From NCBI RefSeq assembly GCF_000384295.1, contig NZ_KB913037.1, forward strand, positions 4,288,868-4,352,867: 64,000 nt of DNA, given 5' to 3'. This stretch comes from Amycolatopsis balhimycina FH 1894 (GTDB taxonomy: Bacteria > Actinomycetota > Actinomycetes > Mycobacteriales > Pseudonocardiaceae). A model generated the notes under the pieces. The model was not told the DNA's origin. It made no database searches and saw only the letters and a list, made by a program, of their open reading frames with translations. This document shows positions 1 to 64,000 of the stretch, one piece after another. Position 1 is the stretch's first letter. Every line of letters begins with the position of its first letter. The position numbers and the translations under genes are program-made.

Positions 1-1
1 G

Positions 2-412
2 ACCCAGGCGGTGGCGCTGCGCACCGCGTCGGAGTTCCTCGACGGGATCCGGCAGCGGTTCCAGACGGCGGACGGGCTCCTGGCGGGCATCCACCACGCC
101 GTCGTCTACACGATCGAGCACGCGCGGGAGAACCGCCTGGTCGCGGCGGCGCTCGGCACCGAAGTCGCCGAGGACCTGCTGCCGCTGCTCACGACCAAGG
201 GCGAGCCGATCCTCACCGCGGCCACCGACCTCGCCGCCGAGCAGTACCGCGAGTTCGAACCCGGGCTGCCCGCCGAGGCAGCCGCGCTGCTCGCGGAGAC
301 CGCCGTGCGCCTCTCCCTGTCGCACCTGGTGCTCTCCACGCACTCGGCAGCCGAAGCGGCCGACGCCGTCACCGCGGTGCTGGCACCCGCCATCCGCCAA
401 TTCGTCCACTGA
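2..412 (+). CDS. TetR-family transcriptional regulator, C-terminal part (5' end outside window)
   Basis: The reading frame is open from the left edge, so the N-terminal helix-turn-helix lies upstream of the window and only about 136 residues of the ligand-binding domain are seen. The visible part is all helical, with a GIHHAVVYTIEHA stretch followed by amphipathic helices and an Ala-rich last helix, typical of TetR C-terminal domains. The R2lox gene follows 21 bp downstream on the same strand. Mycobacterium tuberculosis has the same order (Rv0232 TetR, Rv0233 R2lox), which supports the assignment and suggests that this regulator controls the oxidase. The DNA-binding part cannot be checked here. 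Confidence 0.72.
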   Translation, partial: TQAVALRTASEFLDGIRQRFQTADGLLAGIHHAVVYTIEHARENRLVAAALGTEVAEDLLPLLTTKGEPILTAATDLAAEQYREFEPGLPAEAAALLAETAVRLSLSHLVLSTHSAAEAADAVTAVLAPAIRQFVH

Positions 413-433
413 ATCGTCAATCGGAGTGACACG

Positions 434-1402
434 ATGACCGACACGCTGCCCGAACTCCGGACCGGTTTTTCCTCGCTGCGCAAGGGCGGGCTGAACTGGG
501 ACTCCTTCCCGCTGCGGCTGTTCGTCAAAGGCAACAAGAAGTTCTGGAACCCGGCCGACATCGACTTCAGCCGCGAACGCGAGGGCTGGGAAACGCTCAA
601 CCCCGAGCAGCAGCGAAGCACGACGTACCTGGTCGCGCAGTTCATCGCCGGCGAAGAGGCCGTCACCGAGGACATCCAGCCGTTCATGCGGGCGATGTCG
701 GCGACCGGCCGGTTCGGCGACGAGATGTACCTGACGCAGTTCTGCTTCGAGGAAGCCAAGCACACGGAGGTGTTCCGGCGCTGGATGGACGCGGTCGGGC
801 TGACTCAGGACCTCCATCCGTACGTCGCCGAGAACCCGCACTACCGCAAGCTGTTCTACGAAGAGCTCCCGCAGTCGCTGCGGGCGCTGGAGGACGATCC
901 CAGCCCGCTCAACCAGATCCGCGCGAGCGTGACGTACAACCACGTCATCGAGGGCAGCCTCGCGCTGACCGGCTACTACTCGTGGCAGCTGATCTGCACC
1001 CAGCACGACATCCTGCCGGGCATGCAGGAACTGGTCCGCCGCATCGGCGACGACGAGCGCCGTCACATGGCCTGGGGCACGTTCACCTGCCGGCGGCACG
1101 TCGCCGCGGACGACTCCCTGTGGGACGCGGTGCAGCAGCGGATGGGCGAACTGCTGCCGCACGCGCTCAACATGATCCAGTGGGTGCAGGACCAGTTCGA
1201 GGAACTGCCGTTCGACAACGACCCGCAGGAGATCATCCAGTACGCGGCGGACCGGGCGCAGCGCCGCCTGGGCGCGATCGAGTCGGCGCGCGGGATGCCG
1301 GTGGAGCAGATCGACCTGGACTACTCGCCCGAGCACCTCGAGGAGACGTTCGGCGAGGAAGACGCCAAGGCGATCGCGGAAGCCGCCGCCGCGGTCGCCT
1401 GA
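434..1402 (+). CDS. R2-like ligand-binding oxidase (R2lox)
   Basis: 322 residues, close to the 314 of mycobacterial R2lox (Rv0233). It is a ferritin-like four-helix protein related to ribonucleotide reductase R2 but not a reductase; the family binds a Mn/Fe pair and a long-chain fatty-acid-like ligand. All expected metal ligands are present with a constant +6 offset from the M. tuberculosis numbering: E74, E107 and H110 (EEAKH), E173 (VIEG), E208 and H211 (DDERRH). The residues of the family's Val-Tyr ether crosslink are also present: V77 (GEEAVT) and Y168 (SVTYNH). The start ATG has a weak CGGAG upstream. It follows a TetR gene and ends four bases before a strong hairpin. The physiological substrate is not known for the family; a lipid substrate is inferred. 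Confidence 0.93.
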
Positions 1403-1405
1403 CAC

Positions 1406-1464
1406 AAGTCCGTGAATGGCACATTGAGGGACTCTAAGTCCCTCAATGTGCCATTCACGGACTT
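1406..1464. repeat. Intergenic palindromic repeat, copy 1; likely bidirectional terminator
   Basis: Two perfect 28-base arms (1406-1433 and 1437-1464) flank a 3-base loop. The core arm contains gtgaatggcacattgaggga. It fills the gap between two convergent genes, starting just after the R2lox stop and touching the stop of the acyl-CoA ligase, which fits a terminator working in both directions. A second copy with the same core lies at 29205-29255, also between convergent genes. The element is less GC-rich than its surroundings. Confidence 0.9.
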
Positions 1465-3122
1465 CAGGCGTGCTTGGTCGCGGCCGCCGTTTCCAGGCCG
1501 AGCAGGGTGATCGACTTCTCGCGCATCTCGACCTTGCGGACCTTGCCGGTCACCGTCATCGGGAACTCGTCGACGACGTGGACGTACCGCGGGATCTTGT
1601 AGTGCGCCAGCTTGCCGCTGCAGAACTCGCGCACCTTCTCCGCGGTCAACGGCGAAGCGCCTTCCCGCATCCGGACCCAGGCCATCAGCTCTTCGCCGTA
1701 CTTCTCGTCGGGGACGCCGATGACCTGCGCGTCGAGGACGTCCGGGTGGGTGTAGAGGAACTCCTCGATCTCGCGGGGGTAGAGGTTCTCGCCGCCGCGG
1801 ATGACCATGTCCTTGATGCGGCCGGTGATGTTGACGTAACCGTCGCCGTCCATGACCGCCAGGTCGCCGGTGTGCATCCAGCGGGCCGCGTCGATCGCTT
1901 CGGCCGTCTTGTCCGGTTGTTCCCAGTACCCGAGCATCACCGAGTACCCGCGCGTGCACAGCTCGCCCGGCTCGCCGCGCGGGACCGTCAGGCCGGATTC
2001 GGGGTCGACGACCTTGACCTCCAGGTGCGGCCCGACCCGCCCGACCGTCGACACGCGACGCTCGATCGAGTCGTCGGCGCGGGTCTGCGTCGACACCGGA
2101 GACGTCTCGGTCATGCCGTAGCAGATGGACACCTCCGCCATTCCCATCCGGTCGATGACCTGCTTCATCACCTCGACCGGGCACGGCGAGCCCGCCATGA
2201 TCCCGGTGCGCAGCGACGACAGGTCGAACTCGCCGAAGTCCGGGTGGTTGAGCTCGGCGATGAACATCGTCGGCACGCCGTAGAGCGACGTGCACCGCTC
2301 GGCCGCGACGGCTTCGAGCGTCGCGCGGGGGTCGAACGCCGGGGCCGGGATGACCATGCACGCGCCGTGGCTGGTGCACGCCAGGTTGCCCATCACCATG
2401 CCGAAGCAGTGGTAGAAGGGCACCGGGATGCACACCTTGTCTTCTTCGGTGTAGTTGCACAGTTCGCCGACGAAGTAGCCGTTGTTGAGGATGTTGTGGT
2501 GGCTCAGCGTGGCGCCCTTGGGGAAGCCCGTGGTCCCGGAGGTGTACTGGATGTTGATCGGATCGTCGGCCGACAGGCCGGCCCGCAGGTGCGCCAGCTG
2601 AGCCGGGTCCCCGCGCCGGCCGGCGTCCATCAGTTCCTGCCAGCTCTCGCCGCCGAGCACCACGACGTGCTCCAGCCGCGCGCACTTCTCGCGCACTTCT
2701 TCGACCATCGCGGGGTAGTCGGACGTCTTGAACTTGTCCGACGCCACCAGCAGCCGGATCCCGGCCTGGTCGAGCACGTACTCGAGCTCGTGCGACCGGT
2801 AGGCGGGGTTGATGTTGACGAGGATCGCGCCGATCTTCGCCGTCGCGTACTGGAGGAAGGTCCACTCCGCCCGGTTCGGCGACCAGATCCCCACCCGGTC
2901 GCCCTTCCCGATGCCCCGCGCGACCAGCCCGAGCGCGAGCGCGGTCACCTCGCCCGCCAGTTCCCGGTAGGTCCACCGCCCGCCGGCGGCCCGGTCCACC
3001 AGCGCGTCCCGGTCCCCGAACGCGGCCACCGTCCGGTCGAAGTTGTCGCCGATGGTGTCCCCGAGCAGCGGGACCTCCGAGATCCCCGATGCGTAACTCG
3101 GCAGGGCGGGCGCGTCAGGCAT
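1464..3122 (-). CDS. Acyl-CoA synthetase / AMP-dependent ligase
   Basis: 552 residues, the normal length for a fatty-acyl-CoA ligase of the ANL superfamily. The ATP-binding P-loop [11 protein letters not shown] lies near residues 193-203. The adenylation motif follows in [10 protein letters not shown], then the [12 protein letters not shown] and [20 protein letters not shown] block around residue 440. The late catalytic lysine lies in the MTVTGKVRK segment near residue 530. The reaction is activation of a carboxylic acid to an acyl-adenylate and transfer to CoA. The sequence resembles medium/long-chain FadD-type enzymes rather than acetyl-CoA synthetase, but chain length cannot be told from motifs. 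It is convergent with R2lox, whose family binds a fatty acid; a functional link is only suggestive. Confidence 0.9.
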
Positions 3123-3187
3123 GGTGGCTCCTCGGACGTCTTCGTCGGGCCTCCCGAGTCTAGGAAGCGAACCCGCTCATGGCGACC

Positions 3188-3982
3188 TCACTTCGCTCGG
3201 CTGAAGCGGCCTTGAAGCGCGTACGAGCCGGCGGCGGACGTTGCTTTCACGTCGTAGCTGTCGGGATCGGGGTCGCGCATACCGGCGGCGTGGTTGTACT
3301 GCGCGGCGAAGAGGTGCTCCCCGGCCGGCACGGTCCTGCCCGGCTTGAGCTCCCAGCGGTAGACCACCGCGCCGTCGCTCTCCTGCGCGGTGACGGCGAA
3401 GTCGTCGGCGGGCCCGGTCTGCCACTGGCCGGTGCTCTGCACGCCACCGGTCTGCGCGATGCGCACTTCCACCGTGAGCGCGGTCAGCGGCTGGGCGACG
3501 TCGAGGGTGAGGGCGCTCTGCGCCCAGTACACGGTGCTGTGCGGATCGACGGAGCCCTGCGCCGACAGCGGCCCGTCCGAGACCCGGCTGCCGGCCGGTG
3601 CGGCCGGGCTCGGGCTGCCCGGCGACGGCCGGGCAGTGGTCGTCCGGCCCGGATGCCCCGTCGCGGGCGGCGGTGCCGAACCGCCGGTGGGGCGCGAGGA
3701 GGGCGTAGTACTCGGGCTCGGGACGCTGAGCGTGGTCTCGCCGTCCGGGTGCGCCGGAGCGGTCTGCACGCTTCCGGCGACGGCGAGACCGGCGACGGCC
3801 AGGATGCCGGCCGCGGCGGAGCCGGCCAGCACCACCTTGGGCCATGACCGCGCGATGCCCGGCCGCCGCCGCGGAGCGTCAGTGCCGGCCATGCCGCGGT
3901 GCACGCGGGCCAGCATCCGGTCGCGGTCGGGCTGGTGTGCCTCGGCGGCCTCGCGCAGCCGCCTGCCGATCTCCTCGTTCAC
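3188..3982 (-). CDS. Single-pass membrane protein, probable anti-sigma factor or partner of the SigE-type sigma factor
   Basis: 264 residues from a GTG that overlaps the sigma-factor stop by four bases (GTGA), implying translational coupling. Residues 1-42 are a charged cytoplasmic segment (VNEEIGRRLREAAEAHQPDRDR) and about 44-64 a membrane helix. A Pro/Thr/Ser-rich linker follows, and then an outside domain of about 120 residues containing VYWAQSALTLDV and AGEHLFAAQYNHAAG. I do not recognise the outer domain. Position and topology match membrane anti-sigma factors, but no zinc-binding HxxxCxxC motif is visible. Anti-sigma function is therefore inferred from context only. Confidence 0.6.
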   Translation of the reverse strand: MNEEIGRRLREAAEAHQPDRDRMLARVHRGMAGTDAPRRRPGIARSWPKVVLAGSAAAGILAVAGLAVAGSVQTAPAHPDGETTLSVPSPSTTPSSRPTGGSAPPPATGHPGRTTTARPSPGSPSPAAPAGSRVSDGPLSAQGSVDPHSTVYWAQSALTLDVAQPLTALTVEVRIAQTGGVQSTGQWQTGPADDFAVTAQESDGAVVYRWELKPGRTVPAGEHLFAAQYNHAAGMRDPDPDSYDVKATSAAGSYALQGRFSRAK

Positions 3983-4509
3983 CGGCTCCTCCTCTCCGCC
4001 GCCAGGTCTCCGGCCGCTTGCCCGCCGAGCAGACGTTCCAGCTCGGCCAGTCCCTTCGAGGTCTGGCTCTTCACCGCGCCGACCGAGATGCCCAGCGCCC
4101 GCGCGGTGTCCTTCTCCGACAGGTCGAAGGCGTGCCTGAGGATGACGCAGGCCCGCTTCCCGAAGGGCAATCTGCCCAGGGCCGCCCGCACGTCCACCAC
4201 GGCGGCCACGTCGGGACTCCGCTCCTGCTGCGAACCCGGCGACCAGAACAGGGCGATCCGGCGGCGCTCGCGCGTCACGCTGCGGACCCGTTCCCGTGCG
4301 AGGTTCGCGACCACCCCGCGGGCGTACGCCAGCGGGTGCTCGGCCTCGCGCAGCCGGTCCCAGCGCTGCCACAGGGCGATCAGAGCGTCGGCGGCGAGGT
4401 CGTCGGCCGCGTCCGTCTCGCCGGTCAGCAGGAACGAGAAACGGGCCAGCCCGGCGTAGTGCCGTTCGAAGAAGTCGTGGAACTCCGCCGACGTGTCATC
4501 GAGGAGCAT
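3979..4509 (-). CDS. SigE-family ECF RNA polymerase sigma factor
   Basis: 176 residues, the usual size of this small actinobacterial sigma group. Region 2 is seen in the stretch DAADDLAADALIALWQRW, and region 4 in ACVILRHAFDLSEKDTARAL followed by GISVGAVKSQTSKG, the recognition helix-turn-helix. It lies 101 bp downstream of the GH74 gene on the same strand, with a strong hairpin in between, and is coupled to the downstream membrane protein. That arrangement suggests a sigma/anti-sigma pair responding to an extracellular signal. Whether it controls the neighbouring glycoside hydrolase is not shown. Confidence 0.85.
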   Translation of the reverse strand: MLLDDTSAEFHDFFERHYAGLARFSFLLTGETDAADDLAADALIALWQRWDRLREAEHPLAYARGVVANLARERVRSVTRERRRIALFWSPGSQQERSPDVAAVVDVRAALGRLPFGKRACVILRHAFDLSEKDTARALGISVGAVKSQTSKGLAELERLLGGQAAGDLAAERRSR

Positions 4510-4577
4510 GTGTCCCGGCTGCCCTCTTCCTGCTCATGCCCCCGTCCAAGGCGGCAACCTACCAGTGGCGACCCGCG

Positions 4578-4605
4578 GCCGGGCCGGCGCGAACGCCGGC
4601 CCGGC
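4578..4605 (-). terminator. Hairpin terminator after the GH74 gene
   Basis: Twelve-base GC-rich arms (4578-4589 and 4594-4605) around a CGAA tetraloop lie directly after the GH74 stop codon on the minus strand. There is no U-tract, as is common in actinomycetes. It would separate GH74 transcription from the sigma-factor gene. Confidence 0.65.
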
Positions 4606-4610
4606 GCGGG

Positions 4611-7277
4611 TCAGGCGGGCTCGCCGTACAGCACGCCGCGGCCGTTCGTGCCGACGTAGACCCGCCCGTAGACCTCCGGGTCACCGGTGATGACGCCGGA
4701 GCCGGCACCCCCGCCGAACTGGTGCCGGTCGTCGTTGATCCGCTTCCAGGCGCCGCCGCCGTCGGTGGAGCGGAAGATCCCGGTGACGCCGTTCACCGTG
4801 CCGACGAGGTAGAGCGCCGGATAGCTCGCCCCGGGGGCGGACTTGCCGAAGCCGACGGCGCCCGCCGCCTGGACACCACCCAGCCTGCGGAAACCCGCGC
4901 CGCCGTCGGTGGAGTGCCAGAGCCCCCCGCCGTCCGCGATCCACAGATCCCCGGCGACGCCCGGGACCGCCTCGAGATGCCCGCCGGGAAGACCGCCGGC
5001 GCGAGCGGCGAAGCTCCGGCCGCCGTCGGTGCTGGCGAACAACGTGTCCCCGCTGAGCGCGTAGAAGGTGCCCGCGGCGGAGCGGTCGGCCACCACCGCC
5101 GTGCCCTTGGGCAGGCCGGCGGACGCCGTCCAGGTCGCGCCGCGGTCGGTGGAGACGGCGGGCACCTGGCCCGCCGCGGTCCACACCACCGTGCCGCCGT
5201 CAGCCGAGATCGCCACGCTGCCGCCGCCCGCGGCGCTCACCGGAGTCCCGGAGAACGGCCGCCAGGTGGCACCGCCGTCCGTGGAGTAGGCACCGCGCGC
5301 CTGGTCGCTGTAGCCGACGCGGACGACGACGTCCGGCTTGGCCTGGGCGAAGTCGATGCCGGTGGTGTTGCTGAAGCGCGGTCCGGACGACGCCCCGGCC
5401 GGGACCTTGTCCAGGTCGTCGTGGCGGAATCCGCCGACGTCGCCGAGTGCGCTGACCAGCTTGCCGCCGGGCGGCGCGACCAGGCCGAGCACCGCGGTCT
5501 CCTCCAGCCCCTTGGCGGGGACCGTCCAGTGCGTGGCGCCGCCACGATCCGCCGCGGTCACGTCGTCGCTCGCCCACAGACCCGATCCGGTGCCGTAGAT
5601 GACGTGCCCCGAGTCGAAGGGGTCGAGGGCCAGCGCGCCCATCCAGTGGCCGATGCCGGTGCCGACGTACGGTGCGGCGGAGGCGTCCCGGACGGACGTG
5701 GCACCCAGCGCCTTCCAGGTGGAGCCGCCGTCGGTGGAGCGGTACAGCTCGTCCGACGGCCACCAGCGGTCGAGGGTGGTGACCATCACCGTGGCCGGGT
5801 GCTGCGGGTCCACCGCCAGCCCGCCGAAGCCGAACCCGTCGCCGGGGATCGGCGAGACGTCCTTCCAGGCCCCACCGGCCGGCGTGTACTTCCGCACCGA
5901 ACCGGCTTTCACGCCATTAGGACCGGGGGAGTCGGTGTAGGTCACGTACAGCGAACCGTCACCGGACAGGACGCCGTGCTGCGGCAACTGCCCGGTCGGC
6001 TGGCCGGGCACGGCCTGCCAGCTGGAGCCGCCGTCGGTGGAGCGGTACAGCGAGGTGTTCCTGTCGGCGGCACCGACGTAGATCGTCTTGCTGCCGGCCG
6101 GGCCGAAGGTCACGAAGGACAGGCCGACGCCACTGCTCGCGCCGTCGGTGACGGGGAAACCGGGGACCTGGTTCCACGTCGTGCCGTAGTCGGTGCTGCG
6201 CCACAGCCCGTTCTTGCGGGTGCCCAGGTACAGCGTCCGGTGGTCGGCGGGGTCGATCGCGAGCCGTTCGCCCATGGAGCGGCCGTCCTCGTTGCTGCCC
6301 AGTTTGAACGGCAGGTCGGTGCGCTGGAACGTCTTACCCTGGTCGGTGGAGCGCAGGATCGCGCCGTTGCCTGCCCAGTCGTTGGTGTACGTGCCGGTCG
6401 CGAGGTACAGGCGATCGGGGTCGACCGGATCGGTCGCCACGCTCTCGATGCCGTACAGGTTCCAGTCCGCGGCCCAGTCCGTCAGCGGGACCCATTGGCC
6501 GGCACCGCCGTCCCAGCGGTACGCGCCACCCATGTCGGTACGCGCGTACAGCAGGCCCTTGCGGCTCGGGTTGAAGACGAAGCCGGTGACGAAGCCGCCA
6601 CCGGCGATCTGGACGTTGCGCCAGGCGTAATCGCCCGAACCGGCCGACGTCGCCGGCGGCGGGGCGGACGCGCTGGTGGACGGCTGGGTCACGACGGGCC
6701 TCGTGGGCGCCGAGGGCTTGGCGGGGGTGTCCGTCTTCGCCAGCGTCCACTGCTGGTCGGTGCCGCCGCGGTCGGCGGACGGGACGACCGCGGCGTCGCC
6801 GCCGTTGTTCACGCCGAGAACCAGGCCGCTGCCGCGCGAGACGATCTTCACCGCACCTTGGCCGGCCTCGGTGAGCTTCCACTGCTGGTTCGCGGCGCCG
6901 GTGTCCGACTGCTGCTCGAGAGCGGCAGGCCCGGTCGCTTTCCGTACCCCCAGTACCTTCCCGCTGTTGTGGTTGACCAGCCGGCAGAAGCCGCCGTCGA
7001 CGAGCTGTACCTGCCACTGCTGGCTGGCGGCACCGGCGGCGCGCTTCTCCTCCTGGATCCGGACGCCGTCCGCGTGATCCGCGCCGGCCACGTCCAGCGC
7101 GTTACCGCTGCGCACGGAGACGAACTGGTAGTAGGCGGCGGTGTCCACCGCCACCTCCTCCGGCTCGCCGCGCGCCAGCAACAGGTACGGAACGACCAGC
7201 GCCGGCACGGCCAGCGCCAAGGCGATCACCACCCAGCGTCGGCGTTTCCGCAGCCCGGCGGACCCGGTCTCACTCAT
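4611..7277 (-). CDS. GH74 xyloglucanase-type hydrolase with N-terminal ricin-type lectin domain
   Basis: 888 residues. The start is the ATG at 7277, set by a clear AAGGAG upstream; an earlier in-frame start lacks one. After a basic N-terminus, residues 16-35 form a membrane helix without an obvious cleavage site, so the enzyme may be anchored. Residues about 47-180 carry repeated QQW motifs of a ricin-B-type trefoil, followed by a Pro/Thr/Ser linker. From about residue 217 there is a double beta-propeller rich in RSTDGGxxW repeats. This is GH74, which cuts xyloglucan or related beta-glucans. RTDMGGAYRW (D248) matches the catalytic-base motif; the acid is D613 (ALGDVGGFRHDD) or D642 (GIDFAQ), which I cannot settle. 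An N-terminal lectin instead of a C-terminal CBM is less usual. Confidence 0.88.
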   Translation of the reverse strand: MSETGSAGLRKRRRWVVIALALAVPALVVPYLLLARGEPEEVAVDTAAYYQFVSVRSGNALDVAGADHADGVRIQEEKRAAGAASQQWQVQLVDGGFCRLVNHNSGKVLGVRKATGPAALEQQSDTGAANQQWKLTEAGQGAVKIVSRGSGLVLGVNNGGDAAVVPSADRGGTDQQWTLAKTDTPAKPSAPTRPVVTQPSTSASAPPPATSAGSGDYAWRNVQIAGGGFVTGFVFNPSRKGLLYARTDMGGAYRWDGGAGQWVPLTDWAADWNLYGIESVATDPVDPDRLYLATGTYTNDWAGNGAILRSTDQGKTFQRTDLPFKLGSNEDGRSMGERLAIDPADHRTLYLGTRKNGLWRSTDYGTTWNQVPGFPVTDGASSGVGLSFVTFGPAGSKTIYVGAADRNTSLYRSTDGGSSWQAVPGQPTGQLPQHGVLSGDGSLYVTYTDSPGPNGVKAGSVRKYTPAGGAWKDVSPIPGDGFGFGGLAVDPQHPATVMVTTLDRWWPSDELYRSTDGGSTWKALGATSVRDASAAPYVGTGIGHWMGALALDPFDSGHVIYGTGSGLWASDDVTAADRGGATHWTVPAKGLEETAVLGLVAPPGGKLVSALGDVGGFRHDDLDKVPAGASSGPRFSNTTGIDFAQAKPDVVVRVGYSDQARGAYSTDGGATWRPFSGTPVSAAGGGSVAISADGGTVVWTAAGQVPAVSTDRGATWTASAGLPKGTAVVADRSAAGTFYALSGDTLFASTDGGRSFAARAGGLPGGHLEAVPGVAGDLWIADGGGLWHSTDGGAGFRRLGGVQAAGAVGFGKSAPGASYPALYLVGTVNGVTGIFRSTDGGGAWKRINDDRHQFGGGAGSGVITGDPEVYGRVYVGTNGRGVLYGEPA

Positions 7278-7409
7278 CGCAGCTCTCCTTGACGTCCTCG
7301 GTTCTGCCCCCAAGTTGCCGCTGCTCCCGAAAAGGTTTCCGCCCCGCGAAGATTTCGCCGGGTCCTCGACGGCCGGGCGCAGGGTGGTGGTTCCGCTACG
7401 CTCGGGGAC

Positions 7410-8123
7410 GTGCCGGAGGAATTCTCACTGGGCCTGGCCGAGGTCGACGTCGCGGTCCGGCGGGCCGGTCTTCCGGCGAACTGGCACCCGTTCGAGATCC
7501 GCAGCCCGGGGCGCACCCTCGAGGAGCACGAGCGCATCGCGGCGGAGTCGTGGGAATCGCTGCGGGCGCGCGGGCTGGCGGCTCGGGACAAGCTGGACGT
7601 CGAGGTCGAGCAGACGCTGCGCGCGTGGACCCAGCCCGACGTGCTGATCATCGTCCGCGCGGCGGAAGCGGGTCGCCGGGTGCTCTACCGGGCGGCCATC
7701 GGCCACGGCCTGGGGGTGTTTTCGGAGCTGTCCGGCGAGGAGATCCTGTTCGCGCAGGCGCGGCCGGACCGGCTGGTCGACCTCGTGGCCGGGATGCTGC
7801 CGAGCTACCCGCCGGTGCCGCTGGCCGAGCTCGCGTTCGTCTCCCCCGGCTCCCGCCAGGACGCCGCGGCGGCCGCCGAGTTCTCGGCTTGGCCCCTGCA
7901 CCGCTACGGCACCTTCGAGCTGTCGGTCCGGCAGGGCCAAGGCGCGCTTCACCCGGTCGGCACAACGACGTTCGTCGACAACGACGGCGGCCGGTTCCTG
8001 ATGTGCACCGAGGCCCTGCCGGACGGCGAAAGCCGCGTCCGGTTCATCCCATCGGATGGTTCTCACCTGCGGAGCTGGCTCCACGAGCGTGGCCGGAACT
8101 CCGCCGCACCCAGGAACCACTGA
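7410..8123 (+). CDS. ESX-secretion-associated protein, EspG family
   Basis: 237 residues starting at GTG. EspG proteins are cytosolic chaperones that bind PE/PPE-type substrates of type VII secretion. Family-like features are the start EFSLGLAEVDVAVRRAGLP, the central beta-sheet segment with LIIVRAAEAGRRVLYRAAIG, and the C-terminal part TTTFVDNDGGRFLMCTE. The three genes downstream encode a helical protein, a DUF3558 lipoprotein and a PPE-like protein, an association common in actinomycete ESX islands. No EccC, EccD or mycosin is in the window, so this is an accessory or orphan ESX block. Confidence 0.82.
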   Translation: MPEEFSLGLAEVDVAVRRAGLPANWHPFEIRSPGRTLEEHERIAAESWESLRARGLAARDKLDVEVEQTLRAWTQPDVLIIVRAAEAGRRVLYRAAIGHGLGVFSELSGEEILFAQARPDRLVDLVAGMLPSYPPVPLAELAFVSPGSRQDAAAAAEFSAWPLHRYGTFELSVRQGQGALHPVGTTTFVDNDGGRFLMCTEALPDGESRVRFIPSDGSHLRSWLHERGRNSAAPRNH

Positions 8124-8149
8124 CACCCCTTGTTCGTCACTAGTACAGT
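8120..8149 (+). promoter_or_regulatory. Possible promoter of the ESX-associated operon
   Basis: CTGACA (8120-8125) and TACAGT (8144-8149) are separated by 18 bases and lie 45 bp before the next start codon. The hexamers fit a housekeeping actinobacterial promoter, but this is pattern matching only. Confidence 0.4.
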
Positions 8150-8193
8150 GCGGGAGGACCACGCACGGTGGCAGCGGGCGACGGGAGGGCGTC

Positions 8194-8691
8194 ATGGGTG
8201 GATCGCAGTTCGGCGCACCGGGATCCTTCACGCCTCCGCCCGCCGCCGGTGACGCGGGCTCGAACTTCCTCTCCGGCATCGTCGCCGGCCCGGTCGATTC
8301 GGCCGCGGCGCAGCGGGTCAGCACCGGCGGCAGCCACCTGAAGTCACTGGCGGAAAACGGCCAGTTCGCGGTCAACGAGGAAGGCTTCCAGGCGTACCTC
8401 AAGGCCTGCGACTTCTTCATCGACGGCTACGACAAGATGCTCCGCGACGTCCGGGTCCTGGCCGGCGCGGCTCGCATGGGCGGCAGCGCCTACGCCCAAG
8501 CCGTCGCCCGGTTCAACGCGACGGCGGCCGACGGCGACCCGGAAGCCCTGATCCCCAACCTCCTCCTCATGAAGCGCGGGGTCGAAGAAGCCCGTGAGGC
8601 GATGGTGATCGCGCGGAAGAACTACCGGGACACCGAAGACGCCCACACCGTCGCGTTCACCAAGCTGGACAAGGATCTGCCGGGTCAGTGA
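8194..8691 (+). CDS. Helical protein of the EspG/PPE block, possible PE-like ESX partner
   Basis: 165 residues from an ATG with GGGAGGG upstream. The N-terminus is Gly/Pro-rich; the rest is predicted helical, with a segment containing VNEEGFQAYLKACDFFIDGY and a later one containing LLLMKRGVEEAREAMVIARK. There is no signal peptide or membrane segment. It lies between espG and a DUF3558 lipoprotein and overlaps the latter by four bases. The context suggests a type VII substrate or partner comparable to PE proteins, but I see no PE or WXG motif, so the family is unassigned. Confidence 0.7.
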   Translation: MGGSQFGAPGSFTPPPAAGDAGSNFLSGIVAGPVDSAAAQRVSTGGSHLKSLAENGQFAVNEEGFQAYLKACDFFIDGYDKMLRDVRVLAGAARMGGSAYAQAVARFNATAADGDPEALIPNLLLMKRGVEEAREAMVIARKNYRDTEDAHTVAFTKLDKDLPGQ

Positions 8692-9254
8692 CTTCCCACC
8701 GCATCGCCGCCGTAGTGACCGCCGCCTGCGCGACGTTGGCGCTGGCCGCGTGCACCGATCAGGTCGGCGGCCAGGCGAACCCGAGCCCGGCCGGACACGG
8801 CGAGACGAACACCTCCGCCCCGCCGTCCGGGAATCCGGACAACCCCTTCGCCTCCTTGAACCCCTGTTCGCTGCTCGACCAGGCGCTCACCGATGCGGGT
8901 TTCCCGCCGGCGGTCCCGACCGTCGCCGACGCGAAGGAGAGCTGCGCCGCGAACAAGCCGAGAGCCGGCGACGTGCACCCCGTCGATCTGGCGCTTTCCC
9001 TTCAGCCCGGCCGTGGTTACCGGAACAACGTCGGCAACCCGGGCCAAGCGAGTGAGGGAAAGGTCAACGGGCGCGCGGCGGTCGAAGAACGTGAACCACA
9101 GCAGTCGCCCGGGCAGTGCGGCATCTGGCTGGAAGTGAAACCGGCGTCCCGCGCCCTCGTTCTCGTGACGTCGGGATCGGACACGGCGAACGCGTGCAAG
9201 CTCGTCGAAGGATTCGCGGAGAAGATCGAACCACTGCTGCCGAAGACCAACTGA
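8688..9254 (+). CDS. DUF3558-family lipoprotein
   Basis: 188 residues from a GTG overlapping the previous stop by four bases (GTGA). The signal sequence ends in a lipobox, ATLALAAC, so the mature N-terminal Cys would be lipidated. A disordered Ser/Pro/Gly stretch follows, then the DUF3558 start NPCSLLDQALTDAGF and conserved cysteines. DUF3558 lipoproteins are frequent in mycobacteria and Pseudonocardiaceae and often sit beside ESX genes; their molecular role is unknown. Confidence 0.85.
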   Translation: MTSHRIAAVVTAACATLALAACTDQVGGQANPSPAGHGETNTSAPPSGNPDNPFASLNPCSLLDQALTDAGFPPAVPTVADAKESCAANKPRAGDVHPVDLALSLQPGRGYRNNVGNPGQASEGKVNGRAAVEEREPQQSPGQCGIWLEVKPASRALVLVTSGSDTANACKLVEGFAEKIEPLLPKTN

Positions 9255-9268
9255 TACGGAGTCCAGCC

Positions 9269-10687
9269 ATGAGTCAGCCGCACCGGGCGCAGCATCGCCA
9301 GTCCGAGGGTGACTACTACGCGGAAACCGCCCAGCAGCTCCAAGGTCATGGCACCGACGGCCAACGGCTCACCGAAAAGGCCGCTTCGGACTATTCGGTC
9401 GCGCAGGGAAAGCTCTTGCAGGAAGGGCAAACCCTGCGGGCCGGTGCGCCCGCGCCCGGCGAGAACTACGCGAACCAGCCGCACGAAGCGCTGTACGACA
9501 TGGTCCACCAGAACCTGGACCTCGAGGACCTCAACGACCGCAGCCGGGTCGCCAACGTCTACGGGAACTGGCTGGCGGACGCCTCCAACCAGTTCCGCGA
9601 CGCCGCCACGGCGGCGGGCAGCTCGTGGCAGGGACCGGCGGCCGGCCAGGCGAACACGTTCTTCCAGAGCACGGCCGGACACACCGAACAGACCGGCAAC
9701 GCGATGCAGCTGGCGTCGAACCACTACTCCCAGCAGTCCGCCGCGGCCCACTACGCCAAGACGAACATGCCCGAGCCCACCGGTTTCGACCAGCAGGCCG
9801 AGCTGGACAAGGCGCGACGGCAGTACGAATCCGGCGACCTCGTCGGCATGAACGGCACCATGGGCGGCATCCAGGCCAAGCAGCAGCAGGCCGACGCCGC
9901 GCACCAGCAGGCCGTCCAGGTCCTCCAGAACCTCGACTCGACCTACCACGAGACGGCCAGCTCCCAGCCCACCTACGCCCCGCCGCCGCAGCTCGGGCAG
10001 GGTGACTCCACCTCCGCGTCCGGGTTCCACGGCGGCAGCGGCACCGGCAGCGCCGGCTTCGGCGGCACCGCGGCCGCCGGCGGGACCACCGGGCCGGGCG
10101 GCACGAGCGGCACCTACGTCCCCGGTGGCGCCACCCCGCCGGGCACGACGCCACCCGGGACGACGCCGCCGTCGTACGTCCCGCCCGGCACCACCAGCGG
10201 CACCGGCACCTTCAGCGGCAACACGAACTTCCGCGCCGCACCGGCGGCGAGCGGGTTCAGCCGGATCACTCCCGACGGGCTCGCGATGACCGGCAATCCC
10301 GGCGTCGGCGGGGGAAGCGGGGACACCACGCGCGGCAAGCCCGGCATCGGGTCCGGGCGGGCCGGGACCGGGTTCGCCGGTTCCCGCGTTTCCGGCAGCG
10401 CCGGTACCCCGAAGGAGACGCCCGGAGAAGGCGCCAAGGCCGCGGGGAAGAGCACGGGCAAGGCAGCGGGTGAGCGGCTCGAACGCGGCGCCACCGCCGC
10501 CGCGGCGGCCAAGGGCAAGGCCGGTGGCGCCGGCGCCACGGGTGCGGCCGGGGCCGGCAAGAAGAAGGAAGACGACCAGGAGCACAAGAACAAGTACGGG
10601 GTCGACGACGACGTCTTCGAGCTCAAGCCGGACCACGGGCCCGACGGTGAGAAGATCATGCGGCCGACCATCGGTGAGACGTCCTAG
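9269..10687 (+). CDS. PPE-like / WXG-type ESX substrate with long Gly/Pro-rich tail
   Basis: 472 residues. Residues 1 to about 230 are helical and contain a WxG-type turn (SSWQGPAAG, W120 and G122) in the position expected for the helix-turn-helix of WXG100/PPE proteins. Residues about 240-380 are low-complexity Gly/Thr/Pro with repeated GGTxP and PPGTTP units. The last about 90 residues are mixed Lys/Glu/Ala-rich, ending in a charged KKKEDDQEHKNK segment. There is no signal peptide. Together with espG upstream this is a plausible type VII substrate. Confidence 0.75.
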   Translation: MSQPHRAQHRQSEGDYYAETAQQLQGHGTDGQRLTEKAASDYSVAQGKLLQEGQTLRAGAPAPGENYANQPHEALYDMVHQNLDLEDLNDRSRVANVYGNWLADASNQFRDAATAAGSSWQGPAAGQANTFFQSTAGHTEQTGNAMQLASNHYSQQSAAAHYAKTNMPEPTGFDQQAELDKARRQYESGDLVGMNGTMGGIQAKQQQADAAHQQAVQVLQNLDSTYHETASSQPTYAPPPQLGQGDSTSASGFHGGSGTGSAGFGGTAAAGGTTGPGGTSGTYVPGGATPPGTTPPGTTPPSYVPPGTTSGTGTFSGNTNFRAAPAASGFSRITPDGLAMTGNPGVGGGSGDTTRGKPGIGSGRAGTGFAGSRVSGSAGTPKETPGEGAKAAGKSTGKAAGERLERGATAAAAAKGKAGGAGATGAAGAGKKKEDDQEHKNKYGVDDDVFELKPDHGPDGEKIMRPTIGETS

Positions 10688-10751
10688 GGGACATCCCCCA
10701 AATCCCGCGCCGGCCAAGATCGGCGGCGTGAGCCGCGGTTACATTGGGGTC

Positions 10752-11507
10752 ATGCGCTTCTTCATCGTCGACGCCTTCACCGACCGGCCCTTCGCCGGGA
10801 ACTCCGCCGGGGTCGTCCTGCTGGACGAGCCCGCCGACGCCGTCTGGATGCAGGCCGTCGCCGCCGAGATGAAGCACGCCGAGACCGCCTTCGTCGTGAC
10901 GTCCCAGGACGGCCCGAAGCCGCTCAGGTGGTTCACGCCCGAGGTCGAGGTCGCGCTGTGCGGCCACGCGACCGTCGCGGTCACGCACGTCCTCGGCGGT
11001 GAGCAGACGTACACCACGAAGAGCGGTGAACTGCGCGCCAAGGCCGCGGACGGCTGGGTCGAGCTGGACTTCCCGTCGGACCCGCCGCGGGACACCGACG
11101 ACGACCTGTCCGAAATTCTCCCGGGTGCCGAGATCGAGTACACCGGTCGCGGCGTCGAGAACCTCTTCGCCGTCCTGCCCGACGCCAAGACCGTCCGCGC
11201 GCTCGAGCCGGACCTCGCGAAGCTCAAGGGCACCTGGAACGGCAGGCTGCTGGTCACCGCGAAGGGCGACGACGTCGACTACGTCAGCCGCTTCTTCGCT
11301 CCCGGCGTCGGCATCGACGAAGACCCCGTCACCGGCTCCGCGCACTGCATCCTGTCGCCCTACTGGTCCGGGCAACTGGGGAAGGACGAGCTCACCGGCG
11401 AGCAGGCGTCGGAACGCGGCGGGATCGTCCGGACCCGCCAGGACGGCGACCGGGTCCACCTCGCCGGCCAGGCCGTCACGGTCGTCAGTGGGGAGCTGTA
11501 CGTCTGA
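10752..11507 (+). CDS. PhzF-family isomerase
   Basis: 251 residues, a little short for the family (about 260-300). The N-terminal signature MRFFIVDAFTDRPFAGNSAG and the C-terminal GIDEDPVTGSAHC are both present, as is the catalytic acid E44 (KHAETAF), equivalent to E45 of PhzF. The fold has two related halves that enclose the substrate. Most PhzF-like proteins outside phenazine clusters have unknown substrates, and no phenazine genes are nearby. The 1-bp overlap with the next gene (TGATG) implies co-transcription. Confidence 0.9.
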   Translation: MRFFIVDAFTDRPFAGNSAGVVLLDEPADAVWMQAVAAEMKHAETAFVVTSQDGPKPLRWFTPEVEVALCGHATVAVTHVLGGEQTYTTKSGELRAKAADGWVELDFPSDPPRDTDDDLSEILPGAEIEYTGRGVENLFAVLPDAKTVRALEPDLAKLKGTWNGRLLVTAKGDDVDYVSRFFAPGVGIDEDPVTGSAHCILSPYWSGQLGKDELTGEQASERGGIVRTRQDGDRVHLAGQAVTVVSGELYV

Positions 11508-11881
11508 TGCGCACCTTGCTGAACATCATCTGGCTCGTCCTGTGCGGCTTCTGGATGGCGCTGGGCTACCTGGTCGCCGGGGTGATCTGCTGCATCCTCG
11601 TCATCACCATCCCGTTCGGGCTGGCGTCGTTCCGGATCGCGCGCTACGCGCTCTGGCCGTTCGGCCGCACCGTCGTCGACCGGCGTGACGCGGGCGCCGC
11701 GTCGTTCCTCGGCAACGTCATCTGGTTCGTCTTCGCCGGGTTGTGGCTGGCGATCGGGCACATCGTCACCGGGATCGGGCTGTGCATCACGATCATCGGC
11801 ATCCCGCTCGGCGTCGCGAACTTCAAGATGATCCCGGTGTCGCTGATGCCGCTCGGCAAGGAGATCGTCGAGCTCCCCTGA
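11507..11881 (+). CDS. YccF-domain inner-membrane protein
   Basis: 124 residues with four hydrophobic segments arranged as two similar halves. Each half has the pattern NxIWLVLCGFWMALGYLVAG followed by ITIPFGLASF or IGIPLGVANF, the duplicated YccF (DUF307) motif. The molecular role of this family is not established. It is translated from an ATG overlapping the phzF-like stop, and its own stop abuts the stop of the convergent phosphatase with no spacer. Confidence 0.85.
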   Translation: MRTLLNIIWLVLCGFWMALGYLVAGVICCILVITIPFGLASFRIARYALWPFGRTVVDRRDAGAASFLGNVIWFVFAGLWLAIGHIVTGIGLCITIIGIPLGVANFKMIPVSLMPLGKEIVELP

Positions 11882-12682
11882 TCAGGACTCCGGCTCGTAC
11901 GGCAGCTCGACGACCAGGCAGGGCCCGCCGACGAACAGGCCGCCGTCGACGCCCAGCGCCTTGCCACCCGCGTACAGGAACGGGCCCTCGAGCTGGGTCG
12001 GGTGGATCCCCAGCTGGTCGGCGATGACGCTGTGCCCGTGCACGATCCGGGAGCCGCCGAGGACCTCCATCAGCTTCCCGGCGTTCTCTTCGCCGTCCGG
12101 GCCGCGGAAGGCGTACCGCGTCGTCATGCGGCGCCAGACGTCCCACCAGGCTTCGATGTCGTTGCCCTCGAGGATCTCGCGAGCGGCCTCGTTGATCTCC
12201 TCGATCGAGGAACCCCAGTCGAGGTACTCCAGCGTGTCCGAGTGCAGCAGCAGGTGATCGGCGGCGAGCGCGGCCAGCGGGCGCGCGGTCAGCCACTCGA
12301 TGTGCTCCGGCGTCAGGCGGTCCTGGTCCGAGAGCAGGCCGCCGTTGATCTCCCAGCTGCGGGCGAAGCTGCGCGGGCCGAAGTCGGACGGCACCGGCTC
12401 GTCGCCGAAGTGGTACATCCCCAGCGCGAGGATCTCGTGGTTGCCCAGCAGGGTCTGCACCTGGCCGCCGGCCTCGGCCGCCTGCTCCTCGAGCCGCATG
12501 ACCAGGTCGATCGCGCCGACGCCGTCCGGGCCGCGGTCGACGAAGTCGCCGAGGAACCACAGCTGGGCCTCGCCGCCGGACCAGTTGTCCTCTTCGTCGA
12601 CCAGGCCCTCGGCTCTCAGGGCGTCGGCGAGTTCGTCACGGTGGCCATGGACGTCACCGACCACATACGTGGACTTGCTCAT
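11882..12682 (-). CDS. Calcineurin-like metallophosphoesterase
   Basis: 266 residues. The metal-binding signature of the calcineurin-like fold is complete: GDVHGH near residue 9, GDFVDRG near 45, GNHE near 80, and later histidines in the HGHSVIADQ segment. It most resembles bacterial PP-family serine/threonine phosphatases or diadenosine tetraphosphatases. There is no signal peptide, so it is cytosolic. The substrate is unknown. Confidence 0.88.
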   Translation of the reverse strand: MSKSTYVVGDVHGHRDELADALRAEGLVDEEDNWSGGEAQLWFLGDFVDRGPDGVGAIDLVMRLEEQAAEAGGQVQTLLGNHEILALGMYHFGDEPVPSDFGPRSFARSWEINGGLLSDQDRLTPEHIEWLTARPLAALAADHLLLHSDTLEYLDWGSSIEEINEAAREILEGNDIEAWWDVWRRMTTRYAFRGPDGEENAGKLMEVLGGSRIVHGHSVIADQLGIHPTQLEGPFLYAGGKALGVDGGLFVGGPCLVVELPYEPES

Positions 12683-12719
12683 CCGGTGACGATAAGCCCT
12701 GCTTCGGACTCAGCGTAGG

Positions 12720-13514
12720 TCAGCCTTCGCCGAACGGGTCCAGCGTTCGCCCGATCAGGTCGGCGACCGAGTCGAGCACCAGCGTCGGCCGATACGGATA
12801 GCGTTCGGCCGACTCCCGGCTGGATATGCCGGTGAGCACCAGGATGGTCTGCAGCCCGGCTTCGATGCCCGAGTGCACGTCGGTGTCCATCCGGTCGCCG
12901 ATCATCAGCGTCGACTCCGAGTGCGCGCCGAGCCGCCGCAGCGCCGAGCGCATCATCAGCGGGTTCGGCTTGCCGACGTAGTACGGCGAGCGCCCGGTGG
13001 CCTTCTCGATCAGTGCCGCGACGGACCCGGTCGCCGGCATCGACCCTTCCACGCTCGGGCCGGTCGCGTCGGGGTTGGTCGCGATGAACTTCGCGCCGCC
13101 CTCGATGAGCCGGATCGCGCGGGTGATGGCACTGAAGCTGTAGGTGCGGGTCTCGCCCAGCACGACGTAGTCCGGGTCACGCTCGGTCAGCACGTAGCCG
13201 ACCTCGTGCAGCGCCGTGGTGAGGCCCGCTTCGCCGATGACGTACGCCGAGCCGTTCGGCCGCTGCGACGAGAGGAACTTCGCGGTCGCCAGCGCCGACG
13301 TCCAGATCGACTCCTCCGGGATGTCGAGCCCGGTGCGCTCCAGCCGTGCCCGCAGGTCGCGCGGGGTGTAGATCGAGTTGTTCGTCAGCACCAGGAAGTC
13401 GATGCCGTTCGCCTTCAGCTCGGCGAGGAACTCGTCGGCCCCCGGGACGAGGTGCTCCTCCTTCACCAGGACGCCGTCCATGTCGGAGAGGTACGTCCAC
13501 CGGCGTTCGTTCAT
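12720..13514 (-). CDS. HAD-IIA hydrolase, NagD-like phosphatase
   Basis: 264 residues. Motif I is DMDGVLV with D11 as nucleophile and D13. Motif II is LTNNS, the lysine of motif III is in YVGKPNP, and motif IV is MIGDRMDTD. The large C2-type cap between motifs II and III is that of the NagD / p-nitrophenylphosphatase group. Members dephosphorylate nucleotides or sugar phosphates; the substrate here cannot be deduced. The gene lies 37 bp upstream of the metallophosphoesterase on the same strand and is probably co-transcribed. Confidence 0.9.
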
Positions 13515-13704
13515 GGGCGGAACCTATCACGCGCGCGAGGCACCTGCGTGGCACAGCGAAAAGGGCTACAGTGGGAATTGCCGGTATCGCGAGGGGAGTC
13601 GCGTATCCGGTTACCGAGGGGGTTCGGGGGAATACTTTTCGGCAACGGCGGCGCGCTCGTCGTCGCGCAATTCTTCCTGCCCCCGTGACCCAAGGGGGAA
13701 AACC

Positions 13705-15483
13705 ATGACCGAAATCATCGAGCGCCCGGCGGCCACCGCGGCGATCGACGCGCCGAACTGGGGACTCACCAAGTTCCTCGACCCACTGCCGGTTCCACCA
13801 GTGTTCCGGCCCCGCAGCCGGGAAACGATCACCATTCCGATGGTCACCCGGCAGCAGAAGCTGCACTCGCAATTGCCCGAAAGTACGTTGTGGACGTACG
13901 CGGGGCATTTCCCGGGTCCGACTATCGAAGTGCGCAGCGGCCGGCAGCTGCGGATTTCGTGGTCGAACGAAATCGACGGTGAGTTCCCGCTCGTCGCCGT
14001 CAAGGGCCCAATCGCCACGGGGCCCACGAGCCGTCCGGGCCGCGAGCTCGACAAGGAGAACTACTCGATCATCGAGGGCGTCGCCGACCTGCCGGCCTGG
14101 ACGGTCGTCCACCTGCACGGCGCGCGCACCAACGCGGGCAACGACGGCTGGGCGCACAACGCGGGTCTCAAGGGCACGTCCCAGCTGGCGGAGTACCAGA
14201 ACCGCCAGCAGGCGATGCCGCTCTGGTACCACGACCACGCCATGGCGATCACGCGCTTCAACGTCCACACGGGCCTGGCCGGGATGTACCTGGTCCGCGA
14301 CGACGAGGAGGACGCGCTCGGCCTGCCGCACGGCGACCACGAGCTCCCGCTGATCATCACCGACCGCAACCTGGACACCGACCCGGCGACCGGCGCGCTG
14401 ACCGGCCAGGTGCTGTTCAAGGTGCCCTTCATCCCGCCGAACGGCCCGATGATTCCGTTCACGGGCCCGTTCAACCTGGTCAACGGCGTGATCTGGCCGC
14501 ACCTGGACGTCGACGCGCGGTGGTACCGCTTCCGGCTGCTCAACGCGGCCAACTCGCGGTTCTACACGCTCAACCTGGTCGACGAGAACAACGTCCCGGT
14601 CAACGACGCCGTTCGCCTGATCGGCACGGACGGCGGCCTGCTGCCCGCGCCGGCGCCGTTGCCGAACGGCGGGCTGACCGTCGCGCCGGCCGAGCGCTTC
14701 GACGTCCTCATCGACTTCAGCCGCTTCAAGGGGCAGAAGCTCAAGCTGCGCAACGCCGACCCGCGGCTGGGTGTCGTCGAGCCGGACCTGATGGAGTTCC
14801 GGGTGGACAGCCGGGCGAAGCACGACCCGTTCGCGCTGCCGGAGAAGATCTCGACGTCGTACACGCGGCTGCAGCACGGCACGACGCTGCCGGAGGACCA
14901 CGACCACGTCTGGGTCGCGCTGCTGCTCAACGCCGAGGGACACCCGGAGATGTGGGACCTCCAGCAGGTCGACGCGGACCCGGGCGGCGCGGGAGTCATC
15001 CAGCTGCAGGACCCGAACGGCGGGCTGAAGACGTTCCGGATGAACGGGCGGCTCTTCGACGACACGACGGGGATCTTCATCGACCACGACCGGTGGGCGG
15101 TGTGGAACCTCGTGCACGTCGCGAACGGCGGGCCGTCACACCCGGTCCACGTCCACCTGACGGAGTTCCAGGCGCTGTTCCGGCGCGCCTTCACCACGAC
15201 GTTCGACCAGGCCACGGAACGGACGACGGCGCCGATCAGCGGGTTCACCGACGTCCCGCTGGAGAAGTACGAGGAGGGCTGGAAGGACACGATCATCGTG
15301 AACCCCGGCCAGTGGGTGAGCGTCGCCGGCCGGTTCGGCGGCGGCACCGGCGAGTTCATGTTCCACTGCCACATCCTCGACCACGAGGACGAGGGCATGA
15401 TGCGGCCGTTCGTCGTGCACCCGCCCGAGGTGGCGAAGTTCCACGTCCACCCGGGCGGCGGCCACCACCACGACGCCGCCTGA
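13705..15483 (+). CDS. Multicopper oxidase, phenoxazinone synthase / CotA-like
   Basis: 592 residues from an ATG preceded by AAGGGGG. All copper-binding clusters are present: HLHG (136-139), WYHDHAM (H176 and H178), HPVHVHL, and HCHILDHEDEGMM near the C-terminus (H554, C555, H556, then the axial Met). The N-terminal part NWGLTKFLDPLPVPPVFRP and the lack of any signal peptide resemble cytosolic phenoxazinone synthase of Streptomyces and the bilirubin oxidase/CotA group, not exported laccases. The likely reaction is oxidation of o-aminophenols or related phenols with reduction of oxygen to water. The tail is His-rich (HVHPGGGHHHDAA). The gene is alone on its strand with no biosynthetic cluster beside it. 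Confidence 0.9.
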   Translation: MTEIIERPAATAAIDAPNWGLTKFLDPLPVPPVFRPRSRETITIPMVTRQQKLHSQLPESTLWTYAGHFPGPTIEVRSGRQLRISWSNEIDGEFPLVAVKGPIATGPTSRPGRELDKENYSIIEGVADLPAWTVVHLHGARTNAGNDGWAHNAGLKGTSQLAEYQNRQQAMPLWYHDHAMAITRFNVHTGLAGMYLVRDDEEDALGLPHGDHELPLIITDRNLDTDPATGALTGQVLFKVPFIPPNGPMIPFTGPFNLVNGVIWPHLDVDARWYRFRLLNAANSRFYTLNLVDENNVPVNDAVRLIGTDGGLLPAPAPLPNGGLTVAPAERFDVLIDFSRFKGQKLKLRNADPRLGVVEPDLMEFRVDSRAKHDPFALPEKISTSYTRLQHGTTLPEDHDHVWVALLLNAEGHPEMWDLQQVDADPGGAGVIQLQDPNGGLKTFRMNGRLFDDTTGIFIDHDRWAVWNLVHVANGGPSHPVHVHLTEFQALFRRAFTTTFDQATERTTAPISGFTDVPLEKYEEGWKDTIIVNPGQWVSVAGRFGGGTGEFMFHCHILDHEDEGMMRPFVVHPPEVAKFHVHPGGGHHHDAA

Positions 15484-15485
15484 GG

Positions 15486-16553
15486 TCAGGAGGCCGCGGC
15501 CGGGTGCACGCTCACGGTCGCGGCCTTCACCGACAACGTCACCGCCGAGCCGGGCTCGAGGGCGAGCTCGGCGACGGCGGCCGGGGTGAGGTCGGCGGTG
15601 AGGCCGTGGGCCCAGCCGTCGCCCTCGGCCCGGACGCGGATCACCGGCCCGTGCGGCTCCAGGGCCGCGACGACGGCGTCGGTGGTGTTGCGCGGGCTGC
15701 CGCGGTGCTCGCCGTCGTGCGGGTAGACGGCGACGGCGTTCGGCGGGAACACCGCCACGGCGGGCTCGCCCAGCACCACGTCGGCCGCCGGGATGCCGCT
15801 GACGACGTCGCCGGACGCCGTCCGCAGCCCTTCGGGGACCGCGGTCCCGGCGACGAGGTTGAGCCCGGCGATCCGCGCGGTGAACGCCGTCCGCGGCGCC
15901 GAAAGCACTTCCCGCGTCGGGCCGCGTTCGACGATGCGGCCGTCGTTCATCACCGCGACGTGGTCGGCGAGGGCGAGCGCGTCCAGCGGGTCGTGCGTGA
16001 CGAGCACGGTCGTCGGCCCGGTCTTGAGCACCCGCCGCAGCAGGCCGCGGATCGCCGGGGCGGCGTCGACGTCGAGCGCGGCGAACGGCTCGTCGAGCAG
16101 CAGCAGCTCCGGTTCGGCGGCCAGGGCCCTGGCGATCGCGACGCGCTGGGCCTGGCCGCCGGACAGCTGCCCGGGCCGCCGGTCGGCCAGCGAAACGGCG
16201 TCCACTTCGGCCAGCCAGAAGTAGGCACGCTCCCGCGCGGCGTGGCGGCCGGCACCGGTCGAGCGCGGCGAGAACGCGACGTTGTCCACTGCGGACAGGT
16301 GCGGGAAGAGCAGCGCGTCCTGGGACAGGAGCCCGATCCCGCGGCGGTGCGGCGGCACGCCGGCCAGCGCGCGCCCGGCCACCGTGATCTCCGCCGTCGT
16401 CGGCGTGACCAGCCCCGCCAGGCAGCCCAGGACCGTCGACTTGCCGGAACCGTTCGGGCCGAGGAGCGCCAGCACGCTCCCGGCGGGCACGTCGAGGTCC
16501 ACTTCGAGGTGGAACGAGCCGCGGACGGCGTCGATCCGGGCGGCGAGGCTCAT
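15486..16553 (-). CDS. modC: Molybdate ABC transporter ATP-binding protein
   Basis: 355 residues. Walker A is GPNGSGKST (residues 32-40), the signature LSGGQAQR and Walker [13 protein letters not shown] are complete, and a C-terminal Mop/TOBE domain (about 285-355) ends in [16 protein letters not shown]. The C-terminal Mop domain, which binds oxyanion in ModC, separates it from generic importers. The start overlaps the modB stop by four bases (ATGA). Its position after modA and modB on the same strand supports the name. Confidence 0.92.
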
Positions 16554-17317
16554 CGCAGGCCGCCTTCCCACGAGCGCGGCCGCGCGAAGGCGATGACGAC
16601 GATCGCCACGACGATGAGCAGCAGCGCGAGCGCCACCGCGCTGTCGACGTCCGCTTCGGCCTGCGTGTAGACCTCGAGCGGCAGGGTGCGGGTGACGTCT
16701 TCGAGGCTGCCCGCGAAGGTGATCGTGGCGCCGAACTCGCCGAGCGCGCGGGCGAAGCTGAGCACGACGCCGGAGCCGAGCGCGGGCAGCAGCAGCGGCA
16801 GCGTGACCCGGCGGAAGACGGTCCACGGGCGCGCGCCCAGCGTCGCGGCGACCTGCTCGTAGCGGTCGCCGGAGTTCCGGAGCGCGCCTTCGAGGCTGAC
16901 CACGAGGAACGGCATCGCGACGAACGTCTGCGCGATCACCACCGCCGTCGTCGTGAACGGCACGGACTCCCCGGTCAGGGCGGTGATGAGGATGCCGAGG
17001 AAACCCTTGCGGCCGAGCAGGTAGAGCAGCGCGAGCCCGCCGACCACCGGCGGCAGCACCAGCGGCAGCAGCACGATCGGCCGCAGCAGCCGGACCCCGC
17101 GGAACCGGGCCCGCGCGAGCACGACGGCCAGCGGCACGCCGAGCAGCACACAGGCCAGAGTGGACAGTGCCGCCGTGATCAGCGACAGCCGCAGCGCGTG
17201 CCACGAAGACGGCGTGACGATCAGTGACGGCAGCCGCGTCAGGTCGGTGCGGACGAGCAGCCCGACGACCGGCAGCACGACCAGCGCCAGCGCGAGCGTC
17301 GCGGGGACGGCGAGCAC
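16550..17317 (-). CDS. modB: Molybdate ABC transporter permease
   Basis: About 255 residues with five to six membrane helices. The cytoplasmic coupling loop is [20 protein letters not shown], the EAA motif, and [16 protein letters not shown] is typical of ModB/CysT permeases. I start at the GTG at 17317 because upstream in-frame codons run into a hairpin and contain no start. The ribosome-binding site is poor, so the exact start is uncertain. The stop overlaps modC. Confidence 0.88.
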
Positions 17318-17327
17318 CCACGGAACG

Positions 17328-17369
17328 CGCGAGTGGCCGGCCGGGGAAGTCCCCGGCCGGCCACTCGCG
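17328..17369 (-). terminator. Strong hairpin between modA and modB
   Basis: Perfect 19-base arms (17328-17346 and 17351-17369) with a 4-base loop, almost entirely G and C, lie 6 bases after the modA stop and about 11 bases before the modB start. In an operon this fits partial termination or mRNA end-stabilisation, giving more ModA than ModBC. It also occupies the place where the modB ribosome-binding site should be. Confidence 0.75.
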
Positions 17370-17375
17370 GAACGC

Positions 17376-18227
17376 CTACTGCGCAGAGCCGAACCCGACC
17401 TTCGCCAGCTCGGTCTTGCCTTCGGTGCCGAGGACGAACTCCTCGAACTGGTGCGCCAGGTCGGCCTGGCCGCCCTTGACCGCGGCGATCGGGTAGCTGT
17501 TGATCGCCTGGCCCGCCTCGGGGAAGTCGACCTTGTCGACCTTGCCCGCGGCCGAGGTCGCGTCGGTGACGTAGACCAGGCCCGCGTCGGCGTCACCGGA
17601 CTGCACCTTGTTCAGCACCTGCTTGACGTCCTGCTCCTCGCTCTTCGGCTTGAGCGTGACGCGGGTGGCCGTCTCGACCTTCTTCGTCGCCGAGCCGCAC
17701 GGCACCTGCGGGGCGCAGGTGATGACGGTCAGCCCGGGCTTGTTGAGGTCTTGAAACGTCTTGATGTTCTTAGAATTGCCCGGCGCGACCGCGATGGCGA
17801 GCTTGTTGGTGGCGAACACGGTCGCCTGGCCGTCGATCACGCCACCCTGGACGGCCTTGTCCATGTTCGTCTGGTCGGCCGAGGCGAAGACGTCGGCCTT
17901 CGCGCCGTTGGTCAGCTGCTGGACCAGGCCGGACGAGCCCGCGAAGCTGAACTTCACGGTGACGCCGGAGTGCTGCGCCTCGAACTCCTTGCCGAGCGCG
18001 GTGAACGACTCGGTGAGCGACGCGGCGGCGAACACGGTCAGCGTGCCGCCGCCGGCGTTTCCGGCCCCCTTGGGCGCGGGTGCGGTGACCGACGCCCCGC
18101 CGGTCTGCGTGCTGGGCTCGTCCGAGCTGCTGCACGCGCCCGCGAACAGGGCGACGGCCGCGACGGCCAGAGCAAGCTGTGACAACCGGGGCTTCGCCCC
18201 GGGCCCCCGAAATGCGGGCTTCTTCAT
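17376..18227 (-). CDS. modA: Molybdate-binding lipoprotein of the ABC transporter
   Basis: 283 residues from an ATG with GGAAGG upstream; this ATG overlaps the stop of the regulator gene (ATGA). The lipobox LFAGAC is followed by a disordered Ser/Thr/Pro stretch. The ModA fold begins with [13 protein letters not shown] and continues with [11 protein letters not shown] and [13 protein letters not shown], the segments that supply oxyanion-binding Ser and Ala backbone contacts. YPIAAVKGG near the end is also typical. It captures molybdate, and possibly tungstate, outside the membrane. Confidence 0.92.
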
Positions 18228-18628
18228 CGACTTCCTTCCGGTGTTTCCACGACAACAGTGGTCGCCTTGACGACCGCGACCGCGAGCACCCCTGGGCGCA
18301 GCCCCAGCTCGCGGACGGCTTCCGTACTCATCAGGGACACCACGCGGTGTGCCCCGCACTGCAGTTCCACCTGGGCCATCACCTTGTCGGCGATGACCTC
18401 GGTGACCAGCCCCACGAACTTGTTGCGGGCCGAGCGGCCGACCGTCGACGGGTCGTCGGGGCCCGAGGCCTGAGCCCGGGCGAACCCGGCCAGCTGGGCG
18501 CCGTCGACGACCTTGCGGCCGGCGGCGTCGTCGGTGGCGGTCAGCTGGCCCGCGCGCACCCAGCGGCGCACGGTGTCGTCACTGACCCCGAGCAGGCGCG
18601 CGGCCTCGGACAACCGAAATTGCGGCAT
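18224..18628 (-). CDS. HTH-Mop molybdate-responsive regulator
   Basis: 134 residues in two parts. Residues 1 to about 55 are an excisionase/MerR-like helix-turn-helix (RLSEAARLLGVSDDTVRRWV). Residues about 66-131 form a single Mop/TOBE domain (ARNKFVGLVTEVIADKVMAQ). Mop domains bind molybdate, so this is probably a one-component sensor controlling the mod operon. It is the first gene, overlapping modA by four bases, which would also permit autoregulation. The two-part design differs from E. coli ModE but is widespread in actinobacteria. Confidence 0.85.
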   Translation of the reverse strand: MPQFRLSEAARLLGVSDDTVRRWVRAGQLTATDDAAGRKVVDGAQLAGFARAQASGPDDPSTVGRSARNKFVGLVTEVIADKVMAQVELQCGAHRVVSLMSTEAVRELGLRPGVLAVAVVKATTVVVETPEGSR

Positions 18629-18637
18629 GCCGCAGAC

Positions 18638-18643
18638 ATTATC
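18638..18643 (-). promoter_or_regulatory. -10 element of the molybdenum operon
   Basis: On the minus strand GATAAT lies about ten bases before the regulator's ATG, within the 33-bp gap to the marR-like gene. This spacing would give a very short leader or a leaderless mRNA. The hexamer is flanked by two CTGCGG units, a possible operator. Confidence 0.5.
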
Positions 18644-18661
18644 TCCGCAGTTGAGGAAAAG

Positions 18662-19141
18662 CTACGCGGGGCGCGAATTGTCCATGACTTCGGCGCGAAG
18701 CTGTTCGAGGATGACATTCTGATAACGCTCGATCACTTTTCGCTCGGCCGGGGAGAACTGCACCAGCGTCTCGCGAAGGGCGTCGAAGGCCGGCTGGAAG
18801 AGCGGCGCGAAGCGCTCTTCGGCCCCGGGCACGACCTCGACGAGAACCTTCCGGCGGTCCTCGAGGTCGCGGACGCGGCGGACCAGGCCGACCCTCTCCA
18901 GCCGGTCGATGACGCCGGTGACCGCGCCCGTGGACAGGCCCGTCAGCTCGGCGATCCGGCCGGCGGTGAGCGGTCCGTCGGACTGGCCCACCAGGTCGAA
19001 CGTCTTGTGGTCGGTGCCGGACAGGCCCATCTGCTCGGCGATCCGGACGTGCCGCAGGACGGTGAAGGTGCTGCTGTGCCGACCCAATTCCGCGAAGCGG
19101 AAGAGTTCCTCGTCGGTGACCGGGTAAGTCTTTTCCGTCAC
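18662..19141 (-). CDS. MarR-family transcriptional regulator
   Basis: 159 residues from a GTG preceded by AGAAGGA; a longer frame to an ATG at 19204 exists but has no ribosome-binding site. The winged helix lies in AGRIAELTGLSTGAVTGVID, with the wing RLERVGLVRRVRDLEDRRKV, the classic MarR DxRxxxV signature. The N- and C-terminal helices form the dimer region. It is divergent from moaA across a 115-bp spacer with repeated half-sites, so it may regulate itself and perhaps moaA. The ligand is unknown. Confidence 0.87.
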   Translation of the reverse strand: MTEKTYPVTDEELFRFAELGRHSSTFTVLRHVRIAEQMGLSGTDHKTFDLVGQSDGPLTAGRIAELTGLSTGAVTGVIDRLERVGLVRRVRDLEDRRKVLVEVVPGAEERFAPLFQPAFDALRETLVQFSPAERKVIERYQNVILEQLRAEVMDNSRPA

Positions 19142-19256
19142 AAGTCCTTCTCCCGGCACGTTGGTTCGCCCGTTAGTTCGCCCACTGAACAGCTCACTCC
19201 GCAAAGTATCCTAGCGATCAGCTCACTTCGCCCGTTCCGGAGCTACGCTGGGCGTA
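19142..19256. promoter_or_regulatory. Divergent marR-moaA control region with direct repeats
   Basis: GTTCGCCC occurs at 19164-19171 and 19176-19183. A 13-base CAGCTCACTYCGC unit occurs at 19190-19202 and 19219-19231. TACGCT at 19243-19248 lies eight bases before the moaA ATG and could be a -10 element of a leaderless moaA transcript. The repeats are candidate regulator half-sites. Confidence 0.45.
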
Positions 19257-20321
19257 ATGACAGCAGTGGATCTCGGGTTTCCTCGCGTCCCCGGTACACG
19301 AGGGTCGTCTCGCGTGCCCCGGCCCGAGAACCCGCACCTCATCGACACCTTCGGCCGGGTGGCCACCGATCTCCGGGTTTCCCTGACGGATCGGTGCAAT
19401 CTCCGGTGCACCTACTGCATGCCCGCGGAAGGCCTCGACTGGATGCCGGGCGAGCAGGTGCTGACCGACGAGGAGCTGGTCCGGCTGATGCGGATCGCCG
19501 TCGAGCAGCTCGGCGTCACCGACATCCGGCTCACCGGCGGCGAACCGCTGCTGCGGCCCGGGCTCGAGGACCTCGTCGCGCGGATCACGGCGTTGTCGCC
19601 GCGGCCCCGGCTCTCCATGACCACCAACGGGATCGGCCTCGCGAAGCGCGCGGCCGGGCTCGCGGCGGCGGGGCTGAACCGGATCAACGTCTCGCTCGAC
19701 ACCGTCGACCCCGCGACGTTCCTGAAGATCACCCGCCGCGACCGGCTCTCGCACGTCGTCGCCGGGCTGGCCGCCGCGCGGGACGCCGGGATGGCGCCGG
19801 TGAAGGTCAACGCCGTGCTGATCCGCGGGCTCAACGAGACCGAAGCCGTGCCGCTGCTGAAGTTCTGCCTCGCCGAGGGCTACCACCTGCGGTTCATCGA
19901 GCAGATGCCGCTGGACGCCCAGCACGGCTGGAACCGCGGCGAGATGATCACCGCGGCCGAGATCCTGGAGATGCTGGGTGCTTCGTTCACCCTGACCCCG
20001 TTCCCGGCCGCGCGGGGCGGCGCGCCCGCCGAGCGCTGGCTGGTCGACGGCGGCCCCGGCGACGTCGGCGTGATCGCGTCGGTGACCCGGCCGTTCTGCT
20101 CGGCGTGCGAGCGGACGCGGCTGACCGCGGACGGCGCCGTGCGCTCCTGCCTGTTCAGCAACGACGAGACGGACCTGCGCTCTCTCGCGCGCGCGGGCGC
20201 GCGTGATGAAGAAATCGCGGACGCCTGGCGCGCGACGATGTGGGGCAAGCTCGCGGGACACGAGATCAACGACGCCGGGTTCGCGCAGCCGATCCGGCCG
20301 ATGAGCGCGATCGGCGGTTGA
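19257..20321 (+). CDS. moaA: GTP 3',8-cyclase (radical SAM), first step of molybdopterin synthesis
   Basis: 354 residues. The radical-SAM cluster is C47, C51 and C54 (DRCNLRCTYC). The second 4Fe-4S cluster that binds GTP is C281, C284 and C298 (CSACERTRL...RSC). GGEPLLR is the SAM motif. The chain ends in a Gly-Gly dipeptide (SAIGG), needed in MoaA for the radical step. With MoaC it makes cyclic pyranopterin monophosphate in the cytosol. The moaD gene follows after one base. About 25 extra N-terminal residues are probably disordered. Confidence 0.95.
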   Translation: MTAVDLGFPRVPGTRGSSRVPRPENPHLIDTFGRVATDLRVSLTDRCNLRCTYCMPAEGLDWMPGEQVLTDEELVRLMRIAVEQLGVTDIRLTGGEPLLRPGLEDLVARITALSPRPRLSMTTNGIGLAKRAAGLAAAGLNRINVSLDTVDPATFLKITRRDRLSHVVAGLAAARDAGMAPVKVNAVLIRGLNETEAVPLLKFCLAEGYHLRFIEQMPLDAQHGWNRGEMITAAEILEMLGASFTLTPFPAARGGAPAERWLVDGGPGDVGVIASVTRPFCSACERTRLTADGAVRSCLFSNDETDLRSLARAGARDEEIADAWRATMWGKLAGHEINDAGFAQPIRPMSAIGG

Positions 20322-20322
20322 G

Positions 20323-20583
20323 ATGGCGACCCTGACCATCGTGGTGCGGTACTTCGCCGCGGCCCGTGCCGCGGCGGGCGCGGAGGAGGAGAAGGTCCAG
20401 CTGCCCGCGGGCGCGTCGGTCGCCGACGCGGTGGGCGAGCTGCGCCGGCTCCACCCTTCTTCTTTGCCGCGGGTCCTGGACGCGGCGAGCTACCTGCTCG
20501 ACGGCATCGCGGTCCGGGACCTGACCCGCCCCCTGACGGACGGCGCCGAACTCGACGTCCTCCCCCCGTTCGCCGGCGGCTGA
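20323..20583 (+). CDS. moaD: Molybdopterin synthase small subunit (MoaD/ThiS-like sulfur carrier)
   Basis: 86 residues with a ubiquitin-like beta-grasp fold. It begins TLTIVVRYFAAARAAAG and ends DVLPPFAGG, the Gly-Gly tail that is adenylated and thiocarboxylated. It carries sulfur to MoaE for conversion of cPMP to molybdopterin. It is one base from moaA. Its partner MoaE is fused to MogA at 22402-23322. Confidence 0.92.
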   Translation: MATLTIVVRYFAAARAAAGAEEEKVQLPAGASVADAVGELRRLHPSSLPRVLDAASYLLDGIAVRDLTRPLTDGAELDVLPPFAGG

Positions 20584-20617
20584 CCAGCCTCCCCCGCGTG
20601 ATCGAAGAGCCGGCTCT

Positions 20618-20680
20618 CGTGATTGGCGGGTCGACACGCCGACGGCAAGCCCGCCGCCTCGTGTCGACCCTCCAATCACG
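20618..20680. repeat. Inverted repeat downstream of moaD
   Basis: Arms of 21 bases (20618-20638 and 20660-20680) differ at one position and enclose a 21-base loop. The right arm contains the first unit of the tandem array. It could terminate the moaAD transcript. Confidence 0.7.
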
Positions 20681-20744
20681 CGTGCCGACCCTCCAGACAC
20701 GCGTGTCGACCCTCCAGACACGCGTGCCGACCTTCTGATCACGG
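20661..20744. repeat. 21-bp tandem repeat, four units
   Basis: The consensus gtgYcgaccctccaRacacgc starts at 20661, 20682, 20703 and 20724 with an exact 21-base period; the last unit is diverged. Units abut without spacers, so it is not a CRISPR array. Each unit contains gtgYcgac and cacgc, able to pair within or between units. Confidence 0.85.
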
Positions 20745-21262
20745 GTGATGCCCGTCCGAGCACGCGCCGTCCGTCCGGGGACGCGAGTTCGCCTTGTCTG
20801 TATTCCGGCGACCGCTCGGGTACGGCAGCCGACCGCTCGGCGACGCCGTTTCGCGCCCTCGGCGTGGCGCACCATCGGACCCGGCTGTTCGCGGCAAGCT
20901 GAGCCGGCCGATCACGACGCCATCCGGTGACCCGTTTCGCCTGGTCCGTCGCGGTGCGTCGCCCGGACCGGCCGAGACGGCCGATCACGACGCCTCCAGG
21001 GTGATGTCGGCCCCCCGAACAGGTGGGACTGGTGTGACTCCTGGGGTACAAGGGGCAGCATTGTCAAGTCTGGCGTGCGGCCGCGAGTGGTCATAAGATG
21101 CGCGCTTCAATCGCGAACGGGCTGGCGCGAATGGCCCATTCGCTGCCCGAAACACGTGATGCAAGCCTCACGATCCGTGTTTTATCTCGGCTAGGAAACG
21201 GCCAGATAACGGCCCGCTGACCAGCGCAAACAGGCCAATCGACGAGCGTTGCGTGTCGTTAC

Positions 21263-21278
21263 TGTGACGTAGGTCACG
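21263..21278 (+). promoter_or_regulatory. CRP-like binding site upstream of rpf
   Basis: TGTGACGTAGGTCACG matches the actinobacterial CRP consensus TGTGANNNNNNTCACA except at the last base. CRP is known to control rpfA in M. tuberculosis and Streptomyces coelicolor. The site is about 290 bp before the rpf start and about 90 bp before the riboswitch. Confidence 0.65.
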
Positions 21279-21364
21279 CCTCGAATAATTTCCGATCACG
21301 GCGATCGTTACGTACCGTCGCTATTCGGTTGGCCCCGACCAACCAGCACGACCGGGAATCCGTA

Positions 21365-22189
<825 letters not shown>

Positions 22190-22235
22190 CGATCGCGCAG
22201 TGATGCGTGAGTCCGGCCTCGAGCCGTGACGCCAC

Positions 22236-22274
22236 AAGCCCTCCACCGCCAATCCCCCGGGCGGTGGAGGGCTT
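22236..22274 (+). terminator. Rpf terminator
   Basis: Perfect 15-base arms (22236-22250 and 22260-22274) with a 9-base loop, about 45 bp after the rpf stop. Confidence 0.8.
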
Positions 22275-22401
22275 GCTGCGTTGGCGACGCCCGCTGATTC
22301 CGTTCGTGCGCCCCTTGAACGCGTCCGGGCACCCGGGACACGTCTGAGCTTCTCCAAGCGCCACACGGGCGTTTCGAGGCCCCGCTGCGGCCTCCCGCGC
22401 G

Positions 22402-23322
22402 TCAGGGCGAGTTGACCCACTCGTCGGTGCCGTCGGTGAAGTGCTGGTGCTTCCAGACCGGCAGCCGCGCCTTCACCTCGTCCACCAGCTCGGAACACGC
22501 CGAAAACGCCTGGCCGCGGTGCTCCGCCGCCACGGCGCAGGCCAGCGCGACGTCGCCGATCGTCAGCGGCCCCAGGCGGTGGCTCACGGCCACCGCGCGG
22601 ACGCCGCTCCAGCGCGCCGACAGGTCCGCGACGACCTCCGCGATCACCTCGCCCGCGCTCGGGTGGCCCTCGTAGGTCAGGTCGCGCACGCCCTTGCCGC
22701 CGTCGTGATCGCGGACCACCCCGGCGAACGTCACCACCGCACCCGCCGCCTCGTCTTCGACCAGGCGGGAGTGCTCCTCGACCGACAGCACGTCCTCGGT
22801 GACCAGCGCCCGCACCACACGCACCGCGGGCCCCGAAGCGGCCGGCCGCGGGTGGTCGCCACCGGCCAGCTGGTCGACCGCGTGGTCCAGGACGCCGTCG
22901 AGCACGCCCAGGCCGTCCTTCACGCCGCCGCTGGAGCCAGGCAGGTTCACGACCAGGGTCCGCCCCGCCACTCCGGCTACACCGCGCGACAGCACCGCGG
23001 TCGGCACCTTCGGCAGCCCGGCCGCGCGGATCGCGTCCGCGACGCCCGGCAGCTCGTGGTCCAGCAGCGCGCGGGTGACGTCCGGGGTGCGGTCGGTCGG
23101 CGAGATGCCGGTGCCGCCCGTGGTGAGCACCACGGCGACGCCGTCGGCCAGCGCGGCGCGCAGCGCGGCACCCACCGGGTCGCCGTCCTCGACGACGACC
23201 GGGGCGGGCACGTCGTATCCGCGGTCCGCCAGCCAGGCGACGATCACCGGGCCGGTCTTGTCCTCGTAGACGCCCTTCGCGGCGCGGTTGGACGCCACGA
23301 CGACGCGCGCGGTGCGCTTCAC
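22402..23322 (-). CDS. MogA/MoaB-MoaE fusion (molybdopterin adenylyltransferase domain plus molybdopterin synthase large subunit)
   Basis: 306 residues. The GTG start overlaps the moaC stop by four bases. Residues 1 to about 155 are a MogA/MoaB domain with TTGGTGISPTDRTPD (67-81) and VNLPGSSGGV, the molybdopterin-binding motifs. Residues about 168-306 are MoaE, with GAVVTFAGVVRDHDGGKGV and the C-terminal lysines K284 and K291 (VKARLPVWK) spaced as the catalytic K119 and K126 of E. coli MoaE. One chain would supply molybdopterin synthase with MoaD and also bind the product for adenylation or metal insertion. Confidence 0.9.
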   Translation of the reverse strand: MKRTARVVVASNRAAKGVYEDKTGPVIVAWLADRGYDVPAPVVVEDGDPVGAALRAALADGVAVVLTTGGTGISPTDRTPDVTRALLDHELPGVADAIRAAGLPKVPTAVLSRGVAGVAGRTLVVNLPGSSGGVKDGLGVLDGVLDHAVDQLAGGDHPRPAASGPAVRVVRALVTEDVLSVEEHSRLVEDEAAGAVVTFAGVVRDHDGGKGVRDLTYEGHPSAGEVIAEVVADLSARWSGVRAVAVSHRLGPLTIGDVALACAVAAEHRGQAFSACSELVDEVKARLPVWKHQHFTDGTDEWVNSP

Positions 23323-23789
23323 GGCCGCTCCCAGGTTCCGGTCTTGCCGCCGTCCTTGCGGAGCAGGCGGACCTCGTCCAGCGTCGCCGCCGGGTCGACG
23401 GCCTTGATCATGTCGTGCAGCGTCAGCCCGGCGACGGCCACCGCGGTCAGCGCCTCCATCTCGACGCCGGTGACGTCGGTGGTCTTCGCCGTCGCGCGGA
23501 TGCCGACCTCGGCCTCGCCGAGGCTGAACTCGACCTTGACCCCGGACAGCGCGATCTGGTGGCACAGCGGGATCAGCTCGGGCACCCGCTTGGCACCCAT
23601 GATCCCGGCGATCCGCGCGGTGGCCAGCGCGTCGCCCTTCGGGAGGCCGTCGGTGGCCAGCAGCCGCAGCACCTCGGCGGTAGTCCGCACGGTCCCGGCC
23701 GCGAGGGCGGTGCGCGCGGTGGCGGTCTTGCCGGAGACGTCGACCATCCGGGCGGCGCCGGTCTCGTCGACGTGGCTGAGTTCACTCAC
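23319..23789 (-). CDS. moaC: Cyclic pyranopterin monophosphate synthase
   Basis: 156 residues from a GTG. The conserved motifs MGAKRVPELIPLCHQIALSG and GVEMEALTAVAVAGLTLHDM, with the AVD that follows, are intact and contain the catalytic Lys and Asp. MoaC turns the MoaA product 3',8-cH2GTP into cPMP. It is the first gene of the moaC-mogA/moaE operon. A longer frame upstream would run across the divergent antitoxin promoter, so I reject it. Confidence 0.93.
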   Translation of the reverse strand: MSELSHVDETGAARMVDVSGKTATARTALAAGTVRTTAEVLRLLATDGLPKGDALATARIAGIMGAKRVPELIPLCHQIALSGVKVEFSLGEAEVGIRATAKTTDVTGVEMEALTAVAVAGLTLHDMIKAVDPAATLDEVRLLRKDGGKTGTWERP

Positions 23790-23840
23790 CCCGCCGAGGC
23801 TACTTCCGAAAGCCGCCGGCCGGGTCGCCACCACCCTCGA

Positions 23841-23864
23841 TTCAGACCTTCTGAATGTGATAAT
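23841..23864 (+). promoter_or_regulatory. Operator and -10 of the toxin-antitoxin operon
   Basis: TTCAGA CCT TCTGAA (23841-23855) is a perfect inverted repeat directly before GATAAT (23859-23864). The GTG start at 23873 follows the -10 by eight bases, so the mRNA is probably leaderless. Antitoxin binding here would block the promoter, the usual autoregulation of such operons. Confidence 0.65.
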
Positions 23865-23872
23865 CTGATCCG

Positions 23873-24139
23873 GTGTTGGAACTGAGCGCATCGGAAGCCT
23901 CCCGGTCGTTCTCCGCCGTGCTCGACGAAGCGGAGAAGGGCGAGACGATCGTCGTCACCCGCAACGGCAAGCGGGTCGCGCTGATCGTGCCCGCGCCGCG
24001 CTCGAACGGCACCGAGGTGTGCGCGGTGTTCCACCGCTGGGCCGGAAAGCTCCCCGTCGACGACCGGTTCGAGGAGAACGTCGCCAAGGTCCGCGAGACC
24101 GCGTCCGCCGAGCTGGACGGCGACCCGTGGCGCGACTGA
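23873..24139 (+). CDS. Type II antitoxin, Phd/YefM-like
   Basis: 88 residues beginning LELSASEASRSFSAVLDEAE, then GETIVVTRNGKRVALIVP, the Phd/YefM DNA-binding fold. The C-terminal part is acidic and would wrap the toxin. It overlaps the PIN-domain gene by 13 bases. The antitoxin neutralises the toxin and represses the operon. Confidence 0.88.
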   Translation: MLELSASEASRSFSAVLDEAEKGETIVVTRNGKRVALIVPAPRSNGTEVCAVFHRWAGKLPVDDRFEENVAKVRETASAELDGDPWRD

Positions 24140-24537
24140 TCCTCGACACCGGGGTCCTCGTCGACGCCGCGCGGCAACGGCTCCCCCCGGGCGCGATCGG
24201 CGAGGAGGACGACGTCGCCATCCCGGCCTTGGCGATCACCGAGTACCGGGTGGGCCTGCTGCTCGACCCGAACCCGGCCCGCCGGGCGGCGCACGATGCG
24301 TTCCTGGCCGACTTCCTGGCCGTCACCCCGGTGGTCGACTACTCGGCGAGTGTCGTCGACCACCACGCCGAGCTCCTGGTGCACCTGCAACGCACCGGGC
24401 AGGCCCGCGGAGCGCACGACCTGATCATCGCGGCCACCGCCCGGGCCACCGGCCGGACGCTGGTGACCACGGACGGCCGCGCCCGGTTCGGCGACCTTCC
24501 CGACGTCGAAGTCAGGCTGCTGGAACGGATCCGCTGA
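24127..24537 (+). CDS. VapC-type PIN-domain ribonuclease toxin
   Basis: 136 residues from a GTG inside the end of the antitoxin gene. The four acidic PIN residues are in place: D7 (LILDTG), E39 (ITEYR), D98 (AHDLIIAATA) and D116 (VTTDGRARF). VapC toxins cut specific tRNA or rRNA. The target cannot be inferred. The stop is three bases from the convergent malic enzyme stop. Confidence 0.88.
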   Translation: MARLILDTGVLVDAARQRLPPGAIGEEDDVAIPALAITEYRVGLLLDPNPARRAAHDAFLADFLAVTPVVDYSASVVDHHAELLVHLQRTGQARGAHDLIIAATARATGRTLVTTDGRARFGDLPDVEVRLLERIR

Positions 24538-24540
24538 GGC

Positions 24541-25929
<1,389 letters not shown>

Positions 25930-26043
25930 GGCACTACCCCCGCATGGGAAAGGTGGGCTGGGACGGGAGCGAACCTACTCCCGTGACCGCCCTCACGAGG
26001 GGCCGATACCGGTACTGACCAGTAACTCTGCCGCTGGCTGGCC

Positions 26044-26223
26044 TCAGCGGTTGATCTCGGTCTCCGGGTGCACGTAGGGCACCGTGTCGAGCGGGAACGT
26101 GACGTCACCGAACGGCGACAGCGCGCCCTGGCGGTCGGCCGCGAGCTCGGTCACGGGGTGTTCGCCGTCCTCGCCCGGCCAGGTCGGGTCGACGCCCTTG
26201 TGCTTCTTCTCACCCTTGGCCAC
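26044..26223 (-). CDS. Small conserved actinobacterial protein of unknown function
   Basis: 59 residues from the GTG at 26223, chosen because GGAGG lies six bases upstream; an earlier GTG at 26235 is possible. It begins with a Lys-rich segment (VAKGEKKHKG) and continues with motifs such as TWPGEDGEHPVTEL and YVHPETEINR. It is hydrophilic, with no cysteines and no membrane segment. It is divergent from the helicase-associated gene. Confidence 0.65.
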   Translation of the reverse strand: MAKGEKKHKGVDPTWPGEDGEHPVTELAADRQGALSPFGDVTFPLDTVPYVHPETEINR

Positions 26224-26312
26224 AACGTCCTCCACAGCGGTGTCCGGTTCTCGAGAGACAGTCTGCCTGAGCCCGGGCAGCCCGGCGCAACCGCCCGGTA
26301 TCCTGGTCTTCT

Positions 26313-28550
26313 ATGCCCGCGACCTCTTTGGCGGACTGGCTGCGAGCGGAGTCCGACGCCGCGCTCACAGAGCTGCTCCGCACGCGGCGCGACCTGTCCA
26401 CGCCCCCGCCCTCCGACAGCACGGTGCTGGCCACCCGGGCCGGCACACCGGGCTCGGTCGCGCGCGCCTGCGAGGACCTCGACACCTTCACCCTGTCCGT
26501 GCTCGAAGCGTGCCTGCTGGCCGGCGCGGACCGCGACCCGGTGCCGGTCGAAGACGTCGCGAAGCTCGTCAGCACCGACATCGCCGCGCCGCTGGCCCGG
26601 CTGCGCGCGCGAGCGCTGGCCTGGGGACCGGACGACGCGCTGCGCGTGCCGCCCGCGGCCCGGGAGGCGCTCGGGCCGTTCCCGGCCGGGCTGGGCGCGT
26701 CGTCGCCTTCGCTCGCCGGCGAAGACCTCGAAGCGCGGCTGGCCGAGCTGTCCGACGACGAACGCGCCGTGCTGAACGCCCTCGCCGCCGGGCCGCCGAT
26801 CGGCCGCACCCGCGATGCCGGCCTGGACCTCTCGCTCGAGAAGGCCGAGACGCCGGTGCAGAAGCTGCTGGCCCGCGGGCTGCTGCTGCGGCGCGACGAC
26901 CAGACCGTCGAGCTGCCGCGCGAGCTCGGCATGGCTGTCCGCGGCGGGGTGTTCGCACCCGGGACGCTCACCGAGCCCGAACTGCCGGTCCACCGGCATC
27001 AGCCGTCCACTGTCGACGAGGCGGCGGCCGGCGAGGCGATGGAGTTCCTGCGCCGCACCGAAGCCCTCCTGCGCGCGTGGTCGGCCGCGCCGCCGCCGGT
27101 GCTCAAGTCGGGCGGGCTCGGCGTGCGGGAGCTGAAGAAGCTCGCCAAGGACCTGGAGATGGACGAGACGCAGGCGACGCTGCTGGCCGAGCTGGTCGTC
27201 GGCGCCGGGCTCGTCGCGGACAGCGAGACGACCGTGCCCGAGTGGGTGCCGACGACGCTGACCGACTCGTGGCTCGCGTCGCCGACCGCACAGCGGTGGA
27301 TGACACTCGCCCAGGCGTGGCTGGAGCTGCCGCGGCTACCCGGGCTGGCCGGCGGGCGCGACGCCAAGGACAAGCCGATCGCGCCGCTGTCGGAGGAGCT
27401 GCGCCGCCCGCTGGCGCCGGTCGCGCGGCGCCGGATCCTCGCCACCCTGGCCGACCTCCCCGCGGGCGCCGGGGTGAAGAGCGTCGACGAGCTCGTCGCG
27501 GTGCTGGCCTGGCGCGCGCCGAGGCGGGGCGGGCGGCTGCGGGACGAGACCGTGCGCTGGACGATGGCCGAGGCGTCGGCGCTGGGGCTGGCCGGGCTCG
27601 GCGGCGTCACGACGGCGACGCGGGCGCTGCTCGCCGACGCCCGGCCGCGCGCCGTCGAGGCGATCCTGGACGCGCTGCCCGCGCCGGTGGACCGCGTCCT
27701 GCTGCAGGCCGACCTGACGGTCGTCGCGCCGGGCCCGCTGGAGCCGGAGCTGGCGGTGGAGATGGCCGCGGTCGCCGACGTCGAGTCGTCCGGGCACGCG
27801 ACGGTCTACCGGATCACCGAGGGTTCGGTGCGGCGCGCGCTGGACACCGGCCGCACGGCCGACGAGCTGCACGCGCTCTTCAAGACGAAGTCGGCGACGC
27901 CGGTGCCGCAGGGGCTGAGCTACCTCGTCGACGACGTCGCCCGGCGGCACGGGCGGCTGCGCGGCGGGGTCGCGGCGTCGTTCCTGCGGTGCGACGACGA
28001 GGCGCTGCTGGCCGAGGTGCTGGCCCACCCGGTCGCCGCGGAGCACGCCCTGCGGCTGATCGCCCCGACCGTCGTGATCAGCCCGGACCCGCTGCACGAA
28101 GTCCTGACGGCGCTGCGCGCGGCCGGGTTCGCCCCGGCCGCGGAGGGCCCGGACGGCCGGGTCGTCGACATCCGGCCCGGCGGCCGCCGCCTGCCGGCGA
28201 AGGCGCGGGCGGCGCGCCGGAACCCGGGTGAGCAGGCGGTGCTGACCGAGGACCAGGCGGTCCGGATCGTCTCGAACCTGCGCGCGGGCGACGCGGCATC
28301 GGCCCGGCGCCGCGGCTCGGCGGTCCGGGCGCCGGTCGGCGGGGGCTCGGACACGTCGGCGACCCTGGAGCTGCTGTCACGGGCGACCCTCGAACGCCGT
28401 GAGGTGTGGATCGGCTTCGTCGACTCCCGCGGCACCGCCAGCCAGCGCGTGGTCCGGCCGGTGCGCGTCGGGGGTGGCGTCCTCGAAGGCGAGAACAACG
28501 AGCGCTACTCCCTGCACCGCATCACGTCGGCGGCCATCGTCGAGGACTGA
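26313..28550 (+). CDS. Helicase-associated (XPB/Ssl2-like) domain protein
   Basis: 745 residues. The N-terminal half is made of winged-helix repeats. The C-terminal third has a helicase C-terminal-like fold with LIAPTVVISPDPLHEVLTAL, and the protein ends with a WYL-like segment (EVWIGFVDSRG...RYSLHRITSA). I see no Walker A or DEAD box, so it is not an ATPase by itself. It matches the actinobacterial family of M. tuberculosis Rv0862c, which lies next to XPB (Rv0861c) there. Here XPB lies 23 kb away. A DNA-repair accessory role is inferred. Confidence 0.82.
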   Translation: MPATSLADWLRAESDAALTELLRTRRDLSTPPPSDSTVLATRAGTPGSVARACEDLDTFTLSVLEACLLAGADRDPVPVEDVAKLVSTDIAAPLARLRARALAWGPDDALRVPPAAREALGPFPAGLGASSPSLAGEDLEARLAELSDDERAVLNALAAGPPIGRTRDAGLDLSLEKAETPVQKLLARGLLLRRDDQTVELPRELGMAVRGGVFAPGTLTEPELPVHRHQPSTVDEAAAGEAMEFLRRTEALLRAWSAAPPPVLKSGGLGVRELKKLAKDLEMDETQATLLAELVVGAGLVADSETTVPEWVPTTLTDSWLASPTAQRWMTLAQAWLELPRLPGLAGGRDAKDKPIAPLSEELRRPLAPVARRRILATLADLPAGAGVKSVDELVAVLAWRAPRRGGRLRDETVRWTMAEASALGLAGLGGVTTATRALLADARPRAVEAILDALPAPVDRVLLQADLTVVAPGPLEPELAVEMAAVADVESSGHATVYRITEGSVRRALDTGRTADELHALFKTKSATPVPQGLSYLVDDVARRHGRLRGGVAASFLRCDDEALLAEVLAHPVAAEHALRLIAPTVVISPDPLHEVLTALRAAGFAPAAEGPDGRVVDIRPGGRRLPAKARAARRNPGEQAVLTEDQAVRIVSNLRAGDAASARRRGSAVRAPVGGGSDTSATLELLSRATLERREVWIGFVDSRGTASQRVVRPVRVGGGVLEGENNERYSLHRITSAAIVED

Positions 28551-28606
28551 CCACCGGATTCGGTGAATCGCCGCCGAACCGCCCGGACAGGTGGTAAGCC
28601 TGGTGC

Positions 28607-29194
28607 ATGAAGTGGGGAACGCGCGTGACGGCGCTGGCGGCGGCGACGGCGCTGAGCGGGATCGGGTTCGCCGGAGCGGCTGACGCGGCGGGGCCGCCGG
28701 TCTACTCGAAGTACGCCGTCGGCGGGACCATGCACATCGCGAAGCCGGACGCCGATCTCGAACTCGGGCCGGGACAGTTCGACATGTACACGCTCGTCGG
28801 GCCGTACACGTTCTACGGGACGATCACGCTCCCGCCGGTGGAGGTCACCCGATCGCTGCCGGGGGTCGGCACGGTCAGCGGGACCGTCACGCTCGGCCCT
28901 GGCCACGCCGACGGGTCGGTGTTCGGCGGCTTCTCGGGTTCGGCGACCTGGCCGGTGCGGCTGTCCGACGTCCGGGTCAACGGCAGGTCCTACGACGTCG
29001 GCCCGGAGTGCGGCACGGCCGAGCCGCTGACGACCGAACTCGCGTCGGACGACTTCGTCGCGGGCAAGGGTGGCCGCCTCGAATCGACCTACCCGATCGG
29101 CGCCTTCGCGAACTGCGGCAAGGCGACTTCGCTGATCAACGCCGTCGTCCCCGGCCCCGGCAACACCTTGACCCTCGACCTCACCGCAGCCTGA
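28607..29194 (+). CDS. Secreted protein of unknown function
   Basis: 195 residues. A Sec signal peptide (VTALAAATALSGIGFAGAADA) is cleaved near residue 27. The mature part is beta-rich and hydrophilic with two cysteines (GPECGTAEP and FANCGKATS), probably one disulfide. Similar signal-bearing proteins of about 190 residues exist in many actinomycetes without known function. It ends 10 bases before the second copy of the palindromic repeat. Confidence 0.75.
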   Translation: MKWGTRVTALAAATALSGIGFAGAADAAGPPVYSKYAVGGTMHIAKPDADLELGPGQFDMYTLVGPYTFYGTITLPPVEVTRSLPGVGTVSGTVTLGPGHADGSVFGGFSGSATWPVRLSDVRVNGRSYDVGPECGTAEPLTTELASDDFVAGKGGRLESTYPIGAFANCGKATSLINAVVPGPGNTLTLDLTAA

Positions 29195-29204
29195 GCACCC
29201 GAAG

Positions 29205-29255
29205 CCGTGAATGGCACATTGAGGGACTCTGAGTCCCTCAATGTGCCATTCACGG
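29205..29255. repeat. Intergenic palindromic repeat, copy 2; likely bidirectional terminator
   Basis: Perfect 25-base arms (29205-29229 and 29231-29255) around a single-base loop. The core is identical to copy 1 at 1406-1464, differing only near the loop and at the ends. It again fills a short gap between convergent genes. Confidence 0.9.
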
Positions 29256-29261
29256 ACTTGG

Positions 29262-30296
29262 CTAGAGGGCGCGCAGGCCGGCCAGGACGCGTTCCATGAA
29301 CTCGCGGGACGAGCGGTCCCCGAGGATCAGCTCGGTCTGGTGAATCAGGACCAGCCCGATGTCGGCCATGTCGCCGACCAGCACCTTCACCACGCCGAGG
29401 GGCAGCCGCAGGTGCGCGGCGATCTCGGCGACCGAACGCGTGTCCAGGCACAGGTCGCAGATCCGGCGGTGTTCGACCGAGCGGACCCCGCGGTAGCGGC
29501 GGCCGTCGTCGGACGTCGAGACCAGGGCCTCCAGCGCCAGGTTGTGGTCGGACCGCGTGCGCCCGCCCGTGCGGGTGTACGGGCGGACCCGCGAACCCGG
29601 CGAAGCGACGGGCGCCACCCGGGCCGGTTCGTTCCAGGCCGGTTCCTCCCACGGTTCCGGGTGGGGGATCCAGCGCGTCCCCGGGTCCGGTGGCGGCGTC
29701 CAACCGGGCGGCTGACCCCACGGAGGTGCCTGCGGCTGGGGCCCGGACGGCGGCGACAGCGCCGGGTACGGTCCGGACAGCGGCGGCGCCGGGTACGGTC
29801 CCGACGGTGCGGGTCCCGACAGTGCTGGTCCCGACAGTGGCGGCGCCGCGGGATACGGTCCCGACGGCGCTGGTCCCGACAGTGGCGGCCTGGGCGCCGG
29901 TGGCCGGGGCGCGGGCGGACCGGGTGCGGGCGGACGCGGCGCGAGCGGCCGGGGCGCAATGGGCCGCGGCGGCGCCGGCTGGCGGGCACCTCGCGGCGGG
30001 GTCCACGCCGGCTCCAGCGGCGGCGGCTCCGGCTCGTACCTCTCCTCGTCCTGCCACTCCGGCTCGACGGGGTCGTAACCGTCGTCGTCCGAGTCCGACG
30101 AGCCCCACTCGCGGGTGTCCTCGTCGGTGTAGCCCTGCGCATCCGGCTTCGGCCGCGACGGCTTGCGCTTGGGCATGATCATCGACAGTGTCGACATGTC
30201 GAACTTGCTGGGCGAATCGAAACCCTCGCGCTCGGTGCCGCGGTGCAGTGCGTCCCAGCCGCTGGAGTCCGGATCGTCGAATCCCGAAATCCTCAT
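29262..30296 (-). CDS. DUF742 protein (second CvnC-like)
   Basis: 344 residues, longer than usual for the family because of a Pro-rich region (about 85-205) made of PPAPRPPAPRP and SGPAPSGPYP-like repeats. The DUF742 domain is at the C-terminus (about 235-344), with EHRRICDLCLDTRSVAEIAA and LRLPLGVVKVLVGDMADIGL, and ends ERVLAGLRAL. DUF742 proteins are the C component of conservons, which assemble with a roadblock protein, a GTPase and a sensor kinase at the membrane. It lies six bases after the second roadblock gene. No kinase or GTPase gene belongs directly to this pair. Confidence 0.88.
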   Translation of the reverse strand: MRISGFDDPDSSGWDALHRGTEREGFDSPSKFDMSTLSMIMPKRKPSRPKPDAQGYTDEDTREWGSSDSDDDGYDPVEPEWQDEERYEPEPPPLEPAWTPPRGARQPAPPRPIAPRPLAPRPPAPGPPAPRPPAPRPPLSGPAPSGPYPAAPPLSGPALSGPAPSGPYPAPPLSGPYPALSPPSGPQPQAPPWGQPPGWTPPPDPGTRWIPHPEPWEEPAWNEPARVAPVASPGSRVRPYTRTGGRTRSDHNLALEALVSTSDDGRRYRGVRSVEHRRICDLCLDTRSVAEIAAHLRLPLGVVKVLVGDMADIGLVLIHQTELILGDRSSREFMERVLAGLRAL

Positions 30297-30302
30297 CTCG
30301 CC

Positions 30303-30719
30303 CTACCCACGCACGCCACCCTGCAGCTGCGCGCGCAGCTCGGGCGTCAGTTGCTGCCCCACCCGCTCGACGAGCAGGGTCATCTCGTAGGCGACCGTGC
30401 CGATGTCGCACGTCGGCGCGGCCAGCACAGCCAGCGACGAGCCGTCCGAAACGGACATCAGGAACATGTAGCCGCGCTCCATCTCCACCACGGTCTGGTT
30501 GACCCCGCCCGCTTCGAAGCAGCGCGCGGCCCCGGCGGTCAGGCTGATCAGGCCGGACGCCACCGCGGACAGCTGTTCGGCGCGTTCCTGGGGCAGCCCT
30601 TCCGACGGCGCCAGGAGCAGTCCGTCCGCGGACACCAGAACGGCGTGCGCGGCGCCGGGTACCCGGCGCACGAAGTCCGTGATGAGCCAGCCGAATGTGC
30701 CCTGGCCGGAAGCCGTCAC
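30303..30719 (-). CDS. Roadblock/LC7 protein (second CvnB-like)
   Basis: 138 residues from a GTG with AAGGAGG upstream. The roadblock fold is seen in [20 protein letters not shown] and [20 protein letters not shown], and the C-terminal [14 protein letters not shown]. It is a close paralogue of the roadblock protein at 32520-33005, with long identical stretches. Such proteins act as GTPase-activating or scaffold partners of the CvnD-type GTPase. It may share the GTPase encoded 400 bp upstream. Confidence 0.9.
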
Positions 30720-31122
30720 TCCTGCTCCTCCTTGCTCGTGCGGCGCCGCGCGCCGCACCCCGGAGCGTCCGGCACTGCCGGTCGGCGACGCCACGGTAAA
30801 GCGTATGCGCACCGCCGGTGGTGTCGAGTCCGCCACCGCGCGGCCGCTGCGCACCCTACGTGTGCACCGCGGCCCGTTCCGCGCCGGGCCAGGCCGTTCC
30901 CCCCGTCCGGAGGTCACTCCCCGGCGTCGGCACCGCCGCGGGCCGGCGGGGTTTCCACGCAGGTCAGCGGAGGTGCCGGCGGTCCGGGTCGGCGGCGCCG
31001 CCTTCGACGTTACCGAACCGGGGCGGCAGCCTCCTCCTCCGGACGGCGGCAGCACTCCCCGAAGTGGGTGAAGCACGCGGAGTTCACTCCAACGGCCGCA
31101 TCCGGTCCGGGCGGACATACCC
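30720..31122. other. 403-bp spacer inside the conservon region
   Basis: No supported gene. A short hairpin (30738-30758, nine-base arms) lies just upstream of the second roadblock start, in its leader. The frame of the roadblock gene stays open through the spacer but has no ribosome-binding site and reads as low-complexity Arg/Gly/Pro. It probably contains a separate promoter for the second B-C pair. Confidence 0.5.
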
Positions 31123-31731
31123 TCAGCCCGCGCGCAGGGCCGTATCGTGCGCGATCGCGTGCTGGACGACCGAGATCAGCACCTGCTTGGCGGATTCGCG
31201 CTCACGCGCGTCGCACGCCATGATCGGGACCGACGGCGCGATGGTGAGCGCGTGCCGGACGTCCTCGATCTGGTGGTGCAGCAGCCGGTCGAAGCAGTTG
31301 ATGGCCACGACGTAGGGCAGCTTCCGGTTCTCGAAGAAGTCGATCGAGGGGAACGCGTCGGCGAGCCGCCGCGTGTCCACCAGCACGACCGCGCCGATGG
31401 CGCCGACCGCGAGGTCGTCCCACATGAACCAGAACCGGTGCTGACCCGGGGTACCGAACACGTACAGCACCAGGTCCGAGTCCAGCGAGATGCGCCCGAA
31501 GTCCATCGCCACGGTGGTGGTGGTCTTGTTGGGCGTGGCCGAGGTGTCGTCGTGCCCGACGCTCGCCTCGGTCATCATGGCCTCGGTGGTCAACGGGTCG
31601 ATCTCGGAGATCGCCCCGACCATGGTTGTCTTCCCCGAACCGAACCCGCCGGCGACCACGATCTTGGCCGACGAGGTCGGACCCGTCACCTGCGGCGCGT
31701 TCGCGTCGGAGTCAAATTCTCCGAAGCCCAC
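31123..31731 (-). CDS. Conservon GTPase (CvnD-like)
   Basis: 202 residues from a GTG lying within the end of the DUF742 gene (20-base overlap). The P-loop is GGFGSGKTT, the switch II region is [10 protein letters not shown], and the base-recognition motifs are AINCFD (in place of NKxD) and the following CDAR segment. This is the small Ras-like group found in actinobacterial conservons, thought to cycle at the membrane with the roadblock protein. The Asp of the usual DxxG is replaced by Gly in GTPGQ, as is normal in this group. Confidence 0.9.
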
Positions 31732-32515
31732 TGAGCACCCTTTCCATGAACTCGATACTCGGCCGGTCGCCCACGGTCGTGCTGCTGGAGTGCACCAGCA
31801 CCAGCCCGAGACCCGCCACGTCACCAATCAACACCCGCACCACGCCGAGCGGCAGGCGCAGCAGCGCCGCCACCTCGGCCACCGACCTGGTGTCGAGGCA
31901 CAGGTCGCAGATCGACCGGTGCTCGGGCACCCGGACCCGGTCGAGCATCCGGCCCTGTTCGCTGGTCGAGATCAGCGCTTCGATCGCCAGGTCGAGGGTC
32001 GCCTTCGTCCGCCCACGGGTCCGGAAGTACGGCCGGACCAGGCCGGACGTCTCCATCTCGGTCGGCGGCGGCGCGTCCACGTACTCCTGGTGGGCCTGCT
32101 GCGGCAAGGCCGCCGCGAACTCACCGGAGTCCGGACCCGACGAAAAGTCGCGCTCGGTGCTGTACGCGGCGAACTCGTGCGCGTCGTACAGCGGCCCGCT
32201 CGAGCCGCCGAACAGCTCCGAGCCCGGCCCGCCCAGCAGGCGGTCACGGTACTCGGTGCCGCCGGCCTGGATCGGCCGGAGCGGTTCCTGCCCGGCGTTG
32301 CTGTCGGTCAGCCAGTTCGGTGGTTCCCGTACGGGGTCGCTGTCGGTGGCCTGCACCCGTCGTGCTCGCCACTCACGGTCGACGCGGTCCCGGAACGACT
32401 GCCAGTCCTCCCGGCCGTCGTCCTGGTGATCGGACCACCCACCGGAGAAGTCGTCACCGAGCCGGCCATCACCCCTCACGCGCCCGTCGTCCACGGCTCT
32501 CTCCTCGGTTCCCAC
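31712..32515 (-). CDS. DUF742 protein (CvnC of the complete conservon)
   Basis: 267 residues. The N-terminal two thirds are hydrophilic and disordered. The C-terminal DUF742 domain contains EHRSICDLCLDTRSVAEVAA and LRLPLGVVRVLIGDVAGLGL and ends [10 protein letters not shown]. It is nearly identical in its core to the second copy at 29262-30296 but lacks the long Pro-rich insert. It is four bases downstream of the roadblock gene and overlaps the GTPase gene. Confidence 0.9.
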   Translation of the reverse strand: MGTEERAVDDGRVRGDGRLGDDFSGGWSDHQDDGREDWQSFRDRVDREWRARRVQATDSDPVREPPNWLTDSNAGQEPLRPIQAGGTEYRDRLLGGPGSELFGGSSGPLYDAHEFAAYSTERDFSSGPDSGEFAAALPQQAHQEYVDAPPPTEMETSGLVRPYFRTRGRTKATLDLAIEALISTSEQGRMLDRVRVPEHRSICDLCLDTRSVAEVAALLRLPLGVVRVLIGDVAGLGLVLVHSSSTTVGDRPSIEFMERVLSGLRRI

Positions 32516-32519
32516 GTCC

Positions 32520-33005
32520 TCAGCGGCGGACAGCCGAACCCTGCAGTTGCGCCCGCATCTCCGGGGTCAGCTGCTGCCCGACCCGCTCCACCAGCAGGGT
32601 CATCTCGTAGACGACCAGGCCGATGTCACTCTCCGGCGATCCCAGGACCGCCAGGCAGGAACCGTCGGATACCGACATGAGGAAGAGGAAGCCGTTGGCC
32701 ATTTCGACCACGGTCTGCGCCACCGTGCCACCCTCGAACACCTTGGCCGCGCCGCGCGCGAGGCTGGTCAGCCCCGACGCCACCGCGGCCAGCTGGTCCG
32801 CCCGGTCCTTCGGCAAGCCCCTCGAGGCCGCCAGGAGCAGGCCGTCGGCCGACACCACGACCGCGTGGGCCGCGCCGGGCACCCGGTGCACGAAATCCGT
32901 GATCAGCCAAGCGAAGCTGCCGGAATTGTTCGCCTTGGCATGCGCTTGGCCGTTCGGCTGCGCGGAGCCACCCGGCTGCATTGCACCCGCCCGTGTCACT
33001 TTCAC
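32520..33005 (-). CDS. Roadblock/LC7 protein (CvnB of the complete conservon)
   Basis: 161 residues. An N-terminal tail of about 30 residues precedes the roadblock domain ([60 protein letters not shown]). The start overlaps the end of the kinase gene by four bases, implying coupled synthesis. In related systems this component binds both kinase and GTPase. Confidence 0.92.
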
Positions 33006-36000
33006 TCCTCACTGCTGTCTGTGGTGTTGCCACGCCCCGGAACCCTGCTGCCTTCCAGCTGTTCTTCGGCCGGGAGTTCCTTCAAGGCGTGCCGTCCCGA
33101 GGTGTAGCCCCGTTGGAAGCTTGCCATCCGGCTCCGCGCCGCGGACGCCGAGCGGGTGATCGCACCCGTTCCGGGCATACCGGCTCCTGCGTCCGCGAAG
33201 CTGTTCTGGGCCGGTGACTCGGACGTCGAGCTCGGACTGTTGATCGACCCCGGCACCAGGTAGGCGTTCGGGATGCGCTTGGGCAGCCCGGCCGTGGTGA
33301 TCTCCTCGTTCTTGGACTCCAGCAGCGACTGCGCCGCCTGCCAGCCGTCGTCGGAGGCGCTGTGCCAGCCGTCGTCGGCGGGGAGGAGCGGGTGCCGGGT
33401 CGCCGCGGTCGGCTGCAGCTCGTCCGGAGCAGGCGCGGGCGCCGGCGCGGCCGGCGCGGACACGACGGGCGCGGCCGGCTCTGCGGAGCCGGTGAGCGGC
33501 GGCAGGTTCGGGTCTTCACCCGAGCTCTGCGGCGGCACGGGGTCGGCAGCCGAGTCGTCGCCCTCACTGAACCAGCGTGACAGCACCGACTGGTAGATGG
33601 GCAGCCGCCGGGTGGGTACATCGTCTTCGAGGGCCGCCGAGCCTACCTCCGCCGGGGGCGGCGGTGCCGGAGGCGGTTCCTCGGGCGGGACGAACTTCGG
33701 CTCGCGCTTGGGCAGCACCAGCGGCGCGAACTGCGTGTCGTTCGCCCGCGAGCTGGCACCTTCGCCGTTCGGCGACGGCGCCAGCGGCGCCAGGTCCTCG
33801 GCGGTCGGCCAGGCGGGCGTCTCCGGCTTCGGCAGCTCCGGCGACAGGAACGGGCCCGCCGCGCGGCCGCCGCTGACCAGGTCGTCCAGGCTGATCGGCT
33901 GGTCGAGCGGGACCAGCCCGCCCTGGTTCGGCACCGGCTCGTACGACGGCGGAGCCGGGGGCGGCGGTGGCGCCGACGGCGGGGTCTGCGCGAACGTCTG
34001 CGTCTGGTCGAAGTCCGTGCGCGCGGCCGGGATCGGGATGCTCGGCATCGACATCGACGTCTCGGACCGGTTCGCCGGCAGCGGGGTCTGCCGCTGCATG
34101 CCCGGACGGAGGTGGGTCAGCAGCTCGGCCGGGACGACGACGCGGGCGATCACGCCACCCTCGATGTCCTCGTTCTCGCGCAGCCGGACCTCGATGCCGT
34201 GGCGCTTGGCCAGCCGCGAGACCACGTACAGACCCATCCGGCGGGTCACCGACACGTCCAGGTCCGGCGGGTCGGCCAGGCGCGCGTTGACCTCGGCCAA
34301 GCGGTCCTCGCTCATGCCGACACCGTGGTCGGTGACCTGGATGGCCAGCGCCTTCCGGCGGGTCACCACCGCGCGGACGATGACCTTCGTCTCCGGCTCG
34401 GAGAAGTAGGTCGCGTTGTCGAGCAGCTCGGCGAGGACGTGCACGAGGTCGTGGATCGCGAGGCCCTGGACCGCGACGTCGGGCACGATGCCGACCTCGA
34501 TCCGGGCGTACTGCTCGATCTCGGACACCGCGGCGCCGATGACGTCGGCGGCGGGCACCGGCTTGGGCACGGACTTGGCCAGGCCGGCGCCGGAAAGCAC
34601 CAGCAGGGACTCACCGTTGCGCCGCAGCCGCGTCGCGAGGTGGTCGAGCTCGAACAGGCTGGCCAAGTGGTCCGGGTCCTGCTCGTCGGCCTCGAGCCGG
34701 TCGATGACGCCGAGCTGGCGTTCCACCAGCCGCTGCGACCGGCGGGAGAGGTTCACGAAGATGCCGTTGACGTTCTCGCGCAGGAGGGCCTGCTCGGCGG
34801 CCATCTTGACGGCCTGTTCGTGGACGATGTCGAACGACCGCGCGACCTCGCCGATCTCGTCGCGGGAGGTGACGGGCACCGGCTGGACGGCCTTCTTCGA
34901 GGCGCCGACCGGGTCCGGGTCGTCGAGGATGGCCTGCACGGTCTCCGGCAGCCGGGTGTAGGCGACGTCCAGCGCGCTCTTCCGCAGGATCCGCAGCGGG
35001 CGCAGCATCAGGCGGGCGACGACGAGCATCAGCGCGATCGCGGCGGCCAGCGCGGCGAGCACGACGGCACCGCCGATCCAGGCCGAGTTGACCGCGTTCG
35101 TGGCGAGTTCGTCCGCGCGGGTCTTGAGCTGGGCGAGCAGGTTCGACTCGACCGCGTGCAGCTTGTCGGCCGACACCGTGCTGTCCTTGCCGAGCGCGGT
35201 GGTGTCGATGACCGGCGCGGTGCCCAGCTGGGCGTTGGCGAACGCCGCGGTCTGGATCCGGCGGCGGTCGTCGACCTCCGGGCCGGAGTAGGTGTCGTTG
35301 TAGAGCTGGCGCTGGTCGTCGTCGGCGTTCGCAAGGAAGGACGCGACGGAGGCGTCCGCACTGGACGCCGACGCGCGCGTCTGGTCCAGCAGGTCGCCGG
35401 GGAAGTTGCCGCGGTAGGCGGCGATCTGCAGCTCGGTGTCGGAGCGGGTGGTGAACTCCTTGGCCTCGCTGATCGCCTGCGTGCTCGTGCCGAGGCGCAG
35501 CACGTCGCGGTCGGTGACCGCGGTGGTGACCTCGCGGCCGAGCTCGATGAGCGAGTCGAGGACGCCCGAATAGGCGGTCAGCACCGTGATGTCGGGCAGG
35601 CTGTTCTGGGTGTTGAACGCCGCCCGCAGCGGGCGCAGGGCGTCGAGGCGCTGGAGACCGCGGGTGTAGCGGTCCTTGGTCGCCTGGTCGTCGTAGCCGA
35701 GGGTGCTCGCCGCGCCGCGCAGGTCGGCGACCTCGCGGTCGACCTTGGAGATCTGCGCGTCGAGCCCGGTCTGCAGCAGGCCGTTGCTCGAGGAGATCCG
35801 CGCGACGGCCAGCGAGCGTTCGTTCTGCAGCTCGTGCACCACTGTGGTGACCTTGACCGCGAACGCGACCTGGTCGGCGGTGCGCTGGAACTCGGCCGCC
35901 TGCTGGGCGTCGTCGACGACGCGCAGAGCACCCAGCACCGCCGCGGTCAGCGTCGGGATGATCAGGACCGCGGCCAGCTTGGTCCGCAGCCGCCAGTCGC

Positions 36001-36178
36001 GCATGCCGGAGAACAGCCCGGTCTTCCGGCCCGGATCCACTCCGGGCGACTGCGCAGGGGCCCCTCCTACCCCTGCGGCGTCTTCGTTCGGCACCGCCGC
36101 ACCACCATCATCGTTCGAGCTCGTGAAACTCTGATCGGTCCAGCGCCCGCCAGGGCGCATCGCGTTCTCCTCAGCCAC
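33002..36178 (-). CDS. NIT-domain sensor histidine kinase (CvnA of the complete conservon)
   Basis: 1058 residues. Helices at about 66-86 and 366-388 enclose an outside helical domain (about 90-363) of the nitrate/nitrite-sensing NIT type, with [14 protein letters not shown] as the family's N-terminal signature. A HAMP segment (about 390-460) follows. The dimerisation helix contains [13 protein letters not shown] with H513 as likely phosphoacceptor. The ATPase domain has N588 ([10 protein letters not shown]) and D617 (DHGVGM). The last about 370 residues are disordered, Pro-rich, and end with [14 protein letters not shown] and [16 protein letters not shown], tails typical of conservon kinases. 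No response regulator is encoded nearby. Confidence 0.93.
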
Positions 36179-36280
36179 TCGTCTGCACGCTCCCGGCGGT
36201 CCGGCACCCCGGCCGATCGGAGGGAGTCCAGCGCAAGACGCTACCCGTACGGGTTAAAAGATCGTCTTCGACGGGTGTTT

Positions 36281-36314
36281 CTGAACCCCGTCCCACGGGA
36301 CGGAATCGGTTCAG
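36281..36314 (-). promoter_or_regulatory. Structured element in the conservon leader
   Basis: Nested arms: CTGAACC (36281-36287) pairs with GGTTCAG (36308-36314), and CCGTCCC (36288-36294) with GGGACGG (36297-36303). This gives a 14-bp stem with one 4-base bulge and a 2-base loop, about 100 bp before cvnA. It could be a leader structure or a terminator. Confidence 0.5.
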
Positions 36315-36746
36315 CTCGAGCATCACGGTCGGGTCCCTGCGCTGGTCTCGCATCGGTCTGTTGTTCGGCCTAGCCCACCGGCAAGGCGGCTGAGCCCGGC
36401 CAGGCAGTGGCCTCCGCGGGGAAGAGTCGCTCAGGAAAAGCACAGCGTGCCCTGGTAAACCGGGGATCGACTTGATCGGCCATCCAGGCACTCTCTCTCA
36501 CTACATCGGAGGTTGATACCTCCCCGCAGGTGCAGAGGGTAGCGAACGGCCGGGGAAGATGTAACCCTCCCGACAGGACGCGCTGAATGTTGCACAGCGT
36601 TCGCTCAGTCGGCGCACAGCTGGTGGTCTCGGATTCGGAATGTGGGCCCTACGCTGGGTGAACTGCTACGACGAGTGGAGCAGTGGGTCTAGACCAGAGG
36701 CCGAAAGAGTGACGTGCGCCACCCCATCAGGTAGTGATTCCACCCA

Positions 36747-36776
36747 TTGTGAGCAAGCTGTCACGTTCTCTACAGT
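36747..36776 (+). promoter_or_regulatory. Possible promoter of the ABC importer operon
   Basis: TTGTGA (36747-36752) and TACAGT (36771-36776) with an 18-base spacer, 80 bp upstream of the SBP start. Partly overlapping is GTGA...GTCAC dyad symmetry. Confidence 0.4.
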
Positions 36777-36856
36777 GGCCCGCGTGCCTCGCGAATGAGT
36801 CACGCACTTCCGTTGGAATCGGTTCGCCAACCCTCACTTTCTTCAAGGAGCAGGCC

Positions 36857-37879
36857 TTGCTTGGAAACGCCATGAGCAGTGGCCGGGTTCGCACTCGCCG
36901 CGCCGCGCTCGGGCTCGCCCTCACCGTCGCAGCCGTCACAGCCGTCAGCGGCTGCAGCGCGCTCGGCTCGGACAGCTCGAGCGCCTCGTCGAGCGGAGGC
37001 GGCCTGGAGAAGACGAAGATCAAGGTCTCCATCATGCCGACCACGGACCTCGCGCCGTTCTGGCTGGCCAAGGACAACGGCTACTTCAAGGCCGAGGGGC
37101 TCGAGGTCGAGCAGGTCATCGCCAAGAGCGGCCAGGACTCGATGGGGAAGGCGATCGCCGGCGAGGCCGACATCGCCCTCTCGACCTACACGCCGTTCTT
37201 CGTCGCCAAGAGCAAGGGCACGGCGGACATCCAGCTGGTCGCCGACGGCACGTCGGTCAACGCCAAGAGCAACGCGATCGTCACGGTGCCCACTTCGCCG
37301 GTGAAGACGGTCAACGACCTGGCGGGCCGGCGGATCGCGATCACCGCGCTGAACACCGCGTCGGACATCCTCACCAAGTCGGTCATGAAGGACCACAACG
37401 TCGACTACAGCAAGGTCACCTGGGTCCCGGTCCAGCTGCCGAACATGGCGGCGGCGTTGAAGGACAACCAGGTGGACGCGGCCTACATGCCGGAGCCGCA
37501 GCTGTCCCAGGCGGCGAAGGTCGTCGGGGCCACCCCGGTCATCGACGTCAACACCGGCGCCACCCAGGACTTCCCCCTGACCGGCTACGGCGCGATGACG
37601 AAGTGGGTGCAGGCCAACCCGAAGACGCTCGCCGCCTTCCAGCGCGCGATGAAGAAGGCCACCAGCGAAGCGCTCGCCGACCGCTCGAAGGTCGAGCCGC
37701 TGCTGGTCAAGTACGCGAAGATCGACGAAGACACCGCCAAGCTGCTGACCCTGCCCGGTTACGGCTCCGTCCTGGACGCCCGGCGCCTCCAGCGCGTCCC
37801 GGACCTGCTGCTGCAGATGGCCGTCATCACCAGCAAGGTCGACGCCGCGCCGATGATCGCCCCGCAGGCGACCAACTAA
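36857..37879 (+). CDS. ABC transporter substrate-binding lipoprotein, NMT1/SsuA-like (nitrate/sulfonate/taurine group)
   Basis: 340 residues if started at the TTG at 36857, which has a perfect AAGGAG six bases upstream; the ATG at 36872 would be 21 bases away. The signal ends in the lipobox TAVSGC. The domain has TDLAPFWLAKDNGYFKAEGL and GEADIALSTYTPFF, the classic NMT1/SsuA pattern. The ligand is likely a small oxyanion or an organic compound such as a sulfonate or a thiamine precursor; the motif set does not decide. It begins the SBP-permease-permease-ATPase operon and is divergent from the NIT kinase. Confidence 0.9.
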   Translation: MLGNAMSSGRVRTRRAALGLALTVAAVTAVSGCSALGSDSSSASSSGGGLEKTKIKVSIMPTTDLAPFWLAKDNGYFKAEGLEVEQVIAKSGQDSMGKAIAGEADIALSTYTPFFVAKSKGTADIQLVADGTSVNAKSNAIVTVPTSPVKTVNDLAGRRIAITALNTASDILTKSVMKDHNVDYSKVTWVPVQLPNMAAALKDNQVDAAYMPEPQLSQAAKVVGATPVIDVNTGATQDFPLTGYGAMTKWVQANPKTLAAFQRAMKKATSEALADRSKVEPLLVKYAKIDEDTAKLLTLPGYGSVLDARRLQRVPDLLLQMAVITSKVDAAPMIAPQATN

Positions 37880-37880
37880 A

Positions 37881-38651
37881 GTGACAAAACTGCTCCGCGG
37901 CCTGGCCGGCCTGGTCGGCTTCCTCCTGTTCTGGGAGGTCGCCGACCAGGTCGGCCTGGTCAGTAAGACGTTCGTCCCGCCGCCGAGCGTCGTCCTGGTC
38001 AGCCTCGTGAACCTGCTGGGTGACGCGCAGTTCGTCCGCGACATCGTCGCGACCATGCTCGCCTGGCTGATCGCGATCGCCATCGCCATCGCCATCGCGG
38101 TGCCCGCCGGGCTGCTGCTGGGCAGCATCCCGGTGCTGCGTACCACCACCGCCGCGATCGTCGAGTTCCTCCGCCCGATCCCGGTCGCCGCGCTCGTCCC
38201 GCTGGTGCTGCTGGTGATCGGCTCCGGGCCCGAAGCGAAGATCAGCCTCGCGGTGTACGCCTCGCTCTGGCCGATCATGTTCAACACGATCTACGGGATG
38301 AACGAGATCGACCCGGTGCTCATGGAGACCGCGCGTGCGTGCGGCACCAGCCGGTTCCGCATCCTGTCGTCGGTCGCGCTGCCCCAGACCGCGCCGTTCG
38401 TCTTCACCGGCATCCGGCTGTCCGCGACGATCGCGCTGATCGCCGTCGTCAGCACCGAGTTCCTGGCCGGCTCGGAAGTCGGGCTCGGCAGCTACATCCT
38501 GCTCGTCAGCACCGGCTCGACCCGGTTCGACCTGGTCTTCGCCAGTACGCTCGTGGCGGGAGCACTGGGATACGTGATCAACGAAGGGCTCGAACAGGTC
38601 GGCAAGCGGCTGTTCCGGTGGAGCTCGGTCGACCGGGAGGCGATCGCGTGA
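37881..38651 (+). CDS. ABC transporter permease 1 (SsuC/TauC-like)
   Basis: 256 residues starting at GTG one base after the SBP stop. About six membrane helices; the EAA loop is METARACGTSRFRILSSVALP. A run of Ile-Ala repeats (AIAIAIAIA) forms the second helix. It is probably one half of a heterodimeric channel with the next gene. Confidence 0.88.
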   Translation: MTKLLRGLAGLVGFLLFWEVADQVGLVSKTFVPPPSVVLVSLVNLLGDAQFVRDIVATMLAWLIAIAIAIAIAVPAGLLLGSIPVLRTTTAAIVEFLRPIPVAALVPLVLLVIGSGPEAKISLAVYASLWPIMFNTIYGMNEIDPVLMETARACGTSRFRILSSVALPQTAPFVFTGIRLSATIALIAVVSTEFLAGSEVGLGSYILLVSTGSTRFDLVFASTLVAGALGYVINEGLEQVGKRLFRWSSVDREAIA

Positions 38652-39481
38652 CGGCAGCGACTCTTTCGGGCCGGGTCGGCAGGCGCGCCGCGCGCGGTGC
38701 CGCGACGGTCCTGCGCAACTGGCTCTTGTTCGCGATCCTCGTGGTCGTCTGGGAGTTCGCCGCCCGGGCCGGCGGCAGCAAGTTCTTCCCCCCGCCGACG
38801 GAGATCGCGGTCGCCGCCGCCAAGCTGTGGTTCACCGGGCCCGCGTCGCAGCTGTTCCTCACCGACACGGTGTTCGTCAACGTGGTCCCCAGCCTCGGCC
38901 GGATGCTCGGCGGCTGGGCACTGGCCGCTGTCGCCGGCATCGTGCTCGGCGTGCTGATCGGCCGGTCCGCGCGGGCGCTGGACTACGTCGGCCCGCTGTT
39001 CGCGTTCTTCCGCTCGATCCCGCCGCCCACGCTGATCCCGGTGTTCGGGGTCCTGTTCGGACTGAGCTCGGGCATGCAGATCGGGTCGATCATCTTCGGC
39101 GCGGTGTGGCCGGTGCTGCTCAACTCCGTCGACGGCGCCCGCTCGGTCGACCAGGTCAAGGTGGAGACGGCCCGGTCGTTCCGCACGCCCCGCGGGTACT
39201 GGCTCGGCATGGTGGTGCTGCCGGCGGCGGCGCCCAAGATCTTCGCCGGGCTGCGGGTGAGCCTGTCCATCTCGCTGCTGCTGATGGTGATCTCCGAGCT
39301 GGTCGGCGCCTACCACGGCATCGGCCGGTCGCTGATGGACGCCCAGCAGAACTTCGAGTTCCCCACCATGTGGTCGTGGCTGGTGCTGCTGGGCATCCTC
39401 GGTTACGTCTTCAACATGATCTTCCTGGCCGCGGAGCGGCGGGTCCTGGCCTGGCAGCCGACCCGCCTCGGCCGCGACTGA
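38648..39481 (+). CDS. ABC transporter permease 2 (SsuC/TauC-like)
   Basis: 277 residues from a GTG overlapping the first permease stop (GTGA). About six membrane helices; the EAA loop is VETARSFRTPRGYWLGMVVLP. It differs clearly from permease 1, so the channel is likely heterodimeric, in contrast to the homodimeric SsuC. Confidence 0.88.
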   Translation: MTAATLSGRVGRRAARGAATVLRNWLLFAILVVVWEFAARAGGSKFFPPPTEIAVAAAKLWFTGPASQLFLTDTVFVNVVPSLGRMLGGWALAAVAGIVLGVLIGRSARALDYVGPLFAFFRSIPPPTLIPVFGVLFGLSSGMQIGSIIFGAVWPVLLNSVDGARSVDQVKVETARSFRTPRGYWLGMVVLPAAAPKIFAGLRVSLSISLLLMVISELVGAYHGIGRSLMDAQQNFEFPTMWSWLVLLGILGYVFNMIFLAAERRVLAWQPTRLGRD

Positions 39482-39502
39482 CGCCCGCGAAAGGCCTCTC
39501 CT

Positions 39503-40363
39503 ATGTCGACCATGCTCGAAGTTTCCGGCCTCAGCCACACCTACGGCAGCGGCGCGAAGGCCCACACCGCGGTGAACAACCTGTCGTTCACCGTCGAGGC
39601 CGGGCAGCTGGCCAGCATCGTCGGGCCGTCGGGCTGCGGGAAGTCGACGCTGCTGCGGTGCGTCGCCGGGCTGACCCCGCCGACCGAGGGCACGGTGAGC
39701 CTGCACGGCGACCGCGTCTCGGGCGTGCCGGACGACCTCGCCGTCGTGTTCCAGGACTACAGCCGTTCGCTGTTCCCGTGGCTTTCGGTGCAGAAGAACG
39801 TCGAGTTCCCGTTGCGGTGGCGATCGATTTCGAAGGCGGAGCGGCGGAAGCGGGCGGCCGAGGCGCTGGAGCAGGTCGGGCTTTCCGGCGTCGGCGGGAA
39901 GTACCCGTGGCAGCTGTCGGGCGGCATGCAGCAGCGGGTGTCGATCGCCCGCGCGCTGGCCAGCCGCCCGGCGCTGCTGCTCATGGACGAGCCGTTCGCG
40001 TCGGTCGACGCCCAGACGCGGTTCGAGCTCGAAGACCTCACCCGGCGCGTGCAGCGTGAGCAGGGCAGCACGATCCTGGTTGTCACGCACGACATCGACG
40101 AGAGCGTCTACCTGTCCGACCGGGTGCTGGTGCTGTCGAAGTCGCCGGCGTCGATCGTCGCGGACCTGCCCGTCGGACTGCCCGCCGAGCGCGACCAGAT
40201 CACCACGCGCGAGTCGGCGGAGTTCGTGACGCTGCGCGGCGAAGTCGCCCGGCTGCTGCACGGCGGCAGCCCGGTCGAGGCGGCCGAGGCCGCGTCCGAC
40301 GCCGCGGAATGGGAGCTGGCGGAGCACGCCTCGGACGTGACGGAGAGCAGGACCCGGAGCTGA
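39503..40363 (+). CDS. ABC transporter ATP-binding protein (SsuB/TauB-like)
   Basis: 286 residues. Walker A GPSGCGKST, Q-loop QDYSRSLFPW, signature LSGGMQQR, Walker B LLLMDEPFASVD and switch His THDIDES are all intact. It energises the two permeases before it. Confidence 0.92.
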   Translation: MSTMLEVSGLSHTYGSGAKAHTAVNNLSFTVEAGQLASIVGPSGCGKSTLLRCVAGLTPPTEGTVSLHGDRVSGVPDDLAVVFQDYSRSLFPWLSVQKNVEFPLRWRSISKAERRKRAAEALEQVGLSGVGGKYPWQLSGGMQQRVSIARALASRPALLLMDEPFASVDAQTRFELEDLTRRVQREQGSTILVVTHDIDESVYLSDRVLVLSKSPASIVADLPVGLPAERDQITTRESAEFVTLRGEVARLLHGGSPVEAAEAASDAAEWELAEHASDVTESRTRS

Positions 40364-40441
40364 CCCGGCGGGCCCTCGGAAAGAAATCCGGGTGGCCTGT
40401 CGGATCGGGGCGGTGGGCCCGGCACGGCTGAGCCGTTTCGT

Positions 40442-42028
40442 TCAGTACGACAACGCGTGGGTCGGCGCGACCCGGACGTGCACCAGCGTCGGGCGCGGGT
40501 CGGCGAGTGCCGCGGCGAGGCCGGCCGCCAGGCCGGACGGCTCGGTGATCGTCACGCCCTGGCAGCCCATGCTGCCCGCCAGCGCGACGAAGTCGATGCC
40601 GCCCAGTTCGGTGCCCGGCAGCTTCACGCCGCCGATCGTGTCACCGAGGAGGCGGACCGCCGCGTACTCCGAGTTGTCGAAGATCACGAACGTCACCGGC
40701 AGCTGCTTGCGCGCCGCCGTCCAGAGACCCTGGATGCCGTACATGCTCGAGCCGTCGCCGACCACGGCGACGACCTTGCGGTCCGGCCGGGCGAGCGCCG
40801 CGCCGACCGCGCCCGGGATGCCGTAGCCGAGCGTGCCGCTGGCCATCGTCAGGAACCCGGAGCCGGTGGTGGTGATCGGCAGGTGCTCGTGCAGGCTCCC
40901 GCGGTGGCTGGGCGCCTCCTCGACGACCAAGGCGTTGTCCGGCAACAGGTCCGCGAGCGTGGCGTAGAGGAATTCGCCGGTGAGCGTCTCACCGCTGGGC
41001 TTGGCGGGCCGCGGCCGCGGCGCCGGCGCGGGCCGCGTGCTCCGCTCGACGACGTTGAGCAGCGCGCGGATGCCCAGCTTCGGCGTCGCGCGGATGCCGG
41101 TGCCTTCGAAGGCCCGGGCGAGGATCTGTTCGTCGTCGCTGAGGATGAACAGCGGCGGCAGCGGAGCGTCCCCGCGTCCACGGTCGACGTGGTAGGTGAA
41201 GGCGGGCGCGCCGAGCACGAGAACGAGGTCGTGCTTTCCGAGCGCGTCGGCGACGGCGCCGCGTTCGGGCTCCAGGAACCCTTGGAACAGCGGGTGGTTC
41301 TCGGGGAACGAGCAGCGGTAGGACATCGGCGCGACCCACACACCGGCGTTGAGGCGTTCGGCGAGCGCGACGGTTTCCGGGACGGCACTGTCCTGATCGA
41401 CGGCTCCCCCGACGACGATCGCCGGCCGCTGCGCGCCTTCCAGCGCGGCGTTGAGCTCGTCGATGGCCTCGGGATCCGGCGCGAAGCCGCGGATGCGGGG
41501 CCGCGAGATGACGGGCCGTTCGGTGGGAACGGTCCAGTCGTCGGCCGGAACGGAAACGAAAACCGGACCGGACGGCGCCTGCGTCGCGACGTGGTAGGCC
41601 CGCGCCAGCGCGGCCGGGACGTCCTCGGCGGTCGCGGGCTCGATCGACCACTTGACGTACGGCTTGGGGAACTCGGGGGCATCCATCGCACCGAGGAACG
41701 GTTCGTGCGGCAGAAGCGACCGGACCTGCTGCCCGGCGACGATGATCAGCGGCGACCGGTTGCGGTAGGCGGTGAAGAGGCTGCCGAGGCTGTGCCCCAC
41801 CCCGCCCGCGGAATGCAGGTTGACCAGCACGGCCTGCCGGGTGGCCTGCGCATAGGCATCGGCCATCGCGACGACGGTGGATTCCTGCAGGCCCAGGACG
41901 TAGTCGAAGTCGTCGGGCCAGTCGGTGAGGAACGGCACCTCGGTGGTGCCGGGGTTGCCGAACACCGTGGTGAGACCGAGTTCGCGGAGCAGCTCCCGGG
42001 TGGCGTCCAGCACCGTGCGCTTGATCAT
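40442..42028 (-). CDS. Thiamine-diphosphate enzyme, benzoylformate decarboxylase-like
   Basis: 528 residues, the same size as benzoylformate decarboxylase (BFD) of Pseudomonas putida. The cofactor glutamate is E49 (LGLQES). Active-site histidines H72 (NLHSAGG) and H280 (FTYHVDRG) match BFD H70 and H281. BFD S26 is replaced by Thr28 (GNPGTTE). The ThDP motif is GDGSSMYGIQGLW. It probably decarboxylates an aromatic 2-oxo acid; the Ser-to-Thr change may alter substrate or reaction. The neighbouring importer could supply a substrate, but there are no mandelate pathway genes. Confidence 0.85.
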   Translation of the reverse strand: MIKRTVLDATRELLRELGLTTVFGNPGTTEVPFLTDWPDDFDYVLGLQESTVVAMADAYAQATRQAVLVNLHSAGGVGHSLGSLFTAYRNRSPLIIVAGQQVRSLLPHEPFLGAMDAPEFPKPYVKWSIEPATAEDVPAALARAYHVATQAPSGPVFVSVPADDWTVPTERPVISRPRIRGFAPDPEAIDELNAALEGAQRPAIVVGGAVDQDSAVPETVALAERLNAGVWVAPMSYRCSFPENHPLFQGFLEPERGAVADALGKHDLVLVLGAPAFTYHVDRGRGDAPLPPLFILSDDEQILARAFEGTGIRATPKLGIRALLNVVERSTRPAPAPRPRPAKPSGETLTGEFLYATLADLLPDNALVVEEAPSHRGSLHEHLPITTTGSGFLTMASGTLGYGIPGAVGAALARPDRKVVAVVGDGSSMYGIQGLWTAARKQLPVTFVIFDNSEYAAVRLLGDTIGGVKLPGTELGGIDFVALAGSMGCQGVTITEPSGLAAGLAAALADPRPTLVHVRVAPTHALSY

Positions 42029-42335
42029 GCGGACAGGTTAACGCTTAGTTTTGCGAAGTAAAGCCCGCCAAGCGGCCGCAGAAACGGCGAGCGTGCCCCC
42101 GGCGCGGTCCTTGGTGTCGCGAATCCGCGACACACGGCTCAGCTCGACTGCCGTACTTGCTCCGAAAGGCATGATCCGCCCCGGTCCAGGATGGACCTCG
42201 CGAAGCAGAGCCAGACTGTCACGCGCGGAGAAAGAGCAAGACTGACCATCGAGTGCTGACCGACCACCGACCACAACGGCCGACGGGGCTGTAGCCAATC
42301 CGCTACAGCCCCGTCTGACACTCAGCCGGACACAC
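42029..42335. other. 307-bp intergenic region before the S53 peptidase terminator
   Basis: Apart from the hairpin at 42282-42315 I see no gene or clear promoter. It lies upstream of the BFD-like gene and downstream of the peptidase, both on the minus strand. Confidence 0.5.
42282..42315 (-). terminator. Terminator of the S53 peptidase gene
   Basis: Perfect 14-base arms (42282-42295 and 42302-42315) with a 6-base loop, 20 bp after the peptidase stop. Confidence 0.8.
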
Positions 42336-43985
42336 TCAGCCGATCAGGCCCGACAGCCCGCTCGCCTTGAACGAACCCCAGCCCGTCACCTGGTCGTACC
42401 CCGTCCCGGCGGTGAACCCGGTCGTGCCGTGGAGGGTGTTGTTGCCCGTCGTCACGTCGTGGAAGCCCGTGCCGTACGAGGACCCGTTGCCGATCGAGTA
42501 GAACTTCGGGTTCAGGTTGCCCAGCGCGCCGCCGTGGACCTGGTTCTGCAGCGCCGCGAACGCCGCCCACAGCGGGGTCGCGCCCGACGTGCCGCCGACC
42601 GTTTCCCAGCTGCCCGCCGAATAGATGTAGTAACCCGACGTCGGCGAGGCGTCCGCCGCGACGTCCGGCACCTTGCGGTAGGTCGTGCTCTGCGAGGACT
42701 GCCACGAAGGTGCCGTGAAGACCGTCGAAATGCCGCCGCCGGTCGAGCCGCCGTTGTTGCCGTCGTTCCAGGTCGACTCGCTGCTGTAGCCGTTGGACGA
42801 CGTCACGTTCAGCTTCGTGCCGCCGACACCGGTGATGTTCGGGCTCGACGCCGGGAAGTCCACTCCGCGCGCCGTCGAACCCGTCTGGCGGTAGCAGTCG
42901 GTCGTGCCGTCGTCGCCCGCGGCGGCGAAGTACGAGATGCCCTCCGCGGTGCCGGTCGCGACCGCGCTGCTGACGCTCTTCGCCGCGCTCGAACCCTCCG
43001 AGGCTTCGCAAGCGCCCCAAGAGATCGAGACGACGTCGACCGTCGCGTCCGACGCGATCTTCTGGTACATCGCCAGTTCGCCGGCGCCCGAGTTCGGTGC
43101 CTCGTAGACGTAGTCGTTCGCCGCGGCGGCCACCGCGTGCACGACCTCGATGTCGAGCTCGACCTCGACCTGGCCGTCGCCCGGCGACGAGTCGTAGTTC
43201 GCGCCGCTGACCCCCACCGTCGTCACCGAGCCCGCCGAGAGCCCGTAGGTGCTGTCGTACTTGGTGATGTTCGACTTCTGGTACCCGTCGAACTCGACGA
43301 AGCCGACGTTGACGCCACTGCCGGTCGCGGAGAGAGCGCTGGTGCCGTAAGCGGTTTTGAGCACCGGCGGCGTCGCGGACTTGACGACGTTGGGCTGGGC
43401 GAGCGGCTTCGCCGAGTGCGTCCGCACCGCGTGGTCGTCGAGGCCGACGACGTTGCCCACGACGTCCGAGACGCCCGCGGGCACGGCGGGCGCGGCGTCG
43501 TTGGCGAAGAAGTCACGCCCGGAAACCCGGTCGTGGTAGGTCCCGATCCGGGTGCGGAACGCCGATTCGAGCTGCGCTGCCGAGCCGGTGAACGTGATGG
43601 CCTGCCGGTTGCCGGAAACCTCGATCCCGGTGGCACCCGATTTCCCGAGGAATGAGACGGCCTTGTCGACATCGGCCTGGGTCGGGCCGAACCGGGCATT
43701 GAACTGCGCCGGCGTCAGGAAGTGGTGATATTGCGGCGAAGCGGGATTCTGCACGTCGGCGAGGAACTTTTCCAAAGCCTGCTGGTTGTGCAGTTTCAGC
43801 GAGAGCGCGGCGGTGATCGGCCGGTCGGTCGCGACGTCGCCGGTGCGCTCGCTGTTGACCAGCGGCGCGGCGTTGTCGGCCAGCGTGACCAGGGGTTCCG
43901 GCGCGGCGGCGGCCGGGACGGCCACGGCGAGGCCGAGCAACGCAGGCAGCGGCACAGCGGCCGCGACGAGCTTGCGCAAGCGCAT
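42336..43985 (-). CDS. Secreted S53 peptidase (sedolisin/kumamolisin family)
   Basis: 549 residues. A Sec signal (about 1-27) is followed by the pro-kumamolisin activation domain (about 30-185, with SPQYHHFLTPAQFNARFGPT). The catalytic domain has E274 and D278 (QVEVELDIE), the oxyanion Asp in AAAGDDGTTD, and nucleophile S467 in GGTSGATPLWA. Near the C-terminus DVTTGNN and GYDQVTGWGS form the calcium site. It is an acid-active endopeptidase that removes its own propeptide outside the cell. Confidence 0.94.
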   Translation of the reverse strand: MRLRKLVAAAVPLPALLGLAVAVPAAAAPEPLVTLADNAAPLVNSERTGDVATDRPITAALSLKLHNQQALEKFLADVQNPASPQYHHFLTPAQFNARFGPTQADVDKAVSFLGKSGATGIEVSGNRQAITFTGSAAQLESAFRTRIGTYHDRVSGRDFFANDAAPAVPAGVSDVVGNVVGLDDHAVRTHSAKPLAQPNVVKSATPPVLKTAYGTSALSATGSGVNVGFVEFDGYQKSNITKYDSTYGLSAGSVTTVGVSGANYDSSPGDGQVEVELDIEVVHAVAAAANDYVYEAPNSGAGELAMYQKIASDATVDVVSISWGACEASEGSSAAKSVSSAVATGTAEGISYFAAAGDDGTTDCYRQTGSTARGVDFPASSPNITGVGGTKLNVTSSNGYSSESTWNDGNNGGSTGGGISTVFTAPSWQSSQSTTYRKVPDVAADASPTSGYYIYSAGSWETVGGTSGATPLWAAFAALQNQVHGGALGNLNPKFYSIGNGSSYGTGFHDVTTGNNTLHGTTGFTAGTGYDQVTGWGSFKASGLSGLIG

Positions 43986-44152
43986 GGGGGGATTTCCTCT
44001 CGGCGGTGGGGACCGGGCCTGCGTGGAATGCTCGCCGCAGGTTGCCGAGAAGCATAAGAACCCATGATCACGCCGAGAACCTACTTTTGTCTGGGCTTCC
44101 GGCGGATCCCATTTTCATTTTCCGAGTGGTTTACCTCGCCATAACGCAACCA

Positions 44153-45115
44153 TTATTGTCCGGAATGTCCGACCATTTCGATCCGTTCGACGATCTCGCG
44201 CGCGGCCGAATTGCCGGAGAACCGCCGGGCGGCCGCCGACAGCGAGTGCAGCCGCTGCTTCACCCGCGGTGATCGCAGGGCACCCGCCAGCTCGACCGCC
44301 TCCTCGCCGACAGTCGCGGCGACGTCGAGGTCACCGTCCAGCGCGTGCACGGTGGCCAGCCAGATCAAGGTCAGCGAGCGGCTGCGGGCCATCCCCCGCG
44401 GATACTCCCTGATCGCCTCGATGAGGGCCGGAATACCGTCGCGGCCGTGCCGGATGTCGGCCATCTGCGCCAGTTCCCCGTGCACCGTCCCGATCATCGC
44501 CGCCATGTCGGCCGCCCCGAAGAACGCGGCCCACGGCGACGGCTCCCGCCACTCGGCCTCCGCGAATTCCGCACGAGCGCGGTGCAAGTAGGTCAGCGCA
44601 GCGGTGACGTCGGCCTTCTTGGCGTGCGCCCACGCCTGGTTGGCCGACAGGATCGCCTGCGCGAGCGGGGAATGGGCCAGCAGCGCCACCTCCCGGCCCC
44701 GCGCGAACTCCGCCAGCGCCGCGTCGATCGCGCCGTAGTGCAGGTGCAGCCGCCCGACGCGGTACCGGATGTTGGCCTGGAGGTCGTCGTTCCCGGCTTC
44801 GATGGCCAGTTCCAGCGCCCGCGCGAACGCGTCCAGCGCGGCGCCCGGGCGATCCTGGTCGAAGTTCGTCCAGCCGGCCAGGTTGTACAGGTCGGCGACA
44901 GCGGTGAAGAGCCGCGCTAGCACGACGGTCTTCGTCACGCCGTCCAGCAGCGCCACGGCGGCGGCCAGCCGCGACTCGACGGCCACCCGGCAGGCCCCGC
45001 CGCCGTAGCGGTAGTCCAAGGCCCTGAGTTCGGCGACGACGTCCTCCAGCCGCCGCGCATCGGCGAGACCCACGCGTGTGCCGCGCGGTTCGTCCCGCCC
45101 TCCACTGCCGGTCAT
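44153..45115 (-). CDS. TPR-repeat protein without DNA-binding domain
   Basis: 320 residues. The ATG at 45115 has GGAGGG upstream. The chain is all helical with tetratricopeptide-like units such as LARLFTAVADLYNLAGW, RPGAALDAFARALELAIEAG and GDLDVAATVGEEAVELAG. It resembles the C-terminal half of actinomycete regulators that join an XRE helix-turn-helix to TPRs, but here the helix-turn-helix is absent. It may act as a protein-binding partner, and it could also be a truncated regulator. Confidence 0.7.
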   Translation of the reverse strand: MTGSGGRDEPRGTRVGLADARRLEDVVAELRALDYRYGGGACRVAVESRLAAAVALLDGVTKTVVLARLFTAVADLYNLAGWTNFDQDRPGAALDAFARALELAIEAGNDDLQANIRYRVGRLHLHYGAIDAALAEFARGREVALLAHSPLAQAILSANQAWAHAKKADVTAALTYLHRARAEFAEAEWREPSPWAAFFGAADMAAMIGTVHGELAQMADIRHGRDGIPALIEAIREYPRGMARSRSLTLIWLATVHALDGDLDVAATVGEEAVELAGALRSPRVKQRLHSLSAAARRFSGNSAAREIVERIEMVGHSGQ

Positions 45116-45159
45116 GGCAGCCCTCCGTCCGTAGAGAGCTGCCGATCGGGCAGCTCCGC

Positions 45160-45372
45160 TCATTCCCCGCCGGGCCAGGCCGGAGCCCGCTCCTTCGAGG
45201 CGCTGGCACCGGGGAGGACCCCGGCGGCGGTCAACACCACACCGGTGGCGGTTTCCGCGATCTTGACGGCGGCCAGCACGCCGGTCAGGGCGAGCGACCC
45301 ACCGAGCCCCAGTTTCGCGAACTCGTCTTCGGACGTTTCGGTCCGGCGTTGACGCGGTACCATTGCAGTCAC
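45160..45372 (-). CDS. Small protein with one hydrophobic segment, unknown function
   Basis: 70 residues from the GTG at 45372 (GGAAGG seven bases upstream); an ATG at 45438 would give 92 residues. It is charged at the start (VPRQRRTETSEDEF), followed by a hydrophobic stretch LGLGGSLALTGVLAAVKIAE and a second apolar patch. It ends 44 bp before the TPR gene and is probably co-transcribed with it. Confidence 0.5.
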   Translation of the reverse strand: MTAMVPRQRRTETSEDEFAKLGLGGSLALTGVLAAVKIAETATGVVLTAAGVLPGASASKERAPAWPGGE

Positions 45373-45872
45373 GATTCGACCTTCCGGCTCGTTCCGGACG
45401 AACTCGGCCGATACCCACGAGGAATCAGGCGCCCCCATGTGTCAGAAATCCACCGGATGGCCGGAGTTCTGGTTTCCCGATGGCTTCTCATCGAATTGAC
45501 CGCGAACCGAATACGCGCGCCCACAGCGCTGCCTCCGCCCTAGTCGAACAATTCTTGACACCATTCGAGTGAACAGCGACCCGTTCATCGCACACCGGCT
45601 CGCCCAGCCGCCAGTCGTCACTGTTTCACGGCTTCACTTCTACGATAGCCAGCACCTGCCGGACCATCAGCCCCCAAGCAGCCCAACCACCGCACTGCAC
45701 GTGCGACCGCACAGGCGAAGACGCCCCGGCATCAGCACAAGGCGGCTGCAATTTCATCGGAACGATTCAGAAAACGAATACTGGTATAGCCGGTTGGCGA
45801 ATAGCGTAATGTTCGCCAACCGGCTGCGAATTTCGGCGGCAACCTCGTCTCGCATACGGCTTCCGCAGTCGC
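45373..45872. other. 500-bp less GC-rich intergenic region
   Basis: Composition is clearly less GC-rich than the surroundings. Short frames exist but none has a ribosome-binding site or a recognisable product. The hairpin at 45788-45825 is the only clear structure. Confidence 0.5.
45788..45825 (-). terminator. Terminator after cutC
   Basis: Perfect 14-base arms (45788-45801 and 45812-45825) with a 10-base loop, about 50 bp after the cutC stop on the minus strand. Confidence 0.7.
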
Positions 45873-46550
45873 TCAAGACTTGACGAGGTCCACCCAGGTG
45901 CGCACCGTTTCGGCGTCGACGGCCGCCTGCCAGCCGCCGGGCCGCACCGCACTCCCGACATGGAACCCGCGCACCCCGCCCGCGCGCAAGAGGTGCACCT
46001 GCTGGGCGCGCAGCCCGCCGCCCACGAGCAGGTCCGGCCCGCTCTCGCGCTGCGCGAGCCGCTGCAGCACCGAAAGCCCGCTGGCGACGCCGCTCGGGTG
46101 GCCGGCGGCGAGCACGGTGTCGCACCCGAGGGAGGCCAGCCGGTCGTACGCGCGCAGCGGATCGCGCGTGCGGTCGATGGCGCGGTGGAACGTCCAGGGG
46201 AGGCCGTCGATCTCCTTGATCAGCGCCTCGCAGGCGTCGAGGTCGATCTCGCTGTCGACGGTGAGGAACCCGAAGACGAATTCGCGCGCGCCCGCGTCGA
46301 CCAGCCGGGCGGTGTCCGCGCGCAGCCCTTCGAGGTCGCCGATGGCGAAGGAACCGTTGTCCCGCAACATGACCCGGACCGGGAGGTCGGTCGCCGACAG
46401 CACGTCACGCAGGGTTTCCACCGACGGCGTCAGGCCGTCCTGCGCCATGTCCGCGACCAGTTCGAGGCGGTCCGCCCCGCCCGCCTGCGCGCCTTCGGCA
46501 TCCGCCGCGTCCAGCGCGATCACTTCCAGCAGGGGCGTCTTCGAGCTCAT
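45873..46550 (-). CDS. cutC: CutC-family protein
   Basis: 225 residues, TIM-barrel CutC family. Characteristic pieces are LEVIALDAADAEGAQAGGAD followed by RLEL, VRVMLRDNG, FVFGFLTVDSEID, WTFHRAIDR and GGGLRAQQV. The family name comes from copper tolerance, but a copper role is not firmly shown. The gene ends the transcript that begins with the second NIT kinase; the spacer between kinase stop and cutC start is 12 bp. Confidence 0.9.
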   Translation of the reverse strand: MSSKTPLLEVIALDAADAEGAQAGGADRLELVADMAQDGLTPSVETLRDVLSATDLPVRVMLRDNGSFAIGDLEGLRADTARLVDAGAREFVFGFLTVDSEIDLDACEALIKEIDGLPWTFHRAIDRTRDPLRAYDRLASLGCDTVLAAGHPSGVASGLSVLQRLAQRESGPDLLVGGGLRAQQVHLLRAGGVRGFHVGSAVRPGGWQAAVDAETVRTWVDLVKS

Positions 46551-46562
46551 GCCTCATCCGTT

Positions 46563-49292
46563 TCACTGGTTCCGGGTGTCGTCTCCCCTCGCGTGCCGCC
46601 CTCGCCGGAAGCCGCCTTGAAGGCTCGTCATCCGCTCGCGCACCGCTTCCGGGGAAAGAGAGAGTATCGGCCGCTGCGCTGGCACCGCTCCCGGGCTCGC
46701 CGCCGAATCGACGGTCTGCAGGAACGGCCAGGTGTCCTCGGCGCCGTCCTCCTGCTCCAGTTCGGCCGGGCTCGGCCACTGGTAGTCGGGTTCGACCGCG
46801 GCGGGCGGCGCGACGGGCGCGAGCTGCGGCTCGGTGTCTTCGTCGTCCGGGTTCGGCTCGGTCACCACCGGATCGGGCGACCGCAACGGCGGGGGTGGTG
46901 GAGGCGGCGGCGGGGGTGGCGGCGTGGCGAGCGCGTGCCGCGGCTGGGCCACGCCCGGCCGTGGCTCATCGGCGACGGGGAGCGGCTCCGCCTGCCGCCG
47001 CGGCTGTTCGGGCGCCGCGGACGCGTCGAACCAGCGGGACAGGACGTCGCGGTAGGCGGGCATCCGCTCGGTCGGCGCGTCGAGGTCGAGGTGGACGTCG
47101 CCGTCGGCGGCGGGCCATTCCGGCGCGTGCTCGCGCGCCACCACCGGGGCCCGGCGAGGCGGGCCCGCCTCGATCGACGGCGGCGTCAGCTCCTCGGGCT
47201 CCGGCTCCGGCGGTTCCGGTTCCACCGGGGTGAGCGGCGCGAGCGGGGCCAGCAGCTCGGGTTCCACGTCGGGAGTGCGCTGCGGCTCGGCGGGCGGAGG
47301 CGGCGCGGGCATCGGCGGCAGCTCGACGATCAGGCCCGCGGGCACCAGCACGGTCGCGACCAGCCCGCTGTCCGCCCCCGCGCTCAGGCTGACGTCGATG
47401 TGGTGGCGCATGGCCAGTGTCGCGACGACGAACAGGCCCATCCGGCGCGACACCTCCACGTCGACGTCCGGCGGGTGCGCGAGCCGCGCGTTGGTGCGGT
47501 CGATCTCGGCCTTCGGCATGCCGGCGCCGTGGTCGATGATCTCGATCTGCCAGTCGCCGTCGTGGGTTTCGGCGCTGGCCACGGTGACCGGTTCCTTGCC
47601 GGAGTAGCGCGTCGCGTTCTCCAGCAGCTCCGAAATGACGTGCACGAGGTCGTTGACGGCCTCGCCGCGGACCGCGACCTGCGGGGCCGGGCCGAGCTCG
47701 ATCCGCTGGTAGTGCTCGACCTCCGAGAGCGCGGCGCCGATGATCTCGTCGGCCGGGACCGGGCCGGCGTCCTCCCGCGCCGAGTCCTGACCGGACAGCA
47801 CCAGCAGGTTTTCGCTGTTGCGCCGCATCCGGGTCGCGAGGTGGTCGAGCTCGAACAACCCCGCGAGGGTGTCCGGGTCCTGCTCGTCGGCCTCCATCCG
47901 GTCGAGCACCGTGAGCTGCCGCTCGACGAGGTCCTGGCTGCGCTGCGAGAGGTTGACGAACATCGCGTTGACGTTCTCGCGCAGCATCGCCTGTTCGCCG
48001 GCGAGCCGGACGGCTTCGCCGTGGACGGCGTCGAACGCGCGCGCCACCTGACCGAGCTCCTCGCGCGTGAACACCGGCACCGGCGCGACGGCGAGCCGTT
48101 TCCGCAGGTTTTCGGGGGCGGGCTCGGGATCGGTGAGCAGGTTCTGCACGGCGGCGGGCAGCCGGTGCTCGGCCACTTCGAGGGCCGTCCGGCGCAGGAT
48201 CCGCAAGGGGCGCAACAGGGACCGCGCGATGACCACCGACAGCACGCCGGCGACGAGCAGGACGCCGAGCACCGCGCCGCCGTCCCAGAGCGCGGCCGTA
48301 CGGGCTTGCGCCGCCAGGGCGTCCGTGCGTTCCTGCAACTGGACCAGCAGCGCCTGCTGCACTTGGTGGGCGAGGTTCACCGTGTGCGTCGCCGAGACGT
48401 CCCACTGGTTCGGGTCGAGGCCCGAGAGGTTCTGGCCGTTTTCGGTGCGGGTGAGCGCGGACTCGACGATGTCGTTGCCGATGTCGACGACCAGGCCGAT
48501 CACCGTGTCGTCGAACATCCGCTGCTGCTCGGGCGTCGCGAAGGTGCGGTAGTCGCTGCGCGCGGCGGCCAGCTCGGCTTCCGCGCCGAGCAGGGCGCGC
48601 GTGCGGTCGCGGTCGAGGGTGCCCGCGGCGAGCGCCTCGGCCATCACCGCCCGCTTGACCGACATCTGGTCCTTGATCCGGGCGAGCGCGTTGCCCGCCA
48701 GCCGCATCCGCGCGAGCTCCGGGTCGGAGACGTCGGCGGCGGCGGAGTCGCTGATGTCGAGCAGACCGGAGATCAGCTCGCTGTAGGAGCGCAGCACGGC
48801 GTCGGCGGGGAACGCCGAATGCTCCGCGGAGTACCGGAGGCCGCCGAGCACACGCAGCCGGTCGTCGGTCTGCTGCAGGCTTTCGGCGGCCTTCGCGTCG
48901 AGCCGCGGCTTGCTGTCGGTGAGGGTCCGCTCGAACTTGCCGATCGCCTGGTCGACGCGGTTGCGCTGGGCGGCGAGCTCGGCCGTGTCGCCCTGCCGGT
49001 TCTGGGCGACGAACCGGACGGTGAGGTCGCGCTCGCGCTGCAGCTCGTGCAGACCTTCGGCGACCGTGTTGTCGACGCGGCCGCGCGTGGCGAACTCCGC
49101 GAGCTGCTGGGCGTCACGCAGGTCCGAGCTGATCCGCAGCCCGACGAGCGCGATCACGGCGAGTGCGGGAATCAGGAGGACGGCGAAGAGCTTCGTGCCG
49201 AGGCGCCAGTTGCGCAGCCGCCACCGGCCGCCCGCCGGACGTGGTCCCGCCGCGTCACCGCCCTTGCGGGGACGCTTGTCGCGACGGGTCAC
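46563..49292 (-). CDS. Second NIT-domain sensor histidine kinase, without conservon partners
   Basis: 909 residues from the GTG at 49292 (AAGGA seven bases upstream); an ATG at 49340 is possible. Helices at about 33-53 and 337-358 flank a NIT-type outer domain with LQRERDLTVRFVAQ. HAMP and dimerisation parts follow, with H483 in [13 protein letters not shown]. The ATPase has N559 (ELLENATRYS) and D587 (DHGAGM). The tail is Pro-rich, with a run of about twelve prolines, and ends RMTSLQGGFRRGRHARG, like the first kinase. It lacks the GLPKR motif of that kinase. No roadblock, DUF742 or GTPase gene is beside it; cutC follows instead. Confidence 0.92.
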   Translation of the reverse strand: MTRRDKRPRKGGDAAGPRPAGGRWRLRNWRLGTKLFAVLLIPALAVIALVGLRISSDLRDAQQLAEFATRGRVDNTVAEGLHELQRERDLTVRFVAQNRQGDTAELAAQRNRVDQAIGKFERTLTDSKPRLDAKAAESLQQTDDRLRVLGGLRYSAEHSAFPADAVLRSYSELISGLLDISDSAAADVSDPELARMRLAGNALARIKDQMSVKRAVMAEALAAGTLDRDRTRALLGAEAELAAARSDYRTFATPEQQRMFDDTVIGLVVDIGNDIVESALTRTENGQNLSGLDPNQWDVSATHTVNLAHQVQQALLVQLQERTDALAAQARTAALWDGGAVLGVLLVAGVLSVVIARSLLRPLRILRRTALEVAEHRLPAAVQNLLTDPEPAPENLRKRLAVAPVPVFTREELGQVARAFDAVHGEAVRLAGEQAMLRENVNAMFVNLSQRSQDLVERQLTVLDRMEADEQDPDTLAGLFELDHLATRMRRNSENLLVLSGQDSAREDAGPVPADEIIGAALSEVEHYQRIELGPAPQVAVRGEAVNDLVHVISELLENATRYSGKEPVTVASAETHDGDWQIEIIDHGAGMPKAEIDRTNARLAHPPDVDVEVSRRMGLFVVATLAMRHHIDVSLSAGADSGLVATVLVPAGLIVELPPMPAPPPPAEPQRTPDVEPELLAPLAPLTPVEPEPPEPEPEELTPPSIEAGPPRRAPVVAREHAPEWPAADGDVHLDLDAPTERMPAYRDVLSRWFDASAAPEQPRRQAEPLPVADEPRPGVAQPRHALATPPPPPPPPPPPPLRSPDPVVTEPNPDDEDTEPQLAPVAPPAAVEPDYQWPSPAELEQEDGAEDTWPFLQTVDSAASPGAVPAQRPILSLSPEAVRERMTSLQGGFRRGRHARGDDTRNQ

Positions 49293-49412
49293 CTGGTTTC
49301 CTTTTCCGCCACGGGCGGGAACCCGCGGATCGAACGACACTCGAACCTACTGAACGGTAGCCCGCCCCATGAAGATCCGAAAGCCGCGCTGGCACGATAC
49401 GGCCCTGCCCGC

Positions 49413-49440
49413 GATCGTATGGGGCCCGGACCATACGATC
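49413..49440. promoter_or_regulatory. Inverted repeat between the second NIT kinase and its SBP
   Basis: GATCGTATGG (49413-49422) and CCATACGATC (49431-49440) are perfect 10-base arms eight bases apart, an operator-like arrangement in a 186-bp divergent spacer. Confidence 0.6.
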
Positions 49441-49445
49441 CAGCA

Positions 49446-49462
49446 CGAGAATCAAATTCTCG
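49446..49462. promoter_or_regulatory. Second inverted repeat in the same spacer
   Basis: CGAGAAT CAA ATTCTCG, seven-base perfect arms, 17 bases before the SBP start. Its position overlaps the leader, so it may act as operator or RNA hairpin. Confidence 0.5.
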
Positions 49463-49478
49463 CGGTAGGTGAAGGGTC

Positions 49479-50444
49479 ATGATCAGACGCGGACGGACGA
49501 TTCCGCTGGTAGCGGCGCTTCTGGCGACCGCGGGCTGCAGCATGTTCTCTTCCGGCGGCACCGCGTCCCCGCCGCCGCTGGAACGGACCACCCTCCGCAT
49601 CGGAGTGGGCAACGCCATCGACACGGCCCCGCTGCGGATCGCCGTGGCGGCCGGGAAGTTTGGTTCCGCGGGGCTGAACGTGCGGCTCGTCGAGCTCGGC
49701 GCCGACGACGGGCTGGCGAAGCTGGCCTCCGGCGACCTCGACGTCACCTTCGCCTCCGACATCGCCATGTTCCGCGCCGCGGCCGGCGGGGCGGCGTTGC
49801 AGCTGCAGGGCGAGGCCTACACGGCCGGCCCCAACACGATGGCCCTGGTCACGCTGCCGGACTCCGGCTACACCGTGCCGACGGGGAAGAAGGCGCCCGA
49901 GATCGCGGTGAACATGCTCGACGACATCGGTGCGCTCGTCGCGCGTTCGGTGCTGGGCACGGCGGGCGTCGACGAAGCGAAGATCAAGTTCACGGCGGTG
50001 CCGTTCGACCGGATGCCGCAGGCTCTGCAGGCGGGCGACGCCGACGCGGCGCTCATGATCGAGCCGTACATCACCCGTGCCGAGAAGGACCTCGGCGCGC
50101 ACATTCTGGCCGACGGCGCCCGCGGTTCGACGCTCGGCTTCCCGCTGTCCGGCTACGCGTCCGCCAAGCCGTTCGCGCAGGCCAACCCCCGTACGCTCAC
50201 GGCGTTCCGCACCGCGCTGGGCGCGGCCCAGCAGAGCGCGACGGACCCGGCGACCGTGCGCGACGCGCTGCCGAAGTTCTCAGACATCGACCCGACCACG
50301 GCCGCGCTGATCTCGCTCGGCTCGTACCCGGCGTCGCTCAACGGCATCCGGCTCCAGCGCGTCGCCGACCTGATGCACAACTCCGGCCTGCTGGCCAACC
50401 GCCTCGACGTCCAGGCGCTGCTCCCCGACCGGACCGGTTACTAG
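49479..50444 (+). CDS. Orphan substrate-binding lipoprotein, NMT1-like
   Basis: 321 residues. Lipobox LLATAGC. The domain resembles the SBP at 36857-37879: ASGDLDVTFASDIAMF corresponds to its GEADIALSTYTPFF, GFPLSGYASAKPFAQANPRT to its DFPLTGYGAMTKWVQANPKT, and both contain GIRLQRVADL or RRLQRVPDL. No permease or ATPase gene is near, so it either borrows another transporter or serves as a receptor for the divergent kinase. Confidence 0.88.
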   Translation: MIRRGRTIPLVAALLATAGCSMFSSGGTASPPPLERTTLRIGVGNAIDTAPLRIAVAAGKFGSAGLNVRLVELGADDGLAKLASGDLDVTFASDIAMFRAAAGGAALQLQGEAYTAGPNTMALVTLPDSGYTVPTGKKAPEIAVNMLDDIGALVARSVLGTAGVDEAKIKFTAVPFDRMPQALQAGDADAALMIEPYITRAEKDLGAHILADGARGSTLGFPLSGYASAKPFAQANPRTLTAFRTALGAAQQSATDPATVRDALPKFSDIDPTTAALISLGSYPASLNGIRLQRVADLMHNSGLLANRLDVQALLPDRTGY

Positions 50445-50456
50445 CTACCGCCAAAC

Positions 50457-50489
50457 TTGCACTTGGTCTACTTTTGCACTCAGTCTACT
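50457..50489 (+). promoter_or_regulatory. 17-bp-period direct repeat before the decayed monooxygenase
   Basis: ttgcacttggtctact (50457-50472) and ttgcactcagtctact (50474-50489) agree at 14 of 16 bases. A GAGGAG ribosome-binding site follows. It is probably a regulator site of the once intact gene. Confidence 0.5.
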
Positions 50490-50502
50490 TGAGGAGTGCG
50501 TG

Positions 50503-51269
50503 ATGACCGACGTCCTGATCGCCGGAGCCGGCCCGACGGAGCCCGGCCGCGACGCACCGGTGTCGGACACCGAAGTGACTGAAGCGCTGACAGCCCTGTA
50601 CGGCGCCGAAACGCGCTTAGGCGAGGTGTACGGCGCTTCGCGGTTCAACGACGCGACACGGCAACTTGAGCAGTACCGCCACGGCCGTGTCCTGTTCGCC
50701 GGCGAAGCCGCGCACATCCACCCGCCGCTCGGCGGGCAGGGGCTCAACCTGGGCGTCCAGGACGCGATGAACCTCGGCTGGAAGCTGGCCGCGACGATCC
50801 GCGGCACGGCGCCGTCCGGGCTCCTGGACAGCTACCACGCCGAACGCCACCCGGCCGCCGAACGCGTCCTGCGGCACACGGCCGCCCAGCGCGTGTTCAC
50901 GGCACCGGCCGCGGCGAGAACGTCGAGGCGCTGCGCGAGATCGTCGTCGACCTCATGCGGCTGCCGGACGCCAACCGCTACTTCAGCGGACTGCTGTCCG
51001 GTCTCGGCCTGAGCTACCCCGGCGCGCACCGGGTCCCGGACTTCGACCTGACGACGACGGCCGGGCCGACACGGCTGTCGGCGTTGCTGCGGAGCGGCCG
51101 CGGGCTGCTCCTCGACCTCGGCGACCACGCCACCCCGCCCGGCTTCACCGGCCAGGTCGGCTTCGTCCGCGCGAGCACCGACGACGCCGAGTACCGCGGC
51201 CGGCTGCTGCTCGTCCGGCCGGACGGCTACGCCGTCGACCCGGCCGACCTGACCAGGTGGTTCGGCTAG
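50503..51269 (+). pseudogene. Decayed FAD-dependent aromatic monooxygenase
   Basis: The N-terminal FAD motif starts normally (MTDVLIAGAGPT) but jumps directly to a late part of the protein (VTEALTALYG...), so the residues between are deleted; by family size this is well over 200. The second FAD motif is present as GRVLFAGEAAHIHPPLGGQG, normally GDAAH. Near 50907 the frame shifts by one base, and the C-terminal domain continues in the other frame with ENVEALREIVVDLMRLPDAN to the stop at 51269. The original belonged to the PheA/TfdB-type hydroxylases that include rifampicin monooxygenase. The product cannot be active. Confidence 0.85.
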
Positions 51270-51883
51270 ATGTTCTCGCCCGACCTGACCAGGCAGACCG
51301 TGCGGGACGGCGGACCGGCGTAGGAGAGCACCTTGTCGGCCCCCGTGCATTCGTCGTCACGGCCGAAGCCGGAAAGGATCTCGACGCGTTCCTGCGCCGC
51401 CGGGTCGGCGCAGCTCAGCTTGTCGATCGTGGTCTCGTCTTCGACGTTGCGGACGCACTCGCCGGACCTGACGTTCAGGGCCAGGCAGAGCGTCTGGCCG
51501 GTGCCGGAGCCGAGCCGGAACCGGACGTAGTCGCCGGAGCCGCACGCGATGGCCCCGCGATACGTGTTCTCGACCTTGAACGTCGCGCTGTCCGAACTGC
51601 AGCCGGCGCGGTGGTAGGCGAGTTTGCCGCCGCCCTCGTGCGTCAGGTACAGGCAGTCACCGTCCGACGGCGTGCCGTAGCGGTTGAGCCCGCTGATGCC
51701 CAGTGCGCCCAGCGCGCCGAGGCCCAGCGCGGCGACGACGCACGCGACCAGCGTGACCCGCACCTTGGTGGTGAACCAGTGCGGAATCGGTGCCTGCTGC
51801 CCCGGTGCCGGCGGCATCGGGGCAGCCGGTGTGGCGTACTCGGGAGTCCGGAACGGGTTGTCGTCGGACGGTGGTGTGGTCAA
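51266..51883 (-). CDS. Membrane-anchored Cys-rich protein, LppU/SCO3897-like
   Basis: About 205 residues from a TTG with GGAGGG upstream; a GTG at 51910 is the alternative. A Pro-rich cytoplasmic start is followed by one helix (VTLVACVVAALGLGALGALG) and an outer domain of about 140 residues. This has seven cysteines in segments such as GDCLYLTHEG, AIACGSGDYV, QTLCLALNVRSGECV and SRTVCLV, compatible with disulfides. The function of this family is unknown. It is divergent from XPB with an 88-bp spacer. Confidence 0.7.
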   Translation of the reverse strand: MTTPPSDDNPFRTPEYATPAAPMPPAPGQQAPIPHWFTTKVRVTLVACVVAALGLGALGALGISGLNRYGTPSDGDCLYLTHEGGGKLAYHRAGCSSDSATFKVENTYRGAIACGSGDYVRFRLGSGTGQTLCLALNVRSGECVRNVEDETTIDKLSCADPAAQERVEILSGFGRDDECTGADKVLSYAGPPSRTVCLVRSGENI

Positions 51884-51971
51884 CGTGCCCTCCAGTGATC
51901 CCCTCGGCACCTCGTCCCACCGGCGGACCGCGACGGAAGCGGACCGGAGCGAGGCACGTATAACAGTAGTT

Positions 51972-53618
51972 GTGACTGATGGCCCGCTGATCGTCCAGTC
52001 CGACAAGACCGTGCTCCTGGAGGTCGACCACCCCCAGGCCGATGACGCGCGGATCGCCATCGCGCCGTTCGCCGAGCTCGAACGGGCGCCGGAGCACGTG
52101 CACACCTACCGGATCACGCCGCTGGCGTTGTGGAACGCGCGCGCCGCGGGCCACGACGCCGAGCAGGTCGTCGACGCGCTGACGACGTACTCGCGCTTCC
52201 CGGTGCCGCAGCCGCTGCTCATCGACGTCGTCGACGTGATGGGCCGGTTCGGGCGGCTGCAGATCGCCAACCACCCGGCGCACGGGCTGGTCATGTCGAC
52301 CACCGACCGCGCGGTGCTGACCGAGGTCATCCGGAACAAGAAGATCAGCCCGATGCTGGGTGCCCGGCTCGACGAGGACACCGTCATCGTGCACCCGTCC
52401 GAGCGCGGGCGGCTGAAGCAGGCGCTGCTGAAGGTCGGCTGGCCCGCCGAGGACCTCGCCGGGTACGTCGACGGCGAGGCGCACGCGATCGCGCTCGACG
52501 AGAGCGACTGGCAGCTGCGCGACTACCAGCGCCAGGCGGCGGAGGCGTTCTGGGCGGGCGGCTCCGGCGTCGTCGTGCTCCCGTGCGGCGCCGGGAAGAC
52601 GATGGTCGGCGCGGCGGCGATGGCCCGCGCGCAGGCGACGACGCTGATCCTGGTGACGAACACGGTCGCCGGACGGCAGTGGAAGCGCGAACTGATCGCG
52701 CGGACGTCGCTGACCGAAGAGGAGATCGGCGAGTACTCCGGGGAGAAGAAGGAGATCCGGCCGGTCACCATCGCGACGTACCAGGTGATCACCCGCAAGA
52801 CCAAGGGCGAGTACCGGCATCTGGAGCTGTTCGACTCGCGCGACTGGGGCCTGGTCGTCTACGACGAGGTCCACCTGCTGCCGGCGCCGGTGTTCCGGAT
52901 GACGGCGGACCTGCAGTCCCGGCGGCGCCTCGGCCTGACCGCGACGCTGGTGCGCGAGGACGGCCGCGAGGGCGACGTCTTCTCGCTGATCGGGCCGAAG
53001 CGCTACGACGTGCCGTGGCGCGACATCGAGGCGCAGGGCTGGATCGCGCCGGCGGAGTGCACCGAGGTCCGCGTGACGCTGACCGACGCGGAACGGCTGG
53101 AGTACGCCACGGCCGAGGCCGACGTGCGGTACAAGCTGGCCGCGACGGCGTTGACGAAGACCCCGGTGATCAAGTCGATCGTGGAGAAGCACACCGGCGA
53201 GCCGACCCTGGTCATCGGCGCGTACCTCGACCAGCTGGAGATGCTCGGCGACGAGCTCGACGCGCCGGTCATCCAGGGCGCGACGCGCAACAAGGAGCGC
53301 GAGGAGCTGTTCGACAAGTTCCGGCGCGGCGAGATCAAGACGCTGGTGGTGTCGAAGGTCGCGAACTTCTCGATCGACCTGCCCGAGGCGTCGGTGGCGA
53401 TCCAGATCTCGGGCACGTTCGGGTCCCGCCAGGAGGAGGCCCAGCGGCTCGGACGGCTCCTGCGTCCCAAGGGCGACGGACGGCAGGCGCACTTCTATTC
53501 GATCGTCTCGCGCGACACGGTCGACACGGAGTACGCGGCGCACCGGCAGCGGTTCCTCGCGGAGCAGGGCTACGCCTACCACATCGTGGACGCGGACGAC
53601 CTGCTCCGGCCGCTCTAA
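51972..53618 (+). CDS. XPB/Ssl2-type DNA repair helicase
   Basis: 548 residues, very near M. tuberculosis XPB (542). An N-terminal damage-recognition-like domain is followed by Walker A LPCGAGKT (203-210), the DEVH box (298-301), motif III with LTATLVRED (the RED motif of XPB), and motif VI QRLGRLLRPK. It is a 3'-5' superfamily 2 helicase that opens DNA. The start GTG lies 88 bp from the divergent LppU-like gene. The bacterial role is thought to be DNA repair. Confidence 0.92.
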   Translation: MTDGPLIVQSDKTVLLEVDHPQADDARIAIAPFAELERAPEHVHTYRITPLALWNARAAGHDAEQVVDALTTYSRFPVPQPLLIDVVDVMGRFGRLQIANHPAHGLVMSTTDRAVLTEVIRNKKISPMLGARLDEDTVIVHPSERGRLKQALLKVGWPAEDLAGYVDGEAHAIALDESDWQLRDYQRQAAEAFWAGGSGVVVLPCGAGKTMVGAAAMARAQATTLILVTNTVAGRQWKRELIARTSLTEEEIGEYSGEKKEIRPVTIATYQVITRKTKGEYRHLELFDSRDWGLVVYDEVHLLPAPVFRMTADLQSRRRLGLTATLVREDGREGDVFSLIGPKRYDVPWRDIEAQGWIAPAECTEVRVTLTDAERLEYATAEADVRYKLAATALTKTPVIKSIVEKHTGEPTLVIGAYLDQLEMLGDELDAPVIQGATRNKEREELFDKFRRGEIKTLVVSKVANFSIDLPEASVAIQISGTFGSRQEEAQRLGRLLRPKGDGRQAHFYSIVSRDTVDTEYAAHRQRFLAEQGYAYHIVDADDLLRPL

Positions 53619-53988
53619 CCCGTTTCCACGAGGAGCGCGCGAGCCGCGATCATCCCCGGTGGCCACCTCCGGCCACCGCGGATGATCGCGAGGGCCGCCT
53701 GCCACGCCTCGTCTTCGGACTCCCGGAGGCGAATTCCCCGGTCGGCCGGCGGCCGGGCCAGTTCACGGAAGACAGCGGGGCTGTAGACACCCCGCACCCG
53801 GAACTCGGCCAGGTGGTGCCCTCCGGCGACCATCCGGGCGAGCCGCTCGCGGCTCCGCCCCCGGTGGCGGCCGACTCCCGGCGCGAAGTGCTCAGACCCC
53901 GCTGGGTGTCTTCGCCCGCTTCCCCGTGGGTCGTTTCGGCGAGCACGTTCGCGACCACGCACCACGTCAGGAGTTCCCCCTCCTCCAC
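53615..53988 (-). pseudogene. Frameshifted and internally deleted conserved actinobacterial gene
   Basis: The first part reads EEGELLTWCVVANVLAETTH and GEAGEDTQRG in one frame. The later part, HFAPGVGRHRGRSRERLARM then HHLAEFRVRGVYSPAVFREL, reads in another frame. Conserved relatives, as I remember them, have about 17 more residues (of the form AKVWV...GGERVHV) between HFAPG and VGRHRG. The pieces are joined by a deletion that is not a multiple of three. No good start codon with a ribosome-binding site is visible. The family is of unknown function. Confidence 0.55.
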
Positions 53989-54138
53989 GCGAGTACCGTC
54001 CTCGCCCCACTCCTTCGGCCTAGCGAATCGTCACAGGAACAACTTCCGCCACAGGAGTCTCGGACAGCCCTCTGACCAGCGGATTCACGGATTCACTCGA
54101 ACGGATGAGCGGGCGCAACGCTGGAAATTGTCGGACCC

Positions 54139-54154
54139 TCGAACTACTGTTCGA
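54139..54154. promoter_or_regulatory. LexA (SOS) box
   Basis: TCGAACTACTGTTCGA is a perfect match to the actinobacterial LexA consensus TCGAAC-N4-GTTCGA; with flanking bases the symmetry extends to CTCGAAC/GTTCGAG. It lies 36 bp before the ATG of the DUF4253 gene, where repressor binding would cover the promoter. Confidence 0.85.
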
Positions 54155-54190
54155 GATGCAGTAGCCGAACACAAGTTCGAGGGGACGTCC

Positions 54191-54952
54191 ATGACGATCG
54201 CACCGCTCCGCCCCGGTACGCCCGCGCCGCCGGTCCAGACCCTGCCACCGGGGTCGTGGCACGGCAGGCTGTGGGTGTCGGACCTGCCGCTGACCCGGCC
54301 CGAGCGCTACCTCGGCTGCGTGGCCGAGTTCGAGCGGTCGGGGCTGTGGCCGGTGCTGATCCCGCACGACCAGCGGTTCGCGGCGAACGGCGAGGACTGG
54401 ATCGACGACCGCGGCAGGCTGGCCCCGGCGGGCCACCGCGTCGCCACGGCGGACGCGGCGGGAGCACTGGCCCGCTGGTGGGACGGCTCGTGCTGCGACG
54501 GCGCCTGCCTGCGGCCGTTCGGCGCCCGCTTCCCGGGTCTGGCCAAGCGCAGCCCGCGCAGGTCCGACCCACTGGCCGAAGCGGGCAACACGGGTTCGAT
54601 CCTGGCGACGCGCGCCCCACACCGGCTCGGCCTGGTCCAGACGGAGCGACCGGCGGACATCCCGGCCCTGCTGGGCTGGACAGGAATGGTGAAGTGCACG
54701 GACCAGGTGGCCGAGCTGTCGGCGGTGCTACGCAGCTGGGAGGACCGCTTCGGCGCGACGCTGCTGGTGCTGGGGTTCGACACGATGGAGCTGTCGGTGG
54801 CGGCACCGCCCCGCAACCAGGCGAGGGCCCTGACGGTCGCGGCCGAGCACCGGGCGTTCAGCCTGCCGACCTTCGCCGGGCAGCCGGGAAACCTGCGCGA
54901 GTACGCGTCCGGGTTGGTGCAGACACGCCACTGGCGGTTCTCCTGGGCATGA
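54191..54952 (+). CDS. DUF4253 protein, probably SOS-regulated
   Basis: 253 residues, ATG with GAGGGGAC upstream. The C-terminal DUF4253 domain has WTGMVKCTDQVAELSAVLRS followed by WEDRFGATLLVLGFDTMELS, and ends LVQTRHWRFSWA. The N-terminal part has LWVSDLPLTRPERYLGCVAE and a CCDGAC cluster. There is no signal peptide. The family is of unknown function. The LexA box just upstream suggests induction after DNA damage. Confidence 0.85.
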   Translation: MTIAPLRPGTPAPPVQTLPPGSWHGRLWVSDLPLTRPERYLGCVAEFERSGLWPVLIPHDQRFAANGEDWIDDRGRLAPAGHRVATADAAGALARWWDGSCCDGACLRPFGARFPGLAKRSPRRSDPLAEAGNTGSILATRAPHRLGLVQTERPADIPALLGWTGMVKCTDQVAELSAVLRSWEDRFGATLLVLGFDTMELSVAAPPRNQARALTVAAEHRAFSLPTFAGQPGNLREYASGLVQTRHWRFSWA

Positions 54953-55322
54953 GCGCGGGGAGCCGGGCCGGGCGGCGGCTGGGCCGGGGGCGACGAGCGG
55001 AGCCCCTGGGAGGCGGGAGTGGCGCGGGGAGATCGAAACACGCCACTCCCGTCCTCGCGACGAGCGACAAACCGCGGACGGCCGCGGCCGGGTTCGCGCC
55101 TGGCCGCGAGCGCGCCGATGGCATTCCCCGGCCAAGGACCCGCACGACCTCGGTGTCCAGATCGGAAGCCGGCCCATGAGCAAACGAGCCAAAGGACCGC
55201 TGAGACGGGCGTCCACCAACTTGGGCCGGCTGTCCCGGCCCGCGGTCCACCGGTCCGGATTCCACCGCTGCGGCCGTGTTTGGCCGGGACGGCGAGCGGG
55301 AATCACCCACCGCGGAAAGGCG
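54953..55322. other. 370-bp region with a terminator-like hairpin
   Basis: Between the DUF4253 and DUF72 genes. Frames run through it but look like low-complexity Arg/Gly/Pro readings. The only clear structure is the hairpin at 55014-55051. An ATG at 55176, in frame with the DUF72 gene, would add 49 Arg-rich residues and is not favoured. Confidence 0.5.
55014..55051 (+). terminator. Terminator-like hairpin after the DUF4253 gene
   Basis: Perfect 11-base arms (55014-55024 and 55041-55051) with a 16-base loop, about 60 bp after the stop. Confidence 0.55.
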
Positions 55323-56168
55323 GTGAGGGCGATCGCCGAGATCCGGATCGGCACTTCGGGGTGGCGCTACCCGCCCTGGCGCGGGGTGTTCTACCCGCCC
55401 GGGCTGGCGCAGCGACGGGAGCTCGAGTACCTGTCGCGGCGGATGAACGCGGTCGAGATCAACGGCTCGTTCTACTCACTGCAGCGCCCGGAGCGGTACC
55501 GCGCCTGGTTCGACGAGACCCCGGCGGACTTCCTCTTCGCGGTGAAGGGCGGCCGCTTCATCACGCACATGAAGCAGCTGCGCGACGTCGAGACGGCGCT
55601 GGCGAACTTCTACGCCTCCGGAGTCCTCGCGCTCGGTGCGAAGCTGGGGCCGTTCCTCTGGCAGCTGCCGCCGACCCTCGCATTCGACCCGGACCGGCTG
55701 GTGAACTTCTTCGCCCTCCTGCCGCGCACGACGACGGACGCCGCCCAGCTGGCGACGAAGCACGACGACAAGCTGAAGGGAACGCCCTACCTCGAAGCCG
55801 GGGCGCGGAGGCCGCTCCAGCACGCGCTGGAGGTCCGGCACCCGAGCTTCGCCGAGCCCGCGGCGAAGGAACTCCTGCGGGACCACGGGATCGCCCTGGT
55901 CGTCGCCGACACCGCGGGCAAGTGGCCGTTCCTCGAAGACCAGACGGCGGACTTCGCCTACGTCCGCCTGCACGGCGACGAGGAGCTGTACGTCAGCGGC
56001 TACTCGGACGAAGCCCTGCGCAGGTGGGCGGAGAAAATCCGGGCATGGCACGCCGGCGGCCGTCGTGACGTGCACGTCTACTTCGACAACGACGTCAAGG
56101 TGGCGGCGCCCCGCAACGCCGAATGCCTCGCCGACCTGCTGGGAGTAACCCCACCGACGCGACAGTGA
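55323..56168 (+). CDS. DUF72 (YecE-like) TIM-barrel protein
   Basis: 281 residues from a GTG at 55323. Typical DUF72 pieces: IRIGTSGWRYPPWRGVFYPP, NAVEINGSFYSLQ, FAVKGGRFITHMKQL, GPFLWQLPP, EVRHPSF and AYVRLHG. The fold is a TIM barrel related to metal-dependent endonucleases, but the function is unproven. Intact and unremarkable for the family. Confidence 0.88.
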   Translation: MRAIAEIRIGTSGWRYPPWRGVFYPPGLAQRRELEYLSRRMNAVEINGSFYSLQRPERYRAWFDETPADFLFAVKGGRFITHMKQLRDVETALANFYASGVLALGAKLGPFLWQLPPTLAFDPDRLVNFFALLPRTTTDAAQLATKHDDKLKGTPYLEAGARRPLQHALEVRHPSFAEPAAKELLRDHGIALVVADTAGKWPFLEDQTADFAYVRLHGDEELYVSGYSDEALRRWAEKIRAWHAGGRRDVHVYFDNDVKVAAPRNAECLADLLGVTPPTRQ

Positions 56169-56440
56169 GTGAACAGTGAGCGCCATCGGCTTGAGTGGAC
56201 AAGCGGGCCGGACCGGCTTGCGTGCTGTCGCTGGGGGTCGGCACGCGAACGGTCCGCCACCGCGCACAGCCAAGAGGGACCAAACATCCCCGCCCACCGG
56301 CGAGCGTGGCAACCGCCGCTGCCGCGGAGGCGAGCCGCCACCCAGGTATCCGGCCGCCCCAACGCATCCCCCACCGCTCCCAGGGGGCGTCCCCAAGTCC
56401 ATCGTATCGGCCACCACCGACGGAAGCCGGGAAAACCGGC

Positions 56441-59263
56441 CTACGACGGCGGTCTGTCCACATCACGGCCCGCCTGTGGACAACTTCCGACCAGGGCCGC
56501 CAGCTTCGCTCGTACGTCGTCCGCGTCCGGGTGGCTCAGCTCTGTCAGCAGGTGCACCGATCGGAGCCAGCACTCCCTGGCCAGCGCCGGGGCTCCCCGG
56601 CGGAGGTGGATCGTGCCCAGCTGGGACAGCACCTCCGCCGCTTCGTACTGCTCGCCCATGGCGAGGAACATCTCCACCGACTCGCTTATGCACGTGATTC
56701 CCTCGTCGAGCCGGCCGAGGCCGATCAGGGCCAGGCCGCGCGTGGGCTGGGGGAACCGCGCGTCCACCGGCTGGCCGTCCGGGCCGAGGATCGCCAGCGC
56801 CGCGTCGGCCAGCCGGAGCGCCTGCTCGTGGTCGCCCATCGAGCTGCAGATGTCCCCAAGGGCCCGCAGCACGCTCGCCTCGAACGGGCCCAGCCCCAGC
56901 TCGCGGACGATCTCCAGCGCCCGCATGCCGTGGTCGTACGCACCGGCGTAGTCGTCGAGGTTGTGGGCCGCCATCGCCAGGTTGTACTGCGCCCGCGCCT
57001 CGCCCTCGCGCGCGCCGAGCTCGCGCTGGATCGCGAGCACCTGCTCCAGGTATCGCCGGCACTCCGCGTACTGCCGGGCGACGGCGTTGACGACGCCCAG
57101 CCCGCTCAAGATCCCCGCCTCGCCCGGCCGATGGCCGCTCGCCCGCGCCGCTTCGAGCGCCACGGCGAACACCGACCGCCAGTCGTCGAGCCGCGAGCGC
57201 GTCACGAAGTAGCTCTGCAGCAGCCAGGCCAGCTTCCAGCAGACGTCGTCACGACGCAGCCGCCGCGCCAGGTGCACCGCCGCGATCAGGTTGCCGGCCT
57301 CCTCGCCGAACCAGGCCAGCGCGTCGTGGTGCGCCGAGAACGACAGGCCGCCGCCGAGGTCGTTGAGCTCCAGCAGCCGGTAGTAGCGCTCCGGCCGCAT
57401 CCGCTTTGACGCGTTCAGCGCCGACGCCAGGTACCAGCCCAGCAGCCGATCCAGAGCGGCTTCGCGCTCCGAAGCCGGCTCGGCCTGCGAAGCAGCTTCG
57501 CCGGCGTAGGCGCGGATGAGGTCGTGGAACTGGTAGCGGCCCGGCCGCGGCTGGGCGAGCAGGTGCGCGGCCGTCAGGGTTTCCAGCATCGGCCGCGTCG
57601 CCGCGAGGTCCAGGCCGGCGACCGCGGCCGCCGCCGGGGCGGTGAAGTCGACGCCGGTGGGCAGTCCGAGCAACCGCAGCAGCCGGGCCGTCGACGGCTG
57701 CAGCGCCCGGTAGGAGTACGAAAACACCGACCGGATGTTGGTGCCTTCGCCGTCGGCGAGGTCGAACGAATCCAGCAAGTCGGGGGCGTCGGCGAACTCC
57801 TCGAGCGGCAGGTCCGGGAACTGCGCAGCGCGCACGGCGAGGATCCGGATCGCCAATGGCAACCCGCCGCAGTAGCGCACGAACCGCTCGGCCGCCGCCG
57901 GGTCGCGGGCCACCCGGTCGAAGCCGATCGTGGCCGCGAGCAGCGCGACGGCGTCCTCGTCGCCGAGCTCCTCCAGCGCGATCCGCCGCGCGCCGTGCGT
58001 CGCCACCAGCGCCCGCAGCTGCCAGCGGCTGGTGATCACGACCAGGCAGCCCGGCCCGGGCAGCAGCGGGCTGACCTGCTCGGTGCGGTTGGCGTTGTCG
58101 AGCACGATCAGCAGCCGCCGCCCCGCGGTGTGCGTCCGCCAGCTCGCCGCGCGGCCGTCGAGGTCGCCGGGGATCTGTTCGCACGGCACGCCGAGCGCGG
58201 TCAGCACGGCTTCCAGCGCCGCCGACGGCTCGACCGGCTCGCCGGGGCCGTAGCCCCGCAGGTTGAGGTAGACCTGCCCGCCGGGGAACCGGTCGGCGAT
58301 CTCGTGCGCGAAGTGCACGGCCAAGGTCGTCTTGCCGATGCCGCCCATGCCTTCGACGGACGCGATCGGCGTCGACGTGTCGGCGTCGAGCGCCTCCGGC
58401 AGCAGCGCGTGCAAGGCCTTGAGGTCGCACTCGCGCCCGGAGAAGATCCGCAGGTCGGCGGGCAGCTGGTGGGGCACCTGCGGCTCGGTGCCGAGCCGGT
58501 AGCGCGCCAGCGGGGCGGCGGCAGCGTCGTCGGCGCCGGTGAGGATCGCCTGGCGGGTGCGCTGCAGCGACGGCCCCGGGTCGAGCCCCAGCTCCTCGGC
58601 CAGCACGCGGCTGATCCGGCGGTGGACGTCGAGTGCTTCGGCCTGACGGCCCGAGCGGTACAGCGCGATCATCAGCTGCTCGTGCAACCGCTCCCGCAGC
58701 GGGTTCTCCCTGGTCAGCCGGGCCAGCTCGGGGACGACCGTGCCGTACTCGCCGACTTCGAGCAGGGCGTCCGCCCACTGCTCGCGGACGCGCAGCCGTT
58801 CCTCGGCCAGCTGACCGGCTTCGTCGCGGTGCAGCGCGTCCGACTCGACGTTCAGCAACGCCGGCCCACGCCACTGCGCGAGCGCCTCGGCGAAGTACGC
58901 GGCCGCCTGGCGGCTCTCGCCGCGGTCCACCGCGGCCTTGCCACGGATGGCGAGCGCGCGGAACCGGGTCAGGTCGAGCAGGTCGTCGTCGAGCTCGATC
59001 CGGTAGCCGCCGCTCTCGGTGCGGATCGCGACCTGGTCGCCGAGGGCCCGGCGCAGGCGCAGCACGTACGTCTGGAGCGCGCCCTTGGAGCGGCGGTGGT
59101 CGTCGTTCCACAGCCAGCGGCCCAGTTCGTCGACCGGCACGACCCGGTTCGCGCGCAGCAGAAGCCCGGCCAGGACGATCAGCGGCCGGCTGCCCCCGAG
59201 CGGTACCGGGCGGCCGTCGGCCGTGACCTCGGCCGGACCCAGCACGCGGAAATCGAGGACCAC
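56441..59263 (-). CDS. AfsR/SARP-family transcriptional regulator with NB-ARC and TPR domains
   Basis: 940 residues from a GTG. An OmpR-like winged helix (about 1-95) is followed by the bacterial transcriptional activation domain (about 96-240, FRALAIRGKAAVDRGESRQA). A STAND/NB-ARC ATPase follows with Walker A GMGGIGKT (305-312) and LLIVLDN as Walker B. The last third (about 620-930) is made of TPRs. This is the AfsR layout. In streptomycetes such proteins integrate signals and activate secondary metabolism or its co-regulators. No biosynthetic cluster is adjacent. It is divergent from menC with a 74-bp gap. Confidence 0.93.
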   Translation of the reverse strand: MVLDFRVLGPAEVTADGRPVPLGGSRPLIVLAGLLLRANRVVPVDELGRWLWNDDHRRSKGALQTYVLRLRRALGDQVAIRTESGGYRIELDDDLLDLTRFRALAIRGKAAVDRGESRQAAAYFAEALAQWRGPALLNVESDALHRDEAGQLAEERLRVREQWADALLEVGEYGTVVPELARLTRENPLRERLHEQLMIALYRSGRQAEALDVHRRISRVLAEELGLDPGPSLQRTRQAILTGADDAAAAPLARYRLGTEPQVPHQLPADLRIFSGRECDLKALHALLPEALDADTSTPIASVEGMGGIGKTTLAVHFAHEIADRFPGGQVYLNLRGYGPGEPVEPSAALEAVLTALGVPCEQIPGDLDGRAASWRTHTAGRRLLIVLDNANRTEQVSPLLPGPGCLVVITSRWQLRALVATHGARRIALEELGDEDAVALLAATIGFDRVARDPAAAERFVRYCGGLPLAIRILAVRAAQFPDLPLEEFADAPDLLDSFDLADGEGTNIRSVFSYSYRALQPSTARLLRLLGLPTGVDFTAPAAAAVAGLDLAATRPMLETLTAAHLLAQPRPGRYQFHDLIRAYAGEAASQAEPASEREAALDRLLGWYLASALNASKRMRPERYYRLLELNDLGGGLSFSAHHDALAWFGEEAGNLIAAVHLARRLRRDDVCWKLAWLLQSYFVTRSRLDDWRSVFAVALEAARASGHRPGEAGILSGLGVVNAVARQYAECRRYLEQVLAIQRELGAREGEARAQYNLAMAAHNLDDYAGAYDHGMRALEIVRELGLGPFEASVLRALGDICSSMGDHEQALRLADAALAILGPDGQPVDARFPQPTRGLALIGLGRLDEGITCISESVEMFLAMGEQYEAAEVLSQLGTIHLRRGAPALARECWLRSVHLLTELSHPDADDVRAKLAALVGSCPQAGRDVDRPPS

Positions 59264-59337
59264 GGAGTCATTCTTGCCGGAAACGCGCTGTTCGGCACCC
59301 GCTTACCGCACGCGGGACGGTGGCATGATCGGTCTCG

Positions 59338-60267
59338 ATGAAGGTCTACGCGATCCCCCTGCGCACCCGGTTCCGCGGTATCACCGTCCGTGAGGGCGTG
59401 CTGGTCCACGGCCCGGCGGGCTGGGGCGAGTTCTGCCCGTTCGCCGACTACTCCGACGCCGAGAGCGTGCCGTGGCTGCGTGCGGCGCTGGAAGCGAGCG
59501 AAGCGGGCTGGCCGTCGCCGGTCCGCGACCGGGTCGAGGTGAACACGACGGTCCCGGTGGTCGGGCCGGAGAAGGCGTACGAACTGGTCCGCGCGTCCGG
59601 CTGCCGCACGGCCAAGGTGAAGGTCGCCGACCCGCGCGTCTCCCTGGCGGACGACTGCGCGCGGGTGGAAGCCGTCCGCGACGCGCTGGGCCCGGGTGGC
59701 GCGATCCGCGTCGACGCCAACATGGCGTGGGACGTCGACACGGCGGTGCGGGCGATCACGGACCTCGACAAGGCGGCGGCCGGGCTCGAGTACGCGGAGC
59801 AGCCGTGCCCGTCGATCGAGGACCTGGCCGCGGTGCGGCGCCGGGTGGGCGTCCGGATCGCCGCCGACGAGTCGATCCGCCGGGCCGAGGACCCGCTGAA
59901 GGTGGCGGTCGCCGGAGCGGCGGACATCGCGGTCCTGAAGGTCTCCCCGCTCGGCGGCGTGCGGCGGGCGCTGGAGGTCGCCGAGGCGTGCGGGCTGCCG
60001 TGCGTGGTGTCTTCGGCGGTGGAGACGAGCATCGGCCTGGCGGCGGGACTGGCGCTGGCCGGCGCCCTCCCGGAACTGGAATTCGCTTGTGGACTGGGGA
60101 CGCTTTCCCTGCTGGAAGGGGACGTCTCCACCGAGTCACTGTCCCCTGTGGACGGATACCTCCCGGTTCTCCGGACCGCCCCGGAACCCGCTTCAGGTTA
60201 CCCGGCACCACCCGGGGTCGCGGCCGCTTGGGAAGACCGGCTGAGCCGGGTCCGCGCCCTGCGCTGA
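59338..60267 (+). CDS. menC: o-Succinylbenzoate synthase (menaquinone pathway)
   Basis: 309 residues of the enolase superfamily. Catalytic residues align with E. coli MenC: K93 and K95 (AKVKV), D126 (DANMAW), E154 (YAEQPC), D177 (ADES) and K201 (LKVSPLGG). It dehydrates SHCHC to o-succinylbenzoate. No other men genes are in the window. Confidence 0.92.
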   Translation: MKVYAIPLRTRFRGITVREGVLVHGPAGWGEFCPFADYSDAESVPWLRAALEASEAGWPSPVRDRVEVNTTVPVVGPEKAYELVRASGCRTAKVKVADPRVSLADDCARVEAVRDALGPGGAIRVDANMAWDVDTAVRAITDLDKAAAGLEYAEQPCPSIEDLAAVRRRVGVRIAADESIRRAEDPLKVAVAGAADIAVLKVSPLGGVRRALEVAEACGLPCVVSSAVETSIGLAAGLALAGALPELEFACGLGTLSLLEGDVSTESLSPVDGYLPVLRTAPEPASGYPAPPGVAAAWEDRLSRVRALR

Positions 60268-60395
60268 GCGGGACCCGGCGGCAGGCCCGCCAGGCGGAGC
60301 CGTACGCACCGGGGAGCCCCCGGAGGGCAAGTTCAGGGTCGGGGTCCGGGCCGTTCCCGATGTGGCCCGGGGTGCCCGGAAGCCACCATTGAGCC

Positions 60396-60611
60396 ATGAC
60401 GAACAGCGTGTACACCCCGGAAACCAAGAAGCTCCGCCGCAGCCGGACCGACAAGATGCTCACCGGCGTCTGCGGTGGCTGGGCCACCTACCTCGGCATC
60501 GACGCCAATGTCCTGCGCATCGGGCTGGTCGCCGCCGTGTTCCTGTCGGTCGGGATCGCCATTCCGATCTACGTCGCCGCCGCCATCCTGACGCCCGAAG
60601 AGGACTCCTGA
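60396..60611 (+). CDS. PspC-domain membrane protein
   Basis: 71 residues. The PspC signature KKLRRSRTDKMLTGVCGGWA is followed by YLGIDANVLRIGLVAAVFLS and one hydrophobic helix ending in ILTPEEDS. PspC proteins respond to envelope stress; free-standing small copies like this are common in actinomycetes. Confidence 0.88.
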   Translation: MTNSVYTPETKKLRRSRTDKMLTGVCGGWATYLGIDANVLRIGLVAAVFLSVGIAIPIYVAAAILTPEEDS

Positions 60612-60615
60612 CGCG

Positions 60616-60652
60616 GGCGGGCGCCGGTTCGCAGGGGGAACCGGTGCCCGCC
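60616..60652 (+). terminator. Terminator after the PspC gene
   Basis: Fifteen-base arms (60616-60630 and 60638-60652) with one G-U pair and a 7-base loop, directly after the stop. Confidence 0.75.
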
Positions 60653-60738
60653 GGACGCCGGGGGCGCTGAAAACCACCCGCGCCGGGGGGCGCGGGTCCG
60701 GGGGAACGCCGCCGTCGGGGGACGCGGCAAGCAACGGG

Positions 60739-60773
60739 AACGGCCCGGACGCCAAGGGGACGTCCGGGCCGTT
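60739..60773. terminator. Second hairpin in the PspC downstream spacer
   Basis: Perfect 13-base arms (60739-60751 and 60761-60773) with a 9-base loop, 74 bp before the next gene. It may back up the first terminator or lie in the leader of the next gene. Confidence 0.5.
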
Positions 60774-60846
60774 CGGCCGAGGCAGCTGAGCCGAGCGGCG
60801 TAAATGCCCGGCGCGAATCCCGTTCGAGGGGTTAGGGTTCGCGCTC

Positions 60847-61170
60847 GTGGATCAAGGGAGCAGAACGGCCGCGAAGGTCGTCGTCGGCATCCTCGGCGGG
60901 CTGTACCTGGTCGGGGGACTGGGTTTGACCGCGTTCGCCACCTTCGTCGCGCTCGCGTTCGACGACACCGGCAGCCCGTCCGTCACCAAGACCGTGCTCT
61001 ACACCGCCGCGGCGTTCGCGATCTGGGTCCTGCTCACCGGGATCGGCGCGATCGTCGTCGCGCTGGAAGCGGAAGAAGCGAGCACCGCCTGGCTCGGGGG
61101 CCTCGGGGTGCTCGCGCTCGGCGTCGTCATCGTCGGTGCTTTTGCCGTGTGGTTCTTTACCAAGCCATAA
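60847..61170 (+). CDS. Small integral membrane protein, unknown function
   Basis: 107 residues from a GTG. Three hydrophobic helices: about 9-34, 49-70 and 82-104. A short acidic loop with EAEEAS lies between the second and third. No family recognised. It is convergent with groEL and shares a terminator with it. Confidence 0.65.
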   Translation: MDQGSRTAAKVVVGILGGLYLVGGLGLTAFATFVALAFDDTGSPSVTKTVLYTAAAFAIWVLLTGIGAIVVALEAEEASTAWLGGLGVLALGVVIVGAFAVWFFTKP

Positions 61171-61185
61171 GACCGTGTCCATCGA

Positions 61186-61219
61186 AAAAGCCCGGCCCGC
61201 CGAAGCGGACCGGGCTTTT
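61186..61219. terminator. Bidirectional terminator between the small membrane protein and groEL
   Basis: Fifteen-base arms (61186-61200 and 61205-61219) with one mismatch and a CGAA loop. Runs of A on the left and T on the right provide U-tracts for both directions. Confidence 0.85.
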
Positions 61220-61237
61220 CCGATCAAGCGGCCGAAC

Positions 61238-63058
<1,821 letters not shown>

Positions 63059-63085
63059 TTAGCACTCTCGGCAGGAGAGTGCAAG
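63059..63085 (-). promoter_or_regulatory. CIRCE operator 2 (HrcA site)
   Basis: TTAGCACTC-N9-GAGTGCAAG. The left arm is exact consensus and the right arm matches at seven of nine. It is eight bases from operator 1; paired CIRCEs are common before actinobacterial groEL. Confidence 0.85.
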
Positions 63086-63110
63086 AAGACCTGCTCAGTG
63101 CCGCCCGGAT

Positions 63111-64000
63111 TCAGGAGCTCGGCTTGATGGTGATCGACGTCGGGGGCGCCTTCAGCGAAGAGGGGGCGTTGCTCTGCGAGTCACCCGGGCCGACCGGGAT
63201 GTTCGGGGCCGTGGTCTGGCTGCCGCCACCACCGCTGTCACCACTGCCGAAGAAGAGGATCGCGCCGACGACCAGGCCGGCGACCACGACCAGGCCCAGC
63301 ACGAGGAAGATCCACTTCTTGCCGCCGCCGCTCTTCGGCTGGTGGAACGCGCCCGCGCCACCCGCGGGCATCGGCGGGCGCAGCCGCATCGGGTCCTGGC
63401 CGTAACCGGGCGGCGGGCCCGGCATGCCCTGCTGCTGGTAGCCGTAGCCCGGCGGAGGTCCCTGGGGCGGCATGCCCTGCGGCATCCCGGGCGGCGGGCC
63501 CTGCGGGGGATAGCCGTAGCCCGGCGGGGGCCCTGGGGGCGGCGGGCCCTGCGGCCCGGGGCCCTGCTGGCCGTAGCCGGGCTGCTGCTGTCCTCCGTAC
63601 GGGTGCACGGGGGCCCCCTCTCCCTGCGGTGCGCTGTTCTGGTGCGGCCCCTGTTGTACCTGACCAGGACGCTGCGGCGCGGGGATTCCGCCCGAATGGG
63701 ACCCGGGTGGGCCGGGCGGTGTGTCGGACATCGCAAGGGGGCCCAGCGCGCGGCGCGCGGCCGCGACCATCTCGACGCAGCTCGGGTAGCGGTCGGCCGG
63801 GCTCTTCGCCATCCCCTTGCGGATGACCTCGTCGATCGACGGCGGGAGGGCGACGACCCGGGAGATCGCGGGCGGGTCGCCGTTGAGGTGGCCCTTGATC
63901 ACCGTCGGCACGTCGCCCTTGAACGGCGGGCTGCCGGTGAGGCACGCGTAGAGGACACACGTGAGCGCGTACTGGTCGGTGCGCCCGTCCAGCGGCTCCC
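63111..64000 (-). CDS. Serine/threonine protein kinase, C-terminal part (5' end outside window)
   Basis: The frame is open to the right edge. The last C-lobe of a Hanks-type kinase is seen: DGRTDQYALTCVLYACLTGS (the subdomain IX region) and the closing MAKSPADRYPSCVEM motif. A long Pro/Gly/Gln-rich juxtamembrane segment follows with repeated PPPGYGYP units, then one membrane helix (WIFLVLGLVVVAGLVVGAIL) and a short outer tail of about 45 residues rich in Ser/Pro. The small outer domain is unlike the PASTA repeats of PknB. The catalytic lysine and aspartates lie outside the window. Confidence 0.88.
   Translation of the reverse strand, partial: EPLDGRTDQYALTCVLYACLTGSPPFKGDVPTVIKGHLNGDPPAISRVVALPPSIDEVIRKGMAKSPADRYPSCVEMVAAARRALGPLAMSDTPPGPPGSHSGGIPAPQRPGQVQQGPHQNSAPQGEGAPVHPYGGQQQPGYGQQGPGPQGPPPPGPPPGYGYPPQGPPPGMPQGMPPQGPPPGYGYQQQGMPGPPPGYGQDPMRLRPPMPAGGAGAFHQPKSGGGKKWIFLVLGLVVVAGLVVGAILFFGSGDSGGGGSQTTAPNIPVGPGDSQSNAPSSLKAPPTSITIKPSS

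What the first reader, a model, noticed from the sequence alone, without database searches (positions are those of the whole stretch)
33002..50444. NIT-domain kinase head-to-head with an NMT1-like substrate-binding lipoprotein occurs twice
At 36 kb a complete conservon kinase is divergent from an SBP with full importer. At 49 kb a second NIT kinase, without B, C and D partners, is divergent from a second SBP without transporter genes. The two SBPs share motifs (the FPLxGY...QANP and RLQRVxDL segments), and the two kinases share the C-terminal RM-S-Q-G-GRHA tail. Repetition of the same pairing suggests that the SBP and the NIT receptor act together, for example SBP loaded with a small molecule signalling through the kinase to the roadblock/GTPase complex. 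NIT domains are proposed to sense nitrate or nitrite and NMT1-type SBPs bind small oxyanions; the link is my inference. I know of no described SBP-conservon receptor.
Basis: partly seen in the sequence, partly recalled or inferred. Interest (0 to 1): 0.8.

Follow-up and report, generated by a model that had tools for sequence, protein, structure and literature searches.

The report
Binding protein partnered with conservon receptor
In a soil actinomycete (Amycolatopsis-like) and its relatives, a surface nutrient-binding lipoprotein is tied, by gene order and by evolution, to the outer sensing domain of a receptor kinase that feeds a bacterial G-protein switch, which points to a new kind of input for these poorly understood signalling systems.

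Summary
Both NIT kinases in the window are head-to-head with NMT1-like lipoproteins; a third pairing in this genome is one operon (SBP-permease-ATPase-NIT kinase-B-C-D). In 60 family genomes, 63 of 150 listed NIT hits (52 genomes) have a divergent SBP within 2.5 kb; 0.06 were expected. In 21 of 57 fetched loci no importer gene is in the stretch. SBP divergence follows the NIT ectodomain (r 0.77) better than the same kinase's core (0.47). In four K2 orthologues without SBP2 the NIT domain, not the core, evolves faster. Best explanation: the SBP is the ligand-binding co-receptor of a conservon (actinobacterial G-protein system). Nitrate is not supported: the NasR-like E-R pocket pair is kept in 2 of 62 paired NITs; some neighbours hint at aromatic acids. 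The 'orphan' kinase probably has partners, B' and C' behind the first conservon (29262-30719), but lacks the LPxR motif. SBP-assisted kinases and conservons are known; I found no print of the combination. Contact and ligand are unproven.

The parts
33002..36178 (-). K1: CvnA-type NIT kinase of the complete conservon, with LPxR (LPKR twice) in its C-terminal extension
   Evidence: Pfam NIT/HATPase_c, weak HAMP; LPxR; head-to-head with SBP1
32520..33005 (-). B: roadblock/LC7 (CvnB type)
   Evidence: PF03259, 91 bits
31712..32515 (-). C: DUF742 (CvnC type)
   Evidence: PF05331, 102 bits
31123..31827 (-). D: small GTPase (CvnD type)
   Evidence: PF03029 ATP_bind_1, GTP_EFTU below cut-off
30303..30719 (-). 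B': second roadblock protein, likely partner of kinase 2 (inference)
   Evidence: PF03259, 80 bits; a second roadblock lies behind D in the 10 of 12 related loci whose stretch reaches that far (L039, L041, L043-L050)
29262..30296 (-). C': second DUF742 protein (domain at its C-terminal end), kin to the C proteins that sit behind K2-type kinases in other genera
   Evidence: PF05331, 111 bits; tree
36872..37879 (+). SBP1: NMT1/SsuA-like lipoprotein (ORF open from 36734; lipobox VSGC)
37881..38651 (+). ABC importer permease 1
   Evidence: PF00528; SaoP/TauC/SsuC-like below cut-offs
38648..39481 (+). ABC importer permease 2
   Evidence: PF00528; SaoP/NtrB/TauC-like below cut-offs
39503..40363 (+). 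ABC importer ATPase
   Evidence: PF00005
40442..42028 (-). benzoylformate decarboxylase, TPP enzyme; a homologue is present in 13 of 57 fetched family loci
   Evidence: NF005485 685 bits, cut-off 493; PDB 1bfd family; count
46563..49340 (-). K2: NIT kinase with no B/C/D beside it and no LPxR motif
   Evidence: Pfam
49413..49440 (.). perfect 10-bp inverted repeat GATCGTATGG-N8-CCATACGATC between K2 and SBP2; arms unchanged in 17 of 17 loci of the genus looked at; operator or overlapping divergent promoters (inference)
   Evidence: single site in the genome at up to 3 mismatches of the 9-bp-arm pattern
49479..50444 (+). SBP2: NMT1-like lipoprotein (lipobox TAGC) with no importer gene beside it; proposed dedicated sensor SBP

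Best explanation
The SBP is the extracytoplasmic ligand-binding co-receptor of a conservon (actinobacterial G-protein system) receptor. A membrane-anchored NMT1-type lipoprotein binds a small organic ligand, perhaps an aromatic carboxylate, and in its closed form docks on the NIT helical ectodomain of the CvnA-type kinase. This changes the kinase core, which acts through CvnB (roadblock) and CvnC (DUF742) on the GTPase CvnD. SBP1 does this while also feeding the importer beside it; SBP2 is a sensor-only copy. Shown here: conserved pairing, co-divergence of SBP with the NIT domain rather than the core, faster NIT evolution where SBP2 is missing, SBPs without importer genes nearby. Inferred: physical docking, ligand class, direction of the signal.
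For: Divergent SBP within 2.5 kb for 63 of 150 listed NIT hits, in 52 of 60 genomes (46 genera sampled), 0.059 expected; 28 of 28 SBP hits with at least 45% identity to SBP2 are paired. In 9 genomes, 14 of 34 DUF742 genes behind a listed NIT have such an SBP nearby, 0 of 26 others (Fisher p 1e-4). Eight of 20 fetched stretches of the class survey, from seven genomes of two other families, show the pairing (L102-L109; kinases by BLAST). A distinct SBP lineage forms an SBP-permease-ATPase-kinase-B-C-D operon in 5 of 6 listed places; in L099/L100 SBP and kinase genes overlap by 4 bases as called. 21 of 57 fetched loci hold no importer gene; of 21 genomes with SBP2-type loci, four (G006, G017, G029, G036) lack any permease-1 relative at E 1e-25. 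SBP distances follow NIT (r 0.77; genome bootstrap 0.67-0.84), not the core (0.47; 0.36-0.58); 0.92 within the SBP2 clade, n=20. In 4 K2 orthologues without SBP2, NIT root-to-tip is 0.71-1.19 against 0.32-0.53 in 9 with it; core is not raised.
Against: No interface, co-fold, ligand or mutant data; structure prediction was off. Linked genes share history, so matching trees alone prove little. NIT and SBP evolve fast while core, B, C, D are slower, which can inflate the contrast; the ATPase, a conserved cytoplasmic protein, also follows NIT (0.78, n=30). The four SBP2-less kinases are few, two share a genus, and they group in the NIT tree. 59 of 125 listed SBP hits (all under 45% identity to SBP2) have no divergent listed NIT hit within 2.5 kb. 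In 9 of the 21 genomes with SBP2-type loci a permease 49-57% identical exists elsewhere in the genome and could serve SBP2. In L044 the importer is rearranged so that SBP1 is no longer head-to-head with K1.
Confidence: 0.68

Rival explanations
1. Co-regulation only: the conservon controls, or shares a promoter with, the neighbouring importer/SBP genes; the SBP never touches the receptor and the NIT domain binds the ligand (or another signal) itself.
For: Head-to-head arrangement and the conserved inverted repeat between K2 and SBP2 fit shared transcription control; NIT kinases beside nitrate genes (L051-L053) have no SBP in the fetched stretch and presumably bind their ligand directly.
Against: Does not by itself explain why NIT, and not the core, follows the SBP and speeds up where SBP2 is missing, nor SBPs kept here without an importer beside them. 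A shared ligand without contact could explain the co-divergence in part.
Confidence: 0.2
2. Transport-coupled sensing: the NIT kinase senses the importer complex (permease plus SBP), as transporter-linked kinases do.
For: Permease 1 follows NIT as well as SBP does (0.90 in 13 orthologous SBP1 loci); importer and kinase form one operon in L012 and relatives; 9 of 21 genomes with SBP2-type loci have a close permease elsewhere.
Against: 21 of 57 fetched loci have SBP and NIT kinase but no importer gene in the stretch, and four such genomes lack a permease-1 relative.
Confidence: 0.1
3. One reading: nitrate/nitrite or another small oxyanion.
For: Domain name; the first pocket arginine (recalled as a nitrate contact) is kept in 62 of 62 paired NITs, and the second in 27 of 28 SBP2-clade NITs.
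Against: The NasR E175-R176 pair is kept in 2 of 62 paired NITs, and the second arginine in only 8 of 34 SBP1-clade NITs. Neighbours include benzoylformate decarboxylase and, in 5 of 12 conservon-free loci of related SBPs, aromatic-acid genes.
Confidence: 0.06

Closest known systems
Conservons / actinobacterial G-protein systems (AGPS), with accessory CvnE (P450) or CvnF (GAF) (PMC13343842: abstract, introduction and passages read)
   Same: NIT-type CvnA kinase, CvnB roadblock, CvnC DUF742, CvnD GTPase; an accessory protein acting on the kinase
   Different: Accessory here is an extracytoplasmic lipoprotein paired with NIT-containing CvnA; that paper reports accessory genes with CvnA lacking NIT, and its text holds no 'substrate-binding', 'solute-binding' or 'ABC transporter'
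SBP-activated sensor kinases / three-component systems: CuaD-CuaSR (PMC10384115, abstract), AioX (PMC5908839, search listing), XylFII-LytS and LuxPQ (reference-list passages of PMC11113362)
   Same: sbp gene next to the kinase gene; a sensor-only second SBP beside an importer SBP, as CuaD beside CuaA
   Different: Those kinases drive response regulators (recalled for AioX, XylFII-LytS, LuxPQ); here the kinase belongs to a roadblock/GTPase set and the ectodomain is NIT
Aspartate-specific SBP controlling protein kinase G in mycobacteria (PMC6069109, search listing only)
   Same: Actinobacterial SBP used for signalling
   Different: Protein kinase G (Ser/Thr), no conservon mentioned in the listing
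TauABC / SsuABC / NtrABC-type importers
   Same: SBP, permeases and ATPase resemble them
   Different: NCBIfam scores of SBPs, permeases and the listed ATPase families are below the curated cut-offs; two different permease genes; substrate unknown
NasR, nitrate-sensing NIT-ANTAR protein (PDB 4akk)
   Same: NIT domain by sequence (E 0.0011)
   Different: Predicted nitrate-pocket pair E175/R176 altered in 60 of 62 SBP-paired NITs

Membership tests
Conservon (AGPS) | CvnA-type kinase with NIT ectodomain and HATPase | tested here: met
   K1 and K2, Pfam
Conservon (AGPS) | CvnB roadblock, CvnC DUF742 and CvnD GTPase directly behind the kinase | tested here: met
   K1 only. K2: not met at its own locus; B' and C' lie behind conservon 1, and BLAST to the reference set shows no second D between 28 and 52 kb
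Conservon (AGPS) | LPxR motif in the kinase C-terminal extension (PMC4316618, passage) | tested here: inconclusive
   K1 has it; K2 does not. 50 of 50 kinases outside the K2 and D-less groups have it, 2 of 13 K2 and 2 of 7 D-less kinases do; short motif, chance matches possible
SBP-activated sensor kinase system | sbp gene adjacent to kinase gene, conserved | tested here: met
   52 of 60 family genomes
SBP-activated sensor kinase system | SBP binds the kinase ectodomain and changes its activity | not testable with these tools
   structure prediction off; only indirect co-divergence
Nitrate-sensing NIT domain | NasR-like pocket residues (E175, R176) | tested here: not met
   E-R pair in 2 of 62 paired NITs; S-D in K1 and K-R in K2
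Sulfonate/taurine importer (SsuA/TauA) | curated cut-off of TIGR01728/TIGR01729 | tested here: not met
   SBP1 99 and 57 bits, SBP2 61 and 29 bits; cut-offs 163.5 and 304
Benzoylformate decarboxylase (neighbour gene) | NF005485 equivalog cut-off | tested here: met
   685 against 493 bits

The most novel reading that the evidence does not exclude
A two-armed, SBP-gated G-protein receptor: two lipoprotein co-receptors, one importer-linked and one sensor-only, each seated on its own NIT kinase, feed a single GTPase. The K2 arm (K2-B'-C') is a branch that lost its own GTPase and its LPxR motif and now acts on the K1 conservon through B'/C' or through mixed kinase dimers, so the cell compares ligand outside with ligand being imported.
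Probability: 0.3. Interest if true: 0.88.

Novelty: new variant of a known kind. Interest (0 to 1): 0.77.

Why it matters
What conservon receptors sense is an open question: the 2026 CvnF8 paper says the sensory inputs remain largely unexplored and that ligands of NIT-type CvnA proteins are untested (PMC13343842). A purifiable SBP partner turns that into a ligand screen: find what the SBP binds and you probably have the signal. It would add G-protein output to the known uses of binding proteins in signalling, suggest a way to read NIT specificity from gene neighbours (nitrate genes with the E-R pocket, SBPs without it), and offer a handle on regulation in Amycolatopsis-type actinomycetes.

Tried and rejected
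Nitrate sensing by the paired NITs: rejected as the default because the NasR-like pair is altered in 60 of 62.

Shared C-terminal tail as evidence for the pairing: rejected; similar tails are among the 12 unpaired kinase tails printed (L010, L011, L054 for example). My strict pattern hits 45 of 70 kinases of the paired loci.

Chance adjacency: rejected (three weaker NITs and the L012 SBP of the own genome were added by hand to the DUF742 control there). Proof from congruent trees: not claimed, linkage alone gives it.

C' as a tandem copy of C: C' plus first C as one clade is disfavoured, but only just (p-AU 0.044). The set that holds C' has SH-aLRT 95 (19 rows: 11 C', 7 D-less, 1 other); C' plus five D-less rows held as a clade is not rejected (p-AU 0.74). 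Short alignment, long branches, warned of by the tool. The B tree is less clear: most B' are near L071/L098, the B' of L050 with the other D-less loci.

The NIT listing stops at 150 rows, so weaker NITs, such as the L012 type, are undercounted. In the class survey 23 of the 41 places outside the own genome were looked at, 18 were not. The 12 weaker loci looked at (L110-L121) show no conservon, 9 of them with an importer: pairing belongs to one SBP clade, not to NMT1 SBPs at large. The aromatic-acid hint rests on 5 of those 12; in the other 7 I named no ring-cleavage gene.

Literature: conservon plus 'ABC transporter' gives 6 papers; I looked at passages of two and saw no SBP link. Searches are the searches behind 'not found in print'; the listings were capped and subscription journals are mostly missing.

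A substrate from the SBP sequence alone: PDB relatives are weak and mixed.
Full report
WHAT IS THERE. The window lies in a 10.86-Mb single-contig genome. Its closest named relatives at SBP2 are Amycolatopsis species, 96% identity to A. vastitatis (records of the genome itself may be left out there). Conservon 1 reads K1 (33002-36178), B (32520-33005), C (31712-32515), D (31123-31827), all minus, followed by a second roadblock B' (30303-30719) and a second DUF742 protein C' (29262-30296). Head-to-head lies SBP1 (36872-37879) with two permeases and an ATPase, then a benzoylformate decarboxylase (40442-42028; NF005485 685 bits, cut-off 493). K2 (46563-49340, minus) is head-to-head with SBP2 (49479-50444), which has no transporter gene beside it. 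Both SBPs carry lipoboxes (sequence); C20 of SBP2 is nearly invariant in a 42-row SBP alignment.

A THIRD PAIR AT HOME. Of eight NIT hits in the genome, three are SBP-linked: the two in the window, and L012, where SBP, permease, ATPase, NIT kinase, B, C and D are one operon on one strand; the five others show no such SBP in the fetched stretches. The L012 SBP is only about 25% identical to SBP1. A search for it in 60 family genomes lists 6 places at E 1e-50; the seven-gene operon is present in L012 and in L136-L139, and absent from L140. So the association of this kind of SBP with NIT conservons exists in at least two forms.

CONSERVATION AND CHANCE. In 60 genomes drawn from the family (46 genera), one search lists 150 NIT hits (56 genomes; more exist, not listed) and one search lists 125 SBP hits (54 genomes) at E up to 1e-20. 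63 of the 150 NIT hits, in 52 of 60 genomes, have an SBP 5'-to-5' within 2.5 kb of the NIT domain; uniform placement predicts 0.059. All 28 SBP hits at 45% identity or more to SBP2 are paired; 66 of all 125 are. In nine genomes with 60 DUF742 hits over the cut-off, 14 of 34 behind a listed NIT have such an SBP within about 9 kb, 0 of 26 without a listed NIT do. In the class (197 genomes, 27 with an SBP hit at 1e-30, own included; 41 places outside the own genome), I fetched 20 stretches holding 23 of the 41 places: eight (L102-L109), from seven genomes of two other families, have the SBP divergent to a K1/K2-like kinase with conservon genes; twelve (L110-L121), with weaker hits, do not. These kinases were recognised by BLAST, not by Pfam. 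In 14 of 14 named Amycolatopsis loci (L122-L135) a K2 homologue faces SBP2; it is cut by the contig end in L123 and L126 and called only in part in L129.

THE LOCUS IS OLD. Twelve other genomes carry the window's double arrangement (L039-L050). SBP2 is found in 8 of these 12 by tblastn; in L039, L046, L049, L050 only SBP1-level matches appear, and the whole-genome listing shows no closer relative in those genomes. The decarboxylase is in 8 of the 13 (window included) and in 13 of 57 fetched family loci. Two loci (L040, L042) have SBP1 in tandem.

SBPs WITHOUT IMPORTERS. The 57 family loci are the window, L012, L039-L050 and L059-L101. 35 hold the importer ATPase; 22 do not, one of which (L091) has permeases at the edge of the stretch. 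Of the remaining 21, 14 face a complete K-B-C-D set and 7 a K-B-C set without D. A permease-1 search of 21 genomes with SBP2-type loci and 4 controls found a relative at E 1e-25 in 21 of 25. Of the 21 genomes, 4 have none (G006, G017, G029, G036), 8 only one under 40% identity, and 9 one at 49-57%, which might serve SBP2 from afar.

CO-DIVERGENCE. For 62 pairs (L012 left out as outgroup), SBP distances correlate 0.77 with the NIT ectodomain and 0.47 with the catalytic core of the same kinase; NIT with its own core 0.44. Bootstrap over genomes: 0.67-0.84 against 0.36-0.58, the first larger in all 1000. In the SBP2 clade (n=20 with a B gene called) SBP-NIT is 0.92; in 13 orthologous SBP1 loci SBP-NIT 0.87, NIT-permease 0.90, core-B 0.93, NIT-core 0.48. 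So there are two blocks, an outer one (SBP, NIT, permease) and an inner one (core, B, C, D). Caveats: linked genes share history; outer proteins evolve faster (median distances SBP 1.33, NIT 1.62, core 0.49); the ATPase follows NIT too (0.78, n=30). Among genomes with two pairs, matching by NIT and by SBP agrees in 61 of 66 comparisons, by core and SBP in 49 of 66.

A NATURAL KNOCK-OUT. In the four K2 orthologues without SBP2 the NIT root-to-tip length is 0.71-1.19, against 0.32-0.53 in the nine with SBP2; for the core 0.31-0.37 against 0.25-0.52. On a fixed core topology the end branches of NIT separate completely (p 0.0014), on the joint topology nearly so (p 0.0098); core shows nothing (p 0.53, 0.47). 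Two of the four share a genus, and the four group in the NIT tree, so independent events may be fewer than four. Only NIT and core were compared. This is the result I weigh most: the ectodomain, not the core, changes faster when its SBP is gone.

WHAT THE NIT BINDS. The K2 NIT matches NasR (4akk, E 0.0011). NasR E175 and R176 were predicted to take part in the nitrate pocket (passage of PMC7496416; mapping with a 27-residue tag offset is mine). That E-R pair is kept in 2 of 62 SBP-paired NITs and in 4 of 12 unpaired ones (L051, L052, L053, L055); K1 has S-D, K2 has K-R. L051-L053 lie divergent from NasC-like nitrate reductase (L051, L052), NirB-like (L051, L053) and NarK-type genes (three of three) (scores below the curated cut-offs). 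The first arginine, recalled as the other nitrate contact, is universal here and not informative. So SBP-paired NITs are probably not nitrate sensors. Ligand class: the importer's decarboxylase neighbour, and loci of related SBPs without a conservon beside protocatechuate 3,4-dioxygenase (L112, where the importer is not in view, and L120), gallate dioxygenase (L113), 3-carboxyethylcatechol dioxygenase (L121) and an arylmalonate-decarboxylase-like protein (L118), suggest aromatic acids. That is 5 of 12 such loci, and inference from neighbours.

THE ORPHAN KINASE. In seven other loci (L060, L071, L079, L087, L089, L095, L098) a K2-type kinase is followed by B and C but no D. In the kinase tree they join the window's K2 group in one clade. 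C' of the window group falls with their C proteins (set of 19: 11 C', 7 D-less, 1 other; SH-aLRT 95), and C' with first C as a clade is disfavoured (p-AU 0.044). K2's partners are therefore probably B' and C', now behind D. The LPxR motif of conservon kinases (PMC4316618 passage) is in 13 of 13 K1 and 37 of 37 other kinases, but in 2 of 13 K2 and 2 of 7 D-less ones (Fisher p 2e-12, relatedness ignored). PMC4316618 already notes adjacent duplicated conservons of which one has lost its GTPase. So the K2 arm seems to have parted from a GTPase of its own.

SHARED PROMOTER REGION. Between K2 and SBP2 lies a perfect inverted repeat, 49413-49440. Its arms are unchanged in the window, 14 named loci, L040 and L042, while spacer bases vary; it is the only such site in the genome at up to 3 mismatches. 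It was not found in the 18 loci of other genera scanned. The arms contain TACGAT, which could be two divergent -10 elements (inference).

KNOWN AND NEW. Conservons and their accessory proteins CvnE/CvnF are known, the latter with CvnA lacking NIT (PMC13343842). SBP-activated kinases encoded beside their sbp gene are known (PMC11113362, abstract passage); CuaA/CuaD (importer SBP, sensor SBP; PMC10384115 abstract) is the nearest functional parallel. An SBP paired with a conservon receptor I did not find in print (searches; passages 36, 37, 89, 90). I file it as a new variant of a known kind: what is shown is the pairing and its evolution, what is inferred is contact, ligand and signal flow.

Noticed in passing
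L051, L052, L053 (G019, G057, G016): A different NIT conservon lies divergent from nitrate/nitrite assimilation genes (NasC-like in two, NirB-like in two tested, NarK-type in three) and keeps the NasR-like E-R pair: likely true nitrate-sensing conservons.
   Followed up: partly
window 49413-49440: Perfect 10-bp inverted repeat in the K2-SBP2 promoter region, single in the genome and unchanged in 17 of 17 loci of the genus.
   Followed up: partly
L012 3743-10659; L136-L139: Seven-gene operon SBP-permease-ATPase-NIT kinase-B-C-D, a separate lineage of SBP-conservon linkage.
   Followed up: yes
L099 8124-12028; L100 8128-11968: SBP gene on the same strand directly upstream of the NIT kinase, genes overlapping by 4 bases as called, with an importer and a further SBP upstream.
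   Followed up: partly
L112, L113, L118, L120, L121: Relatives of the SBP without a conservon sit beside aromatic-acid catabolic genes.
   Followed up: partly
L060, L071, L079, L087, L089, L095, L098: K2-type NIT kinases followed by B and C but no GTPase; five of seven also lack LPxR.
   Followed up: partly
window 42336-43985: 549-aa protein with a pro-kumamolisin activation domain but no peptidase domain hit in Pfam.
   Followed up: no
L032 8091-9062; L033 8558-9538: Two further SBP1-like proteins of the same genome (72% and 56% to SBP1), the first alone, the second upstream of a different ABC operon, neither next to a NIT kinase.
   Followed up: no
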